Assembly: GCF_013408925.1 (NCBI RefSeq)
Contig: NZ_JACCAB010000001.1
Location: 2,418,001 to 2,482,000, forward strand
Direction: 5' to 3'
Source of the DNA: Pedococcus badiiscoriae
Lineage (GTDB): Bacteria; Actinomycetota; Actinomycetes; Actinomycetales; Dermatophilaceae
Length of the DNA: 64,000 nucleotides
The translations under genes and the position numbers were made by a program. Positions 1 to 64,000 of the stretch are shown in pieces (the first letter of the stretch is position 1; every line of letters begins with the position of its first letter). The notes beneath the pieces are model-generated. The model made no database searches, was not told where the DNA came from, and saw nothing but the letters and a program-made list of their open reading frames with translations.

Positions 1-177
1 GCGCATGGAGCGTTCTTCCTCCCCGGTCTCGGGCAGGTCCAGTCGCTGCACTAGGCCCAGGTGGCGGTCGCGGATGCAGATGACGACGATGCTGTCCTGA
101 GCGTGGAAGCCGAGGATGTAGGGCACGACGGTGAGCAGCTCACCGGGGCTGGTCAATGACAGGGTATGAGTGGGCAT
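1..177 (-). CDS. DUF4192 domain protein, N-terminal fragment (cut by window edge)
   Basis: The reverse strand reads an open frame from an ATG at 177 to the window edge (59 codons). It starts MPTHTLSLTSPGELLTVVPY and continues with ILGFHAQDSIVVICIRDR, the characteristic opening of actinobacterial DUF4192 proteins (SPGELL...VPYLLGF...DS.VV). A strong ribosome site GGAGGAGTCC lies just upstream of the ATG and fixes the start. DUF4192 has no established biochemical role. It is common on actinobacterial chromosomes and mobile elements, and here it sits in the mobile element that ends near 6100. The C-terminal part lies outside the window. Confidence 0.8.
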   Translation of the reverse strand, partial: MPTHTLSLTSPGELLTVVPYILGFHAQDSIVVICIRDRHLGLVQRLDLPETGEEERSMR

Positions 178-222
178 GAAGGACTCCTCCGGTTCATGGG
201 TAGTTGGACGGGAATGCAAGAA

Positions 223-247
223 GGCCCGCCACACGTTGTGGCGGGCC
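223..247. other. Perfect 11-bp hairpin upstream of the DUF4192 gene
   Basis: GGCCCGCCACA at 223-233 pairs exactly with TGTGGCGGGCC at 237-247 around a 3-nt loop. It lies about 45 bp upstream of the DUF4192 start on the leftward strand and is not followed by a T tract on either strand. It could be a leader attenuator of the leftward gene or a Rho-independent-like stop. The structure is seen directly; the role is a guess. Confidence 0.5.
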
Positions 248-413
248 CGTAAGTCCGAGGGGGTTTCTCCAACCCAGCAGTGGGCGTGGTTATCCCAACC
301 TCGTGATACCAATTATACCTTGAATTCAATTGGCACTGAAGGGGATTCGGTGCTTCACCCCCCCTCGGAGTGGCGTGCCCGGCTTGTCACTGGGTCCACC
401 TACCCTGGACGCC

Positions 414-599
414 ATGAGCACGTTCTTGACCGGCCGGCGACGGCTGAGCGCGTGGCACCAGGCATGGCGCGCCAAAACTGCCGACGCGGCGTGGATCGCC
501 GCGGACCAGACGGCCGGCCAGCAGGCCCTTGCGTGCGCTGTTGCGCAGTTACGCCGTGAGCGGCAGGAACGCCGCCAACGAGCTGGGACCTCACCATGA
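414..599 (+). CDS. Small basic hypothetical protein (61 aa)
   Basis: ATG at 414 opens a 61-residue frame beginning MSTFLTGRRRLSAWHQAWR and ending in an Arg/Gln-rich tail. The stop overlaps the ATG of the next gene (ATGA at 596-599), which supports translation as a pair. A TACCCT box seven bases before the ATG looks like an extended -10 of a leaderless gene. The protein is rich in Ala, Arg and Gln and probably helical. I recognise no family. It sits in the mobile element, upstream of a helix-turn-helix-like gene. The start is fairly secure because the upstream in-frame residues do not look coding. Confidence 0.5.
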   Translation: MSTFLTGRRRLSAWHQAWRAKTADAAWIAADQTAGQQALACAVAQLRRERQERRQRAGTSP

Positions 600-1017
600 G
601 CGTCGCTGCCCTACCCCGCGTCGAGGGTCGGCACCGCAATCGGGCGCTGGCCGCGGCACGACGAGCGCGCGCCATCGAGCTGCGCACCCAGGGATGGACC
701 TACGAAGCCACGCGGCAGAGCTCGGCTACGCCAACCGGGGAACGGTCTTCCGGATCGTCAGCAACGCGCTTGAAGCACGAGAGACCGACGCTATTGAAGA
801 ACTTCGCCTGCTCGAGCGCGAACGGCTCGACGCCCTGCAAGCTCCGCTTTGGGACGCTGCCATGACGGGGGACGTCAGCGCGGCCAACGCCATCCTCCGC
901 ATCATCCAGGCACGGGTCCGGTTGCTCGGACTGGCGGAAGGGCCACGCTCGGAACTTGCGGCTCCGAGAACCGTCGTCGTGTCTTGCCTGCCCATCGGAA
1001 CGGACGCCTCCCTGTGA
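596..1017 (+). pseudogene. Frameshifted helix-turn-helix small protein
   Basis: From ATG 596 the frame reads a basic helical start (RALAAARRARAIELRTQ, then GWTYEA) and then turns into non-protein-like sequence after about 710. From about 710 the next frame continues the protein convincingly (AAELGYANRGTVFRIV, then NALEARETDAIEELRLLERE and IIQARVRLLGLAEG) to a stop at 1017. Joining the two restores GWTYEA-x-AAELGYANRGTV, a helix-turn-helix typical of small element-borne regulators or terminase-small-subunit-like proteins. One base appears to be missing near 709-711. This is a real frameshift (dead gene), a recoding site or a sequencing error; I cannot tell which. Function is unknown beyond probable DNA binding. 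Confidence 0.6.
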
Positions 1018-1140
1018 AGCCGCTGGCACCCCAGGCCGAGCATCTGTTGCCTGCCCAGTGACGCCAAAGCGCTCTGCCCACGGCGCCCTGGACGGCCCTC
1101 TGTTCGGGCTGGCGCCCTCCCTTCGGGCCGCCGCGGCCTG

Positions 1141-1527
1141 TCACAAGGGTCTGGGGGAGCGGCCGGAGGGGTCGAACCTGATCGCGGCAAAGGTGTCCCT
1201 GGCGACGGCGATGCCGTGGCGGCGAGCGAGCGTCACGAAGGCGCGGATCAGGTACCAGCCGGCGGCGTTCACGCTAGCCTCGAAGGCGCGGTAGTTCCGC
1301 TCCCAGTGGTCCGACGTGGCCGGGTCCCGCTCGATGAGTGCGATCCGTGCCGCGTTGAACAGCCATGCCACTTCGTCTGGCGCCTGTTCTGCGTTCCACG
1401 AGTAGGCCTCAGACAGCTCCAGGGCGACGAGCGACTCTCCGAGATGCAGCAGGAAGTCCTCCAGCTCCATCTCGAAGCGCTCAAAGGGTTCGTGTTCCAT
1501 CTCGAGGTGCTCCACTGATTCGGTCAT
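1141..1527 (-). CDS. Hypothetical acidic protein (128 aa)
   Basis: The frame starts at ATG 1527, with AGGAGAAAGGACC shortly upstream as a ribosome site. The N-terminus is strikingly acidic (MTESVEHLEMEHEPFERFEM). The centre is mostly helical with several Trp residues (YSWNAEQAPDEVAWLFNAAR, HWERNYRAFEASVNAAGWYL). No membrane segment or known motif is visible. It lies 89 bp downstream of the replication gene on the same strand, so it may be a cargo or accessory gene of the element. I do not recognise the family. Confidence 0.6.
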   Translation of the reverse strand: MTESVEHLEMEHEPFERFEMELEDFLLHLGESLVALELSEAYSWNAEQAPDEVAWLFNAARIALIERDPATSDHWERNYRAFEASVNAAGWYLIRAFVTLARRHGIAVARDTFAAIRFDPSGRSPRPL

Positions 1528-1616
1528 ACTGCTGGGTCCTTTCTCCTGGGTGTTATCGGTTGGCTCGCGTGTGTATGGGCTCGGGTCGGTTTTGGGGTGA
1601 AGGGCTCTGCTCTGCG

Positions 1617-3647
1617 TCAGCTTGGGCGTGGCGGCGCTCCGGTCGCCGGGGGCGGCTCACGGTCGATCCAGAGAACGGCTCCGGTTTCGACCTCGACATA
1701 GAGGGCCGAGCCGTCTTCCCCGTCCTCGACGCGGACCCGTTCGTTCTCCACAAGGCGGTCGTAGTAGGTCCGGCGCTGGACGTCGTACAGCAGCTTGCGC
1801 GCATGGGCGGTGTCGGGGATGCCGAGTGCGTCCGCGAGCCAGTCGGGATCGAAGAGGTAACGCCACCAGCGCCCGTGAAGGTCGCGGAAGGCCAGCCCAT
1901 CGCGTTTGAGCCTGCTGAGGCGCCCGCGGATGGTGGAGGCCGGTACGCCGGATTCTTCGGCCAGCTCCCGCACTGTCTTTCCTCGGCCCGCTGGCGCGGC
2001 CGGGATGCCGCGCCGAGGACCGGTGGCTGGCGGTTGTGCAAACACTGCGGAGGCGCTCCCCGGTGTCACTCGAACCAGGAAGCCGGATCGGGTTCGCAGC
2101 GGCCAGCGCCAGTGCGGCAGGAGGGCGAACGTGGCTTCGGCTCCTGGCCCGTTCCCGGCCGTGCCGAAGAGGCGGTGCACACCGTGCTTCGGCACCAGAA
2201 CAACAGAAGACCCCACCGTTTTACCGGTGGGCTCTTCTGTTGTTCTGGTTACGGTTGAGGGGAAGGTCAGCTCTAGGCGGTCGATTGCTCCAGGGCTCTG
2301 CTTGCGAGTGATCCAGCCTTGTTCACACAGGCGTGCCACCACGGCGGAGACTCGGGCCAGCGGCAGGTCCGTGGCCTGGGAGATCTGTCGCTGGGCTTGA
2401 CGGACGACGCGGGCGCGCTGAAGGCGCGCCTTGCCCAGCAGGTAGTCCACGACGACCCGATCGGTGGCTCTGGCCCGGCCACTTCGGGAGCGTGCTTCGA
2501 CGGGGGAGGAGTCGTAGGCGGGGAGGTAGGCGTCGAGCCAGCAGTCGCAGGCGCTGGTGGGCTGAACGCGCGACCGCTGCTCAGAGACCCGCGCGATCGC
2601 GCCCGCCAGGGCGCGGTCCCACTCCAGTTCTGCGTCCTGCGTGCCTCCGGGCCTGCCGGCTCGGGTGGCCACGCGGGGCAGGAACTCCATGCGGAGCTCC
2701 TGCAGGGCGGCCTCCAGGCCCTGATGGCCGGTGCTTGCACCGCGAACCATCTGCAGGACGGGCCCCAGGATGGCAGGGTGCAGCCGGTCGGTGGCCAACG
2801 CCTTCAGGACCTGGTCCGCCGCCTCGCGCATCCACTGGCAGGGATCGCCACCGGGCACTCGGCCCAGGAATGCCGCGACGACGGAGTCGGCCTCGGCATC
2901 GTTGCCGGCGTCAAGTGACAGGCTCTGAGCCGAACCAGGGGAACCCGGTGCGCATGACGTGCGGCGTTGCGCTGGCGTGTGGTCGCTGACGGCGCGCAGC
3001 CGGTCGAACCAGTGGCTCAGCCGCGCTGTGGTCACCTGGAAGGGCGCGAAGTCGGGTGGAAGGTCTCCGCGCCCGTGGCCCAGGATCACGGCAATCTGTG
3101 CCTGGCCACGGTACTCAGCCAGCAGAGCCGGTCGAGCTCCAGCTGGGCGTTCGGCCCGCACGAGCTGACACCCTCTTGCCGATGGCGCCGGCCCATTGCT
3201 GACGCGCAGATAGGCGTGAACGCCGCCGCTCGGGGTTGGGCGTTTGCAGTGCTCCGGGAGCTCGGCGAGGACGGCTCGGATCGTCTCTCCCTTGGTGGTG
3301 CTGTCCCGCATCCCGGGCGCTTCCACGTCGAGGACCACCACGGCCAGCGGGCCCCCGCAGGCCACCGCCCAGCCGGCGGGAGCCCGGCCGGCCCAGGAGA
3401 GAATCTGGTCGTCGGATGGCTGGTGGTCGGTGTAGTTCACGGGACCAGTGCGCCACCTGACCATTGGGGCCTTGTTGCGCCCGACAGGAATCATGTGGAG
3501 GCCCAGGGTTTCGTGCAGTCTGGCCAGGTCCTCGTTGCGCCACTGCGCCCACCCGGGCGTAGTCGGCAGCACGGACGCGAGGTGAGCGTTCGGCACCGTC
3601 GTGCCCGGTAGCCTGCGGGCGGAGGAGGTCACCGGCACCCACCGCAC
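1617..3647 (-). CDS. Prim-Pol type replication/primase protein of an integrative element
   Basis: 676 residues. The first ~210 match the bifunctional primase-polymerase (AEP/Prim-Pol) fold: GWAVACGGPLAVVVLDVEAPG carries the acidic metal-binding D-x-E, and TPSGGVHAYLR is the conserved SGG-x-H motif. The middle is a mixed region with Arg-rich helices. Two winged-helix-like segments follow, one around QISQATDLPLARVSAVVARL and one around TVRELAEESGVPASTIRGRL. This layout is typical of replication initiators of actinobacterial plasmids and integrative elements, which prime or initiate replication of the excised circle. The start at 3647 overlaps the preceding small gene by 19 bp, implying coupling. 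A 56-bp palindrome lies inside the coding sequence (2194-2249). The exact start is uncertain because the first ~30 residues are low in recognisable homology. Confidence 0.75.
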   Translation of the reverse strand: MRWVPVTSSARRLPGTTVPNAHLASVLPTTPGWAQWRNEDLARLHETLGLHMIPVGRNKAPMVRWRTGPVNYTDHQPSDDQILSWAGRAPAGWAVACGGPLAVVVLDVEAPGMRDSTTKGETIRAVLAELPEHCKRPTPSGGVHAYLRVSNGPAPSARGCQLVRAERPAGARPALLAEYRGQAQIAVILGHGRGDLPPDFAPFQVTTARLSHWFDRLRAVSDHTPAQRRTSCAPGSPGSAQSLSLDAGNDAEADSVVAAFLGRVPGGDPCQWMREAADQVLKALATDRLHPAILGPVLQMVRGASTGHQGLEAALQELRMEFLPRVATRAGRPGGTQDAELEWDRALAGAIARVSEQRSRVQPTSACDCWLDAYLPAYDSSPVEARSRSGRARATDRVVVDYLLGKARLQRARVVRQAQRQISQATDLPLARVSAVVARLCEQGWITRKQSPGAIDRLELTFPSTVTRTTEEPTGKTVGSSVVLVPKHGVHRLFGTAGNGPGAEATFALLPHWRWPLRTRSGFLVRVTPGSASAVFAQPPATGPRRGIPAAPAGRGKTVRELAEESGVPASTIRGRLSRLKRDGLAFRDLHGRWWRYLFDPDWLADALGIPDTAHARKLLYDVQRRTYYDRLVENERVRVEDGEDGSALYVEVETGAVLWIDREPPPATGAPPRPS
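2194..2249. repeat. 56-bp near-perfect inverted repeat inside the replication gene
   Basis: A 17-nt outer arm ACCAGAACAACAGAAGA (2194-2210) is exactly repeated in reverse complement at 2233-2249. The inner eight positions continue pairing with one mismatch (2211-2218 with 2225-2232), leaving a 6-nt loop TTTTAC. The whole stem is about 25 bp. It falls within codons for a Thr/Glu/Pro/Val-rich linker between the primase part and the C-terminal winged helix. Candidate roles are a replication origin (origins inside initiator genes are known in actinobacterial elements), a cruciform protein-binding site or an mRNA hairpin. Confidence 0.85.
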
Positions 3648-3847
3648 GCGAAGAGCGAGGCGAGACGTGCCCGCTGTTGGGGTGACAACGGGGGCGCCCC
3701 AGCAACGATGTCGGTGACGGCGGCGGTGATCCCTTCTGCCGCTAGGTCCCGCCGGGTGTCGGCTCCGTGGGCCGTGTCAGGGAGGAGACTCTGTGCTGTC
3801 GGATCCGTGGGCGCGGTGACGTCGCGCGGTCGAGCGGGCATGGGCAC
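3629..3847 (-). CDS. Small hypothetical protein upstream of the replication gene (72 aa)
   Basis: ATG at 3847 follows a good AGGAGTGCCC ribosome site. The product begins MPMPARPRDVTAPTDPT and ends in a helical, Leu/Arg-rich tail (SPQQRARLASLFACGGCR) that resembles the C-terminus of small proteins often encoded near replication or excision genes of actinobacterial elements. Its last 19 bp overlap the start of the Prim-Pol gene, so both are probably translated together. There is no catalytic motif; the role is unknown. Confidence 0.55.
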   Translation of the reverse strand: MPMPARPRDVTAPTDPTAQSLLPDTAHGADTRRDLAAEGITAAVTDIVAGAPPLSPQQRARLASLFACGGCR

Positions 3848-3952
3848 TCCTGCAAAGGAAGTGCGTGATGCCCATCCGCGCGGTTCGGTCGTAGACCGGG
3901 GCTTGTGAGACCGCCAGTCTCGCTGGCTCTTGGTCGGCTCCCAACCTACATC

Positions 3953-4309
3953 TCAAGTCGCTTCTCGGCGAGGCATGCGACGCCAGTCGTCCGTGAGGTG
4001 GCGGACCGTGATCTCTTTCTCACCGCTGTCGATGACCTCACGCAGCCGGGACTTCCGAACCTTCCACAACCGCAGGCAACGCTCGCAGGTCATCTCGACC
4101 CACTCATGCGGAGCCCCGGGGTAGTCCTCCTCGCCGTACTCCGTGCGGATGACCCCACCGATGACCTTGGCGACCTTTGTCGGGCCGCGTCGAGGGTGGT
4201 CACACCGCACTACCAACCGTGACTGCTCATCGGGGACTGCCTTCAGGGACTGGAAGGCGCGGGGCTGCGCTACGTCTGCGGCCACCTGGTTGCCGAACCG
4301 GAGCTCCAT
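3953..4309 (-). CDS. Hypothetical protein with cysteine pairs (118 aa)
   Basis: The frame starts at ATG 4309 (MELRFGNQVAADVAQPRAFQ) with GGCAGGAT upstream as a weak ribosome site. It contains one early Cys-His (VVRCDHPRR) and a CxxC (EMTCERCLRLWKVRKSRL), which together could bind zinc, followed by a basic tail (LTDDWRRMPRREAT). This suggests a small nucleic-acid-binding or adaptor protein, but no family was recognised. It lies between the replication module and the recombinase on the same strand. Confidence 0.6.
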   Translation of the reverse strand: MELRFGNQVAADVAQPRAFQSLKAVPDEQSRLVVRCDHPRRGPTKVAKVIGGVIRTEYGEEDYPGAPHEWVEMTCERCLRLWKVRKSRLREVIDSGEKEITVRHLTDDWRRMPRREAT

Positions 4310-4398
4310 GTCCGAAATCCTGCCTCAGAAGGTGAACCGTCGGAAGAGCCAGGTGAGGGCCAGGGAGCGGGTGCGCATCGAATGCGTTGACCGTTCGC

Positions 4399-4617
4399 TC
4401 AACGGCGGCCAGCGCCCTCAGGCCGAGTCTCTCCAGTAGCCGACGACGCCGGCAGCTGCCCCCGTGGATCACATCTGCGGGTGTTCTTCGCGTCGGCAGG
4501 CTCGGCCCACCAGCTGTGGGTGAGGAGGGAAGAGAGGTGGTCCCGGTCGACAAGCAGGTAGCCGCACCCCTTCGCGCAGTGGCGGCATCGAGCGTAGGCG
4601 ACTCGGCGATTACGCAC
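4399..4617 (-). CDS. Possible small cysteine-rich protein overlapping the recombinase end
   Basis: A GTG at 4617 overlaps the recombinase stop (4610-4612) and opens a 72-codon frame beginning VRNRRVAYARCRHCAKGCGY. The CxxCxxxC spacing followed by D and H could form a small zinc site. The C-terminal half is low-complexity and Arg-rich. The ribosome site is weak, and the frame may extend upstream only as a shadow of the recombinase. It would fill the gap between the recombinase and the 118-aa gene. Treat it as tentative. Confidence 0.3.
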   Translation of the reverse strand: MRNRRVAYARCRHCAKGCGYLLVDRDHLSSLLTHSWWAEPADAKNTRRCDPRGQLPASSATGETRPEGAGRR

Positions 4618-6070
4618 GCTTGCCGGTACGTCCCCGTGGGTTTGTGTCCCAAATGGTCGGATCGGCGTGGTCGGGGCTGCCACGGATTCGTTGGAACGCA
4701 ATGGCCTCGTCCTTCCAAGTCATGCCGACGGTTGCGGGATCGAAGGTGCGTCGACCTCGCCCGATGGGTTCCAGTGTGACGTCCAGGAGTACTCGCAGGA
4801 CCTCACGTTGGTTGTCGACGTGGAGGGCATCCCAGGCGGCCTGGACGTCGGCGGCGGTGACCAGGCGACCCAGCGCGGGGGAGCGGGCCGTCCTAGCCAG
4901 TGCCGCCGTGACCTCGGACAGCTCGGCTTTGAGGCGTCGCGACCCGGCAGCGAGCTGGGACCCGTCGATGTCACCGGCCGCGTAAGCCTCGGCCAGGCCG
5001 TCGAGCCGTTGGCGGAGGCGCCGTTCATCATCCACCAGTTGTGCTGTCTCGTCCTCGGCCTCGCGCCGGGCGAACAGGCCCGCGGCGTCGGGCATGGACA
5101 GTCGGCCCACGACCGTTGCGACCACGAGCTGGTCGACCGGCTCGCCGCGGCGCACCACGTGCCGGCGGGTCTCGCACATGTACACCGGCCCGCGGGGCTC
5201 GGTCGTGCCGAAGATCCGGCCGCCACACACCGCGCACCGGGCCACCCCGGACAGCAGATGTCGCCGTGGGCGACCAGGGCGGCGCCTGGAAGGGTCGGAC
5301 AGGATGGCCCCCACTCCGACCCAGGTGTCGGAGTCCAGGATCGCGGGCCATCCCGCGTCGCCGACGACCTCACCACGGTGGACCCGAAGACCGGCATACC
5401 GCGGGTTGGCCAGCATCCGCCGCAGCTCGGTGGGGCGCCACGTGCCTCCGGTCGTCGTGGTTACACCACGGGCGGTCAGTTCCACCACGATGCCCCGCAG
5501 GCTTGCCCCGCCTAGCAGGGCGCCCGCGGCTCGCTTTACCTCCGCAGCCTCCTCCTCGCGGACTGTCACCCCATCCGGCTCGAAACCGAAGGCGCGCCGA
5601 CCCCGGTGCGGTGCGCCGTTCTCAGCCCGCTGGTCGCTGGCCGCACGTTGCCGGGCCGACTTCCGCTCGACCTCGGCCCTGGCCACGGCTCCCTTGATCC
5701 GCGCGAACATGCGTCCGTTGTCCGTGGCCAGGTCCACGTCACCGCCCACCGATGCCAGGGCGACCCGCTTGCGGTCTGCCAGGTCGATGAAGTGCTCGAT
5801 CTCGATCGGCCGACGGGTCAGTCGGTCCAAGTCCCACACCACGACGGCGTCGACCTCGCCCGCTTCCAGGGCGGCCAGCATCCGTTCGTACGCCGGTCGC
5901 GGCTTCGTACTGCTCGCCGAAACGTCGTTGTCCTCGAACACCTCACCGACCACCCAGCCCATGTCGGCCGCCTTTGCCTCGCAGCCCCTCAGCTGGCGCG
6001 TCACGCCGAGCCGAGTGCCCTCCGGATCGGACGAGATGCGGACATAGATCGCGGCGGTGCGTTTGCCCAT
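4610..6070 (-). CDS. Large serine recombinase (integrase) of the element
   Basis: 486 residues from ATG 6070 (MGKRTAAIYVRISSD). The N-terminal resolvase domain shows YVRISSD with the catalytic serine, the G-x-x-RQ-x-x-x-C segment, YERMLAALEAGEVDAVVVWD, LDRLTRR and ARAEVERKSARQRAASDQ. A recombinase domain follows (GRRAFGFEPDG, the ATTTGGTWRPTELRRMLANP-like block, YAGLRVHRGEVVG), then a zinc ribbon (CAVCGGRIFGTTEPRGPVYMC) and a coiled coil (ETAQLVDDERRLRQRLDGL). This is the standard large serine integrase architecture. It lies leftward, with its start about 30 bp from the junction with the truncated cpaF gene, as expected for an integrase next to its attachment site. A longer upstream frame exists, but its extra residues come from the target gene side. 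Confidence 0.92.
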   Translation of the reverse strand: MGKRTAAIYVRISSDPEGTRLGVTRQLRGCEAKAADMGWVVGEVFEDNDVSASSTKPRPAYERMLAALEAGEVDAVVVWDLDRLTRRPIEIEHFIDLADRKRVALASVGGDVDLATDNGRMFARIKGAVARAEVERKSARQRAASDQRAENGAPHRGRRAFGFEPDGVTVREEEAAEVKRAAGALLGGASLRGIVVELTARGVTTTTGGTWRPTELRRMLANPRYAGLRVHRGEVVGDAGWPAILDSDTWVGVGAILSDPSRRRPGRPRRHLLSGVARCAVCGGRIFGTTEPRGPVYMCETRRHVVRRGEPVDQLVVATVVGRLSMPDAAGLFARREAEDETAQLVDDERRLRQRLDGLAEAYAAGDIDGSQLAAGSRRLKAELSEVTAALARTARSPALGRLVTAADVQAAWDALHVDNQREVLRVLLDVTLEPIGRGRRTFDPATVGMTWKDEAIAFQRIRGSPDHADPTIWDTNPRGRTGKRA

Positions 6071-6071
6071 G

Positions 6072-6106
6072 CCAACCACTGTACTAAAGCAAGGTTGGTG
6101 CTCAAG
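6072..6106. other. Attachment junction (att) of the integrated element
   Basis: Between the recombinase start (6070) and the first codons with clear CpaF homology (about 6101) there is only ~30 bp. The sequence CCAACC (6072-6077) is mirrored by GGTTGG (6093-6098), giving partial dyad symmetry like serine-integrase sites. The CpaF-like reading LKIPLRDVASMQCRQP begins at 6101, so the crossover should fall around 6085-6105. The partner junction and the 5' part of cpaF lie outside the window, so the core cannot be fixed here. Confidence 0.55.
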
Positions 6107-6628
6107 ATCCCGCTCAGGGACGTGGCATCCATGCAGTGCCGGCAACCGAGCCTCGAAGGCACCGGGGAGATTCCGCTGCGTCGGCTTGTCAAAGAGGCGC
6201 TGCGGATGCGCCCGTCGCGGATCATCGTGGGCGAGGTGCGCCAGTCGGAGAGTCTCGACCTGCTGATCGCCCTCAACAGCGGCCTACCGGGCATGTGCAC
6301 CATCCACGCCAACAGCGCGCGTGAGGCCATCACGAAGATGTGCACGCTGCCCCTGTTGGCCGGGGAGAATGTCGGCAGCCGGTTCGTCGTTCCCACCGTC
6401 GCCGGCTCGATCGACATCGTCGTGCACGCCGCTCTCGAGCACGACGGGGTCCGCCGGGTGCGCGAGATCGTCGCCGTCCCCGGTCGCGTCGAGGGCGACG
6501 TCGTCGAGACGGCCGACATCTTCACGCAGCGCGACGGCATCCTGTGCCGAGCCGAGGGGTTCCCGCCCCATGCCGATCGGTTCCGGCGAGGCGGCTACGA
6601 CATCGCTGCCCTCCTGAGCCAGGAGTGA
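6101..6628 (+). pseudogene. cpaF: 3' remnant of cpaF/tadA, Tad pilus assembly ATPase, cut by element insertion
   Basis: The frame encodes the C-terminal catalytic part of a CpaF/TadA-type secretion ATPase: MQCRQPSLEGTGEIPLRRLV, ALRMRPSRIIVGEVRQSESL (Walker B-like region), then LNSGLPGMCTIHANSAREA (the His-containing segment), REIVAVPGRVEGDVVETADI and a stop at 6628. The N-terminal half with the Walker A motif is missing; upstream sequence switches to the serine recombinase region. The intact protein would power assembly of the type IVc pilus with TadB and TadC. TadB starts 4 bp downstream. As it stands the gene has no native start or promoter, so the ATPase is presumably not made unless the element excises. 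Confidence 0.88.
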
Positions 6629-6632
6629 CGAC

Positions 6633-7499
6633 ATGACGGGATTCGTCGTCGGGCTGCTCCTGGGCTGTGGCCTCTTCTGCCTGTGGTGGTCGGCCTGGGT
6701 GCCCGAGCCCCCGTCCACCAGGCGTCGGCGGGTGTCGCTGATGGACCGCCTGCGCGATGAGCTCGTCCAGGCGGGCTACCAGTCCGTGGGTCCGCGCAGC
6801 CTGGTTGCGGCCTGCCTGGCGGCCTTCGTGAGTGTCGCCCTCGGCGTCCGCGCCACGACCGAGGTGGTGCCGGTGGCCCTGTGCTTCGCCCTCATGGCGG
6901 GGTACGCACCCTTCGCCCTCGTGCGGGCGAGGGCGCGGCGACGTCGGTCGCACCTGCGCGAGCTGTGGCCCGACGCGGTCGACAACATCACGTCTGGCGT
7001 CCGCGCAGGTCTGGCCCTCCCCGAGGCACTCAGCCAGCTCGCGGTACGCGGTCCGCAGGAGCTGCGGCCGGCGTTTCAGGCGTTCGCCGAGGACTACCGC
7101 ACCAGTGGACGGTTCAACGACTGCCTCGACGACCTCAAGGACCGGCTCAGCGACCCGGTGGGGGACCGGCTGGTCGAGTCCCTGCGCATCGCGCGCGAGG
7201 TGGGCGGGAGCGATCTCGGCGGGCTGCTGCGCACGCTCTCCACCTTCCTGCGTGAGGACAGCCGCACCCGGTCCGAGCTCGAGACGCGGCAGGGCTGGAC
7301 CGTCAACGCGGCCCGCCTCGCGGTCGCGGCTCCTTGGGCCGTGCTGGCGATGCTCTGCACGCGACCCGAGTCAATCCAGGCCTATGCGACCGCGACGGGC
7401 ACCGTGGTCCTGTTCGTCGGGGCCGCCGTGAGCGCGGCGGCATACCGGATCATGGTCTTCATCGGGCGCCTGCCCGAGGACGAGCGAGTGTTGCGATGA
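6633..7499 (+). CDS. tadB: Tad pilus inner-membrane platform protein TadB
   Basis: 288 residues from ATG 6633, 4 bp after the cpaF stop. N-terminal hydrophobic helices (FVVGLLLGCGLFCLWWSAWV, then LVAACLAAFVSVALGVRATT) precede the type II secretion system F domain: RRRSHLRELWPDAVDNITSG, VRAGLALPEALSQLA, then LKDRLSDPVGDRLVESLRIA and GLLRTLSTFLREDSR. Two C-terminal membrane segments follow (LAVAAPWAVLAMLC, VVLFVGAAVSAAAYRIMV). TadB and TadC form the platform on which the CpaF motor acts. The stop overlaps the tadC start by 4 bp. Confidence 0.88.
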   Translation: MTGFVVGLLLGCGLFCLWWSAWVPEPPSTRRRRVSLMDRLRDELVQAGYQSVGPRSLVAACLAAFVSVALGVRATTEVVPVALCFALMAGYAPFALVRARARRRRSHLRELWPDAVDNITSGVRAGLALPEALSQLAVRGPQELRPAFQAFAEDYRTSGRFNDCLDDLKDRLSDPVGDRLVESLRIAREVGGSDLGGLLRTLSTFLREDSRTRSELETRQGWTVNAARLAVAAPWAVLAMLCTRPESIQAYATATGTVVLFVGAAVSAAAYRIMVFIGRLPEDERVLR

Positions 7500-8428
7500 C
7501 CAGGTGGCTGGTTGGTGCGCCGCTCGGGGTGGAGCTGGGGCTGGGCCTCCTCCTGGTCTGGGCGCGCCTGCCGCGAAACCGACGTGCCACCCTCGACGAC
7601 CGGCTCCTTCCCTACCTGCGGGACGCGCCGCGCCCATCCCGGCTGTTGGCCAGCCGCCAGGCCGGTGGCGCACGCGCGCTGAAGGTGCTGGCTGGACCAC
7701 TGGTGGCTGACCTCGGAGGCCGCATCGACGTCGTCCTGGGTGGGTCGGCATCGGTCAGGCGACGTCTCCTACGGGCCGGCAAGGCTCCCGATGTGGACCG
7801 CTTCCGGGCCGAGCAGGTCCTGTGGGGTGCCGTCGGCCTGCTCGGGGGCATCGTCGTCGGCGGTCTCGTCTGGCTCGGCCGGGGAGGTTCGGTGATCCAG
7901 GCGGTGCTTGTCGTCCTGTGCGGTGCGGGCGGAGCCGTCGTGGCGCGCGACCAGTGGCTCAGCCGCGAAGCGACCGTCCGGGAGCAGCGGATGCTCGGCG
8001 AGTTCCCCACCATCGCCGAGCTGTTGGCACTCGCCGTCGGTGCGGGCGAGGGCGCCGTGGGTGCCCTGGAACGGGTCTGCCGCCTGTCACAGGGTGAGCT
8101 CTCCGTGGAGCTCGGCCGTTGCCTCGCCGACGCGCGCGCCGGTGCGAACCTGCCGACGGCTCTGCAGGGACTCGCGGACCGCACCGGCCTGGTGACCCTG
8201 TCGAGATTCGTCGACGGCATGGTCATCGCGGTCCAGCGGGGCACCCCGCTCGCCGAGGTGCTCCGTGCCCAGGCGCACGACGTCCGCGAGGCCGGGCGGC
8301 GCGCGGTCATGGAGGCGGGTGGCAAGAAGGAGATCGCGATGATGATTCCGGTGGTGTTCCTCGTGCTGCCGGTCACGGTGCTGTTTGCGGTCTTCCCCGG
8401 TTTTGCCTTCCTCCGCTTCTCACTCTGA
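7496..8428 (+). CDS. tadC: Tad pilus inner-membrane platform protein TadC
   Basis: 310 residues starting at ATG 7496 within the ATGA overlap with tadB. It has an N-terminal membrane helix (VGAPLGVELGLGLLLVWARL), a central pair (VLWGAVGLLGGIVVGGLVWL, VIQAVLVVLCGAGGAVVARD), then the type II secretion F domain (EFPTIAELLALAVGAGEGAV, LARCLADARAG-like block, FVDGMVIAVQRGTPLAEVLR) and a final hydrophobic helix (MMIPVVFLVLPVTVLFAVFP). This matches TadC-family length and order. It works with TadB in assembling Flp pili. Confidence 0.87.
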   Translation: MTRWLVGAPLGVELGLGLLLVWARLPRNRRATLDDRLLPYLRDAPRPSRLLASRQAGGARALKVLAGPLVADLGGRIDVVLGGSASVRRRLLRAGKAPDVDRFRAEQVLWGAVGLLGGIVVGGLVWLGRGGSVIQAVLVVLCGAGGAVVARDQWLSREATVREQRMLGEFPTIAELLALAVGAGEGAVGALERVCRLSQGELSVELGRCLADARAGANLPTALQGLADRTGLVTLSRFVDGMVIAVQRGTPLAEVLRAQAHDVREAGRRAVMEAGGKKEIAMMIPVVFLVLPVTVLFAVFPGFAFLRFSL

Positions 8429-8464
8429 CCCCCAGCCCCTGACCCAGCACACGAGAGGAACCTC

Positions 8465-8674
8465 ATGACACACCTTCACCGCTCCCTGGTGCGTGCCCAG
8501 CTCGCCGTCGCGCGCGCCCTCAGGAGCGCCGCGCCGCGACGCGAGCGTGGGGACGTGCCCGGCTGGGTGCTGATCACCTTGATGACGGCCGGGCTCGTGG
8601 CAGTTCTCTGGGCAGTCGCCGAGGACCAGCTGAAGGCGATGTTCACCGACGCGCTCGACAGTGCGCGGCGGTAG
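8465..8674 (+). CDS. Flp-pilin-like small membrane peptide of the Tad locus
   Basis: 69 residues from ATG 8465, with GAGAGGAACC as ribosome site. A basic N-terminus rich in Arg (ARALRSAAPRRERGD) precedes one hydrophobic helix (VPGWVLITLMTAGLVAVLWA) and a short polar tail. Position and topology (charged leader ending in Gly, then a hydrophobic helix) match the Flp-like peptide found after tadC in actinobacterial Tad loci. The classic Flp cleavage context G/xxxxEY is absent, so processing by a prepilin peptidase is uncertain. It may be the major pilin or a minor membrane peptide. Confidence 0.6.
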   Translation: MTHLHRSLVRAQLAVARALRSAAPRRERGDVPGWVLITLMTAGLVAVLWAVAEDQLKAMFTDALDSARR

Positions 8675-9074
8675 ACAGGTGCGATGGGCCGCCGTCCGCC
8701 GCAGGGGCGAGGGTGGTTCGGCCGTGGTCGACTTCGTCCTGGTCTCCGCCCTGGTCTCGGTCCTCTTCCTCGCCGTGCTGCAGGTGGGCCTGGCGCTCTA
8801 CGTCCGCAACACGATCATCTCGTGCGCCTCCGAGGGCGCCCGTTTCGGCGCGAGGGCTGACGCCGACCCGCGAGTCGGTGTCGCGCGCACCCGAAAGCTG
8901 ATCGAGGCATCCCTCTCTGCGCGGTTCGCCCAGGACGTCACGGCCGAGGTGGTGGACGCCGCAGGGGTGCAGGCGCTGGCGGTGCGGGTCCGCGCGCCGT
9001 TGCCCGTTCTCGGCCCCTTCGGCCCCGACAGCGGGTTCGACCTCGTCGGTCGGGCCTTCCTGGAGCGGCAGTGA
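8661..9074 (+). CDS. TadE-like pseudopilin
   Basis: 137 residues. The hallmark TadE segment GGSAVVDFVLVSALVSVLFL (E replaced by D in the usual A-x-V-E-F) forms a hydrophobic helix near residue 20, followed by an extracytoplasmic domain (VRNTIISCASEGARFGARAD). The start overlaps the Flp-like gene by 14 bp; a GTG at 8682 is an alternative. TadE-like proteins are minor pseudopilins required for pilus assembly and are inserted by the same machinery. The 3' end overlaps the next TadE-like gene. Confidence 0.8.
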   Translation: MRGGRQVRWAAVRRRGEGGSAVVDFVLVSALVSVLFLAVLQVGLALYVRNTIISCASEGARFGARADADPRVGVARTRKLIEASLSARFAQDVTAEVVDAAGVQALAVRVRAPLPVLGPFGPDSGFDLVGRAFLERQ

Positions 9075-9535
9075 TGCTGGCGCTTCGCCGGCGTGTCGAC
9101 GGGAGGCGCGCGTCGCGCGAGGGCGGCAGCGCCGTCGTCGAGTTCGTCTTCCTCGCGGTGTTGCTGATGGTCCCGCTGTTCTACCTCGTGATGACCCTGG
9201 CGAGGATCCAGGCGGGTGCGTATGCCGCGTCGGCGGCCGCGCGCGAAGCCGGCCGCGCGTACGTCACGGCGTCCGCGACCGCCAGTGCCCACGACCGTGC
9301 GATGTCCGCGGCCCGGATCGCCTTCGAGGACCAGGGCTTCGGCGCCGACGAGGCCCAGCTGACGATGACCTGCGACGGCGCACCGTGCCTGCGGGCTGAT
9401 GGCCGGATCGTGATGGCGACGACGGTCATGGTGCCGTTACCCCTCATCCCGGCATTCGCCCGCGGCGTGGTGCCGCTCGAGGTTCCAGTGACAGCCAGTC
9501 ACCTGGCGGTCGTGGACCGGTTCGGCGGGCGCTGA
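9071..9535 (+). CDS. Second TadE-like pseudopilin
   Basis: The start is GTG 9071 (or the adjacent ATG 9074), overlapping the previous stop. The N-terminus has the TadE signature EGGSAVVEFVFLAVLLMVPL, then a helical extracytoplasmic region (RIQAGAYAASAAAREAGRAY). Two cysteines (MTCDGAPCLRADG) may form a disulphide outside the membrane. Paired TadE-type genes followed by a TadG-type gene are the usual order in actinobacterial Tad loci. Confidence 0.8.
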   Translation: MMLALRRRVDGRRASREGGSAVVEFVFLAVLLMVPLFYLVMTLARIQAGAYAASAAAREAGRAYVTASATASAHDRAMSAARIAFEDQGFGADEAQLTMTCDGAPCLRADGRIVMATTVMVPLPLIPAFARGVVPLEVPVTASHLAVVDRFGGR

Positions 9536-10041
9536 TGACTCTGATGCGACTGCCTCTGGTGCGCCTCACTCTGGTGCGCCTGACTCGCAGGCGGTTGGGA
9601 CGGGGCGGCGGGGAAGCCGGGCAGGTGACGTTGCTGGTGCTGGGATTCACCGTGGTGGCGATCCTGCTCATCGTCGGGACGGTCGCGGTCACCTCGGTCC
9701 AACTGTCCCGGATGCGGCTCCTCGACGCCGCCGACGGGGCGGCGCTCGATGCAGCGGATGCCCTGGACCTGGGTGCCTACCGCCGCGGGTTGGGTGATGC
9801 GGTCGCGGTCAGCAGCACGACCGTGCGCCAGACCGCGGTCCACTACCTCGCGGAGCGCCCGAGGCCGTCGAGCATGCTGGCCTGGCAGGTAGCCCCGGGC
9901 ACCGGGACCACCGACGGCCAGACGGCCGTGGTCCGACTGACGGGCCGAGCCGACCTGCCTCTCGTCGGCGGGCTCCTGCGCGGACTCGGTGGCTCGGTGA
10001 CCATCACGGTGGAGTCGCGTGCTCGCGCCAACCTCGAGTAA
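9535..10041 (+). CDS. TadG-like / Flp-associated membrane protein
   Basis: 168 residues from ATG 9535, sharing one base with the previous stop. After a repetitive basic leader (LPLVRLTLVRLTRRRLG; the DNA repeats a CTGGTGCGCCT unit) comes a TadG/Rv3660c-like segment GEAGQVTLLVLGFTVVAILL IVGTV, then VTSVQLSRMRLLDAADGAAL, typical of pseudopilin-like proteins that substitute for TadG. The rest is a small extracytoplasmic domain. It is the last gene of the Tad operon. Confidence 0.75.
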   Translation: MTLMRLPLVRLTLVRLTRRRLGRGGGEAGQVTLLVLGFTVVAILLIVGTVAVTSVQLSRMRLLDAADGAALDAADALDLGAYRRGLGDAVAVSSTTVRQTAVHYLAERPRPSSMLAWQVAPGTGTTDGQTAVVRLTGRADLPLVGGLLRGLGGSVTITVESRARANLE

Positions 10042-10233
10042 CCCCGCGGACGCTGGCGATGCGCGAGACCCGCGCCGCGGGCCGAAGGGGCGATGAGCGG
10101 CTGCAGTTCGATCCGGGACTTTGACCAGCGCAAACCGTGACCTTGGCCGGGGGAGTCTCGTTGGAGCGGCGTCGGGCAATGTTGCCCGGCTTGGACGCGG
10201 CTGCTCACGGCCGCCTTCCCTGCAGGAGCCAGC
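10042..10233. other. Intergenic region with an inverted repeat at 10173-10188
   Basis: 192 bp without a convincing gene separate the Tad locus from the secreted propeller gene. CGGGCAA (10173-10179) and TTGCCCG (10182-10188) form a 7-bp inverted repeat with a 2-bp centre, a plausible operator. CCCGCGG (10043-10049) and CCGCGGG (10075-10081) could end the Tad transcript, but no T tract follows. A TTGACC lies at 10121-10126 without a good -10 at standard spacing. Confidence 0.4.
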
Positions 10234-13200
10234 ATGCGCGTTCGGTCTCGTCTCGTGGTCCTTCCCGCCGTGGCCGCCCTGGCCGTCGGTGGCGTGGTCG
10301 CCGTGTCGCTCGCGCATGAGAGTCCGACCGCTGTCGCGGCTGACTGCGCTCCCGGCTTCACCCCCGTCAGCTCGGTCCTGCGCGAGGTGCAGTCGGAGAT
10401 CAAGGCCGAGGAGGCCGGCAAGACCAACGGTGGTGGCTGGGTCGGGGAGGCCTACCGCGAGCTGACCGGCGCCGACCAGAAGGAGCTGGCCCAGGAGGCG
10501 ATGCGCGAGGCGCCCGCCCTGGCGACGATCAAGCAGAGCCAGTGGTCGTCATACTGCCTGCGCAGCAAGCACCCGGAGTCCCTCAAGGAGCTCCTCGCCC
10601 TCTTCGGCGCGCGAGCGATCCCGCGGATGGCGCCGTACGGGTCCTGGGCGGACGGGGCCGCTGCCGGTGCCGTGCAGCAGCGACAGGCCATGAAGGCAGC
10701 CTCGGTGCCAGGCAGCGCCGGCACTGGCGCGCCCTATGGCAAGGGTCCGCTCATCGTGAACGACGCCCGCTACCCCCAGGTCAACGGGCTGGGTCTGGTG
10801 CACAACTCCGGTCGGGTCGACTCGTTCGCGTGGGACCCGGCGGCCAAGCGGCTCTTCGCGGCCGTGGGCAACGGAGGCATCTGGCGCTCGGACGACCTTG
10901 CTCACACGTGGTCCAGCGCCAACGGGAACCTGCCCACCTCCATCACCGGAGCGGTCGCCTGGTCGCCGGCCAACAACGGCACCCTGCTCACCCTCACCGG
11001 TGAGCCGACCTTCGGGTCCTCGGCCTACACCGGCCTGGGCGCCTACTACTCCACCAACCTCGGCACGACCTGGACCAAGGCGACAGGCGTGCCGGACGGC
11101 GCCCTCGGCTTCGCGCTCGCTGTCGACCCGGGCAACCCGCTCAAGGTCTATGCCGCGACCCAGCTCGGACTGTTCGCCTCCACCGACGGCGGCAAGACCT
11201 ACACGAACGCCAACCTGCCGACCGGCGAGTGCTCAGGCGTCATCGACACCAAGGCACGCCCGGAGTGTGCGCTGGCCAACGTGGTCACCGACGTCGTCGT
11301 GGCCAAGGGCGGCGGTGTGGGCACGACCACCCCCGCAGGCACCGTCGTGGCGACCGTCGGGTGGCGAGGTGGCCAGAAGGCCAACCCCGACGGCTCCATC
11401 CAGTCGCCGAACAACGGCGTCTACCGCTCGGCCTCCGGCCGCGCCAACACGTTCACCAAGCTGGTGACAACAGGCTTCGCCCCGCAGGCGCGAATCGGTC
11501 GGGTCAAGCTGGGCAACGCGGTCGGTGCCGCCCAGAACCACGACGTGCTCTACGCCCTGGTACAGGACGCCACGTTGCTGAACAACGGTGGTGTGGCTGG
11601 CATCGACGCCCCCGCAGGGCAGAAGTCGCCCATCGGCACGACGGTGCTCAACGGCCTCTACGTCTCCCGTGACTTCGGTGTCACCTGGACCGAGCTGGCC
11701 AGCGGCACGCAGCTGGCCACGGACCCCACGACCAGCTCCGCGCTGGTCGGCGTCGGCACCGCCACCGGCTACCAGCCCGGCGTCCAGAGCTGGTACAACC
11801 TCTGGGTCCAGCCCGACCCCACCCGGCAGACCGCGACCGGCGCCCCGACCCGCCTGGCCTTCGGCCTGGAGGAGATCTGGTCCAACGAGGTCGCCAACAC
11901 CGGCGCGATCCCGCTCGACGGGACGGTTCCCGTCAAGTTCCGGGTGGTCGCCAAGTACTTCGCCGGAAAGTCCTGCCAGCTGCTCTCGGCAGGACTGCCC
12001 GCCTGCCCGACCGACCGCGAACCGCTCGACGACAACCTCACCACCCACCCCGACCAGCACGTCGGCCTGTGGGTGCTCGACCCGAGCGTCAAGGGCGGCG
12101 TCCAGCTGATCGTGGGCAACGACGGTGGCGTCTACCGGTACGGCTTCGACACCGACCCCGACGGTGAGCTCGACAACTCGCACTGGGGCCTGGGCGACAA
12201 CGACGGGTTCCACACCCTCATGCCGTACTACGCCGCCATGGCCAAGGACGGCACGGTCTGGGCCGGGTTGCAGGACAACGGAAACCTCAAGATCGACCCC
12301 GTCGACCAGAAGCAGTACGAGACCTTCGGCGGTGACGGCTTCTTCGCCGCGGTCGACCCGAACACCTCGGCAACCGCCTACGAGGAGTACACCAGCGGCG
12401 CCATCTCGGTGACGACCGACGGCGGCACCTCCTGGAAGAACATCGACCCCAAGCTGACTGCCTCGAAGTTCTCCAACCCGTTCACCATGGACCCGACCGA
12501 TGCGTCGCACCTGGTGACGGCCGGGCGTGAGGTCGTCGAGACGGTCAAGGGCGCCGACACCACGACGGGCCAGACCGCAGCCGACCAGGCCACCGATGCC
12601 ACCACGACCTGGCGCACGGTCTACAACCTCGGCACCCGCTCCCACCCGGGCGACGCGTCCGCCACCTCGTCCGCGACCGACCCGGACAACTCCATGTCGG
12701 CGGTCGGCGTCCAGGGGGCCGCGGCATACGTCGGCTTCTGCGGCCAGTGCGACACCCTGAACAAGCTCGGGCCGACGCCCAACCTGTTCAAGAGCGGCCT
12801 GGCCACCAACGTCGGCGGCGCCGACGCACCGCAGAAGGGCACGACCAAGGGCTGGCACATCGTTGCGGCGCAGGGTCTGCCGAACCGGTACATCACCTCC
12901 GTCGCGGTCGACCCCCGCAACGTGAAGAACGTGTTCGTCACCCTGGGTGGCTACACCCGGCGGTGGTTGCCGCCGGGCGCGGTCGGCGACGCCAACGCCC
13001 AGATCGGCACGGGGCACGTGTTCCGCTCGACGGACGGCGGCCAGACCTTCGTCGACGTCACGGGGAACCTGCCCGACTCGCCCGCCAGCTGGGTCAGCCT
13101 GCGCGGTGACCAGCTACTCGTCGCGACCGATGTGGGCGCGTTCGCCTCGCAGACCGGCGGCGCCTACGGCACCCCCACGTTCGCACCGCTCCAGGGCATC

Positions 13201-13866
13201 CCGGCCACGGCAGTCTCGAGCATCGCGCTCAAGCCCGGTGACCCCAACACGGCAGTCGTGGCGGTCTTCGGTCGCGGAGTGTGGACCTACAGCTTCGCCA
13301 CCAAGCTGCCGGTGCCGGTCGACCCGCCGCCCACCCCCGCGCCCACCGTGGGAACGGCCTACGGCTCGTGGGACTTCGAGTCCGGCGCCCAGTCCTGGAC
13401 CACCACCGGCACCACGACGTGGACGCGCGGCACCCCCGGTCACGGCGCGGCCACCGCGGAAGCACCGTCGGGTCAGGCGTACTCGATCAGTGGCCCCACC
13501 GGCTACATCGACAACATGGACGCCACGCTGGTGTCGCCGTCGGTCACCGCCCCCGCGGGCGCCACGGTCCTGCAGTGGTGGATGCGCATGGACACCGAGA
13601 GCGGGTTCGACACCGTCGCGGCGGACTGGAGCAGCGACGGCACCACGTGGCACACCCTGGGCACCTTCTCCGGGAAGAACACCGGGAACCCGGGCTGGAG
13701 CAGGTATGCCGTCCCGTTCACCTCGCCCGGTGGTGCCGTCCAGGTGAGGTTCCACTTCGTGTCCGACTCGCTGTGCTCCGGGCTGGGCGGCCCGGTCTGC
13801 TCGTCCACCACCGGCTGGGACGGTGTGCACGTGGACGACGTCGCGGTGGGCTCCCCTGCACCCTGA
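10234..13866 (+). CDS. Large secreted Asp-box beta-propeller protein with C-terminal jelly-roll-like module
   Basis: 1210 residues; start ATG 10234 with AGGAG five bases upstream. A Sec-type signal peptide (RLVVLPAVAALAVGGVVAVS, cleavage likely near AVAA-DC) directs export. After a ~130-residue helical region come repeated Asp-box/BNR blades (WRSDDLAHTW, YYSTNLGTTW, FASTDGGKTY, YVSRDFGVTW, VTTDGGTSW, FRSTDGGQTF), the hallmark of sialidase/VPS10-type propellers. A Pro-rich linker (VPVDPPPTPAPTVG) leads to a C-terminal beta domain (WDFESGAQSWTTTG... HVDDVAVGSP) like those in choice-of-anchor J/MAM-type proteases. No sialidase catalytic set is evident, so binding or a scaffold role is more likely than catalysis. 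The next genes are a small membrane peptide and the DUF6603 operon, whose last member is also a propeller. Confidence 0.8.
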   Translation: MRVRSRLVVLPAVAALAVGGVVAVSLAHESPTAVAADCAPGFTPVSSVLREVQSEIKAEEAGKTNGGGWVGEAYRELTGADQKELAQEAMREAPALATIKQSQWSSYCLRSKHPESLKELLALFGARAIPRMAPYGSWADGAAAGAVQQRQAMKAASVPGSAGTGAPYGKGPLIVNDARYPQVNGLGLVHNSGRVDSFAWDPAAKRLFAAVGNGGIWRSDDLAHTWSSANGNLPTSITGAVAWSPANNGTLLTLTGEPTFGSSAYTGLGAYYSTNLGTTWTKATGVPDGALGFALAVDPGNPLKVYAATQLGLFASTDGGKTYTNANLPTGECSGVIDTKARPECALANVVTDVVVAKGGGVGTTTPAGTVVATVGWRGGQKANPDGSIQSPNNGVYRSASGRANTFTKLVTTGFAPQARIGRVKLGNAVGAAQNHDVLYALVQDATLLNNGGVAGIDAPAGQKSPIGTTVLNGLYVSRDFGVTWTELASGTQLATDPTTSSALVGVGTATGYQPGVQSWYNLWVQPDPTRQTATGAPTRLAFGLEEIWSNEVANTGAIPLDGTVPVKFRVVAKYFAGKSCQLLSAGLPACPTDREPLDDNLTTHPDQHVGLWVLDPSVKGGVQLIVGNDGGVYRYGFDTDPDGELDNSHWGLGDNDGFHTLMPYYAAMAKDGTVWAGLQDNGNLKIDPVDQKQYETFGGDGFFAAVDPNTSATAYEEYTSGAISVTTDGGTSWKNIDPKLTASKFSNPFTMDPTDASHLVTAGREVVETVKGADTTTGQTAADQATDATTTWRTVYNLGTRSHPGDASATSSATDPDNSMSAVGVQGAAAYVGFCGQCDTLNKLGPTPNLFKSGLATNVGGADAPQKGTTKGWHIVAAQGLPNRYITSVAVDPRNVKNVFVTLGGYTRRWLPPGAVGDANAQIGTGHVFRSTDGGQTFVDVTGNLPDSPASWVSLRGDQLLVATDVGAFASQTGGAYGTPTFAPLQGIPATAVSSIALKPGDPNTAVVAVFGRGVWTYSFATKLPVPVDPPPTPAPTVGTAYGSWDFESGAQSWTTTGTTTWTRGTPGHGAATAEAPSGQAYSISGPTGYIDNMDATLVSPSVTAPAGATVLQWWMRMDTESGFDTVAADWSSDGTTWHTLGTFSGKNTGNPGWSRYAVPFTSPGGAVQVRFHFVSDSLCSGLGGPVCSSTTGWDGVHVDDVAVGSPAP

Positions 13867-13940
13867 CCCTGGTGGGGCTTGGGCGGCGGCCATCGGCCTT
13901 GGAGATGCAACAGGGGCAGGGCCCCGGAAAGGGAACCATC

Positions 13941-14099
13941 ATGAGTGACACCGATCCAGTCGATGACGACGCGCCGGAGCCGGTCCCCACGTCAGGCACC
14001 TGGGCGGAGAAGCAGAAGGACATCGGTGGGGCGATGCTCATCGGCGCCCTCACCGTGGTCGTGCTGCTCGGCCTGCTGTTGTGGAAGGGCCTGTTCTGA
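13941..14099 (+). CDS. Small single-pass membrane peptide (52 aa)
   Basis: ATG 13941 follows a strong GGAAAGGGAACC ribosome site. The product has an acidic N-terminus (MSDTDPVDDDAPEPVPTSG), a short basic stretch (WAEKQKDIGG) and one membrane helix (AMLIGALTVVVLLGLLLWKG) ending LF. By the positive-inside rule the N-terminus should be cytoplasmic. It sits 74 bp after the secreted propeller gene and about 300 bp before the DUF6603 operon, so it could be an anchor or accessory factor for either. No family recognised. Confidence 0.7.
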   Translation: MSDTDPVDDDAPEPVPTSGTWAEKQKDIGGAMLIGALTVVVLLGLLLWKGLF

Positions 14100-14405
14100 C
14101 CCCTGGCCGGCGTTGACCTCTACTCCCCGTTGACGATTCGCGACACCGGCGGCGCGTGACGAGCGATTGTCAGGAATGTCGAGGTTTGGGTCGTGACTTG
14201 TGGCGGCTCTGTGACAGGCCGTTGACCGCCGACTCTCGCCACTGGTTACCTGCATGGAGCATCACTGACATGCATTCGCTTGGGTGTGGCTGCGGAAGGG
14301 TTCGGAGCCACACCGCACTGGGCCGTGTCTGGGATACGGCCCACCAGGGCCGCGTCTGGGAGACGCCCCACCGACGGGTCCGCGCCACCTTCGGGGAGGT
14401 GTGCT
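14100..14405 (+). promoter_or_regulatory. Probable control region of the DUF6603 operon
   Basis: 306 bp without a credible gene. Two imperfect 22-nt direct repeats (14324-14345 and 14351-14372, 27 bp apart, each built on CGYGTCTGGGAKACG) each form a small hairpin: GGGCCGTGTC/GATACGGCCC in the first and GCGTCT/AGACGC in the second. A TTGACC at 14221-14226 with TTACCT 18 bp downstream is a weak promoter candidate. The last bases provide GGGGAGG (14393-14399), the ribosome site of the first operon gene. The repeats could be regulator-binding sites. Confidence 0.45.
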
Positions 14406-15146
14406 GTGACGCTGCGGGGCGACCTTCCCTCCGGCGGGCGGGCCTCCGGCACGCCCCGCGCCAGGGCGTCAGCGCGCGCCGCGACGTCACCGCGCGCGAC
14501 GACGTCCGCGCGCGCCACGGGCTCACCGCGCGCCAGGGCGTCGACGGTCGCCGGGGCGTCAGGGTTGGGGGCCCTCCTCACTGACCCATCCATCCTCAAG
14601 GTCATCCGTGGTGCCGACCGCCTCAAGCCGGGGGACGTGCCCAAGAACGGCGTGACGCTCAAGGCCGCCGAGGCCACCCGACTGCTGGGCGGAATCATCC
14701 GCTTCGTGGCCGACGTGCCGGCCGGCTCCTCGCCGATCGTGGTGTGGGAGCAGGACGGCAGCGAGCTGTGGGTCGACATCTCGACCGTCGCCCTCACCTG
14801 CATCCCGGGCGTGATCCGGGTCGCCGTCAAGGTCGGCTGTGACCAGCTGCCCGCACCGGCGGTGATCACGGTGCCCTTCGGGGTCGGCACGCCGGAGGCG
14901 CCCACCGGGCTGGTGATGTCGAGCCTGAGCCGGCTCGACGGGCCGGACGTCGTCACCGGCCGCTGGACCGCGGCCCTCACCGCCTTCACCTGGGAGGCGA
15001 TCCTCGAGCTGGCGCGCAGGATGTGCGCCGAGCTCGGCAAGGACGCCGCCGGGCTGCCCCTCATCCCGGGGTCGATCGCCGCCGGGTCGCAGGTGCTCGT
15101 CGTGCAGCCGATGGCGCGCAACGACCTCTCCGGACTACGGCGCTGA
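14406..15146 (+). CDS. Hypothetical protein, first gene of the DUF6603 operon (246 aa)
   Basis: GTG 14406 is chosen because GGGGAGG lies 6 bp upstream and because upstream in-frame codons overlap the repeat region. The first ~45 residues are a low-complexity basic Ala/Arg/Ser/Thr stretch (RARASARAATSPRATTSARA). A compact domain follows (GLGALLTDPSILKVIRGADR, GGIIRFVADVPAGSSPIVVW, GVIRVAVKVGCDQLPAPAVI) and a helical end (FTWEAILELARRMCAELGKD). No signal peptide or membrane helix is visible. The stop is 4 bp before the giant gene, so they are co-translated. Function unknown; I do not recognise the family. Confidence 0.7.
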   Translation: MTLRGDLPSGGRASGTPRARASARAATSPRATTSARATGSPRARASTVAGASGLGALLTDPSILKVIRGADRLKPGDVPKNGVTLKAAEATRLLGGIIRFVADVPAGSSPIVVWEQDGSELWVDISTVALTCIPGVIRVAVKVGCDQLPAPAVITVPFGVGTPEAPTGLVMSSLSRLDGPDVVTGRWTAALTAFTWEAILELARRMCAELGKDAAGLPLIPGSIAAGSQVLVVQPMARNDLSGLRR

Positions 15147-15150
15147 CGCG

Positions 15151-18100
15151 ATGACGCTGACCCAGGACGGGATGGGCGCCTTCGGGTCGCTCGCCCAGGC
15201 GCTGGGCATCACCGACGGGTCCGGGGCCAACAGCGCGTGGTTCGGCGACCCGATGGGCACCTCCAGCAACACCCACGGGCTGACGACGATCCTCGCCGAC
15301 ACCGGTCAGCGCGACGCCCTCATCGCCTTCGTCGACGAGGCCCTGGGACCGCCCGACCTGCACCGCGAGGGTGAGCAGAAGTGGATCCCCCTGTTCGCCG
15401 AGACCTCACCGGCGATCACCGTGTATGCCGTGGTGGAGCCCGTGCAGGGCGCGGTGCGGGTGGGCGTCGCGGTCGAGCACCATGCCGGGACGGGCGCGCC
15501 GTCGGTGAAGACGACGATCCACGTCCCGATCTTCCACGTCCCTCGCAGCGGTCAGACGGACAGCCGCCCGACCGACGCCACCCTGCCGAGGTGGCTGCTG
15601 CTCGGCCGCCCCGGGGGCCGCATCACCATCGGCGTCGAGGCCGACTTCGCGGCCGCTCCTCCCGTCCCCGGCGAGGCCTACCTCGGCGGCGCCACGGTCC
15701 AGCTCGCCATCCCGACCACCACCAGCGACACCGTCGGCTTCTCCCTCTCCCTCGTCGACCTCCAGCTCCCCGGTGCGACTACCCCGCAGAGCCGGACCCT
15801 CGACCTGGAGTCCCTGGCGACCGTCGGCGCCGACGTCCTCGAGTTCGTCGTCGGCATGGTGCGCCAGCAGATCGACGCGCTCAACCCCGCCGACCCGGTC
15901 TTCCGGCACATCATGGGGCTGGCCGGGATGCTCGGCCTGCGCGGGCCCGCGGTCGGTGTGCCCGCCCTGCCCGTCGCCGAGCTCACGACCCGTGGCCTGC
16001 CGGCGCTCGTCGCGTGGGTCGAGTCGATCCTGGACGACAACACGACCCTGGACGCCTGGCTGGCCGAGCTCGGCGGTCTGGTCGGCGGCACCCCGGACGC
16101 GGCGACGAACTCCGTCGGCTTCGCGATCGGCCCGGCGACGCTGCGCCTCGGTCTGCGGGTGACCCCTGGCACCGGCGGACACCCGACCCTGGTGCCCTGG
16201 CTCGACGTCCGCTGGTCTCCTGCCCCCGGAACCGCCGACCTGACGGCGACCGTCGACCTCCTGCGGGCGGACACCGGCACCGGCTCGGTCACCGCCGTCC
16301 CGGGGTTGCGAGCCGAGGCGGTCTTCGGCTCGCAGGCCCACAGCGGCACGGCACTGCTGACCGGTGCGACGGCGGTAGCTGGTCTGCGGGTCGGCATCGG
16401 CCTGGACGCGGCGCGCCACCCGGCCTTCACCCTCACGCTCCACGGGGTCGACCTCCCTGGGGGCATCCACCACGACCTGCTCGACCTCTCCTCGCCGCAG
16501 GCCGCCGTCGCTGCTGTCGACTCCGTCGTGTCCACGGCCCTCAGCACCGCGCTCTCGGCGCTGGGCGGCGCCCAGGCCGCGGTCGAGCGACTCCTCGGTG
16601 TCACCGCCCCAGCCAACGTCACCGCGATCACCGCCTCGGCCCTCATCGCCGACCCGCTGGCGGCGGTCCGGACCTACTGGCTCGACGTCCTGCAGACCCC
16701 GAACGCCATGGCCGACGTCCTCGGCCGCCTCGCCGAGCTGCTCACCGGCACCGTGGCGGCGCCGACCCAGACCGGGGCCGTGGGCGACCCGTGGCGCCTC
16801 GACCTCGCCAGCGGAGTCGGCCTGCGGGCCTGGCGCGAGACCGACGCCACGCACGGGACCGACACCCTCGTGCTGGCCCTCGGCGCGGACGCAGCCCTGC
16901 CCGTGCTCACTGGCCTCGAGGTCGCGGTCGGCGCAGACGTCGTGCTGCTGCGGGCAGAGCTCACCGCCGGCCACCTGTCCCTGGCCAGCGGCGCGAGCGC
17001 CCACGTACAGCTGCGACCCGCGGCCGCCGGCCCGATGACCCTTGACCTCGAGATCGCGACGGTCGCCTTCACCGGCATCGGCGTCGCGGCTTCGTGGGCT
17101 CCGACAGCGGGGCTGGCAGCGCGCGTCCTCGGCGACGGGCTCACCATCACCTACACCGACCCGCGCACCCTCCTGCAGCGCGTCCACGGCATACCGCTGC
17201 CTCAGATCTCGGCGAGCGGGGCGGTGACGTTCACGCCCGACTGGGACCAGGTGGAGGGACTCGTCACCGCCCTGCTGGGCAGGGCGCGGTCCGACATCCT
17301 CGCCACCTTGCTGGACCTCGTCGGCTGGCGGGGGAGCGGCGCGCACCTGCGCCTCGGCGCCCTCATCGCCGACCCAGGCACCGCCGTCGAGAACTGGTTG
17401 CTCGACCTCGCGCTGGACTGCGTCAACATCCGCACCGCCCTCGGCCCCGTCGCGCTCCTCCTCAGTGGCGGCGGGCTCGCGACACCGTTCGGGGGCGGCC
17501 GGCCGGCGGATCCCTACCGCTGCCCGATCGCCGGCGATCCCCGCGCCCCGGGCCTGGCGGTCTGGACCGTCCCCGGCTGCCCGCCCGTCTCGACGAGCGG
17601 CCCCGGGGGGCCCGGGTACGGCGAGCTGCTGGGCGGCTACACGGTGCCCGACGGACGAGCGATCGCCGCCGCGCTGCGCGCGGCCGGCACCAGTGCGCCC
17701 GACCTCGCCGACCTGCTGGTGGGCCGGACCAGGCTGGGGGAGGGCATCGACTCCCTCGTCACCCGGTGGAAGGACACCGACGGCATCGTCGGTGCGGTGG
17801 CGCCGACCGGCGTCACCACGAGTGTCCTGACCGGCCTGTCGTATGCCGAGCTCGTGGCCAACGGCCGGACCGGCAGCTACGTGCTCGATGGCCTCGGGGT
17901 CGCCACGGACACGGTCGTCCACGTCGGGTGCGCCGCGGACTGGCTCACCGGCGTGCCGGGTGGCCAGGCCATCGACGCGACGACCACGACACCCACGGCG
18001 ATGCCGGCTGCCACCACGGGTCAGTGGTTCGTCCAGCTGCCGACCCCGGCGTCGGTCGCCGCCGAGCGCTCCGACCACGACACGGTCGCCGCGCTCGCGG

Positions 18101-21100
18101 CGCGCCTGAGCCTCGTGCTGGCAGGCCGCAGCGCCGACGTGGTACTCGTCGGGTACGGCCCGGCGGGCGCGGCTGCCGTGCGCGCGACGGTCGGTCAGCC
18201 CAGGGTCACCGCCGTCGTCACCGTGGGAACCCCGTGGTCGGCGGTCGCGCTGACCTCGCTGACCACCGGCCTCGGCGGCGATGCCCTGCGCTTGCTCGAC
18301 CGGCTCGTCCCCGACCCGCTGCCGGTGTGGACCGACACCCTGCTCGCCCTCGGGTGCGACCCGCAGCGCCGTGGCCAGGGCCTGGTGCGGCGGGCTATGA
18401 CGGTGCTCACGCCCGAGGACCTGCCGAGCGCCGCGGCCGAGGTGCTGCCGTCGACGGCCGAGGTGCACGCGGTGTTCGGCGCGGTCCCCGAGGCCGATGT
18501 GCGCTCGGCGATCGCCGCGGTCGCCGCGGCCGGGATCGCGGCGCGGACTGCCGCGGCGGCGGCCGAGGTCGCCCGCACCACAGGCCCCCCGACCGAGGTG
18601 CACGTCGGCGTCGACCTGCCGGTCCTCGACCTCGACCTCGGCGGCCTGCTCGTCGGGGTCGGAGCGCGCGTCGACCTCGCCTCGGCGCGCCGGGCGACCC
18701 CGCACCTCCAGTCGCTGCGCGAGGTCGTCCTCGACGTCCACCTCGGCGTCACCGACGGGTGGCTCGTCGGCGGCCCGGGCGCCGCCCAGCAGGACCTCGC
18801 GGTCCGCTGGGTCGAGGCGCGGGTCACCATCCCGCTCGGCGGGGTCGGCGACGGGGCGACCGAGATCGTGCTCCACGAGGCGCGCGCGTTCGCGGCCTAC
18901 CGCGAGTCGTGGGTGGTGCGCGCCGACGGTGACGGTGTGACGGCGACGACCGCGCTGCCCGAGGTCAAGATCCTGCTGTCCGAGATCGGCACCCGCATCC
19001 GCACGGCTTCACCCGCCCTCGCCGACCTGCTCACCCACCTGGGGATCCTGCGCGACACCGGGGTCGACCCCGACGCGATCGACCACCTGCTGCACGACCC
19101 TGTCACGACGATCCGACCCCTCGTCGTCGCGCGTGCCGCACAGCTCGCCGACGACCTGCGCACCCTGACCGGCGTGACGGTGCGCCCGAGCGACCTGGCG
19201 CCGACCGCGATCCGCATCGGGACCAGCGGCCTGCACGTCGACGTGGACCTCGCCGTGGGCACCGTGACGGGCGACGTGACCCTCGCGGTCGAGGGCCTGC
19301 CCCCGCTGGAGCTGACGCTGGCGGCCGGTCCCACGGGCGTCGCGGCGACCGCGGCCCTCGGCGCCCTCGTCGACGGGCTCGGGGGCATCCGCCTGGTCGG
19401 GTCCGCCGGGACCTCGGGCGCCCACCTGGCCATCGAGTCGCGCGCCGCCGGGGCCACCTCGTCCACGACGACCACGCTCTACCCGGCGGTCGACACCGAC
19501 GCCCTGACCCGGCTGGCCACGGTGGCGGTCCCGGCCGTCCTCGCCCAGCAGCTGGCGCGCTGGTGCCGCACCGAGGCCCGTGACGCCGGACGGGCCACGA
19601 TCGACGCGGGCCTGCTCGCCCTCGGGCTGCTCGGCCCGCCCGGGCCCTCGGGCGTGCAGGACGTCGTGCTGCCGTTCGGGCTGTTCACCGACCCGGGTGC
19701 GTGGTTGCGGACCCGGTCGGATCCGCTCGCCGCCGCCGTCGCCGTCCTCGAGGCGCTGGCTCCCGTCGTCGTCCCGGGTCGCGCTGTCGGCGCGACCGGC
19801 TGGCCGCTGGACAACGGCCTGACCATCGCGTATGCGGTGTCCGCGGGTCGGCTCGACCTGTCCGCCGAGCTCGCGCTGACCCCCGATGTCGCAGGCAAGG
19901 CGGTAACGGTCGCGGTGACCGGGGGGCTGTCCATCACCGCCGCGGGGGCGGTCGCCCCGCTGCTCGACGCCGAGGTCCTCATCGACGGCCCCGGGCTGCG
20001 GCTCCAGGTCGCTCCGACCGTGACCCTCGACTTCGTCCGGACCGCGCCGGGCACGCCGATCCGGCTCTATCCCGCGGGCGCGGGCCTGGCGGACGCCATC
20101 GGGGCGGCGGCCGAGTCCGCGGTGCGGGTCGCCCTGAACGAGGTCGTCGGCCACCGCAACGACGGGTCGGCCACGCCCCTGAGGGCGGTGGCCAGGGCGT
20201 TGCACGAGCTCGGCTCCGGCCTCGACCTGCTCGTGGCCGACCAGTTCACCGACGCACGAATCGCCGCGTTCATCAGCCCCAGCCCCGCGGCATACCTCGA
20301 GGGCCACCTGGCCGGGGTGGTGACGGCCGGCGTGCAGGCCCTGGCGGACGCGCTCGACCCGACCCATGCCCTGGTCCGCGTCGACCCGGTCGCCGGAGGC
20401 GTGCGGCGGATCACCTTCGGGACCGTCACCCAGATCCACCTCGACCTCGACGCCACCACGCCCTCACTGACGATCGGCGGCGATGTCGCCCTGCACGACC
20501 GCGACGCCAACCTCATCGGCCACGTCGCCCTCGAGGGACTGACCCTGTCGCCCTTGGGCGTGCGCGTGGACGTGCGCGCCGGCCCGTTCGTCATCCCCGC
20601 GGGTCCGGTGGTGCTTCGGCCGATCGCGGTCATCCGGGCAGGGTTCACCGGGACCGGCTTCACCCCGCTCGTGGGAGTCGGGGTCGGCCTCGACGCGGAT
20701 GGTGCGCAGTCGGTGGAGGTCCGCTTCGGGGCGAGCGGCGTCGACGTCGCCGCGGTCACCCGGACCGCCGGAGTCGAGTCCGGTGTCGACGTCACCCCTG
20801 CGGGCGTGGCGCCGCGGGTCCTCGGCGTCGCCCTCGACCTGGCCTCCAGCGTGCTCACCCAACAGCTCGGCACGGTGGTCACCGACCGGGCCACCGGCAT
20901 GCTGCAGGGCGTCGTCTTCACCGGTGGCGGGCGCCAGATCGACACCACCCTGTTCGGCGACTTCGAGCACCCGGAGCGGCTGCTCCACCGCCTCGAGGTG
21001 CTCCTGTGGAACTGCGCCACCGACCCCGGGCACGGCGTCAACCCGGTGCGCCCGCTCGGCGTGACCATCGCCGGGGCCGTGAAGATCTCGCTCGCCAGCG

Positions 21101-24100
21101 AGCCCCTCGGCGGCGGGCAGACGCAGGTCGGGCTCAACGTCACGCCGGTGGGCGACTTCGCGTTCCCCACCTCGGGGGTCAACGTCGTCCTGCGGGCAGA
21201 CGCGTCCTGGATCGACGCCACGGTCCAGCCGGGGCTGTCGATCTTCATCCTCAAGGGGACGGGGGTCGGTGACCTGGTGATCTCGCCGGCCTTCACGGTG
21301 GCCGGCCTCGGCGTCCGCATCACCAAGCCCGCCGGTCCGCTCCTCGAGCTGGGCTCGATCGCCCTCGACGGCATCGGCCTGTCGATCTATGCCGAGGTCA
21401 ACCCGGTCGGCGTCGGAGGCGGCGCGCAGATCGAGCTCGTCGGACTCGCGGTCGCGCCCGGTGGTGGCGGCGACAACGGCGTGGCGAACAAGATCATGAA
21501 CGACGTCGGGTCGTCGAGCAAGAACAACCGTCCCAACTTCAGCCCGGCGCTGTCGGTCCAGCGACAGCCCGGACCCGGCCAGCAGATCAAGATCGGGCTG
21601 CGCGCCGGCGAGCCACCGGGACCGTGGTGGCTGGTCATCCAACGCCAGCTCGGGCCGCTGTACGTCGACCGGATCGGGCTGGGCGTCGTCGAGTCCGGCG
21701 GCCGGGTCACCGAGATCTCGCTGCTGTTCTCCGGCCAGCTGTCCGTCTTCGGGCTCACCGCGGCCGTGGACCGCCTCTCGATCACCTGGCACGGCGGCGA
21801 CGTCCTGTCGATCTCCAGCTGGTCGGTCGACCTCATGGGCCTGGCCGTCTCCGCCGACTTCTCAGGCCTGTCCCTCAGCGGTGGCCTGCTCAAGACCGTC
21901 GACGGCGACAGCACGTCCTACGTGGGCATGCTCATGGGCAGGTTCGCGGCCTACGGGCTGTCCGTGTTCGGCGGGTACTCCGACGACGGGCACGGCCACG
22001 CGAGCTTCTTCATCTTCGGCGCGATCAACGGGCCCATCGGCGGTCCGCCGGCCTTCTTCCTCACCGGCCTCGGCGGCGGGCTGGGCATCAACCGCGGGCT
22101 GGTCATCCCGCAGGACATCTCCCACTTCGGTGACTTCCCCTTCATCCAGGCGCTCGACCCGGCCGCCAAGCCGCCGGCCAACCCGATGGACGAGCTGCAC
22201 GCCCTGTCGATCTACTTCCCGCACCAGATGGGCAACTTCTGGTTTGCGGCGGGCATCTCGTTCACCTGCTTCAGCCTCATCGACGGTGTCGCGGTCGTCG
22301 CCGTCTCGTTCGGCAACGGGCTGACCATCGACCTGCTCGGGCTGGCCCGGATGGCGCTGCCCCGGCCGCAGGCGGCCATCGTCTCCATCGAGCTGGCCCT
22401 GCTCGTGCACTTCTCGACGAGCGAGGGCGTCTTCCTCATGAAGGCCCAGCTCACCGACAACTCGTGGCTGCTCTACCGCGACGTCCGGCTCACCGGCGGC
22501 TTCGCGTTCGCCCTGTGGTGGAAGGGACCGCTGTCCGGCCAGTTCGTCGTGACGATGGGCGGCTACCACCCCAGCTTCCACCGTGACGGCTACCCCGTGG
22601 TGCCGCGCCTCGGGATCGTCTGGCAGATCAGCAGCGTGCTCGTCATCAAGGGGGAGTCCTACTTCGCCCTGACCTCCGAGGCGCTGATGGCCGGCACCAA
22701 GGTCGTCGTGTCGCTCGACCTCGGCTGGGTCTGGGCGCGGGTGGAGTTCGGCGCCGACGGCATCGTCTACTTCGACCCGTTCTGGTTCGAGGTCAGTGCC
22801 TACGCCCGGATCTCGGCGGGCATCCACATCGACCTCGGCTGGTTCGGGACGATCAGCTTCAGCATCACCCTCGGCGCGAGCATCACGGTGTGGGGACCGG
22901 ACTTCGCCGGTCGCGCCGAGTTCGAGATCGGGCCGTGCACGGTCCCCATCGAGTTCGGAGGCTCCAAGGCACTGCCGCCACCCATGCCGTGGCCGGCGTT
23001 CGTCGCGAAGTACCTCGAGGCGTCCGGCAGCTCCGCCCGCACCCTGTCGGCCATCACCGGCAAGGGCACGCTGCCGACCGCGGCCGGGAGCCAGTCGGGC
23101 GCGCCGTCCTCCGACGGCACCCCGGCCCTGCCGTTCCGCGTGTTCGCCGAGTTCGAGCTGACCATCACGACGAGTGCGCCGGCGACGGCCTTCGCCTTCG
23201 GTGCCACCACCATCCCGGTCCCCATCGTCCGGGCCGGTCAGGCCACCGCGCTCGGCCTGTCGCCGATGCAGGCCCACGACCTGACGTCCACCGTGGCCGT
23301 CCAGCTCTTCGCGATCGACCCGGTGACCGGCGCCGCCACCCCCGACGCGCGACTGTCCAAGCTGGTCACCGACTTCGACACCAGCCCCACGGGACCGCGG
23401 TCGGGCACCGACTCCTACCCGATCGGGGTGTGGGGGCCGCCGGGAGCCGACGTCCCGAGCAAGCCCCTTCCGCAGGGCGACGTGGTCCAGGCCGGCAAGC
23501 TGGTCGTGCTCGTCGCCGGGATCGAGGGCTCCGCCGTCGGTCCCCAGATCGACTACCGCCAGGTGAAGGCGCGGCCCGAGGACCGCCGCCCCCTTCCGCT
23601 CACCGCCAAGGGCACCGACCGGCAGAAGTTCCTCAACGTCGCCAAGGCCCTGGACGACGCCCCCGTCAAGGCGATCACCTCCGCCTCCGACGCGCTGGCC
23701 CTGGCGGCGGCCCGCCTGTTCACCGAGCGCAACGGGCTGCCCCGTGGCGGGCACAGCGCGGTGGCTCGCGCGGCATACCGGCTGGACCACAGCGCACCCC
23801 CGATGTTCGGCACGCTGACCGACGGGCTCGCGCCGGCGAACGCCGACAACGGGGTCCGCACGCAGCTCGACCCGGTGACCGCACCGGCGCCGCGCGACCC
23901 GCGCAGCCCGTTCGTCGCCGGTCTGCTCACCTCAGGGGTCGGGGCAGTCATCCGTCCCGGCCGGACGACCGTCGCCGACGGCAGGCTCAAGCGTCGCCCC
24001 GCGCCGACGATCGAGTCGGTCCACGGGCGGATGGCCCTGCACCTGCCGGTCTCCCTGACCCTCGGAGCACCTCCGTCGGTGACCTCCGCTGGCACCGTGC

Positions 24101-25113
24101 TGGCGTCGGGGTCCGTGCCGCGCACCGATGCGGTCGGGTCCACGCGGTCGTATGCCGGGGGCCCCCTCGGCACGCCCGGCCTCCAGTCCCTCGTCGGTGG
24201 CCTGCGCACCCAGGCGCCGCGCGCCTCCGCCCGGGGCCGACGGTCCGCAGCGGCCGCCCGCGCCGACGCCGCGGCGACCCTCCTGCGCAGTGGCGACGTC
24301 GTCGCGCTCCAGTGCCCCGACGCTGCCTTCGACGTCGACGAGGGCCGCCGCCCCGGCCTCACCCTCACCGGAAGGGCACGGGTGACCGTCCTGCGGGGAC
24401 GCAGCGTCCTGCTCGACGACGACGTCGCCGACACGACGGTCTCGATCCCGGCCGGGGCCACCCACGTCGGCATCCACGCGGACGGCGACGCCGACGCGTC
24501 GGACGGGCTGGCGGGGTGGCACGAAGGCACCAGGGTCGCGCGCCTGGGCAGCCAGACCGCGCTCGCGGCCGGCTGCGTCCTGTCCTCCGCCGCCACCGGC
24601 GGGACCGGGGTGCTCCAGTGGGACACCGCCGGATCGGTCGCCCACGCGGCTCCCGAGGTGACCACCCGGTTCACCCGTCCTGTGCACACGGTCGCCGTCG
24701 CGCTCAGCGGGACGGCGCCCTCGACCCTCGACCCGACCGAGCTGCACCTCGTCGGTGGACACGTGGCAACCGACCAGGCCGGGGTCGAGCGGCTGCCCCA
24801 GGTGGTCATGCTCGGCTCGACCAGCGTGCTCGTGTATGCCGTCGTGCCCGACCAGGACGCCACGGCCATGTCCGTGGTGGTCACGGCCGGATCCGCCTGG
24901 GTGGTGTCCGGCGTCGTCGGGTCCGACCTGGCGCCGGAGGAGCTCACCGGCGTGCTGGCAGCGCGCGGGCTGTCGGCCGCCACCGCCAAGGTGCTCGCCG
25001 TGGCCGGCCCGGGATGCCAGGTCAGCTGGACCGCCCCCGCCCCGCCCTCCGGAGGGCCGAAGCGGCCGCGGGCCGCCAGACCGTCCCGCGCCAGGAGGAA
25101 GGCGACGCCATGA
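15151..25113 (+). CDS. Giant DUF6603-type protein (3320 aa)
   Basis: One uninterrupted 9.96-kb gene. There is no signal peptide. Most of the protein is long alternating beta-strand sequence rich in Val, Gly, Asp, Leu and Thr. Residues about 2140-2620 carry the block I associate with DUF6603 (LGPLYVDRIGLGVVESGGRV, FFIFGAINGPIGGPPAFFLT, GLGGGLGINRGLVIPQDISH, then LDLGWVWARVEFGADGIVYF and SAGIHIDLGWFGTISFSITL). Around residues 910-1150 there is a lipase-like alpha/beta-hydrolase stretch in which the nucleophile elbow reads VGYGPAGA, with Gly where Ser is expected. The C-terminus is a basic tail (GGPKRPRAARPSRARRKATP). Function of DUF6603 is unknown. It is translationally coupled to the next gene (ATGA). 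The family assignment is from memory of the motif, so moderately sure. Confidence 0.8.
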   Translation: MTLTQDGMGAFGSLAQALGITDGSGANSAWFGDPMGTSSNTHGLTTILADTGQRDALIAFVDEALGPPDLHREGEQKWIPLFAETSPAITVYAVVEPVQGAVRVGVAVEHHAGTGAPSVKTTIHVPIFHVPRSGQTDSRPTDATLPRWLLLGRPGGRITIGVEADFAAAPPVPGEAYLGGATVQLAIPTTTSDTVGFSLSLVDLQLPGATTPQSRTLDLESLATVGADVLEFVVGMVRQQIDALNPADPVFRHIMGLAGMLGLRGPAVGVPALPVAELTTRGLPALVAWVESILDDNTTLDAWLAELGGLVGGTPDAATNSVGFAIGPATLRLGLRVTPGTGGHPTLVPWLDVRWSPAPGTADLTATVDLLRADTGTGSVTAVPGLRAEAVFGSQAHSGTALLTGATAVAGLRVGIGLDAARHPAFTLTLHGVDLPGGIHHDLLDLSSPQAAVAAVDSVVSTALSTALSALGGAQAAVERLLGVTAPANVTAITASALIADPLAAVRTYWLDVLQTPNAMADVLGRLAELLTGTVAAPTQTGAVGDPWRLDLASGVGLRAWRETDATHGTDTLVLALGADAALPVLTGLEVAVGADVVLLRAELTAGHLSLASGASAHVQLRPAAAGPMTLDLEIATVAFTGIGVAASWAPTAGLAARVLGDGLTITYTDPRTLLQRVHGIPLPQISASGAVTFTPDWDQVEGLVTALLGRARSDILATLLDLVGWRGSGAHLRLGALIADPGTAVENWLLDLALDCVNIRTALGPVALLLSGGGLATPFGGGRPADPYRCPIAGDPRAPGLAVWTVPGCPPVSTSGPGGPGYGELLGGYTVPDGRAIAAALRAAGTSAPDLADLLVGRTRLGEGIDSLVTRWKDTDGIVGAVAPTGVTTSVLTGLSYAELVANGRTGSYVLDGLGVATDTVVHVGCAADWLTGVPGGQAIDATTTTPTAMPAATTGQWFVQLPTPASVAAERSDHDTVAALAARLSLVLAGRSADVVLVGYGPAGAAAVRATVGQPRVTAVVTVGTPWSAVALTSLTTGLGGDALRLLDRLVPDPLPVWTDTLLALGCDPQRRGQGLVRRAMTVLTPEDLPSAAAEVLPSTAEVHAVFGAVPEADVRSAIAAVAAAGIAARTAAAAAEVARTTGPPTEVHVGVDLPVLDLDLGGLLVGVGARVDLASARRATPHLQSLREVVLDVHLGVTDGWLVGGPGAAQQDLAVRWVEARVTIPLGGVGDGATEIVLHEARAFAAYRESWVVRADGDGVTATTALPEVKILLSEIGTRIRTASPALADLLTHLGILRDTGVDPDAIDHLLHDPVTTIRPLVVARAAQLADDLRTLTGVTVRPSDLAPTAIRIGTSGLHVDVDLAVGTVTGDVTLAVEGLPPLELTLAAGPTGVAATAALGALVDGLGGIRLVGSAGTSGAHLAIESRAAGATSSTTTTLYPAVDTDALTRLATVAVPAVLAQQLARWCRTEARDAGRATIDAGLLALGLLGPPGPSGVQDVVLPFGLFTDPGAWLRTRSDPLAAAVAVLEALAPVVVPGRAVGATGWPLDNGLTIAYAVSAGRLDLSAELALTPDVAGKAVTVAVTGGLSITAAGAVAPLLDAEVLIDGPGLRLQVAPTVTLDFVRTAPGTPIRLYPAGAGLADAIGAAAESAVRVALNEVVGHRNDGSATPLRAVARALHELGSGLDLLVADQFTDARIAAFISPSPAAYLEGHLAGVVTAGVQALADALDPTHALVRVDPVAGGVRRITFGTVTQIHLDLDATTPSLTIGGDVALHDRDANLIGHVALEGLTLSPLGVRVDVRAGPFVIPAGPVVLRPIAVIRAGFTGTGFTPLVGVGVGLDADGAQSVEVRFGASGVDVAAVTRTAGVESGVDVTPAGVAPRVLGVALDLASSVLTQQLGTVVTDRATGMLQGVVFTGGGRQIDTTLFGDFEHPERLLHRLEVLLWNCATDPGHGVNPVRPLGVTIAGAVKISLASEPLGGGQTQVGLNVTPVGDFAFPTSGVNVVLRADASWIDATVQPGLSIFILKGTGVGDLVISPAFTVAGLGVRITKPAGPLLELGSIALDGIGLSIYAEVNPVGVGGGAQIELVGLAVAPGGGGDNGVANKIMNDVGSSSKNNRPNFSPALSVQRQPGPGQQIKIGLRAGEPPGPWWLVIQRQLGPLYVDRIGLGVVESGGRVTEISLLFSGQLSVFGLTAAVDRLSITWHGGDVLSISSWSVDLMGLAVSADFSGLSLSGGLLKTVDGDSTSYVGMLMGRFAAYGLSVFGGYSDDGHGHASFFIFGAINGPIGGPPAFFLTGLGGGLGINRGLVIPQDISHFGDFPFIQALDPAAKPPANPMDELHALSIYFPHQMGNFWFAAGISFTCFSLIDGVAVVAVSFGNGLTIDLLGLARMALPRPQAAIVSIELALLVHFSTSEGVFLMKAQLTDNSWLLYRDVRLTGGFAFALWWKGPLSGQFVVTMGGYHPSFHRDGYPVVPRLGIVWQISSVLVIKGESYFALTSEALMAGTKVVVSLDLGWVWARVEFGADGIVYFDPFWFEVSAYARISAGIHIDLGWFGTISFSITLGASITVWGPDFAGRAEFEIGPCTVPIEFGGSKALPPPMPWPAFVAKYLEASGSSARTLSAITGKGTLPTAAGSQSGAPSSDGTPALPFRVFAEFELTITTSAPATAFAFGATTIPVPIVRAGQATALGLSPMQAHDLTSTVAVQLFAIDPVTGAATPDARLSKLVTDFDTSPTGPRSGTDSYPIGVWGPPGADVPSKPLPQGDVVQAGKLVVLVAGIEGSAVGPQIDYRQVKARPEDRRPLPLTAKGTDRQKFLNVAKALDDAPVKAITSASDALALAAARLFTERNGLPRGGHSAVARAAYRLDHSAPPMFGTLTDGLAPANADNGVRTQLDPVTAPAPRDPRSPFVAGLLTSGVGAVIRPGRTTVADGRLKRRPAPTIESVHGRMALHLPVSLTLGAPPSVTSAGTVLASGSVPRTDAVGSTRSYAGGPLGTPGLQSLVGGLRTQAPRASARGRRSAAAARADAAATLLRSGDVVALQCPDAAFDVDEGRRPGLTLTGRARVTVLRGRSVLLDDDVADTTVSIPAGATHVGIHADGDADASDGLAGWHEGTRVARLGSQTALAAGCVLSSAATGGTGVLQWDTAGSVAHAAPEVTTRFTRPVHTVAVALSGTAPSTLDPTELHLVGGHVATDQAGVERLPQVVMLGSTSVLVYAVVPDQDATAMSVVVTAGSAWVVSGVVGSDLAPEELTGVLAARGLSAATAKVLAVAGPGCQVSWTAPAPPSGGPKRPRAARPSRARRKATP

Positions 25114-27281
25114 CGATGCAACCGGGCCACTTCCAGCTCTACACGAAGTTCTCGCCCGCCCTCACGGCGGGCAGCTACAAGTTCACGACCAACCAGGACC
25201 TCTCGGCGGTCGGCAAGGACGGACCGCTGGCCCCGACCGACCTGCCCGTGGCCCGGCTCGACACCCACGTCACGGTCACCTCGCCGCGCTACCTGCTGCC
25301 ACCTGACCAGGCCCTCTCGACCTATCCGCCCGCAGGCACCGAGGGCGCCTACGGCTCGCGGCTGCCCCAGGTCGTCATCAAGCGGCGCACCCTTCCCTGG
25401 GAACGGTCCGTGGCCGGAGCGCCGGCCGACACCCCGTGGCTGGCCCTCGTGGTCTTCGCCGAGGGCGAGGCCGACGTGCTGACGAACGTCGACGTGGCCC
25501 AGTGCGTCACCTCCGGCGTGACCCTGCCGGGAGCGCCGGACGTCGCCAAGGGCTCGTGCCTGTCGATCCGCAAGTCGATGGTGGACACGATCATGCCGAC
25601 GCAGAAGGACGTGCCGCTGCTGGTCCACGGTCGCCAGGTCGACCTCGACGACACCGAGCTGATGATGGGCGACGACGACGGCTATCTCGCGGTCGTCATC
25701 GCCAACCGGCTGCCCCTGGCGGTGAAGGACTCCGAGGGCAAGGAGGTGCCCGTCAAGTACAACGCGTGCCTGGTCAACCTCGAGGGCCAGTTCGACCAGC
25801 TGCTGCCGCAGGCGCCCCCGCACCGTCGCATCACCGACCACCTGGTGCTGGAGACCGGGTACTACCAGTACACCCAGGCTGCGTACGACCAGAAGCTCAT
25901 GGGGATGTCGACGACGGCGACCGTCGTGGGGCTGGGCGCCCACGGCGAGGCTGTGGACGGGCCGGCCGGGGGACCGGCGCCCGCAGCTGGGCCCGCGCCC
26001 GAAGCGGCTGTGGTGGCGACCCACTTCGCTGCCACGGTCAGCCCCGAGACGGCCACCGCGGCCTACGCGGGGTCCACCTCGTGGGTGGCCGGCAGGAGCT
26101 CCGCCTCCGTCGCTCACGACCAGGTCGTAGCCAGGATCGACGACCGCATCATCGCGGCGCTCGACCCGGTGCTGCGCTTCCCCGTGCTGCTGCGCTGGAG
26201 CTTCACCTCGGTCGGCGACGCCACCTTCGAGCAGCTGATGAAGCACGTCGACTCCGGGCTGCTCGGTACCCGAGGAGTCACCCCGGTCGTGCCGGTCGGG
26301 AGGGCCCCCCTGGAGGTGACCGAGACCGGACACGTGGGCCTGGACCAGCGCACCCGACGGGGTGACCTGGTGCGGGCCTGGTACCGCGGACCGCTCCTGC
26401 CGCACCCGGCGGACCTCGCCGGCCCGCGGCTGCCCCTCGCCCACACCGGAGACCAGCTGCGCGCGGTCATTCCCGACGGCCGCGAGGACCTGTCGTTGGC
26501 TGCCGCCTTCGAGATCGGCCGGCTCCTGGCCCTGAGCCAGCCCTCGATGGTCGCCGCCCTGCTCGAGTGGCGGCAGCGGCACTACCAGGTGGCGCGCGGG
26601 CACGCGATCTGGGACGGCGTCATCGCCGACCTGGGTCTCATCGGTGTCGAGATGGGGGTCGCCCCGAGCCTCGGGGTCATGCTCTCCCGCGCCTTCGCCG
26701 GAGCCGCGGCGAACGCCCCCGGCGCTGTCATCGGGCCACCTCGCGAGCTGGTCACCCCGGGCGCCCCGATGGAGCTCAAGGGGGAGGGGCTCGCCACCGT
26801 GCTCCAGCACTTCGGGCTCGACGTCGCCGCCGACGTGGAGCTCCCCGTCCTCCTGCAGACCCTGCGCACCACGCAGGTGCCCCGCGTGCCCCTGGCCGAC
26901 CTCACGCGCCCAGCGGCCAACGCGGTGCTGACGTCCGCCCTGCGCACCGCCCAGGAGCGCACCGTCACCCAGCTCGTCGCCGGTGCCCTGTCCACCCAGA
27001 TCCTGACCGGGCCGGTGATGCCGGTCGGGCACCCCGGCACCCCGGGACTGCCCGGCGGCATCCTCGGCGGCGTGCCCGTCGTGCCGCACGACGCCCCGCT
27101 GGCCGAAGGGCAGGACCCCCTCGACCTGGCCCTGCACGGCAGGGCCGGCGACGACCAGGCCCCGCCCGACCAGGCGACCCCCAAGGCGGAGCCCAAGGCG
27201 TCGCCCAAGGGAAGGGCCAAGGGGACATCCAAGGGGACGCCGAGCCAGCCGTCTCCGCGCGGCGGAAGGAGGAGGTCGTGA
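25110..27281 (+). CDS. Hypothetical large protein of the DUF6603 operon (723 aa)
   Basis: Start ATG 25110 overlaps the giant gene stop; AGGAGG lies 11 bp upstream. The protein opens MTMQPGHFQLYTKFSPALTA and continues with strand-rich sequence (LPVARLDTHVTVTSPRYLLP, TPWLALVVFAEGEADVLTNV). The second half is more helical (EDLSLAAAFEIGRLLALSQP, then MVAALLEWRQRHYQVARGHA). The last ~40 residues are a Lys/Pro/Gly-rich tail (TPKAEPKASPKGRAKGTSKG). No signal peptide, membrane helix or catalytic motif. It resembles other conserved proteins of unknown function that I associate with DUF6603 neighbours, but I cannot name a family. Confidence 0.75.
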   Translation: MTMQPGHFQLYTKFSPALTAGSYKFTTNQDLSAVGKDGPLAPTDLPVARLDTHVTVTSPRYLLPPDQALSTYPPAGTEGAYGSRLPQVVIKRRTLPWERSVAGAPADTPWLALVVFAEGEADVLTNVDVAQCVTSGVTLPGAPDVAKGSCLSIRKSMVDTIMPTQKDVPLLVHGRQVDLDDTELMMGDDDGYLAVVIANRLPLAVKDSEGKEVPVKYNACLVNLEGQFDQLLPQAPPHRRITDHLVLETGYYQYTQAAYDQKLMGMSTTATVVGLGAHGEAVDGPAGGPAPAAGPAPEAAVVATHFAATVSPETATAAYAGSTSWVAGRSSASVAHDQVVARIDDRIIAALDPVLRFPVLLRWSFTSVGDATFEQLMKHVDSGLLGTRGVTPVVPVGRAPLEVTETGHVGLDQRTRRGDLVRAWYRGPLLPHPADLAGPRLPLAHTGDQLRAVIPDGREDLSLAAAFEIGRLLALSQPSMVAALLEWRQRHYQVARGHAIWDGVIADLGLIGVEMGVAPSLGVMLSRAFAGAAANAPGAVIGPPRELVTPGAPMELKGEGLATVLQHFGLDVAADVELPVLLQTLRTTQVPRVPLADLTRPAANAVLTSALRTAQERTVTQLVAGALSTQILTGPVMPVGHPGTPGLPGGILGGVPVVPHDAPLAEGQDPLDLALHGRAGDDQAPPDQATPKAEPKASPKGRAKGTSKGTPSQPSPRGGRRRS

Positions 27282-28267
27282 GGATCGACGTGCCCACCAT
27301 GGTCCTCGACCTGCCGCTGCGACTCAGCGAGGCGGTCGCCGTCGCGACGACGATCAAGGACGACGACACCGACTCGGCCATTCCCGCGGCCCTGCGCGCC
27401 TGGCTGGTCCGGCTCCGGCTGCTGGAGGGAGTGCCCTTCGCCAACCTCGTCGCCGACACCGAGCTGCTGCCGCCGGAGTCCATCCGCTGGTTCTACCTGG
27501 ACCGCCGGTGGACCGATGCCCTGGTCATGGGCGCACTCTCGGTCGGCACCGTGAACAGCGACGACCGGACCCAGCTCGCCGCCGCCTACGACGCGATCCG
27601 CACCGAGCTGGACCAGGAGGAGCGCAACGCGCGCCGGCACCCGGGTCAGCCGCGGTTCGGCGGGTCGGTCGACGCGGTCAGCGGCTTCCTGCTCCGCTCC
27701 CGGGCCGTCTCGGGGTGGCCGGGACTGCATGTCCGGGCGATGACGATCGACCCCGTCGACCAGGCCGACAACCGGTTCGTCCCCGACGACGACCCGAACC
27801 GGATGCGGCTGCTGCGCCTGGAGCGGCTCGCCCCGGCGGTGCTGTTCTGCCTCTTCGACGGCATCCCGTCGGTCGTCCACATCGAGGAACCACGCCAGGG
27901 CGTCCAGTTCGGCTTCGACCCCGGCGACGTCGACGGGTCGTTCAGCTACATCCCGCGCGACGTGGCGACCTTCGCCGACCTCGAGGAGCCGGGGGGCGCC
28001 CCGGTGCGTCTCGACGTGCCGTTCCGCGACACCGCGGGCGCCACCGGGGTCATCGACATCCAGCAGGTGCAGAAGGACCTCGTCGGGCTGCCAGCGACCC
28101 ACGTCGGGGCCAGCCTCGACGCCGCGGAGTATGCCCTGCAGCTGCTCCGCTTCCCCTACCGGCAGGTCTTCGGCGACCCGCGTGACGTGAGCATCGGCAC
28201 GGTGTTCAAGGCCTCCGTCGCCTATGCCAAGCAGGTCAACGACACGTTCAGGCTCGGAGGCCTGTGA
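27278..28267 (+). CDS. Hypothetical protein of the DUF6603 operon (329 aa)
   Basis: GTG 27278 overlaps the upstream stop (GTGA) and follows GGAAGGAGGAGG; an in-frame ATG at 27299 is an alternative. The sequence begins VRIDVPTMVLDLPLRLSEAV and includes a helical part (TELLPPESIRWFYLDRRWTD, RTQLAAAYDAIRTELDQEER) and strand-rich parts (GLHVRAMTIDPVDQADNRFV, VLFCLFDGIPSVVHIEEPRQ). No known catalytic motif or export signal. Its position inside a 4-bp-overlap operon argues that it is made stoichiometrically with its neighbours, perhaps as a subunit. Confidence 0.72.
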   Translation: MRIDVPTMVLDLPLRLSEAVAVATTIKDDDTDSAIPAALRAWLVRLRLLEGVPFANLVADTELLPPESIRWFYLDRRWTDALVMGALSVGTVNSDDRTQLAAAYDAIRTELDQEERNARRHPGQPRFGGSVDAVSGFLLRSRAVSGWPGLHVRAMTIDPVDQADNRFVPDDDPNRMRLLRLERLAPAVLFCLFDGIPSVVHIEEPRQGVQFGFDPGDVDGSFSYIPRDVATFADLEEPGGAPVRLDVPFRDTAGATGVIDIQQVQKDLVGLPATHVGASLDAAEYALQLLRFPYRQVFGDPRDVSIGTVFKASVAYAKQVNDTFRLGGL

Positions 28268-31200
28268 TGGCCGGCTTCGACCTGACTCCCGACCAGCTCG
28301 CCAAGAGCGTCTACACCGACCGCTTCGCCGCGCTCGCCCGCGCCGACGTGGACCTCGCCACGTGGAAGACGTGGGACCCCCACCTGGTGCGCGAGAAGCG
28401 GATCCTCGTCCCCGTCGACGTCCAGGCCTACGTCGTGCCGGCGGGTGGCCAGGAGGTGTGTGTCGACGTCGCCGGGGTCGACGGTGACCCGGCGCCCTTC
28501 GACGCCGGCGCGGTGCGCCCGGCCGGGGTGCACCTGCACTGGGCGCTGCCGGACGCGTTGTTGCGCGGCGAGAACGACCCGGTCACCAAGAAGGTCGTCC
28601 TGCCGCGACTGCCCGACCGGTGGGTCGTGGTCCGCACGCTGCTCCCCGAGGGTGCCCGCACGGCATACGCCTCGGGCTGGGTGCTGGACGCGGTGACCTG
28701 CGGCGTCACGCCGCTGGCCACGTATGCCGGGGCCGTGCCGCCGGGGTCGCCACCGCTCGATGGAGGGGTACCGATGGCGGTCCTCGACGGGGCGGCCCGC
28801 GGCAGCCTCCTGTGGACGTCGACGTACGACGGTGCGATCAACCGCTTCGCGCTGCACGACCCGCTGACCGACCTGCCCGGCCTCGAGGTGGCCCCGCACG
28901 GCTTCCACCGCGGCAAGGCGAGCTACACGGTCGCCGGCTGGTGGACCGACTCGGGCGCGGACCCGCTTGCCGGGAGCTGGGGGCAGACCGGTGTGCGAGC
29001 GCGACTCGCCGAGCTGGGGTGGTGGGTCAGCCCTGACGGCGAGGACGCCGTGGATTACCCCGAGGACCCCCGAACCTCCAAGCTCGAGCAGTATGCCGGG
29101 CTCACGTCGCCGCGCACGTACGCACCGATGACGGTCCAGACGCCGTACGCGAAGTCGACCACGGCCTACAGCGCGGTCGCGCCGGAGACCGCGCTGCCGG
29201 TTGCCGAGGTGGCCGCGGTGACGGTGGGGATCGGGACCACGCGCTACCACACGATGCTGCACGGCTCGGTCCTCGGCGTCCCCGTCGACGGCACGGCCGG
29301 CGGTGCCGACGACCGGCCCGACCCGTCGACGCTGGCGGCGAGCCTGGGGACCGACCTCGACGACATCGTGTCGGCCTTCGCGGCCCCGGCGCTGGGGGTC
29401 GACCCGGGGAAGCGCCTCACCGCCGAGCGGCTCTGCGCGGCCTTCACCGGCGACCTGCTCGGGCGGATCGGTACGCCCGACGGACTCTCCGACCTCGCCG
29501 ACCAGGAGCACGCCAACGGCTTCTGGGCGCTTCCCGGCCGCCCCCTCGCGGGGGCGAAGGCGGACCGCCTGCGGACCGAGGACTCGACCCCCTTCGGCCC
29601 CCTCGCGGTCGGCCGCAAGGGCCGGGCCGCCACGCAGCCGGTCAAAGGATCCGGCGTGCCCAAGGGCACCAAGGTCGGCTGGCGCGGGGTCGCCCCGCTG
29701 ACGAGCGGCAAGCACACCACCGTGAGCGACGCAGCGACCGGCGAGCGTGACGACCCGGGGGCGGGGACCCGCAAGCCCGGGACGCCGCCCCCCGCGAGTC
29801 GCGACGTGGCCCGTGCCGCGCCTCGCGTCTTCCGCCCCGCCCCCCTGATGGTCGGCCTGCGTGGCGTGCACCCCTCAGCGCGCCACCACGGCGACGGGAT
29901 GTTCGACGACCACGGGCTGCTGCGCTGCCGCTTCCCCGGTGAGGTGTCGCCGTCGATCCACGGCTCGGTCGACGGACGGTCCGTGCTGCCCACCCTGGGC
30001 AACGGCGCGGTTCCCAGCGAGGTCACCCGGGTCGTCCGCGAGGCGATCATCGTCGACGGGTACTCGGTCGGCTGGCTCGCGGCCTCGTCAGGTCGCACGG
30101 GTGCGGATGCCCAGGCCCTCGAAGGCCGCCTGACCGCCGAGATGCTGCGCCTCTATGGCACGACGGCCACCTACGACGGATCGGGCACCGGCCTGGTCGC
30201 CGCCGCGGCGCGGGCCAGGATGCCGCGGGCGGCCGCCCAGGATGCCTGGTCGGGCTACTCGCAGACCCAGGAGGTCACCACCCTCCAGGTCGCCGCCGAG
30301 CTGTCCCGGTTCTCCCTGGTCGCCTGGACGCCACCCAGCCCGATCGCGATCACGACCTGGCGGCAGCCGTGGGTCCCGCTGTGGCTCGAGTGGCGGGTCG
30401 AGCTGACCGGCACCGAGGACCTGGGCGGCTGGTCGCTCGTGGACGGAGACCTGCGCCGCACCACGCCCGTCGACGGGACGACGCGGACCCTGACCGGACG
30501 CAGCCCGCTGACCACCGGGGTGGGCAAGTCCCTGACGACCGCGATGGCCGCCTGGCTGGCGCAGGAGGATTCGCGTGACCTGGCCTCCCCGAGCCAGTCC
30601 CTGATCCCCGATGCCGACGAGAACGTCCTGACCGCGGTGGCCAACCTGGTCCGGCCGCTCGACCTGTGTTCGGCGTCCTTCGACGGCGTCCGGGAACAGC
30701 TGCTCGGGATCGCCTACGAGGGTTACGTCCAACGGGTCCGCGGCACCGACGGGGTCAGCCGGCCACGCGCGACAGGACTGCCCGTGCCCCTGTTCGGTGG
30801 CACCCTCTCGGTGCTGGACCTGCGGCTGGTCGACGCCTTCGGGCGGGTGGTCGAGATCCCGCTGACGGGGCTCGCGCGGACCAGCACCCAGGAGCTGCCC
30901 GACAAGCCGACGGGGGTGCTGCTGCCCCCACGCATCCAGAACAGCGCCCGGTGGCTGCTGCGACTGGTCGACCCGGCATACGGGCTGGACCAGGATCCGG
31001 CGGACGCCCCGGAGGCCTATGTGGACCAGCTGCGGGCCCCGCTCGCGGTCACCCCGGTCTCCGGCTTCCTGCTCCCCGACCACATCGACGAGGGGCTCGA
31101 GGTGTTCGACCGCGACGGCAACCCGCTCGGGCAGCTCGAGCACGACTCGTTCAGCGTCGACGACGGCCCCGGTTCGGTGCGGTGGGACCCCGCGCCCGGG

Positions 31201-32136
31201 CGGCCGGTCCCTCCGGATGCCGGACCGCTGACGGACATACCGGCGCACGCGCAGCACGTCGCCCTGTTCGCCGCCGGGCTCGTCCAGGCCGACATCGAGG
31301 CCCGGCAGGCTGCCACCCCGCCCTCGAGCAGTGCCCTCTCGGCGCTGTTGCGTGCGATCGACTCGACCCTGTGGACCGTCGACACGTTCGCCGCCATCGG
31401 GACCCCGACGATCGCCGGCCTGGTCGGGCGTCCGGTCGCCGTCGTCCGGGCCACGCTGCGGCTGGACGCCCCCGACGACGTCGACGAGGTGCAGGTCGAC
31501 GAGGGCGGCGGCCCGGCCGCCCGCCTGGCGGCATACTCCTCGCTCGCGGCCCACGAGTTCCCGTTCCGCATCGGCGAGCTGGGGCGCAGCGACGACAGCG
31601 TCCTCGGCTTCTTCGTCGACGACGACTACACCCGCTTCCACGTCGTCGACAAGGTCGTGGCCGACTCGGCGCTCGCTTCCGGGCCACGCACTGGTTTCCT
31701 CGGGCGCCTCGGCGACACCCCGGGACACGACCCGATCGACCACGGCTACCTGGTGCTCGAGGACACCCTGACGATCCGGATCGGCCAGACCGTCCGCCTG
31801 ACGATCCTCATGCTGCCCGCGGGCAAGGTGCACGTCACGTCGGGCATCCTGCCGCGCAAGGCGCTCGAGCTGGCCGACACCTGGGTCGGACCCGGTCTGG
31901 CCCGGATGGTGCCCTCGATGCGCGTCGGACCGCTGCTGGTCGACCCCGCCGAGATCAGGTTGCCCAATGTCGCCTCGCTCGGCGGCAAGCAGCAGTTCAC
32001 CCGGCGCACCGGGCCGATCAGCTGGAAGGACGACCCGATCCTCGCCTCGACCACCAACGCGTACCTGCCCAAGATGCCGCACGAGGTCCAGGAGGGCTGG
32101 ATCCGCGTGGCGCCCGATGAGGGGGCCACCCCGTGA
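28267..32136 (+). CDS. Hypothetical large protein of the DUF6603 operon (1289 aa)
   Basis: ATG 28267 is preferred over GTG 28264 because GGAGG (28256-28260) is then 6 bp away. The N-terminus (AGFDLTPDQLAKSVYTDRFA, then LARADVDLATWKTWDPHLVR) leads into strand-rich segments with recurring VHLHWALPDALLRGE-like and WVVVRTLLPEGARTAYASGW motifs. The middle carries a variable low-complexity stretch (SGKHTTVSDAATGERDDPGA). The C-terminal third is again beta-rich with acidic loops (APDDVDEVQVDEGGGPAARL). There is no signal peptide. The VHLHWALPDALL wording seems conserved in actinobacterial proteins of unknown function, but I cannot attach a function. Confidence 0.75.
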   Translation: MAGFDLTPDQLAKSVYTDRFAALARADVDLATWKTWDPHLVREKRILVPVDVQAYVVPAGGQEVCVDVAGVDGDPAPFDAGAVRPAGVHLHWALPDALLRGENDPVTKKVVLPRLPDRWVVVRTLLPEGARTAYASGWVLDAVTCGVTPLATYAGAVPPGSPPLDGGVPMAVLDGAARGSLLWTSTYDGAINRFALHDPLTDLPGLEVAPHGFHRGKASYTVAGWWTDSGADPLAGSWGQTGVRARLAELGWWVSPDGEDAVDYPEDPRTSKLEQYAGLTSPRTYAPMTVQTPYAKSTTAYSAVAPETALPVAEVAAVTVGIGTTRYHTMLHGSVLGVPVDGTAGGADDRPDPSTLAASLGTDLDDIVSAFAAPALGVDPGKRLTAERLCAAFTGDLLGRIGTPDGLSDLADQEHANGFWALPGRPLAGAKADRLRTEDSTPFGPLAVGRKGRAATQPVKGSGVPKGTKVGWRGVAPLTSGKHTTVSDAATGERDDPGAGTRKPGTPPPASRDVARAAPRVFRPAPLMVGLRGVHPSARHHGDGMFDDHGLLRCRFPGEVSPSIHGSVDGRSVLPTLGNGAVPSEVTRVVREAIIVDGYSVGWLAASSGRTGADAQALEGRLTAEMLRLYGTTATYDGSGTGLVAAAARARMPRAAAQDAWSGYSQTQEVTTLQVAAELSRFSLVAWTPPSPIAITTWRQPWVPLWLEWRVELTGTEDLGGWSLVDGDLRRTTPVDGTTRTLTGRSPLTTGVGKSLTTAMAAWLAQEDSRDLASPSQSLIPDADENVLTAVANLVRPLDLCSASFDGVREQLLGIAYEGYVQRVRGTDGVSRPRATGLPVPLFGGTLSVLDLRLVDAFGRVVEIPLTGLARTSTQELPDKPTGVLLPPRIQNSARWLLRLVDPAYGLDQDPADAPEAYVDQLRAPLAVTPVSGFLLPDHIDEGLEVFDRDGNPLGQLEHDSFSVDDGPGSVRWDPAPGRPVPPDAGPLTDIPAHAQHVALFAAGLVQADIEARQAATPPSSSALSALLRAIDSTLWTVDTFAAIGTPTIAGLVGRPVAVVRATLRLDAPDDVDEVQVDEGGGPAARLAAYSSLAAHEFPFRIGELGRSDDSVLGFFVDDDYTRFHVVDKVVADSALASGPRTGFLGRLGDTPGHDPIDHGYLVLEDTLTIRIGQTVRLTILMLPAGKVHVTSGILPRKALELADTWVGPGLARMVPSMRVGPLLVDPAEIRLPNVASLGGKQQFTRRTGPISWKDDPILASTTNAYLPKMPHEVQEGWIRVAPDEGATP

Positions 32137-35100
32137 CCGGCAAACGGCGTGCACGGCTGGGATCCGCCGCCCAGCGCGAGGCGTTGGCGGCCGGACTGCG
32201 TCGGGAGGCGGCGCGGGCGGCCAAGCGTGGCATGGCCGCCGAGCGGGCCGCGCGAGAGGCCCAGCTGCTCGACGGCGTCGACCGGGTGGCGCTCGAGGAA
32301 GCCATGCAGTCGGTCCTCGCCGCTCGCGAGGCGGCGGCACCCGCCCCGGCGCCTGCGAAAGCGAAGGCCGCCCCGCACGCCGCTGCGGATGCCGCCGCCC
32401 ACGCGGCGGATGCAGGTGCCGCTCACGCGGACGCCGCGCTGGCCTTCCCCGCTGCCGCGAACCCTGCCGGCCGCTGGGTGCCCATCGGACCCTCGGTCGT
32501 GCGGCGCGGTCAGGCCGTCGACCGCCCGCGGGTCGCCGGCCGCATCCGCGACATCGCCGTCGACGCGACGGGGCTGCGGGCGTATGCCGCGACGGCCCAG
32601 GGCGGGGTCTGGTACACCGACGACGGCGCCGCGACGTGGTCGCCGGTCGGCGGCTGGTCCGAGCGGCGCAGGATCCGTGGTGGAGCGGTCAATGCCCAGG
32701 CGTGCGGGTGCCTCCTCGTCGCCTTCGACCCGATGCCCATGCTCGACGTCGTGCTGGTCGGCACCGGCGAGCCCAACTTCCTCCCCGCCGCGTTCGTGGC
32801 TGCCACCGGCGAGGCGACCATCGACGGAGTCGGGGTGCTGTCCGCGCTCGGGCCGACGTTCCCGGCCGGTCAGGCCGAGCCGTGGGAGGTCGACACCGGG
32901 ATCGCCCAGCTGGAGGGCCTGGGGATCTTCAAGCTGCTCCGCAGCCCCGCGAGCACCCCTGGCGAGGCCGCCGCCGGAGCCACCCAGGACGTCGTCGTCG
33001 CCTGCACCACCAACGGGGCCTTCCTCGGCCGCCGGCAGTCGATCCCGGCTGGTGGCGGCAACCCGGTGCGCGACGGCTACGTCTGGCAACAGCTCGCTGC
33101 CGTGTCGGCTGCCTTCCCCGGTGCGGCGATCTCCGACGGCATCTGGCTGCCCGGGGGACGCCTCGTCCTCGCCGTCACCGGTCAGGGGCTCGCCTTCAGC
33201 GACAACCTGGGCGCCGCGGTGACACCCCTGCCGCTGACCAACCCGGTCCCGATCACCGGCCACATCAGCCTCGCCGCGACCGGCAACACGGTCTACGCGA
33301 TCGGCGAGACAGGCGGCAACCCGGCCCTGTGGCGCGTCGCCGACGCGACCGTGGCCGCCCCGACCGCCGACGACGTCGGCACCCCCGGTGCGGCCACCGG
33401 TGTCCCGGCGAGCTTGTGGAACATCGCCGGCAACAACCAGCGCGACTACGACCAGTGCATCGCGGTCGACACCGTCGGAGCGGTCCACCGCGTCTATCTG
33501 GGGGGCAGCTCGTTCTCCTACGGACCGGCCGACGGCGACTGGGGCGCGAGCCTCTACTGCTTCGACGTGGCGGCCTCGGGGGTCGCCAACCCGCCGTTCG
33601 TCCTCCAGGCCACGGTGGGCGTCTCCTCGGCGGCGCCGCTCCCGGGGGGTGACGGCGCGACGGCCGCGGGAGCCATCGGCAACAACGTCCACGGCGACGT
33701 GCACCGGATCGTGCTGACCGGCAACGCGCCGCCGCGCCGCCAGGTCTGGGCCGCGACGGACGGGGGCACCTTCGTCTCGGACCGCTCCGGCCGCGTCGGC
33801 ACCTTCGCGGCGTGCAACACCGGGCTCGCCTCGCTGCAGCCGGTGTTCGTCCGCAGCCACCCCGTCAACGGGCACCTCGTCGCCACCGGCTGCCAGGACA
33901 ACGGCAGCCAGGTCCGCGTCGGCGACTCCGTCTGGGACGAGCCGTTCACCGGTGACGGCGGGGGAGTCGCCTTCCACCCGACGGCCTCGCACCTGCTGGT
34001 CCGCCAGTTCAACAGCACCCGGTGGTACTGCACGTCGACGGCGGCCTTCGTCGACCCGATGACCCGCAACCCCGGTGAGCCGAGTCGCCTGGTGGGCCCC
34101 GGTCCCGAGGGCAACTTCGCCGCCTTCTACTCCGGCGCTGCCACCGTCCGGGTCCCGCCGGTCGGGGCCAACCCCGCCACTGGTCGGCTCGCCGTCGGGA
34201 CCTACCGGGTCTGGCTCACCGACGACCTGGGCGCCGCGGTCGCCCCCAACACGTGGCGCACGATCCCCTACCCGAACGGGGTCGCCGTCGACGGGCGCCC
34301 CGGCGTCAACGGCGCCGCCACGCCACCCCAGCTGCAGATCGGGCTGACCGCCCCCTACCTCGGCACGATCACCACCCTCACCTGGGCGTCCCCGACCCAG
34401 CTGCTCGTCCTCTACACCCGCGGCATCGTCCGCTACACCGAGGCGCCCCCGGGGACCTGGGCCTCGACGACCTGGTCGATCACCAACCTCGCCGTCGCGA
34501 TCCCGCGGACCACGACGTTGACGGATGTCGCGGCAGTGCCCGGCACCCAGGACTTCTACGTCGCGACGACCGGGGTGAACGGCGGTCCCGACGAGACACT
34601 GTGGTTCTTCAACAACGCCGACGGCCGCTTCAAGCGCACGCTGCTGCGCCGTCAGCTGGACGCCGGTGGGGCCCTCAACAGTGGCCCGCGCGACCCGGTC
34701 TTCTCCGTCGTCGTCGACCCCGGCGACGCGACCGGCAACACCGTGTATGCCGGCAGCGTCACCGGTGTCTGGGTGGGCACCCGCACCAACAACGCCACCG
34801 GGGCGCACACCTGGGTCCCCTACGTGAACGGGCTGCCCCAGGCGACCGTGCAGGACCTCGACATCTGGCGCGACCCGGGTGGCGCGCTGGCGGCGCCCCG
34901 GCTGCTGCGAGCGGCCGTGCAGTCGCGAGGGGTGTGGGAGGTCGACCTGGCCCGAGATGCCGTGCCACAGACGTGGATCCGCTCGCACCGGTTCGACGAC
35001 CGGCGCAATCCGCTGACGGTCCATACCGACCCCCTCTCTGCGCCGCCCGCCCTGCCGGCGTCGCTCGGGGCGAGTCCCGACATCGCCGTCCGCCCGAAGT

Positions 35101-35987
35101 GGCCGGTCGCGGCCACGCCGGCCTTCCTTCCGGCTCCGGCCATCACCGCGATCAACGCGCCGGCCTACGACGTGTGGACGTTCCAGACGGCCTTCCGGTG
35201 GCTGTACCCCAGCGTCGTCGCCAACGGCGTGTTCTCCGACGCGCTCGGGCGGCTGGTGGCGTTGCACCGCACCCAGATGGTGCCTCCCAAGACCGCCGTG
35301 CCACAGATCGACGCGGCGGTCTGGGCAGACGTGGTGGGTGGGGTGCGCGTCAAGGCCGACGGCACGGTGACCACCGACACGGCAGACCCGCGGGCGGTCT
35401 ACCGCGCCCCGTGGCAGACACCGCGTGCCGCCACCGTGACGGCGACCGAGGCCGACCTGCTCGACCTGGTGCCCCGCAACGTCGTCAACGACCTGTGGAC
35501 CGTGTTCCGCGAGCCGTCGACGGTCGACGTGCTCGTCCACCACCGCGATGCCCTCGGGCTACGGGCCAACCAGGGCTTCGTCGTGCTGCTGTGGCGCGCG
35601 GGGGCGACTCCCTCGGACCTGCTGGCCCTGTCGGCGACCACGCTCCTGCCCTTCCTCGCCGCGGCCGCGGGCGGGACGGCGCAGCCGGTGCCGGCTGGGT
35701 GGAACCTCGCGACCGGCGGGGGCGGCGTCACCTGGCGCACGGTGCCGACGGCCGTCGACGCCCGGATGCCGCGAGCCGTGTCGATCGACGTCGACCTCAC
35801 CCCGGTGGCGGCCAGGCAGCAGGTGCTGTTCCTCGCGTTCGTGGGGTCCATCGGCGCCGGAGAGGTGTTCGTGCCGCCGACGACGGCGCCGGGGGCGGTC
35901 GTCCCCCCGACCACCGTGGCCGAGCTCGTGCGCTACTGCCCGTATGCCGCCGCCCGCATCGTCCACATCGAGAACCGCCCCACCTGA
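32133..35987 (+). CDS. Beta-propeller protein closing the DUF6603 operon (1284 aa)
   Basis: GTG 32133 overlaps the previous stop. The first ~110 residues are an Ala/Arg-rich helical, probably coiled-coil region (AAGLRREAARAAKRGMAAER). Then come propeller-type blades with Asp-box-like turns (GVWYTDDGAATWSPVGGWSE, VWAATDGGTFVSDRSGRVGT, VAFHPTASHLLVRQFNSTRW, TVYAGSVTGVWVGTRTNNAT). A separate ~250-residue C-terminal domain (FQTAFRWLYPSVVANGVFSD through RQQVLFLAFVGSIGAGEVFV) ends near a two-Cys-poor tail. No export signal. It resembles the secreted propeller at 10234 in blade type but not in start or tail. A binding or scaffold role is likely; no enzyme motif seen. Confidence 0.75.
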   Translation: MTGKRRARLGSAAQREALAAGLRREAARAAKRGMAAERAAREAQLLDGVDRVALEEAMQSVLAAREAAAPAPAPAKAKAAPHAAADAAAHAADAGAAHADAALAFPAAANPAGRWVPIGPSVVRRGQAVDRPRVAGRIRDIAVDATGLRAYAATAQGGVWYTDDGAATWSPVGGWSERRRIRGGAVNAQACGCLLVAFDPMPMLDVVLVGTGEPNFLPAAFVAATGEATIDGVGVLSALGPTFPAGQAEPWEVDTGIAQLEGLGIFKLLRSPASTPGEAAAGATQDVVVACTTNGAFLGRRQSIPAGGGNPVRDGYVWQQLAAVSAAFPGAAISDGIWLPGGRLVLAVTGQGLAFSDNLGAAVTPLPLTNPVPITGHISLAATGNTVYAIGETGGNPALWRVADATVAAPTADDVGTPGAATGVPASLWNIAGNNQRDYDQCIAVDTVGAVHRVYLGGSSFSYGPADGDWGASLYCFDVAASGVANPPFVLQATVGVSSAAPLPGGDGATAAGAIGNNVHGDVHRIVLTGNAPPRRQVWAATDGGTFVSDRSGRVGTFAACNTGLASLQPVFVRSHPVNGHLVATGCQDNGSQVRVGDSVWDEPFTGDGGGVAFHPTASHLLVRQFNSTRWYCTSTAAFVDPMTRNPGEPSRLVGPGPEGNFAAFYSGAATVRVPPVGANPATGRLAVGTYRVWLTDDLGAAVAPNTWRTIPYPNGVAVDGRPGVNGAATPPQLQIGLTAPYLGTITTLTWASPTQLLVLYTRGIVRYTEAPPGTWASTTWSITNLAVAIPRTTTLTDVAAVPGTQDFYVATTGVNGGPDETLWFFNNADGRFKRTLLRRQLDAGGALNSGPRDPVFSVVVDPGDATGNTVYAGSVTGVWVGTRTNNATGAHTWVPYVNGLPQATVQDLDIWRDPGGALAAPRLLRAAVQSRGVWEVDLARDAVPQTWIRSHRFDDRRNPLTVHTDPLSAPPALPASLGASPDIAVRPKWPVAATPAFLPAPAITAINAPAYDVWTFQTAFRWLYPSVVANGVFSDALGRLVALHRTQMVPPKTAVPQIDAAVWADVVGGVRVKADGTVTTDTADPRAVYRAPWQTPRAATVTATEADLLDLVPRNVVNDLWTVFREPSTVDVLVHHRDALGLRANQGFVVLLWRAGATPSDLLALSATTLLPFLAAAAGGTAQPVPAGWNLATGGGGVTWRTVPTAVDARMPRAVSIDVDLTPVAARQQVLFLAFVGSIGAGEVFVPPTTAPGAVVPPTTVAELVRYCPYAAARIVHIENRPT

Positions 35988-36008
35988 GACCGTGAGTCTC
36001 CCCTGGGA

Positions 36009-36030
36009 CTGAGTGCCCACCTGGGCTCAG
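36009..36030. terminator. Hairpin between convergent operons
   Basis: CTGAG (36009-36013) pairs with CTCAG (36026-36030), with further G/C pairing inside (GCC with GGC). It lies between the stop of the rightward propeller gene (35987) and overlaps the stop codon of the leftward gene (36027-36029). No T tract is present. A bidirectional stop is the simplest reading. Confidence 0.4.
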
Positions 36031-37238
36031 GAGCGGAAGACGACGACCCGCGGCTCGATGTTGCGGCGGTCCTTACCGCCCTGCAGCGTGTAGCCGCTGG
36101 CGACCCACGAGGTGCTCTTCGTCGGGTGGGCCCGGCAGACGACGTAGTCGCCCCACTTGCCGGCCTGCGGTGAGTCGGTCGACGTCGCGGTGGTCTTCGT
36201 GGTCCAGGTGTTCGCCTGCTGGTCGAGCACGCCGACCGCGTGGGCAGGCTGGGTGGGGCCGCCGAAGAACGCCGAGAGGCCGATGACCCCACGCTTGTTG
36301 GGAGCGGTCGCCGGATAGGCCCAGGCGCCGTTCTGGCTCCACAGGTCGGGCTCGGACAGGACGGCCAGCGACTGCTCGTCCAGCGTCACGCCGCGGATGT
36401 AGGGCTGGGGTCGGCCCGGGCCGCGGCCGGCGCTCCACAGGAAGCCGAGCCGGCCACCGGCCCGCCAGGCACCGGTGATCCGGTCATCGCAGCGGCTGAG
36501 CCACGGCTGGCCGTCGGGGCCGTTCGAGACGAAGTCGGTGTCGTTCCACGCCGTGACCGGGATGGTCCACGCGGTGACGTCAGGCGCATCGTCCGGCCAC
36601 TGGAACAGCCGCAGCGACCGATGGGCCTGGTCGCTGCCCGCGAACCACATCGACGTGCCGGCACCCGAGACCAGGCGCAGCGAGCCGACGGCGGTAGTCG
36701 TCCAGTGACGCCGGGTCAGGGGACCCGTCCCTTTGAGGTCGGCGCGCGCATACCGGATGGCTCCGGCGCGCACCCACCGGTCGGAGGCGTCGTAGTGGTT
36801 GAAGGTCAGCCACAGGTTCTTGGTGCTGACCTCGAGGTGCGGGAAGTCGAACCACACGTCGGTCCAGGTGGGGTCGAGGTCCGCGGGCGCGACGTCCCAC
36901 CACCGCCAGGTCCCGGCCGCGGCCGTCCGGCTGACGGCAAGCCGAAAGATGTTGCTGCGCCCCGATTTCGAGTACTGCAACAGCCACACCCAGAGTCGCT
37001 CGGTCGACAGGTACGTGACGAGCTGGTCGCAGCAGAACATCCCGCGGTCGGCCGGGAACTCGGTGAAGGGGTCGAGCAGCGACCAGGTCGCTCCGCCGTC
37101 GGCCGAGCGCGTGGCATACCAGTTGCCCGTGACGAACAGGGTCGAGGAGGACATGCCGACGGATGGCTCACCGACCGTCCCGGTCTGGGTGCCGGTGGCT
37201 GTGTCGTCGAGGGCGAGGTTCGAGGTGATCGTCACCAT
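36027..37238 (-). CDS. Asp-box exo-sialidase-like propeller protein (403 aa)
   Basis: Start ATG 37238 (MVTITSNLALDDTATGTQTG) is chosen because longer in-frame sequence overlaps the upstream gene and is Arg/Pro-rich junk. The product carries sialidase-type blades: YATRSADGGATWSLLDPF, TSMWFAGSDQAHRSLRLFQW, then NGPDGQPWLSRCDDRITGAW and SQNGAWAYPATAPNKRGVIG. It reads like a propeller that scans ordered data, without an evident catalytic Arg triad. No signal peptide is present at this start. It is the last gene of a short leftward operon convergent with the DUF6603 operon. The ribosome site is weak. Confidence 0.7.
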   Translation of the reverse strand: MVTITSNLALDDTATGTQTGTVGEPSVGMSSSTLFVTGNWYATRSADGGATWSLLDPFTEFPADRGMFCCDQLVTYLSTERLWVWLLQYSKSGRSNIFRLAVSRTAAAGTWRWWDVAPADLDPTWTDVWFDFPHLEVSTKNLWLTFNHYDASDRWVRAGAIRYARADLKGTGPLTRRHWTTTAVGSLRLVSGAGTSMWFAGSDQAHRSLRLFQWPDDAPDVTAWTIPVTAWNDTDFVSNGPDGQPWLSRCDDRITGAWRAGGRLGFLWSAGRGPGRPQPYIRGVTLDEQSLAVLSEPDLWSQNGAWAYPATAPNKRGVIGLSAFFGGPTQPAHAVGVLDQQANTWTTKTTATSTDSPQAGKWGDYVVCRAHPTKSTSWVASGYTLQGGKDRRNIEPRVVVFRS

Positions 37239-37251
37239 GGGTGGGCGCCGT

Positions 37252-37575
37252 TCACTCGGGGTCGGTCGGCGGGGGAGCGGACGCCGCCGGCTCGACCGGC
37301 GTGGCGTGGGGCGTCTCGGGGGGCTTAGGGCCCGGCTTCTTGCGCTGGGACGACTGCTGCCGGTCACGCTGGTCGAGATCGCTGTCGCTCATGGGCGTGC
37401 CGCGGTCCAGCGGCTGGTCGGCAGTGCCGGGCACTCGCTCGACCTCCTGGGCCGCGGCCAGGGCGTCCTCACGGGCCCGGGCCCGTCTCGTGCCGGGACG
37501 GACGTGGCGGCCCGCCAGGGCGTCCTCACCTTCGTGGCTGGTCTCGGTGGCGCCGGCCCGCCGCTTGGTGGTCAT
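37252..37575 (-). CDS. Small hydrophilic hypothetical protein (107 aa)
   Basis: ATG 37575 (MTTKRRAGATETSHEGEDAL) follows GGAG and overlaps the stop of the membrane protein gene by 4 bp. The sequence is strongly charged and low in hydrophobic residues (RPGTRRARAREDALAAAQEV, then LDQRDRQQSSQRKKPGPKPP) and ends in a Pro-rich tail, so it is probably disordered. It lies between a membrane protein and a propeller gene in one leftward operon. No family recognised. Confidence 0.55.
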   Translation of the reverse strand: MTTKRRAGATETSHEGEDALAGRHVRPGTRRARAREDALAAAQEVERVPGTADQPLDRGTPMSDSDLDQRDRQQSSQRKKPGPKPPETPHATPVEPAASAPPPTDPE

Positions 37576-37919
37576 CGGCTCCAGTCGCCCCCTGAACCCG
37601 CTGAACCCGCTGAACCCCCAGAGCCCCCAGAGCCCCCAGAGCGCCCTGTGCGCCCTGTGCGCCCGGAGCGGTGACGGGCCACCTCGGCCTGCAGGGGTCG
37701 ACGCCACTCCACGCTGGCCAGCCCCGCCAGGACCACTGCCGCCGCCAGGAACAGCAGGACGATGGCGCGCTCGGTGCTGCCACTGCCGGCGTCGCCGCCC
37801 CCGCCCCCGACGCGCTCGATCCAGTCGGGCGCCACCGCGGTGACGAGGGCCAGGAGTGCGCCGATCCCCGCGAGGACCGCTTCGGCCCAGAACCGTCTGC
37901 GTACCGTGCGTCCGCCCAT
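37572..37919 (-). CDS. Two-helix membrane protein with Gly/Ser tripeptide-repeat tail (115 aa)
   Basis: ATG 37919 follows GGAGGAGCGGGC. Two membrane helices (AEAVLAGIGALLALVTAVAP and AIVLLFLAAAVVLAGLASV) flank a Gly-rich loop. The C-terminus is a tripeptide repeat (SGRTGRTGRSGGSGGSGGSA) encoded by eight 9-bp units (37592-37663). The gene is the first of the leftward operon ending with the 403-aa propeller and is divergent from the thiolase gene. It may anchor the products of this operon in the membrane; that is inference. Confidence 0.65.
   Translation of the reverse strand: MGGRTVRRRFWAEAVLAGIGALLALVTAVAPDWIERVGGGGGDAGSGSTERAIVLLFLAAAVVLAGLASVEWRRPLQAEVARHRSGRTGRTGRSGGSGGSGGSAGSAGSGGDWSR
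37592..37663. repeat. Eight tandem 9-bp repeats
   Basis: The units run in register: CTGAACCCG twice, CTGAACCCC, CAGAGCCCC twice, CAGAGCGCC, then CTGTGCGCC twice. Blocks of identical units next to each other suggest stepwise expansion by slippage. They encode the Gly/Ser/Arg/Thr tripeptide tail of the membrane protein, and length changes in threes would keep the frame. Confidence 0.9.
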
Positions 37920-38136
37920 TGCCCGCTCCTCCGATAGGCCGGCCGGGCTCTGCCCCGCCGCTCGCGGCAAGGGCCCCGGCCCCATCCAAGGATGGACCCC
38001 GACCGCCGCCGCGACAAGGTGTCCGACGTGCCTGCCCGAGTGTGGTCAGGACCACCCGCCCTGACGGCTCCGTGCGTCCGGCGCCGCATTAGAGTGAACG
38101 CAGGTAGTCCCCAATGGCGCTGGAGGCCTTGTCACC

Positions 38137-39360
38137 ATGTCCGATCGTCCCGTTTCCGTCATCGTCGCGGGTGCCCGCACGCCCATGGGTCGCCTGCTCG
38201 GCTCGCTCAAGGACTTCTCGGGCGCCGACCTCGGTGGCTTCGCCATCAAGGGCGCCCTGGAGAAGGCGGGCGTGAGCCCCGACCAGGTCGACTACGTGAT
38301 CATGGGTCAGGTGCTGCAGGCCGGTGCCGGCCAGATCCCCGCCCGCCAGGCCGCCGCGAAGGCCGGCATCCCGATGTCAGTCCCGGCGCTGACGATCAAC
38401 AAGGTCTGCCTGTCGGGCATCAACGCCATCGCCATGGCCGACCAGCTCATCCGCGCGGGCGAGTTCGACGTCGTCGTGGCCGGTGGCCAGGAGTCGATGA
38501 CCAACGCGCCGCACCTGCTCGAGAAGTCCCGCGAGGGCTTCAAGTACGGCGACGTCACGATGCGCGACCACATGGCCTTCGACGGGCTGTGGGACGCCTT
38601 CACCGACCAGGCGATGGGCCTGCTCACCGAGCAGGCGAACACCGGCGACCAGGAGTTCACCCGCGAGCAGCAGGACGAGTTCAGCGCCCGGAGCCACCAG
38701 CTCGCCGCCCGCGCCTGGAAGGACGGCCTCTTCGACGACGAGGTCGTCACCGTGTCCATCCCGCAGCGCAAGGGCGACCCGCTGGAGTTCAGGACCGACG
38801 AAGGCATCCGCGCCGACACGACGACCGAGACGCTCGGCAAGCTCCGCCCGGCCTTCTCCAAGGACGGCACCATCACGGCCGGTTCGGCGAGCCAGATCAG
38901 TGACGGCGCCGCCGCCGTCGTGGTGATGAGCAAGACGAAGGCGCAGGAGCTGGGCCTCAGCTGGATCGCCGAGATCGGCGCGCACGGCGTGGTTGCCGGA
39001 CCTGACTCCACCCTCCAGCAGCAGCCGGCCCGGGCCATCGCCAGGGCCTGCGAGCGCGAGGGCATCACGCCGGCCGACCTCGACCTCGTGGAGATCAACG
39101 AGGCGTTCGCCGCCGTGGGTCTCGCGTCCGCCAAGGAGCTGGGCATCGACGTCGACAAGGTCAACGTCAATGGCGGCGCGATCGCCCTCGGACACCCGAT
39201 CGGCATGTCCGGAGCCCGGATCGCCCTGCACCTCGCGCTCGAGCTCGGCCGTCGTGGCGGCGGCGTGGGCGCAGCCGCCCTCTGCGGTGGAGGCGGCCAG
39301 GGTGACGCGCTCATCGTGCGCGTGCCCAAGAGCGACGCGACCACCGACGCCAAGGCCTGA
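38137..39360 (+). CDS. Acetyl-CoA C-acetyltransferase (thiolase)
   Basis: 407 residues, ATG 38137 with GGAGG ten bases upstream. The protein condenses two acetyl-CoA to acetoacetyl-CoA or cleaves 3-ketoacyl-CoA. Visible motifs: the acyl-enzyme Cys (residue ~91) in [26 protein letters not shown], the second half with [10 protein letters not shown], the catalytic His in [17 protein letters not shown] (~353) and the proton-transfer Cys in [11 protein letters not shown] (~383). Length and order are those of a normal type II thiolase. The stop is directly followed by meaB. A TAGAGT at 38090-38095 may be the promoter -10. Confidence 0.92.
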
Positions 39361-40323
39361 GTGGCCCCCCGCACCGTCGACGTCCCTGCCCTGGTCGAGT
39401 CGGCCAGGGCAGGGTCGCCTCGTGCCGTCGCGCGGCTGATCTCGCTCGTCGAGGACGGCCACCCGGCCCTGCGTGAGGTGATGGCCGCGCTGGCCCCCCA
39501 CACCGGCAGGGCGCACATCATCGGCATCACCGGCAGCCCCGGTGTCGGCAAGTCCACCTCGACGAACGCGCTGGTCGGCGCCCTGCGCGCGCAGGGCAAG
39601 CGGATCGGCATCCTCGCCGTCGACCCGTCGTCGCCGTTCTCCGGCGGCGCGCTGCTCGGCGACCGGGTGCGCATGCAGGACCACGCTCTCGACCCCGAGG
39701 TCTACATCCGCTCGATGGCCAGTCGCGGCCACCTGGGTGGGCTCTCGTGGACCACGCCCCAGGCGCTGCGCGTCCTCGACGCCGCCGGGTGCGACGTGAT
39801 CCTCGTCGAGACCGTGGGCGTGGGCCAGTCCGAGGTCGAGGTCGCGGGTCTCGCCGACACGACGATCGTGCTGCTGGCGCCCGGCATGGGCGACGGCATC
39901 CAGGCCGCCAAGGCGGGGATCCTCGAGATCGGCGACCTCTTCGTGGTCAACAAGGCGGACCGCGACGGCGCCGACGCCACCGTCCGCGACATCCGCCACA
40001 TGATCTCCCTGGGCGACCGCACCGAGCCCCACCTGTGGCGTCCGCCCGTGCTGAAGACCGTTGCGCAGCAAGGCCAGGGCATCGACGAGGTCATCGAGGC
40101 GATCGAGAAGCACACGGCCTGGATGGAGGAGTCGGGTGCCCTGCGCGAGCGCCGGGTCCGTCGGGCCGGCGACGAGATCGAGTCGATCGCCCTCCAGGCG
40201 CTGCGCGCCAAGATGGGCGACCTCCGTCACGGCAACGGCGTGGACGAGCTCGCCGCCGCCGTGGTGGACGGCACGACCGACCCGTATGCCGCGGCCGACC
40301 AGATCGTCGACGCCCTCGCCTGA
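39361..40323 (+). CDS. meaB: Methylmalonyl-CoA mutase-associated GTPase MeaB
   Basis: 320 residues from GTG 39361, immediately after the thiolase stop. The G3E-family P-loop reads GSPGVGKSTSTNAL (residues ~58-71). VDPSSPFSGGALLGDRVRMQ and ETVGVGQSEVEVAGLAD are the Mg/switch region, and VNKADRDGA supplies guanine specificity. MeaB protects and reloads B12 in acyl-CoA mutases. Its partner mutase subunit is about 6 kb downstream (46330-48069), not in the same operon. The C-terminus (DELAAAVVDGTTDPYAAADQ) is the usual dimerisation arm. Confidence 0.9.
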   Translation: MAPRTVDVPALVESARAGSPRAVARLISLVEDGHPALREVMAALAPHTGRAHIIGITGSPGVGKSTSTNALVGALRAQGKRIGILAVDPSSPFSGGALLGDRVRMQDHALDPEVYIRSMASRGHLGGLSWTTPQALRVLDAAGCDVILVETVGVGQSEVEVAGLADTTIVLLAPGMGDGIQAAKAGILEIGDLFVVNKADRDGADATVRDIRHMISLGDRTEPHLWRPPVLKTVAQQGQGIDEVIEAIEKHTAWMEESGALRERRVRRAGDEIESIALQALRAKMGDLRHGNGVDELAAAVVDGTTDPYAAADQIVDALA

Positions 40324-40361
40324 CGGGCACCTTCGGACTCGGACTAGGGTCAGTGACCGGC

Positions 40362-40829
40362 TCAGTCGCGGCCGGAGGTGACCAGGCCGTCCCAGTCCCA
40401 GCGCGGCATACGGAAGCCGGCGGGGACCGTCGCGTCCGGCTCGAAGAACTCGTTGACGTCGGCGACCGCCCACTCCATGTAGGCCCGCAGGGCCGCCCTG
40501 AACGCGGGGTCGTCGGGGAGCCCGACGTCGTCGGCCGCCGCGACGAAGCACTCGACGAATCGTGGCCCGAGCTCGAGCATCCCGGGCCCGTTGCCGGCGT
40601 GCATCCGCAGCATCGAGGAGTGGTCGCTCAGCTGCTCGGAGAACCGCGGTGGTCCGCCGAGCACCTCGGCCCAGTAGCCGGCCAGCCGTTCGACGTGCAG
40701 CGGGTTCATGTCCTCCTTGCTGAACGGGTGGTTCAGCATCGGGTCGGCGACACAGCGCTCGTGGTGCGCCCTGGCCAGGGCGAGGAAGGCTGCCTCGCCG
40801 CCGGCGTACTCATACAGGCTTGGTCGCAC
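40362..40829 (-). CDS. Truncated haemoglobin (globin)
   Basis: 155 residues from ATG 40829. It starts MRPSLYEYAGGEAAFLALAR and has the 2-on-2 globin pattern: YEYAGGEAAFLALARAHHER, VADPMLNHPFS, the His-rich HVERLAGYWAEVLGGPP segment (proximal and distal haem region), SSMLRMHAGNGPGMLELGPR and FRAALRAYMEWAVADVNEF. Such proteins bind O2/NO or act in redox protection. Subgroup (II or III) is not decided here. It is divergent from the kinase gene and convergent with meaB. Confidence 0.8.
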   Translation of the reverse strand: MRPSLYEYAGGEAAFLALARAHHERCVADPMLNHPFSKEDMNPLHVERLAGYWAEVLGGPPRFSEQLSDHSSMLRMHAGNGPGMLELGPRFVECFVAAADDVGLPDDPAFRAALRAYMEWAVADVNEFFEPDATVPAGFRMPRWDWDGLVTSGRD

Positions 40830-40860
40830 CCTTGCAGCGTCGCACTTGGTCCCCGTGGAG

Positions 40861-40889
40861 TGTCAAGGAGCACCCGTGGCGAATAGGGT
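40861..40889 (+). promoter_or_regulatory. Probable promoter of the kinase gene
   Basis: TGTCAA (40861-40866) and TAGGGT (40884-40889) are separated by 17 bp and lie just upstream of the GAAAGGACCCCAGTG start region. The arrangement fits a primary sigma promoter of an actinobacterium. It is inferred from sequence only. Confidence 0.4.
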
Positions 40890-40917
40890 GAACCCCGACC
40901 CGACCGAAAGGACCCCA

Positions 40918-42452
<1,535 letters not shown>

Positions 42453-42456
<4 letters not shown>

Positions 42457-44141
42457 CCGTGCCGGCCCGGGTTCGCCCCGCGATCGTGCTGGTCGTCGCG
42501 GCCGAGCACATCCCCACCGTGGACAGCGAGTTCGGGCGCTACGCAAGGGACTACGACGTCCTCTGCGCCGACACGGCCGAGGCCGGGCGCAGCCTGGTCG
42601 AGCGGACCCTGGTCGACCAGCAGCCTGTGGCCCTGCTGGGCGTCGGCTGGACCGTGCCCGGGGTCGAGTCGGGTCTGGACCTCGTCGACGAGCTGCACAC
42701 CAAGCTGCCGACCGCGCGCCGGATCTGCCTGCCCACCATGGATGACTTCCGACGCGCGCTGCCCGCGCTGCGTGTGGCACTCGGGCAGGGCCGGATCGAC
42801 ACCTACCTGCTCATCCCCCAGGGACCTCGCGACGAGGAGTTCCACACGGCTGTCACCGAGTACCTCTCCGACTGGGGCTGGACCGCCTCGAGCCCTGAGA
42901 TCGAGGGCGTCCAGATCATCGAGGGCGGCTCGCGCGCCGAGGTCTCGAGGATCAGGGACTTCCTCGACCGGATGGGGATCCCGCACGGCGTCCACTCACC
43001 CGACAGCGAGGTGGGTCGGCGTGTCCTGGCCGAGCTGCCCTCCGTGCAGAGCGGCGCCTCGCCGGCGTTTCCCGTGGTGACCGCGGGAGCCGTCGGCAAA
43101 GCCATCGAGGGTGCCACGGCGCGCCAGGTCGCGCGACAGGTCTACGGCTCGCCGCAGGTGGTGGACGCCTCCGACCTGGTGGACCTCGTCGTCATCGGGT
43201 CCGGACCGGCGGGGTTGGCGGCGGCGGTCTACGGCGCCTCCGAGGGTCTCGACACGGTGGTCCTCGAGGCCGACGCGGTGGGCGGCCAAGCCGGCACCAG
43301 CTCGATGATCCGCAACTACCTCGGCTTCCCCCGCGGGATCTCGGGCATGCGACTGTCCCAGCGCGCCCGCTTCCAGGCGACCCGGTTCGGGGCGCGGATC
43401 TACACCGGCCTCGCGGCCGAGGCCATCGAACCCGCAGCCGGCCCCGGAGAGCCCCACGTCGTGCACACCGAGGGCGGCGAGCTGCGTGCCAGGGCAGTGC
43501 TCGTCGCGACGGGGGTCACCTACCGGCGCATCGGCATCGCGCCGCTCGAGGACCTCGTCGGCCTCGGCGTCTACTACGGCGCCGCGACGAGCGCCACCCG
43601 CGAGATGGAGGGACGTGACGTCTTCGTGGTCGGTGGCGGCAACTCCGCGGGGCAGGCGGCGGTCTACCTCGCCCGGTATGCCGCGAGCGTCACCCTCCTG
43701 GTCCGTCGCCCCGACCTCGCCGCCACCATGTCGGACTACCTCATCCGCGAGATCGGCTCCACGGCGCGAATCTCGGTGCGCACGTCGACCCGGGTGGTCG
43801 ACGGAGGCGGCGACACGCACCTGCAGTGGCTCTCCCTGTCCGGGCCGGACGGGGTCCACCGCGTCGATGCCGGGGGTCTGTTCCTGCTGCTCGGCGCCGA
43901 CCCGTGCGGCGACTGGCTGCCCGACGCGGTGGCGCGTGACGAGCACGGTTTCGTCTACACCGGTCGGGAGGTGCCCATGGAACGGTGGGCCGACGGTCGT
44001 CCCCCGGCCGCGCTGGAGACCACGGTGCCGGGGATCTTCGCTGCCGGCGACCTGCGCGCCGGCTCGATGAAGCGGGTCGCGTCCGCGAGTGGTGAGGGAG
44101 CCGCGACGGTTGCCCTCGTGCACGCCCACCTCGCCCCCTGA
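42453..44141 (+). CDS. Receiver-like domain fused to a thioredoxin-reductase-type flavoprotein lacking CxxC
   Basis: 562 residues starting at GTG 42453, overlapping the kinase stop. The first ~130 residues (IVLVVAAEHIPTVDSEFGRY, VALLGVGWTVPGVESGLDLV) look like a degenerate receiver domain. Then the FAD site (VIGSGPAGLAAAVYGASEGL), GGQAGTSSMIRNYLGFPRGI, the NADPH-type site (VVGGGNSAGQAAVYLARYAA) and the C-terminal FAD motif (GIFAAGDLRAGSMKRVASAS) match thioredoxin reductase. At the place where the reductase has CATC there is VYYGAATSATRE, with no cysteines, so it cannot reduce thioredoxin. This matches the known fused response regulator/thioredoxin-reductase type. Pairing with a kinase suggests a redox or NAD(P)H-sensing role; that is inference. 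Confidence 0.85.
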
Positions 44142-44167
44142 CGGAGGCGTCGACGGCGGGAAAACCA

Positions 44168-44198
44168 TTGGCGGGTGCCAACTCTGCGGGCCTACCGT
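44168..44198 (+). promoter_or_regulatory. Probable leaderless promoter of the GNAT gene
   Basis: TTGGCG (44168-44173), 19 bp, then TACCGT (44193-44198), then 6 bp to the ATG at 44205. No ribosome site precedes this ATG, so transcription likely starts at or next to the start codon. The same pattern of a -10-like box 6-7 bp from the start recurs at other genes in this window. Confidence 0.45.
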
Positions 44199-44204
44199 CG
44201 AGAG

Positions 44205-45236
44205 ATGGAGATCCGCCGCCTCAACCTCGCGGACGAGGCCGAGCTCGCCCGGTTCCACGCGATCGGCGAGAGTGCCGAGCGCTTCGAGCGTCCCTACGCC
44301 ACGACGTGGGGGCTGGACGAGATGCGCATCGAGCTCACCGAGGTGGATCCCAGCGAACGCAAGGACTGCGTGGTGGCCGTCGACGGCGAGGAGGTCGTTG
44401 GCGCGGGCATCGCCTTCTCCGCGACCAACGACAACACCCATCTGTCCTGGCTCATGCCCTGGGTCGAGCCGCATCGGCGGCGCCGCGGGATCGGCTCGGC
44501 GGTGCTTGCCGAGCTGATGGCGATCTGCCGGGCGGACCGGCGCACCGACCTGGTCCTGGAGACGGGCTACCCGTTCGAGCGTCGTGACGACCACCCCTAC
44601 CGCCAGTTCGCCGAGAAGAACGGCTTCGTCCTGGCCAACACCGAGATCGTGCGGGTACGCACCCTGCCGGTCGAGGACATCGACCTCGACGCCCTGATGG
44701 CGCAGGCCGCGCCGCACCACCGGGGCTACCGCATCGAGACCTTCGACGACCCGATCCCGGAGGCACTGCTGCCGTCGCTGTGCGCCGCCTACAACCGGCT
44801 CGCGGTCGACGCCCCCGGTGGTGACCTCGAGTTCGAACCCGAGTCGCTGACGCCCGAGCTGGTCCGGGTGCACGAGGACCAGCGCCGACGCCAGGGCCGT
44901 CGCAAGGTCTCCACCCTGGCCATCACCGACGCCGGCGAGGTGGTCGGGTACAGCGACCTGGTCATCCCGCCCGAGGACCTGCCGAACGTCTGGCAGTGGG
45001 GCACGCTCGTCACGGCCGAGCACCGCGGCCACCACCTCGGGATGGCGATGAAGGCGCGCGGCCTGCGGGAGCTGGCGGCCAGGATCGGCCCCGAGCGCAC
45101 CCGCGTCGTCACGTGCAACGCCGAGCAGAACGGCTACATGGTCTCGATCAACGAGCGGCTCGGCTTCCGTGCCGTCGAGGTCGCCCCCGCCTTCCTGCTC
45201 CGCCTTCCTGTGCCGACTGCCGTGAGTGGGCCGTGA
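44205..45236 (+). CDS. Tandem GNAT-domain acetyltransferase
   Basis: 343 residues; start ATG 44205 (MEIRRLNLADEAELARFHAI), preferred because the promoter-like box is 6 bp upstream. Two GNAT halves are visible: the first with WVEPHRRRRGIGSAVLAELM (acetyl-CoA binding R-R-x-G-x-G), the second with TLVTAEHRGHHLGMAMKARG and NGYMVSINERLGFRAVEV. The substrate is unknown; tandem GNAT proteins of this size often act on small metabolites or antibiotics. There is no linked partner gene. It ends near a short repeat region (GTCGGCATG copies, 45236-45268). Confidence 0.82.
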   Translation: MEIRRLNLADEAELARFHAIGESAERFERPYATTWGLDEMRIELTEVDPSERKDCVVAVDGEEVVGAGIAFSATNDNTHLSWLMPWVEPHRRRRGIGSAVLAELMAICRADRRTDLVLETGYPFERRDDHPYRQFAEKNGFVLANTEIVRVRTLPVEDIDLDALMAQAAPHHRGYRIETFDDPIPEALLPSLCAAYNRLAVDAPGGDLEFEPESLTPELVRVHEDQRRRQGRRKVSTLAITDAGEVVGYSDLVIPPEDLPNVWQWGTLVTAEHRGHHLGMAMKARGLRELAARIGPERTRVVTCNAEQNGYMVSINERLGFRAVEVAPAFLLRLPVPTAVSGP

Positions 45237-45330
45237 GTCGGCATGGGTCGGCATGAGTCGGCCATGAGGGACGGGCCGCACCGGACGGGGCGTGTGCCGC
45301 GGTGCCGGCCGCGCGGCATACGGTGGGGGC

Positions 45331-45639
45331 ATGCTCGTTGCCTTCTCGGTCGCCCCGTCCGTGCCCGCCGACTCCACCGGCTCGGTGAGTGAGGCGGTCG
45401 CGGCGGCCGTCACCGTCGTGCGGGAGTCGGGCCTGCCACACCGCACCTCCTCGATGTTCACCGAGGTGGAGGGGGAGTGGGACGAGGTGATGGCCGTGGT
45501 CAAGGGCGCGGTCGACGCGGTGGCCGCGTTCGGCCCGCGGGTGAGCCTGGTGCTCAAGGCCGACATCCGCGACGGGTATGCCGGTGAGCTGACCGCCAAG
45601 CTCGACCGCCTCGAAGCCGCCATCGACGCGCAGCGCTAG
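45331..45639 (+). CDS. Thiamine-binding-type protein (MTH1187/YkoF family)
   Basis: 102 residues from ATG 45331 (MLVAFSVAPSVPADSTGSVS). The small ferredoxin-like fold of the MTH1187/DUF77 family is shown by SEAVAAAVTVVRESGLPHRT, SSMFTEVEGEWDEVMAVVKG and GPRVSLVLKADIRDG. Family members bind thiamine or related heterocycles in the cytoplasm. TACGGT sits 6 bp before the ATG, suggesting a leaderless transcript. It is followed by the MarR gene with a 104-bp gap. Confidence 0.8.
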   Translation: MLVAFSVAPSVPADSTGSVSEAVAAAVTVVRESGLPHRTSSMFTEVEGEWDEVMAVVKGAVDAVAAFGPRVSLVLKADIRDGYAGELTAKLDRLEAAIDAQR

Positions 45640-45743
45640 CCGCACGAGGCCGACGGGAGAGCGGCACGAGCCCGACGGCGGGATCCGTCTCGATGGTCGT
45701 CAGTTCGAGACCAGCTGCGTCCCGGCGGGCTAGCCTGCTGCGC

Positions 45744-46259
45744 GTGCCGAAGCCGATTCGCCTGCCGTTCGACCCGATCACCCGCGCGGCGCAGCTGTGG
45801 ACCCGGCGCTGGGGTCGCACCTCCCAGCCGCTGGCGATGGCGAGCGCGACGTCGATCATGCGCGTCCAGCAGCTGCTCATCACGGACTACGACGCCCTGG
45901 TCGGCAGGCACGGACTGACCTTCGCCCGCTACGAGGCGCTCGTGCTGCTGGCGTTCAGCCGCGACGGCCGGCTCGGGATGAGCAAGATCGGCCAGCGACT
46001 GATGGTCCACCCGACCAGCGCGACCAACATCGTGCAGCGCCTCGACGCGCAGGGCTTCGTCGAACGCCTGCCCAACCCCGACGACGGGCGCGGCACCCTC
46101 GCCGTGATCACGCCGGCCGGACGCGAGGCCATGGAGGCCGCGACCGCTGACCTGGTCAAGGAGAAGTTCGGCCTCGGCATGCTGACCGCCGCCGAGCACG
46201 AACAGCTCTTCGCGCTGCTGCGCAAGGTGCGCGTCGGAGCAGCCGACTTCCACGCCTGA
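45744..46259 (+). CDS. MarR-family regulator next to the acyl-CoA mutase gene
   Basis: 171 residues; GTG 45744 is preferred (TAGCCT lies 7 bp upstream, a leaderless-type arrangement). The winged helix is clear: LTFARYEALVLLAFSRDGRL, MSKIGQRLMVHPTSATNIVQ (recognition region) and LDAQGFVERLPNPDDGRGTL (wing). The ends are helical dimerisation segments. A perfect 24-bp palindrome lies 38 bp downstream, directly before the mutase gene, so this protein probably controls that promoter and possibly its own. The ligand is perhaps an acyl-CoA; that is inference. Confidence 0.88.
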   Translation: MPKPIRLPFDPITRAAQLWTRRWGRTSQPLAMASATSIMRVQQLLITDYDALVGRHGLTFARYEALVLLAFSRDGRLGMSKIGQRLMVHPTSATNIVQRLDAQGFVERLPNPDDGRGTLAVITPAGREAMEAATADLVKEKFGLGMLTAAEHEQLFALLRKVRVGAADFHA

Positions 46260-46297
46260 CCCAGTCCCCCGGCGCACGAGCGTGGAGTCGGCGTGAC

Positions 46298-46321
46298 ATT
46301 TACTAGGACGTCCTAGTAAAT
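46298..46321. promoter_or_regulatory. Perfect 24-bp palindrome, likely MarR operator
   Basis: The half-site ATTTACTAGGAC (46298-46309) is followed by its exact reverse complement (46310-46321) with no spacer. The palindrome ends 8 bp before the mutase ATG at 46330 and covers a possible -10 (TAGTAA, 46314-46319). Binding there would block transcription. The neighbouring MarR gene is the natural candidate. Confidence 0.85.
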
Positions 46322-46329
46322 TGTCGGGC

Positions 46330-48069
46330 ATGGCCCAGAACCCCGCCCCCAGCAGCCCTGAGACCGGTACCGCGAGCGACGGCGCCGCCCGCTGGCAGGC
46401 GCGCTACGACGCAGCCCAGGCGAAGGGGCAGGTGAGGGACGCCGACTTCACCACGCTCTCGCAGATGGAGGTCGAGCCGGTCTACGGCCCCGCGGACGGC
46501 TCCGGGGTGCCCGAGCGGATCGGCTGGCCGGGGGAGTACCCCTTCACCCGCGGGCTCTACCCGACCGGCTACCGGGGTCGCACCTGGACGATCCGGCAGT
46601 TCGCCGGGTTCGGCAACGCGGTGCAGACCAACGAGCGCTACAAGATGATCCTCGAGCGTGGTGGCGGCGGCCTGTCGGTGGCGTTCGACATGCCGACCCT
46701 GATGGGACGCGACTCCGACGACCCGATGAGCCTCGGCGAGGTCGGCCACTGCGGGGTCGCGATCGACTCCGCCAAGGACATGGAGGTGCTGTTCGACGAG
46801 CTGCCGCTCGAGGACATCACCACCTCGATGACGATCAGCGGCCCGGCAGTCCCGGTCTTCTGCATGTACCTCGTCGCCGCCGAGCGCCAGGGTGTCGACC
46901 TGGGGGTCCTCAACGGCACGCTGCAGACCGACATCTTCAAGGAGTACATCGCCCAGAAGGAGTGGCTGTTCGCCCCCGAGCCGCACCTGCGCCTGATCGG
47001 CGACCTGATGGAGTACTGCGCCGAGAACATCCCGGCCTACAAGCCCCTCTCGGTCTCGGGCTACCACATCCGCGAGGCCGGCTCGACTGCCGCGCAGGAG
47101 CTGGCCTTCACCCTGGCCGACGGGTTCGGGTACGTCGAGCTCGGCCTGTCGCGCGGCCTGGACATCGAGACGTTCGCACCGGGCCTGTCCTTCTTCTTCG
47201 ACAGCCACCTCGACTTCTTCGAGGAGATCGCCAAGTTCCGCGCCGCCCGCCGGATCTGGGCCCGCTGGCTGCGCGACGTCTACGGCGCCAAGACCGACAA
47301 GGCGCAGTGGCTGCGGTTCCACACCCAGACCGCCGGGGTCTCCCTCACCGCGCAGCAGCCCTACAACAACGTCGTCCGCACCGCTGTCGAGGCGCTCGCG
47401 GCCGTGCTCGGCGGCACGAACTCGTTGCACACCAACGCCCTCGACGAGACCCTCGCGCTGCCCAGCGAGCAGGCCGCCGAGATCGCACTGCGCACCCAGC
47501 AGGTGATCATGGAGGAGACGGGCGTCATCAACGTGGCCGACCCGCTCGGGGGCAGCTGGTACGTCGAGGCCCTCACCGACAAGATCGAGGCCGAGGCGGA
47601 GGCGATCTTCGACAAGATCAAGGCCATGGGCGAGCTGGGCAACGCCGAGGGGGGTGTCGACCACGCGGTCGGCCCGATGACCTCCGGCATCCTGCGCGGG
47701 ATCGAGGACGGCTGGTTCATGTCCGAGATCGCCGAGGCGGCCTTCCAGTACCAGGTCTCGCTGGAGAAGGGCGACAAGAAGGTCGTCGGGGTCAACTGCC
47801 ACACCGCCTCCGTCACCCACGAGCTGGAGATCCTGCGCGTGAGCCACGAGGTCGAGCGCGAGCAGGTCGCGACCCTGAAGTCCCGCAAGACGGCCCGTGA
47901 CGAGGACGCCGTGCGCGCCGCTGTGCAGCACATGGTCGAGGTGGCACGCACCGACGGCAACATGGTGCCGGCCATGCTCGACGCGGTGCGGGCCGAGGCG
48001 ACCCTGGGCGAGATCTGCGACGCGCTGCGCGACGAGTGGGGCGTCTACCGGGAGCCCGCCCGCTTCTGA
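46330..48069 (+). CDS. Acyl-CoA mutase large (catalytic) subunit without B12 domain
   Basis: 579 residues from ATG 46330; a TTG at 46321 is also in frame but overlaps the operator. It has the methylmalonyl/isobutyryl-CoA mutase TIM-barrel part: YPFTRGLYPTGYRGRTWTIR, QFAGFGNAVQTNERYKMILE, GLSVAFDMPTLMGRDSDDPM, DITTSMTISGPAVPVF, GTLQTDIFKEYIAQKEWLF, then FHTQTAGVSLTAQQPYNNVV and LGGTNSLHTNALDETLALPS. The C-terminal B12-binding DxHxxG domain is absent, so a separate small subunit must exist elsewhere. This fits IcmA/MeaA-like or split mutases; the exact substrate is open. Confidence 0.88.
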   Translation: MAQNPAPSSPETGTASDGAARWQARYDAAQAKGQVRDADFTTLSQMEVEPVYGPADGSGVPERIGWPGEYPFTRGLYPTGYRGRTWTIRQFAGFGNAVQTNERYKMILERGGGGLSVAFDMPTLMGRDSDDPMSLGEVGHCGVAIDSAKDMEVLFDELPLEDITTSMTISGPAVPVFCMYLVAAERQGVDLGVLNGTLQTDIFKEYIAQKEWLFAPEPHLRLIGDLMEYCAENIPAYKPLSVSGYHIREAGSTAAQELAFTLADGFGYVELGLSRGLDIETFAPGLSFFFDSHLDFFEEIAKFRAARRIWARWLRDVYGAKTDKAQWLRFHTQTAGVSLTAQQPYNNVVRTAVEALAAVLGGTNSLHTNALDETLALPSEQAAEIALRTQQVIMEETGVINVADPLGGSWYVEALTDKIEAEAEAIFDKIKAMGELGNAEGGVDHAVGPMTSGILRGIEDGWFMSEIAEAAFQYQVSLEKGDKKVVGVNCHTASVTHELEILRVSHEVEREQVATLKSRKTARDEDAVRAAVQHMVEVARTDGNMVPAMLDAVRAEATLGEICDALRDEWGVYREPARF

Positions 48070-48079
48070 CCATCGGCGG

Positions 48080-48721
48080 TCAGATCAGCTCGCCGGCCTC
48101 ACGCTGCTCGCGGCGGAGCCGCGCGTAGGCGACGTCGGCCAGCAGGGCGATGAGCCCGTCGATGAACTCCTCGTCCGGGACCCCCGTGGCGAGGGCCCGG
48201 TGCATCACCGACCCCACCACGACGTCGGCGAGCAGGTCGACGTCGATCATGTCCTGCCGGATCTCGCCACGGTCGATCGCGCGTTCGACGGACGTGGCGA
48301 CCAGGGCGTGCAGGCGGGTGGAGAGCGACGCGCGCACCTGCTGGCCGACCCCGTCGGGGTCGCGGGCCGACTCCGCCAGCAGCGCGGCATACGCGCCTCC
48401 GGTGGAGGGGTCGCGCAGCAGACGCGCCGCTTCGCCGATGCCGGCGCGCATGTCCGCCTCGAGCGAGCCGTTGTCCTCGATCTCGATCTCGTCGAACGTC
48501 GCGGCCACCGCGTGCACGGCCAGCTCGATCTTGGACGGCCAACGCCGGTAGAGGGTGCTCTTGGCCACACCGGCCTTCGCGGCCACATGCTCCATCGACA
48601 TCCGTGCCACGCCCTTGTCGGCGAGCACCTGGCGCGCGGCAGCCGTGATCGCCTGCTCAGTCGCCTCTTCGCGGGGGCGACCGGGGCGGCGACTGAGGTC
48701 GGGCCGGGGACGTGGGGTCAT
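48080..48721 (-). CDS. TetR-family regulator
   Basis: 213 residues from ATG 48721 (GTG 48724 is equally possible). The N-terminal helix-turn-helix reads AITAAARQVLADKGVARMSM, EHVAAKAGVAKSTLYRRWPS and KIELAVHAVAATFDEIEIED. The rest is the helical ligand-binding part (AYAALLAESARDPDGVGQQV, VVVGSVMHRALATGVPDEEF). It is convergent with the mutase gene and divergent from the membrane protein gene at 48860; control of the latter or of itself is plausible. Confidence 0.88.
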   Translation of the reverse strand: MTPRPRPDLSRRPGRPREEATEQAITAAARQVLADKGVARMSMEHVAAKAGVAKSTLYRRWPSKIELAVHAVAATFDEIEIEDNGSLEADMRAGIGEAARLLRDPSTGGAYAALLAESARDPDGVGQQVRASLSTRLHALVATSVERAIDRGEIRQDMIDVDLLADVVVGSVMHRALATGVPDEEFIDGLIALLADVAYARLRREQREAGELI

Positions 48722-48742
48722 CACCGGCGATCATGCCACCGA

Positions 48743-48835
48743 CCCACCGTTTTCAGGCGGTGGGATTTGAAGTCGTGGGCCAACCTGGGTCATGGTGGTG
48801 TGGTCGCCGACTGCGGGGAGCTCCCGCGTGTCGGC
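48743..48835. other. Two hairpins between tetR and the membrane-protein gene
   Basis: CCCACCG (48743-48749) pairs with CGGTGGG (48758-48764). Further on, 48806-48835 folds as GCCGAC...GTCGGC around GCGGGGAGCTCCCGC. The first could be a TetR operator or a terminator-like stem; the second sits in the leader of the gene at 48860. No gene is seen in this 138-bp gap. Confidence 0.45.
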
Positions 48836-48859
48836 CCTCTCACGTAAGGAATCTCTACT

Positions 48860-49561
48860 GTGTCGGTTGTGGGCAAACGCGCGCTCTTCGCCGCGGTGAC
48901 CGTGATCGGACTCGTGCTCCTGCTCATCGGGGCCTGGTTCATCGTCCACCTCGGGTCATCCGGCAGCGCCGTGCTGCGGGCAAGGCCTCCCAAGGGCGCT
49001 GTCGTCGTCATCGAACCGTCGGTGCTCAACCGGGTCGACAACTCGGTGACCATCACGGCCGTCGCCGCGCCGGGCACCCAGATCTGGATGGGCCGCACCA
49101 GCCCCACCGACGCCCGGGCGATCGTCGGGGGCGCCGAGCACATCTCGGTCACCGGCGCCCGCGTCGGCAGCTGGAGCCTGGTGATGTCGCGGGCCGGGGC
49201 CGGTCCGGCGCCCCAGCTGGACACGGCCGACATCTGGCGCCAGACCGCCACCGGCGCCGGACTCGTGCGCCTCACCGTGGACCAGTCCGGGGCGCCTGAG
49301 TCGGTCGTCATCGCCGCGCCTGACGGCAGGCCGGTTGCCCTCACGAAGATGACGGTCACGATGCAGCGCAAGACCTGGTTCTTCCAGGCGCTGCTCCTCT
49401 CGCTGGTGGGTCTGTTGGCCCTCGTGGTCGGCGCCGCGGGGCTGTGGCAGAACCGGCCGCGTCCGACCGAGGACCCGACTGACGGCCCGACCGACCACCC
49501 CGCCGACGACCCGAGCAATGAGCCGAAGGCCGACCCATCCACCCGGGAGGTGACCGCATGA
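48860..49561 (+). CDS. Two-helix membrane protein of unknown function (233 aa)
   Basis: GTG 48860 with AAGGA nine bases upstream. An N-terminal helix (LFAAVTVIGLVLLLIGAWFI) precedes an extracytoplasmic beta-rich domain (VTITAVAAPGTQIWMGRTSP, IVGGAEHISVTGARVGSWSL). A second helix (LLLSLVGLLALVVGAAGLWQ) leads to an acidic, Pro/Asp-rich cytoplasmic tail (EDPTDGPTDHPADDPSNEPK). The stop overlaps the lipoprotein gene by 4 bp, so the two products may work together at the membrane. Confidence 0.7.
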   Translation: MSVVGKRALFAAVTVIGLVLLLIGAWFIVHLGSSGSAVLRARPPKGAVVVIEPSVLNRVDNSVTITAVAAPGTQIWMGRTSPTDARAIVGGAEHISVTGARVGSWSLVMSRAGAGPAPQLDTADIWRQTATGAGLVRLTVDQSGAPESVVIAAPDGRPVALTKMTVTMQRKTWFFQALLLSLVGLLALVVGAAGLWQNRPRPTEDPTDGPTDHPADDPSNEPKADPSTREVTA

Positions 49562-50547
49562 GCCGCTCCACCGCCCGCGTCGCGGTCATCGGCGCCCTGG
49601 CCCTGGCTCTCAGCGGATGTGGCGCCGGTGCGACCCTCGCGGGGCTGCACGACGCACCCTCGCAGGTCACCACCGTCGCGCCCATCTCCGCGCAGAGTGC
49701 CGAGGCCATCGCCACCCGCGTCCTGGCCAAGGCTGCCGCCGCGAGCGCGGACACGTCCGCCGATGCCGGGACGCTCCGGGCCCAGGCGCTCACCGGTAGT
49801 GCCCTCGCCGTGGCCAACGCCGCCAGCCGGCTCCAGACCGGCGTCCCCTCCGCGACCACCCCGCTGGTGCGCACGGCGCCGCCCAAGCTGCTCGGGATCT
49901 CCCGGGGCACCGGCTGGCCGCGACTGATCCTCGTCCAGACCAGCACGCCCGACAGCGGAGCGGTCCTGAACCTCCTGGTCTCCCCGGATGCCAGGACGCC
50001 GTTCCGGCTCAGCGCCTCGGCGACGATGCAGCCCGGCGCCAAGGTGGACGCCCTGAACTCCCTCACCGCGGGCTCGCCGCTGCTCGCACCGGGCGCCAAG
50101 CTCGCGGTCCAGCCCGCCGAGCTGCTCAAGGGGTATGCCGCCAGCCTCGCCTTCCCCACGCCGGTCCCCGACCCCGACGTCGACGCCGCCGAGCCGTTCT
50201 CCACGGGGATCCGTGCCCACGCGGCCGACCAGGCGAAGACCTTCGGCAAGCTCGCGACCCTCAAGCAGACGCACACCGTCGCGCCGAACAGCACCGTCGC
50301 CATCGAGCTCCGAGGTGGGGGAGCGCTCGTCTTCGGCCTGCTGGAACGCACCGACACGATCACGCTGCTCCCCGGAGGCAAGTCACTGACCCCCAGCGCC
50401 GACTTCCAGCGACTGGTGCGCAAGAAGACCCTGACCAAGAGTGCTGAGCTCAAGTCCTACGAGATCATGGTCTTCACCGTCCCGGTCGAGGGGAAGGCCC
50501 AGGTCGTCGCGGTCAACGAGGTGCTGTTCTCGGCCAAGGGCTCGTGA
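49558..50547 (+). CDS. Lipoprotein of unknown function (329 aa)
   Basis: ATG 49558 in an ATGA overlap with the membrane-protein gene. The N-terminus is a lipoprotein signal: VAVIGALALALSGCGAG, with the lipobox LSGC near residue 21. The mature part is strand-rich (LLGISRGTGWPRLILVQTST, AVLNLLVSPDARTPFRLSAS, VAIELRGGGALVFGLLERTD). There is no known catalytic motif; it is probably anchored on the outer face of the membrane together with the upstream protein. Confidence 0.78.
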   Translation: MSRSTARVAVIGALALALSGCGAGATLAGLHDAPSQVTTVAPISAQSAEAIATRVLAKAAAASADTSADAGTLRAQALTGSALAVANAASRLQTGVPSATTPLVRTAPPKLLGISRGTGWPRLILVQTSTPDSGAVLNLLVSPDARTPFRLSASATMQPGAKVDALNSLTAGSPLLAPGAKLAVQPAELLKGYAASLAFPTPVPDPDVDAAEPFSTGIRAHAADQAKTFGKLATLKQTHTVAPNSTVAIELRGGGALVFGLLERTDTITLLPGGKSLTPSADFQRLVRKKTLTKSAELKSYEIMVFTVPVEGKAQVVAVNEVLFSAKGS

Positions 50548-50562
50548 GGGAGAATCTCCTCC

Positions 50563-51516
50563 ATGACTGATCAGCCGCTGACCGCAGGTGGCCTTCGGGG
50601 CGCCATCGACCTGACCGCGCTGCGCAGCCAGCCTCCCGCGGCCGCCCCGGCAGCGCCTTCTGGGCAGGCCGGCGGCTCCGGGATCGCCGGTCGCGCCGGC
50701 GTGGTCGTCGAGGGCACCGACACGAACTTCCAGGAGGTCGCCAACGCCTCCGTGGGTGTCCCGATGCTGCTCGTCCTCTGGGCCGCCCAGATCCCCGAGT
50801 CGCGCGACTACCTCGACACCGTGGTGCGGCTCGCCGCAGGCTACGACGGCCGGTTCCAGGTCGTCAGCGTCAACGTGGAGCAGAACCCGACGCTGCTGCG
50901 GGCCTTCCAGGTCCAGAGCGTCCCGGTGACCATGGGACTCATCCAGGGCCAGCCCGTGCCGATGTTCGCGGGGATCCAGCCGGAGCAGGCGCTGCGGCCG
51001 GTGCTCGACGAGTTCCTCGGCCTGGCCGTGCAGCACGGTGTGACGGGACGTGTCGACCTCGCCGGGGCCGAGCCCGTCGAGGCCGGCGACGTCGAGGAGC
51101 AGCTCCCGCCCCTGCACCAGGAGGCCTACGACGCGATCGAGCGGGGCGACCTCGACGGTGCGGCGGCGGCATACGAGAAGGCGCTGAAGCAGAACCCGGC
51201 CGACGCGGACGCGGAGCTGGGGCTCGCCCAGGTCGGCCTCATGCAGCGCACCGAGGGCGCGGACCTCCAGGCGGCTCGCGCCGCGGCGGCGGAACACCCG
51301 CTGGATGTCGCCGCGCAGGGCCTGGTGGCCGACCTCGACCTCCTCGGCGGCCACGTCGAGGACGCCTTCCTGCGGCTCATCGACCTGGTGCGGGCAACCG
51401 CCGGCGAGGAGCGGGAGCAGGCCAAGAACCACCTGCTCCAGCTGTTCGCGGTGGTGGGTTCGCACGACGAGCGGGTGCGCAAGGCACGCACCTCCCTGAT
51501 GAGCGCCCTGTTCTGA
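50563..51516 (+). CDS. Thioredoxin-fold / TPR co-chaperone (CnoX/YbbN type)
   Basis: 317 residues from ATG 50563. After an Ala/Pro-rich start, the thioredoxin-like domain reads VPMLLVLWAAQIPESRDYLD. The active-site CxxC is replaced by AAQIPE, so it is redox-inactive, as in many CnoX/YbbN members. Then VPVTMGLIQGQPVPMFAGIQ follows. The C-terminal half is tetratricopeptide-like (AYDAIERGDLDGAAAAYEKA, DAELGLAQVGLMQRTEGADL). Such proteins bind unfolded clients and hand them to chaperones. Confidence 0.85.
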   Translation: MTDQPLTAGGLRGAIDLTALRSQPPAAAPAAPSGQAGGSGIAGRAGVVVEGTDTNFQEVANASVGVPMLLVLWAAQIPESRDYLDTVVRLAAGYDGRFQVVSVNVEQNPTLLRAFQVQSVPVTMGLIQGQPVPMFAGIQPEQALRPVLDEFLGLAVQHGVTGRVDLAGAEPVEAGDVEEQLPPLHQEAYDAIERGDLDGAAAAYEKALKQNPADADAELGLAQVGLMQRTEGADLQAARAAAAEHPLDVAAQGLVADLDLLGGHVEDAFLRLIDLVRATAGEEREQAKNHLLQLFAVVGSHDERVRKARTSLMSALF

Positions 51517-51572
51517 TCCTGGCCGTCCGCGAGGGGTCGCGGCCGGACTCCTGAGCCGACAGGATGGGGTCC

Positions 51573-52883
51573 ATGGCGAAGACGCAGGAACACCTCATCG
51601 GACTGTTGCTGGGCGCGGAAGGAGACTGGCCGCGCGCCTTCGAGACCCTCGCGGGTCGACTGGGCGTCCTGACGGACCCCGACGGCGGGAGCCATCGGGT
51701 CAACACCGAACGCATGACCATCGAGCCGTTCAACCTGCGTGACAAACCACGCCAGGACCTGGTGATCGACCGGCTGGCCTACTGGTACTACCACCCGCGT
51801 GAGTGGCTCAAGAAGGCCGCCCTGATGGACGATGTCTACTTGCTGAACAGCCCCTTCACGTTCCAGTCCATGGAGAAGCACTCGGCGTACTGCGCCTTGC
51901 TGCGCCTCGGGATGAACGTCCCGGAGACGGTCCTGGTGCCCTACAAGAACCCGGTCGACAACGCGCGCTGGGCGTTCACGGCGGCCCAGTACAACAAGCC
52001 CTTCGACCTCGACGCGATCGCCGAGCAGCTGGGCTACCCGCTGTTCATGAAGCCGTTCGACGGTGGCGGCTGGCGGGGCGTGTCGCAGGTCAAGAACGTT
52101 GACGACCTGCACACCGCGTACGACGAGTCGGGCGAGATGCTGATGCACCTGCAGGCCTCCGTGGCGGACTTCGAGGTGTTCGCGCGGGCACTGACCATCG
52201 GGCCCGAGACCATGGTGATGAAGTTCCAGCCGGACGAGCCCATGCACAACCGGTATGCCGTCCAGCACGGCTTCCTCGACGCGGGTCTGGGCACCGAGGC
52301 GGTCACCATCGCCCAGACGGTGAACGCGTTCTTCCGGTGGGAGTTCAACTCGTGCGAGATGCTCGTCAAGGACGGCGTCGTGTACCCCATCGACTACGCC
52401 AACGCCTGCCCGGACGTGGCGGTCACCTCGCTGCACTACTACTTCCCGTGGGCCATGAAGGCCCTGCTGAAGTGGTCGGTGTTCTGCGTCGCCACCGGGC
52501 GCAAGGCGCGCACCCAGGTCGACACCGGGCCGTGGTTCGAGATCGCCGACGACGACGCGCTCGACTACCAGGCCAAGCTCGCGGCCTACCAGGGGCTGGC
52601 GGACAGCCACTTCGACACCGATCGCTACCGCGAGTTCTGCGAGGTCGCGCTTCCGGACATCGACGACATGGTGCTGGAGTGGGTCGACTCAACGGACTTC
52701 GCGAGCCTGCTCACCGACACCATCCGGACGACCTATCCCCAGCACGAGTGGGACAAGTTCGAGGGCCACTTCGGCGGCCTGACCAGGATGTGGGTCAAGG
52801 ACGAGCAGTCGCGGCTCGGTTCGGGCAGCTCCGCCGTCGACGAGGCGGTCGTGAGTGGTCCCGCGCCCGCCGTGACGGACTAG
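51573..52883 (+). CDS. ATP-grasp-like protein of unknown substrate (436 aa)
   Basis: ATG 51573 is preferred (AGGATGGGG upstream); ATG 51564 is an alternative. A RimK-like ATP-grasp pattern is visible: YPLFMKPFDGGGWRGVSQVK (ATP lysine and Gly loop), MVMKFQPDEPMHNRYAVQHG, then FEIADDDALDYQAKLAAYQG. The N-terminal part (RLAYWYYHPREWLKKAALMD) and a helical end (CEVALPDIDDMVLEWVDSTD) are unassigned. Ligases of this fold join a carboxylate to an amine or thiol using ATP; the substrate here is unknown. Confidence 0.65.
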   Translation: MAKTQEHLIGLLLGAEGDWPRAFETLAGRLGVLTDPDGGSHRVNTERMTIEPFNLRDKPRQDLVIDRLAYWYYHPREWLKKAALMDDVYLLNSPFTFQSMEKHSAYCALLRLGMNVPETVLVPYKNPVDNARWAFTAAQYNKPFDLDAIAEQLGYPLFMKPFDGGGWRGVSQVKNVDDLHTAYDESGEMLMHLQASVADFEVFARALTIGPETMVMKFQPDEPMHNRYAVQHGFLDAGLGTEAVTIAQTVNAFFRWEFNSCEMLVKDGVVYPIDYANACPDVAVTSLHYYFPWAMKALLKWSVFCVATGRKARTQVDTGPWFEIADDDALDYQAKLAAYQGLADSHFDTDRYREFCEVALPDIDDMVLEWVDSTDFASLLTDTIRTTYPQHEWDKFEGHFGGLTRMWVKDEQSRLGSGSSAVDEAVVSGPAPAVTD

Positions 52884-53116
52884 CAGGCGCGGCACTCCTG
52901 CGGGAGCTGGTGGCGGCGGGCTTCGGGCTGCATCAACCGCGGGCGGCGCAGGCCGCGCAGACGGTCGAGGGTGGCGAGGTTGGGGCCGGACTCGCCGGAG
53001 CGAGGAAAGGTGCGAGGCCCGGGCTGGTGTGAGTTGGTCGAGGGCGTCATGTCAGGTCCAACGGAGCGTCCCTCCGCTTTGTTCCGGAGGCGGCCTCCAA
53101 TTTCTGGCCACACCGG

Positions 53117-54760
53117 TCAGCCGCCGAGAGCGGCTCCCACGACCTCCTTGGCCTCGGCCTGCACCTGCGCGAGGTGCTCGGGGCCGCGGAACGACTCGGC
53201 GTAGATCTTGTAGACGTCCTCGGTACCGGACGGGCGGGCGGCGAACCAGGCGCTCTCGGTGGTCACCTTGAGACCGCCGATCGGCGCGTCGTTGCCGGGA
53301 GCCTGCGTCAGCTTGGCCGTGATGGGTTCCCCCGCGAGGGAGTCCGCCGCCACGTCGTCGGGGGAGAGGGCCGCGAGCTTGGCCTTCTGCTCGCGCGTGG
53401 CAGCAGCGTCGATGCGGGCGTAGGCCGGGTCGCCGTGCCTGGCGGTCAGCTCGCGGTAGTGCTCGCTGGGGCTCCGCCCGGTCACGGCGAGGATCTCCGA
53501 GGCGAGCAGCGCCAGGATGATGCCGTCCTTGTCCGTGGTCCAGGCGTGGCCGTCGCGGCGCAGGAAGGACGCTCCGGCCGACTCCTCGCCACCGAACCCG
53601 AAGCTGCCGTCGATGAGTCCGGGGACGAACCACTTGAAGCCCACCGGGACCTCGACGAGCCGGCCGCCCACGTCGGCGGCGACCCTGTCGATCATGGAGG
53701 ACGACACGAGTGTCTTGCCGATGGCCGCGTCGGCAGGCCAGTCGGGACGAGCCCCGCCGAAGAGGTACTGGATCGCGACGGCGAGGAAGTGGTTGGGGTT
53801 CATCAGCCCGCCGTCGGGGGTCACGATCCCGTGCCGGTCGGAGTCGGCGTCGTTACCGGTGGCGATGTCGTAGTCGTCCTTGCGGGAGATCAGCGAGGCC
53901 ATGGCGTAGGGGGAGGAGCAGTCCATCCGGATCTTGCCGTCCCAGTCCAGGGTCATGAACCGCCACGTCGGGTCGACCAAGGGGTTGACCACCGTCAGGT
54001 CGAGGCCGTGCCGCTGCGCGATCTCGCCCCAGTAGTGCACGGCGGCACCGCCGAGCGGGTCGGCGCCGATGCGCACACCGGCATCCTTGATCCGTTGCAG
54101 GTCAACGACATTCGGCAGGTCGTCGACATAGCTGCCCAGGAAGTCGTAGGGCTGCGCCTGGGCGCGCGCCCGGCTGAACGGCATCCGACGGACGTCCTTG
54201 AGGCCGCCGGCGATCAGCTCGTTCGCACGCGAGGCGATGACCTTCGTCGCGTCACTGTCGGCCGGGCCGCCGTGCGGTGGGTTGTACTTGAACCCACCGT
54301 CGGCCGGCGGGTTGTGGGACGGGGTGACGACGATGCCGTCGGCCAGCATCGAGCCCGTCGTGCGGCCCTCGTTGGCGCGGATGATGGCGTGGCTGACCGC
54401 GGGGGTCGGGGTGTAGCCGTCGCGGTCGTCCACCAGCACGATCACGTCGTTGGCGGCCAGCACCTCGAGGGCGGAGGCCCAGGCCGGCTCCGACAGGCCG
54501 TGGGTGTCACGACCGATGAAGAGAGGGCCGTCATACCCCTGGGACCTGCGGTAGTCGCAGATGGCCTGGGTGGTCGCGAGGATGTGTGCCTCGTTGAAGG
54601 CGGTCCGAAGGCTCGACCCACGATGCCCCGAGGTGCCGAACGCGACCTGCTGGTCGATGTCCTCGGGGTCCGGCACCAGCGTGTAGTAGGCCGTGACGAG
54701 GTGGGCGACGTCGACGAGGTCAGCAGGCTGGGCCGGCTGGCCGGCCCGTGGGTCGTTCAC
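53117..54760 (-). CDS. pgm: Phosphoglucomutase (alpha-D-glucose-phosphate-specific)
   Basis: 547 residues from ATG 54760, overlapping the glgB stop. It interconverts glucose-1-P and glucose-6-P. The phosphoserine loop is [20 protein letters not shown], the metal loop [10 protein letters not shown], and the phosphate-binding end [15 protein letters not shown]. Length is normal for this group. It is the last gene of the leftward glucan operon; its product supplies or drains glucose-1-P for GlgP and GlgE-linked metabolism. Confidence 0.94.
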
Positions 54761-57291
54761 CGGTCCGCCCCGGTCTCGACGGGGGCGAGGTAGACGGCCG
54801 AGAGCGAGGCGACCCTGACCTCGACGGAGTAGGGCTGCCCGTTGGCCCCCTGCTCCTGGGCCGTGACGACGACCTCGGCCTGGCTGGCGGTGCCGAACTC
54901 GTCGTAGCCGCTGGTGTCGAGGATGACCTTCCAGTCACCGGCCCGCGGGACGCCGATCCGCAGCGGCTCCCGGGGCACGCCACCGAAGTTCACCGCGACA
55001 GCGACGACGGGGCCCTGACGGTCCGCTGTGCCGAACCGCAGGTAGGAGTAGGTGTTCCATGCGTTGTCGTCCGCGTTGAGCCACTCGAACCCGGCCGGGT
55101 CGGAGTCCAGCGCCCACAGTGCCTCGTTCTCGCGGTAGACCCGGTTGAGCTCCTTGACGAGGTTGTGTACCCGGTAGTGCGCCGCGTGGTCGAGGAGCCA
55201 CCAGTCGAGCTGCCTGCCGTCGGCCCACTCGGCCTCCTGCGCGAACTCGGTGCCCATGAAGATCAGCTGCTTGCCCGGGTGGCTCCAGATGTAGGCGAGG
55301 AACGCCCGGACCGTCGCGAGCTGGTCGTAGCGGCTGCCGGGGACCTTGCGCAGCAGCGAGCCCTTGCCGTGGACGACCTCGTCGTGGCTGATCGGCAGCA
55401 GGTAGTTCTCGCTGAAGGCGTACATCAGCGAGAACGTCAGCAGGTGGTGGTGGTACTGCCGGTGGATCGGGTCCTCCTTGAGGTACTTCAAGGAGTCGTT
55501 CATCCAGCCCATGTTCCACTTCAGCCCGAACCCGAGGCCGCCCGTGTCGGTCGACTTGGTCACGCCCGGCCAGGAGGTGGACTCCTCGGCGATCATGACG
55601 ATCCCGGGCACCCGCTTGTATGCCGTGGCGTTGGCCTCTTGGAGCAGACCGACCGCCTCGAGGTTCTCGCGTCCCCCGTGCACGTTGGGGATCCACTCGC
55701 CGTCCTTGCGGGCGTAGTCGAGGTAGAGCATGGAGGCGACACCGTCGACCCGCAGGCCGTCGACGTGGAACTCCTCCATCCAGTAGACCGCGTTGGCGAC
55801 GAGGAAGTTGCGCACCTGCATCCGGCCGAAGTCGAAGATGTACGAACCCCACTCGGGGTGCCAGCCCTTGCGCGGGTCGGGGTGCTCGTAGAGGGGGAGC
55901 CCGTCGAACCGGGCCAGGGCCCACGGGTCCGTGGCGAAGTGGCCGGGCACCCAGTCGAGGATGACCCCGATGCCGGCCTGGTGGAGGCGGTCGACGAGGT
56001 AGCGGAACTCGTCGGGCCGGCCGAACCGCGCGGTCGGGGCGTAGTAGCTCGTGACGTGGTAGCCCCACGACGGGGGGTAGGGGTGCTCCATGACGGGCAT
56101 GAACTCGACGTGCGTGAAGCCGAGGTCCGCGACGTAGTTGACCAGGTGCTCGGCGAGGTCGGCGTAGCTGTGGTGGCTGCGCCACGACCCCAGGTGCACC
56201 TCGTAGATGCTCATCGGCGCCGTGTGCGCGTCGCGCTCGGTGCGCCGCCTCATCCACTCGTCGTCGCTCCAGCTGTAGCGCGACTGCACGACCGATGACG
56301 CCCGACCCGGGGGCAGCTCGGTGGCCCTCGCCATCGGGTCCGCCTTCTCGCGGACCTTGCCGTCTGCCCCGCGGACCAGGAACTTGTAGAGCGTGCCGTC
56401 GCCGACGCCGGGGATGAACAGCTCCCACACCCCGGACTCGCCGAGCAGCCGCATCGCGTGGCTGCGCGTGTCCCAGCCGTTGAAGTCACCCGTGACGTGC
56501 ACGGCCTGGGCGCGGGGGGCCCAGACGGCGAACGACGTGCCGACGACGGTGCCCATCGGGCCCGGGTACTCGCGGACGTGGGCGCCGAGCACCGTCCAGA
56601 GCTCTTCGTGCCGTCCCTCGCCGATGAGGTGCAGGTCGATCGGCCCGAGGGTGGGGGCGAACCGGTAGGGGTCGTCCATCTCGTGCTCGATGCCGTCGCC
56701 GTAGGCCACGATCAGGCGATAGTCCTGGGTCTCGGTGGCGCCGGGCCGGATGCCGCCCCACACCCCGTCGGACTCGTGGGCGAGCTCGATCCGCTCGCCG
56801 TCCTGGAACCGGACCGCCACCACGGAGGCGAACGGCTTGTAGGTGCGCACCAGCAGGCCGTCGGCCTCGAGGTGGTGGCCGAGCAGGTCGTGTGGCTGCT
56901 GGTGGCGACCGTCCGCGAGCGCCCTGATGGCCTCGGCCGGTGTCGAGGGGACGGGCACCGGCTCGGGAGCGCGTTCGACCGGCGGCTCCACAGCCGGACG
57001 TGATGCGGCGCGGCGGGCGGCCGACCGACTGGTCGGCGCCTCGGCCGGTGGGGTGACGGCAGGGTCGGGAAGGCCGAACCACCCGCGCGCGGGCTCCTCG
57101 GCCACGGCGGCCGGCTTCTCGGCGGCCGGCTCCTCGACGGCAGTCTCCTCGACGGTCGGCGTGACCACTTCGTCGTTCGGAAGATCCGCAGGGTCAGGAC
57201 CGGGTGATTCTTCCGAAGACTCGGGGTTTGCCAGGGCCTCGTCGGTGGGGGCGTCAGGCTTCTGCTTCTTCTTGCCGAACCGTGGACTCAC
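54757..57291 (-). CDS. glgB: 1,4-alpha-glucan branching enzyme
   Basis: 844 residues. The first ~115 are a charged Pro/Glu/Ala-rich extension ([20 protein letters not shown]) not part of the core enzyme. Two starch-binding/CBM48-type modules precede the GH13 barrel. The catalytic Asp is in [13 protein letters not shown] (residue ~512), the acid/base Glu in [11 protein letters not shown] (~567) and the stabilising Asp in [14 protein letters not shown]. The enzyme makes alpha-1,6 branches in glycogen or GlgE glucan. It overlaps both neighbours by 4 bp (pgm and mak). Confidence 0.95.
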
Positions 57292-58716
57292 GTCAGGTCC
57301 TTTCTCGCGTCGTCAAGCAGTCGGACCACGGCAGCCGTGGGGATGGTCAGCCAGGTGGGCCTGTTCCTGGCCTCGTAGACGACTTCGTACAGGGCTTTGT
57401 CGAGCTGGAAGGCTATGAGCAATGCGGCGTCCTCGCGGGGATCGCGCCCGGACCAGGCGGCATACCCGTCGAGGAAGGCCTGTTGCGCGCTCGCCGCCCA
57501 GTCACGGGCGCTGCCGCCGGGGTGGGACTGCTCCCACGAGCCTGCGGCGTAGTCGAACGAGCGCAGCATGCCGGCGATGTCGCGCACGGCGAGGTCGGGC
57601 AGGTTGCGCTCGGCCAGGGGTCGCAACGGCTCTCCCTCGAAGTCGAGGAGCACCCAGCCGCGCCCGGCCACCTTGAGCACCTGCCCGAGGTGGTAGTCGC
57701 CGTGGATGCGTTGCAGCGCAGGCCAGCTCGCGTTGACGGCGCGGTCGAAGACATCGGCGATGCGGTGCTCGTGCGCGGCGAGCGCGGGGACCTCCGAGGC
57801 TGCCGCGATGTAGCGGCCGCGCATGCCGGCCGCGACCGCGGCGATCGCCTCCGGCGTCACCGGTTCGGTGGGGAGCACCTCGGCGAGGCGGGCGTGGACC
57901 TCGGCGGTGGCCGCGCCGAGCTGCTGGGCCGCCTCGGTGAAGTCCTCGTGTGCGCCCACGGCACGGAGCGCCACGCGCCAGGCGTCCTCGGTGCCCGGGA
58001 AGAACTCCTGCGCAAAGGCCAGGTGACCGTATGCCGGCTCGTCGCCGTCCGCGACGGCCGGCCAGGTGGCGCTGACGGTCCCGACCATCGTGGGGACCCT
58101 GGTGGACCCGGCCTCGGACAGCGCGCCCTGCACGGTGACGTCGGGGTTCTCCCCGGCATGCAGCATGCGGAAGACCTTGCAGATCAACGGCTTCGGGGTG
58201 CCGTCGGCGTCCGCGCAGTCGAACACGATGGAGGTGTTCGACTGCTCACCGGACAGGACCTTCGACGACGTCAGGACGGTCTGCGACGTCCACGAGGGGT
58301 GTCGTCTCGACACCACGGCCGGCTCGGGCGTGTCGGAGACGCTGCCCGACTGGGGGGAGGCCTGCTCGAGGACCAGTGCCAGCAGCTGGGCGGCATACAC
58401 GGGGTCGTGGGTGCCGTCGTAGACCCACCGCGGGCCGAGCACGCTGTGCTCCATGGTGCCCACCAGCGCGTGCTGGCCACCCTCGAGCGGGGCGCCGCGG
58501 TAGGTCAGCGGCACCTGGTAGACCATCGGCTCGGCGCCGCCCTCGTCGACGACGACCAACGTCTCGATCCCCACCGCACCGGCGGGGTCGTCGAGCCGCC
58601 ACGACCAGAGCTTGCGCAGCACCGGCAGCCGCCCCTTGGCGGCATACCAGCGCTGTCGTGCCATCCAGGGACCGAGCAGCTCGAGCTTGGTCGGGGAGAG
58701 CGTCGCGTCGTGGATC

Positions 58717-58724
<8 letters not shown>
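57288..58724 (-). CDS. mak: Maltokinase (Mak/Pep2)
   Basis: 478 residues. ATG 58724 ([20 protein letters not shown]) is preferred; GTG 58733 adds three residues. It phosphorylates maltose from TreS to maltose-1-phosphate, the GlgE substrate. The phosphotransferase fold shows [11 protein letters not shown] (catalytic loop), [13 protein letters not shown] (metal Asp) and the N-terminal [11 protein letters not shown]. It overlaps treS by 8 bp and glgB by 4 bp, in an operon that carries the whole route. Confidence 0.93.
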
Positions 58725-60425
<1,701 letters not shown>

Positions 60426-60426
<1 letters not shown>

Positions 60427-62666
60427 CAGAACCTCCGGATTGCGACGATGTGGACGGGCTCGGTCTCGGGGCCGAGCCGGACGTAGACGTGCTCTCCCCA
60501 GGGCCACGAGGCCCCCGTGATGAGGTCCTGGGCCGCGATCCCGTCGTGGTGGTCGAGGCCGAGCGCGGGCATGTCGAGGTGCACGGTCGACTCGCGGGTG
60601 CTGTGCGGGTCGAGGTTGGCGACGACGATGATGGTGTCGTCCGTGCCGTCGGGCAGGATCCGCCGCTTGGAGAACGCCATGATGTTCTCGTCGTCGACGT
60701 GGTGGAACGTGATGTTGCGCAGCCAGTGCAGCGCCGGGTGCTCGCGCCGGATCTGGTTGAGCAGCGTCAGGTAGCCGGCGAGGGACTGCCCCTCCTTGAT
60801 CCCCCCGGGCTCGTAGTCCTCCCAGTGGCGGTTCTTGTACTGGTACTTCTCGTTGTCGATCTGTTCCTCGGCGCCCGGGCGCGCGACGTGCTCGATGAGC
60901 TCGTAGCCGGCGTAGATGCCGTAGGTCGGGACCAGCGTCGCGGCCAGGGCGGCACGCAGCTTCCAGGCCGACGGGCCGCCGAACTGCATGTAGGGCGTGA
61001 GGATGTCGTGCGTGGTCGGCCAGAACGACGGGCGCATGTAGGCCGCCGCCTCACCCGCGAGCTCGGTGACGTACTCCTCGAGCTCCCACTTCTGGTTGCG
61101 CCAGGTGTAGTACGTGTAGGACTGCTGGAATCCCACCTTGCCCAGGGTGTGCATCATCGCCGGCTTGGTGAACGCCTCGGCCAGCCAGATCACGTCGGGG
61201 TGGTCACGGCCCACGTCGGCGATGATCCACTGCCAGAACTGGACCGGCTTGGTGTGCGGGTTGTCGACACGGAAGATCTTTACCCCGTGGTCGATCCACA
61301 CCTGGACGACCCGTCGCATCTCGGCATACGCGCCCGCCGGGTCGTTGTCGAAGTAGAGCGGGTAGATGTCCTGGTACTTCTTCGGCGGGTTCTCCGCGTA
61401 GGCGATCGTGCCGTCCGCACGGTGCGCGAACCACTCGGGGTGCGTCTTGACGTACGGGTGGTCCGGGGAGCACTGGAGGGCGATGTCCATCGCGACCTCG
61501 AGGCCGTTGGCCCCGGCCTGTGCCACGAAGTGGTCGAAGTCGTCGAAGGTCCCCAGGTCCGGGTGGATGGCGTCGTGGCCGCCGTCAGGCGAGCCGATGG
61601 CGTAGGGGCTGCCCGGGTCGTCGGGACCAGCGCCGAGGGTGTTGTTGGGTCCCTTGCGCGCTGTCGTGCCGATCGGGTGGATCGGCGTGAGGTAGACGAC
61701 GTCGAACCCCATCCGCGCGATCGCGGGCAGCCGCTCGGCTGCCGTGCGCAGGGTGCCGGAGGTCCACTTCCCGGTCACCGGGTCCTGCACGGCCCCTTCC
61801 GAGCGCGGGAACATCTCGTACCACGCGCCATACAGCGCGCGCTCACGCTCCACGAGCAACGGGTATGCCGTCGACGGGCTCACGTGGTCCCGCAGCGGGC
61901 GGGCGGCCAGCTCGGCGCGCACCGAGGGGTCGGTGCCGGCGTGCAGCCGAGCCAGCGGCGGGCGGTGGGTGTCGCGCAGGGCCGTGACGGCGTCCTTGAG
62001 CACGGCCTGCTGCTCCGGGGTGCGGTTCACCTCGGAAAGGGCGCGCTCGAGGACTCGCGCGCCTTCCTCGAGCATCAGCTCGGTGTCGATCTCGGCGGCG
62101 ACCTTGATCGAGGCGTCGTGGTCCCAGGTGCCGTAGGGGTCTGACCAGCCCTCGACGCGGTAGGTCCACCAGCCCTCGGCGTCGGGCTCGACGACGGCAG
62201 CCCAGGTGTTGAGCCCTGGGTTGGTGGAGGTCATCTGCGTCACCCGCTCGGTGCCGTCCGGCGCCACGAGGACGACGGAGGCGTTCACGGCGTCGTGTCC
62301 CTCGCGGAAGACCGTCGCACCGATGGTGAACTGCTCGCCCACGACGGCCTTGGCGGGCCGGGCGCCGGCGTCGACGAGCGGGCTGACGTCCTGCACCGGG
62401 ATGCGACCGATCGGGACCTGCGGTGGTGCCGTGGTCGGGGCCTGGGCAGAGGTCGTGCCGGTTGTCGTGCCGGTTGTCGTCGTGCCGGTTGCTGTGGTGC
62501 CTGTTGTGGTGGAGGAGCTCGCGTCCGGTGGCCTGGGGCTGGTGCTCTGGGCGGGGGTCGCGGCGGGAGTGTCAGGTCGGGTTGCACGTGGCGTCGCTGT
62601 CACGCGCCCGACGCTACTCGGTCTGGGCCCCTGTGTACCTCCCGAGGGCCCTGCGGGACCGGCCAC
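60426..62666 (-). CDS. glgE: Maltosyltransferase GlgE (alpha-1,4-glucan:maltose-1-P)
   Basis: About 746 residues from GTG 62666; an upstream TTG (62690) in AT-rich sequence is less likely. The start is uncertain because the first ~90 residues are a Ser/Thr/Pro-rich low-complexity extension ([20 protein letters not shown]) outside the usual GlgE, which begins near [20 protein letters not shown]. The GH13_3 core shows [25 protein letters not shown] (nucleophile Asp), [14 protein letters not shown] (Glu) and [14 protein letters not shown] (Asp). It adds maltose from maltose-1-P to growing glucan. It is first in the operon, divergent from glgP. Confidence 0.93.
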
Positions 62667-62700
62667 TGAAATTTTTTGAAAGTTCTGCAAGAACGCGTCA

Positions 62701-62734
62701 TTGGGTTCGGGGTTCAGGGCTTAGGATGCCCCAC
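62701..62734 (+). promoter_or_regulatory. Leaderless-type promoter region of glgP
   Basis: TAGGAT at 62722-62727 lies 7 bp before the GTG at 62735, with no ribosome site. TTGGGT at 62701-62706 could serve as -35, though the spacing (15 bp) is short. The AT-rich stretch 62667-62690 (AAATTTTTTGAAAG) just upstream may serve the divergent glgE operon. Confidence 0.4.
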
Positions 62735-64000
62735 GTGAAGGCGATCCGACGCTTCAGCGTCCGTACTGTCCTGCCCGAGCCGATTGCGGCTCTCGGCGAC
62801 CTGGCGAGCAATCTTCGGTGGTCCTGGCACCCACCCACGCGCGACCTCTTCGAGCGGATCGACCCTCAGCGGTGGGACAAGGTCCGCAAGGACCCGGTCC
62901 GGCTGCTCTCGGCTCTGTCCCCCCAGGAGCTGACCGACCTCGCCGCGGACTCCGAGTTCGTCGCGGCCGTGGCCTCGGCCAAGGGCGACCTCGACACCTA
63001 CCTGTCCGAGCCCCGGTGGTTCCAGGCATGGGCGGCCGAGGTCGAGGGCGGCGCCCCGCGTGCCATCGGCTACTTCAGCCCGGAGTTCGGCATCACCGAG
63101 GTGCTGCCGCAGTACTCGGGGGGTCTCGGCATCCTGGCCGGAGACCACCTCAAGACGGCCTCCGACCTCGGGGTCCCCATCGTCGGCGTCGGCCTCTTCT
63201 ACAAGACCGGCTACTTCAAGCAGAGCCTCAACCGCGACGGCTGGCAGCAGGAGACCTACCCGGTCCTCGACCCGGACGAGCTGCCGCTGAGCCTCCTGCG
63301 CGAGGACGACGACACGCCTTGTGTCATCACCCTCGACCTGCCTGGCGGCCGCGAGCTGCACGCCCACGTCTGGCGGGCCCAGGTCGGGCGCGTCCCGCTG
63401 CTGCTGCTCGACTCCGACGTGCCGGCCAACGACGACGCCGCGCGCAACATCACGAACCGCCTCTACGGCGGCGGTGGTGAGCAGCGGCTCCAGCAGGAGA
63501 TGCTGCTCGGCATCGGCGGAGTCCGGGCCCTGCGGCTCTGGTCGCGACTGACCGGAGCCCCGGCGCCGGACGTCTACCACACCAACGAGGGCCACGCCGG
63601 CTTCCTCGGCGTCGAGCGGATCCACGAGCTGACTCAGTCGGCCGGGCTCACCTTCGACGAGGCTCTCGAGGCGGTCCGCGCGGCGACGGTGTTCACCACG
63701 CACACCCCGGTGCCGGCGGGCATCGACCGGTTCGACGCCGAGCTCATCACCCGCCACTTCGGCGGCGACCGCGCCGTCGAGGGCGTTCCGGTGGAACGGC
63801 TGCTGACCCTGGGCGCGGAGGACTACCCGGGCGGCCAGCCCGGCATGTTCAACATGGCCGTCATGGGCCTGCGCCTCGCCCAGCGGGCGAACGGCGTGTC
63901 CCAGCTGCATGGCGTCGTCAGCCGCGAGATGTTCGACGGCCTGTGGCCGGGCTTCGACGACGACGAGGTCCCGATCACCAGTGTCACCAACGGTGTCCAC
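62735..64000 (+). CDS. glgP: Alpha-glucan phosphorylase, N-terminal part (cut by right edge)
   Basis: The frame from GTG 62735 (VKAIRRFSVRTVLPEPIAAL) stays open to the window edge (422 codons). It starts with the DUF3417-type region (LGDLASNLRWSWHPPTRDLF), then GYFSPEFGITEVLPQYSGGL, LGILAGDHLKTASDLGVPIV, YHTNEGHAGFLGVERIHELT and VFTTHTPVPAGIDRFDAEL. This matches the long-type GlgP. It phosphorolyses glucan to glucose-1-P with pyridoxal phosphate; the PLP-binding part lies outside the window. It is divergent from the GlgE operon. Confidence 0.93.
   Translation, partial: MKAIRRFSVRTVLPEPIAALGDLASNLRWSWHPPTRDLFERIDPQRWDKVRKDPVRLLSALSPQELTDLAADSEFVAAVASAKGDLDTYLSEPRWFQAWAAEVEGGAPRAIGYFSPEFGITEVLPQYSGGLGILAGDHLKTASDLGVPIVGVGLFYKTGYFKQSLNRDGWQQETYPVLDPDELPLSLLREDDDTPCVITLDLPGGRELHAHVWRAQVGRVPLLLLDSDVPANDDAARNITNRLYGGGGEQRLQQEMLLGIGGVRALRLWSRLTGAPAPDVYHTNEGHAGFLGVERIHELTQSAGLTFDEALEAVRAATVFTTHTPVPAGIDRFDAELITRHFGGDRAVEGVPVERLLTLGAEDYPGGQPGMFNMAVMGLRLAQRANGVSQLHGVVSREMFDGLWPGFDDDEVPITSVTNGVH

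Follow-up and report, generated by a model that had tools for sequence, protein, structure and literature searches.

What does a six-gene operon built around a giant DUF6603 protein encode, and do its genes travel together as one system? The question is raised by a 64,000-nucleotide stretch of Pedococcus badiiscoriae DNA (the window), from a genome of 3.39 Mb in one contig, in which a preliminary description had marked out such an operon as a candidate undescribed system. We addressed it by comparing the operon with its relatives, among closer genomes (G numbers denote genomes, L numbers loci), in a sample of the phylum and in distant bacteria, and by weighing what its proteins may do.

Results

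The window operon

Six open frames, all on the plus strand and totalling 7,192 residues with gene A at 246, occupy positions 14406-35987. Gene A (14406-15146, up to 246 residues) lies directly 5' of gene B (15151-25113), which encodes the 3320-residue DUF6603 (PF20248) megaprotein, and is followed by genes C (25110-27281, 723 residues), D (27278-28267, 329 residues), E (28264-32136, 1290 residues) and F (32133-35987, 1284 residues). A and B are separated by 4 bp and each of the junctions B/C, C/D, D/E and E/F is a 4-bp overlap, confirming the same-strand operon of six genes. A seventh gene on the minus strand, G (36027-37238), encodes a 403-residue Asp-box/WD-type propeller of cluster c34 and is part of the neighbourhood, since it adjoins F in the window, G005 and G027. 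The single control region that had been placed in front of the operon was not recovered, as a sigma-70 scan of 13860-15200 gave no promoter-like site, a weak test at 71.5% GC. The energy cost of so long an operon, which had been offered as an argument for selection, is not evidence of it. Conservation of the operon does exceed chance, with synteny kept across other genera, classes and phyla.

It is doubtful that gene A starts at 14406, because the homologues in G005 and G027 match only from residues 48 and 72, respectively, the first ~45 residues are of low complexity, and our codon-score caller starts the gene at 14565, which is probably nearer the true start. No recognisable domain was found in A using Pfam.

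Just before the operon, 10234-13866 encodes a propeller protein of the Sortilin/Vps10 type, whose start is signal-like and which has no homologue beside the G005 or G027 cassettes except for weak matches to F. In the window, A-F fill a slot between Tad-pilus-like genes (6098-10038) and an acyltransferase/MeaB-like pair (38137-40323), names that we assigned by eye from the sequence. The same slot in G003 and G006, from the same genus (L026-L029), holds a two-gene cassette, comprising a protein of ~2,250 residues with a weak DUF6603 match and one of 640-1,256 residues. We considered and dropped the idea that the cassette is functionally tied to the Tad pilus genes, as these are absent from the G005 stretch, which covers ~10 kb 5' of the cassette.

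A constant core of DUF6603, C-D and E

Searches with tblastn showed that the order A-F is kept in G005, a genome of the same genus (86-92% identity), and in G027, from a different genus of the family (42-63% identity), and placed relatives of B to E on plasmids of Paenibacillus polymyxa, Streptomyces and Embleya. On these plasmids C and D are one protein, which is split in the window: window C corresponds to the N-terminal part of the fused C-D protein (positions 21-427, hhalign E 7.7e-35) and window D to the C-terminal part (positions 524-752, hhalign E 1.1e-31).

We then scanned the GTDB species genomes with a profile of E, blind to DUF6603. The scan confirmed 125 stretches, the best 80 of which were kept and resolved into 78 distinct loci; together with the three plasmids, G005, G027 and the window these gave 84 E loci. 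DUF6603, C-D and E follow one another in this order on one strand in 82 of the 84, and the two exceptions are contig ends. We define this arrangement as the type I cassette, to which the window operon belongs, with E as the constant partner of DUF6603. Streptomyces clavuligerus pCLA1 also carries the three genes in this order. Genes in the relatives were called by the codon-score caller, which is not a standard program; window C, which it missed, was added by hand, and E, missed in five loci, was recovered there by six-frame profile search.

The genes that stay constant are those of DUF6603, C-D and E, a smaller group than the six-gene operon. The expectation that the same six genes always travel together holds for these components and fails for A and F, which were found only in the window-type lineage. 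Homologues of the flanking genes occurring routinely without DUF6603 would have spoken against a unit, and no such pattern was found; the sole real case is a decayed plasmid copy in Paenibacillus sonchi, with C-D, a two-frame E, a transposase nearby and no DUF6603 found. A further copy of E, in L114 (G338:C30:39300-42749), contains one in-frame TAG in a cassette that is otherwise complete, and is either decaying or misread. In Streptomyces noursei, a single chromosome holds three cassettes of type I (L062, L063 and L104).

Genomes or bins carrying the core bear the labels Actinomycetota, Bacillota, Bacteroidota, Pseudomonadota, Acidobacteriota and SAR324, and the loci found with the E profile include Chryseobacterium, Tateyamaria and one gammaproteobacterial bin. 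Among the matches listed, the nearest named proteins to window E come from Pedococcus and Ornithinibacter bins, and a quick tree of 77 E proteins sets the window group apart on a long branch of its own. C-D is predicted from its model to hold Ig-like sandwiches and a helical stretch; the model gave no credible fold match in the PDB or a viral fold library (nothing at E 1e-3), and sequence-profile searches of the PDB with E and C-D returned nothing credible.

An unselected sample of the phylum

We searched 296 genomes drawn evenly from the phylum, with the window's own genome included, using the same set for E and for DUF6603. E was found in four genomes and DUF6603 in nine. All four E-positive genomes (the window, G297, G338 and G352) carry DUF6603, C-D and E in the type I order, the G352 contig ending inside E, and the hypergeometric P for co-occurrence is 4e-7, a value that ignores relatedness. 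This agrees with the 82 of 84 loci above, and bears out the earlier proposal that the genes travel as a unit in so far as E and C-D are nearly always found with DUF6603. G352, which is labelled as the same phylum only and not the same class, keeps A, a 3233-residue B, and separate C and D.

In the other five DUF6603 genomes the gene is followed by a member of a second family, c35. Four of the five also match a very large partner and a further protein, c95, in G286 within one frame, and the fifth, G299, lies at a contig end. Thus, with four type I and five c35-type loci, all nine DUF6603 genes of the sample belong to one or other of two cassettes. Of 98 closer genomes, 11 gave a DUF6603 match: G000, G005 and G027 carry type I cassettes; G048, G086 and G030 have c35 and represent the second type; G071 has a DUF6603 fragment on an 8-kb contig; and G003, G006, G007 and G008 match weakly (E about 1e-6), in a protein of some 2,250-2,300 residues, which in G003 and G006 has a different partner.

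A second DUF6603 cassette

The second arrangement, type II, runs DUF6603, c35, a protein of 1,500-2,100 residues and c95, and is present in G048 (L017-L018), G086 (L021-L022), G030 (L024-L025) and L129-L133. As in type I, DUF6603 comes first and is followed by a protein that shares the C-like domain, c35 aligning with C over 79 columns (hhalign probability 92, E 5.6e-7). Type II differs in lacking E and the full C-D protein and in having the 1,500-2,100-residue partner and c95; neither the large protein of G086 nor its c95 matched a Pfam family. The genes 5' of DUF6603 in type II vary, and include an M64 peptidase (G202, E 9.9e-22), a PLD protein (G048, E 1.7e-8), a PhoD-like protein below the cut-off (G147, E 2e-5), a WD40 propeller (G286), a 999-residue protein (G299) and a protein without a match (G379).

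Protein B and the predicted DUF6603 sheet

Membership of B in PF20248 is clear, at 391.5 bits (E = 7e-117) relative to a curated cut-off of 27 bits, and the domain spans residues 2163-2622 (21637-23016, plus strand). The G027 homologue is 48.7% identical along the length of B. Residues 1001-2640 (18151-23070, plus strand) hold a run of strongly amphipathic β-type 11-mers, 36 in all (25 + 11) against ~14 in shuffled sequences (z 5.9 and 4.0). BLAST comparison of B with itself gave no internal repeats, pieces of B had no Pfam match of note and none to AsmA, TamB or chorein, and a sequence-profile search of the PDB with DUF6603 returned nothing credible. DUF6603 is predicted to form a large sheet of long amphipathic β-strands with one hydrophobic face, which could contact lipid; the model has a pTM of 0.53 and is compatible with a groove, a barrel or a sandwich. 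Fold comparison of the model gave no groove protein among the matches listed, which excludes none.

Such a sheet could be put to use inside the cell. DUF6603 might serve as a groove or belt in which lipids or another hydrophobic product are carried, acting as repeating β-groove or apolipoprotein sheets do, with C-D, E and the propellers as scaffold or docking parts and the 5' hydrolases processing the cargo. We regard this explanation as unlikely.

By eye, residues ~1000-1130 of B (~18150-18550) resemble an α/β-hydrolase segment, with GYGPAG at the place of the nucleophile elbow and no Pfam match. In four loci (L058, L063, L068 and L076) a conserved N-terminal domain with the motif [SA]RHH[IV] is fused to DUF6603, and in L105 it stands free beside DUF6603 (L105:3619-5037, minus strand). 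We took this domain to be HNH-like and dropped that reading, which had no Pfam support in the pieces scanned.

Genes 5' of DUF6603 in type I cassettes

A same-strand gene lies within 250 bp 5' of DUF6603 in 26 of 75 type I loci; 46 have none, which indicates that a cargo is not universal, and three are cut at this point. Fourteen of the 26 genes are enzyme-like, mostly of the metallo-β-lactamase type. This type forms family c3, which accounts for 11 of the 26, at gaps of 13-64 bp; every c3 gene found (11/11) sits just 5' of DUF6603, and the motif [ST]H.D.DH is kept in ten of the 11 proteins. Not all c3 proteins reach the Pfam cut-off, and Lactamase_B was matched in three of the 59 accessory proteins scanned (best E 4.1e-10). 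Two of the 26 are of the EEP type, with GD.N and SDH kept and a weak Pfam match (E 0.02 for L086, none at 0.01 for L057), and one is M91-like, below the cut-off (E 0.001). At least four encode hemopexin or propeller proteins (L079-L081, L106), and no type was assigned to the others. Neither the c3 nor the EEP-type proteins gave a PDB sequence match at 0.01. For the type I cassettes of the 296-genome sample, the 5' gene is of the metallo-β-lactamase type in G297 (E 0.005) and the window-type A in the window and G352, and G338 has no same-strand gene at this position.

Genes 3' of E

In 69 of 79 loci, E is followed by members of a family with a constant head of two Ig-like domains and varying tails; the head was assigned as Ig-like by eye, with no Pfam match. 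The ten loci without it are the three of the window group, P. polymyxa, and L031, L050, L070, L085, L092 and L108, the last six of which end within or shortly after E. Across 86 proteins the heads form one similarity cluster and the tails (at least 60 residues) form 16, the largest of which holds 61 of the 86, so that most tails are of one kind, which counts against changing arms. Among 59 accessory proteins we found hemopexin in eight, Collar in two, F5/8C in two and M60 in one.

In the window group, F takes the position that the Ig-headed proteins hold in the fused-type cassettes. The two families are not homologous, and we infer a shared role from their position. F is probably an Asp-box β-propeller without a signal peptide, on the basis of the motif YTDDGAATW in its translation and an NCBIfam match far below the cut-off (E 9e-4); neither Pfam at E 1 nor the PDB sequences at 0.01 gave a match for it. 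Its homologues in G005 and G027 weakly resemble the Vps10-type protein. G matched designed WRAP-T propellers in the PDB (E 2.7e-5) and had no Pfam match.

Export signals

Signal-peptide-like starts, scored with a home-made rule, were found in eight of 398 cassette proteins and in 70 of 602 neighbours, and membrane helices in two of 398 and 74 of 602, respectively.

Proteins that stay in the cell would suit intracellular conflict or anti-phage defence, in which the propellers and Ig-headed proteins sense a structural protein of the intruder and the nuclease-like or hydrolase product of the 5' gene kills the cell or the invader. The few export signals, the nuclease-type folds that some cassettes have at the 5' position and the sporadic distribution (E in 4 of 296 genomes) fit this explanation, as do CATRA conflict-system and CHAT-domain genes ~5 kb from one Streptomyces plasmid cassette (L013:4570-9626). 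However, the six proteins gave no PADLOC match at E 1 and no NTPase family among their Pfam matches, E has no relative in viral contigs and C-D none in phage records, and the bulk of the mass looks structural; we consider defence improbable.

The same shortage of export signals argues against assembly at the cell surface, where the cassette would make a large adhesive or sporulation-linked coat whose propellers, lectin-like and hemopexin modules bind polysaccharide. The cassette also occurs in Chryseobacterium, Tateyamaria and the gammaproteobacterial bin, organisms that are not known to form spores, and no Tad genes were found near the G005 copy. We judge a surface or matrix role quite improbable.

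Discussion

The order and strand of the core, the co-occurrence of E with DUF6603 (P = 4e-7), the enzyme genes 5' of it, the varying arms, the few export signals and the amphipathic sheet together point towards a machine. The explanation that we favour over the others, tentatively and at less than even odds, is that the proteins of the cassette come together in the cytosol as one machine, which would combine a lipid-contacting sheet with binding arms and an enzyme cargo. The DUF6603 sheet would carry a scaffold of C-D and E, target recognition would fall to arms made of F, G or the Ig-headed proteins, and the product of the 5' gene, where present, would be the enzymatic cargo. The particle would leave by lysis, which is assumed, or by another non-classical route and deliver the cargo to its target, a cell or a surface, with the hydrophobic sheet engaging the membrane. 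On this view the window's arms would be F and G, with A in the cargo position.

Several observations count against delivery. No translocation engine, pore or cargo-loading part was recognised in the cassette; the best enzyme matches (M64 and PLD) belong to type II and not to the window's type; and window C also exceeds shuffled sequences in amphipathic 11-mers (z 2.2). Against the cargo assignment stand the absence of an enzyme match for window A and the non-enzyme 5' genes, namely the hemopexin and propeller genes of L079-L081 and L106 and the WD40 gene of G286. A broader claim would set DUF6603 cassettes beside phage tails and Tc toxins, and unrelated to either, as a third class of delivery machine built by bacterial cells, with a membrane-engaging β-sheet, an Ig-rich C-D/E scaffold, changing binding arms and swapped enzyme cargo, the two types sharing a core of DUF6603 plus the C domain. 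As a whole this is rather doubtful.

Comparison with known systems

Searches of Pfam, NCBIfam, PHROGs and PADLOC with the six proteins gave only DUF6603 as an informative match. The relatives listed (the best 120 of 307, 204 and 430) are all named as hypothetical, uncharacterised or putative proteins, or are nameless. That the system is undescribed is in line with the literature, as neither DUF6603 nor PF20248 is named in any open-access paper searched. The earlier exclusion of a contractile system, an NRPS or a phage module likewise agrees with the Pfam, NCBIfam, PHROG, viral-contig and accessory-family searches. As regards a phage module, no relative of E was found in viral contigs and none of C-D in 50,697 phage records, and the six proteins gave no PHROG match below E 0.07.

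Extracellular contractile injection systems (eCIS) resemble the cassette in having proteins without signal peptides, binding fibres and exchangeable enzyme genes, and hemopexin is named, in the part of the source that we consulted, among predicted eCIS-associated anti-eukaryotic domains (PMC8213781). The core proteins of the cassette, however, match no eCIS family: no sheath, tube, spike/PAAR, baseplate or AAA family was found in the six proteins with Pfam, or in the 59 accessory proteins, for which 25 of 28 families were listed. Baseplate-V/DUF4280 genes lie 9-12 kb upstream of the cassette on the P. polymyxa plasmid, and a link to them was dropped, as other genes lie between; no sheath is annotated in the two P. 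polymyxa plasmid stretches viewed, the gene table of which is incomplete.

Tc toxin complexes and Rhs cocoons consist of very large proteins that are assembled together, with propellers and an exchanged enzyme part. By analogy the cassette may be similar in all three respects, whereas no Rhs, TcA or TcB family was found in its six proteins with Pfam or NCBIfam at E 1.

The repeating β-groove lipid-transfer proteins of the AsmA-TamB-VPS13 group, as described in the parts of two papers that we consulted (PMC11014939, PMC10943745), share with B a long run of amphipathic β-strands in one giant protein, whereas the six cassette proteins have no sequence match to the AsmA, TamB or chorein families. 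The lipid belt of ApoB100 and outer-membrane barrels superimpose on DUF6603 with an rmsd of 5 to 12 Å at 4-12% identity, which shows no sequence kinship, and they differ in that the DUF6603 protein lacks a signal peptide and also occurs in Gram-positives.

Judged on its genes, the cassette may work like a delivery system and is not a member of any of those compared; whether a delivery or a lipid machine, it would be a new one. DUF6603 gains in C-D and E a testable set of partners, and the same core is kept across very different bacteria while the enzyme and binding genes around it change.
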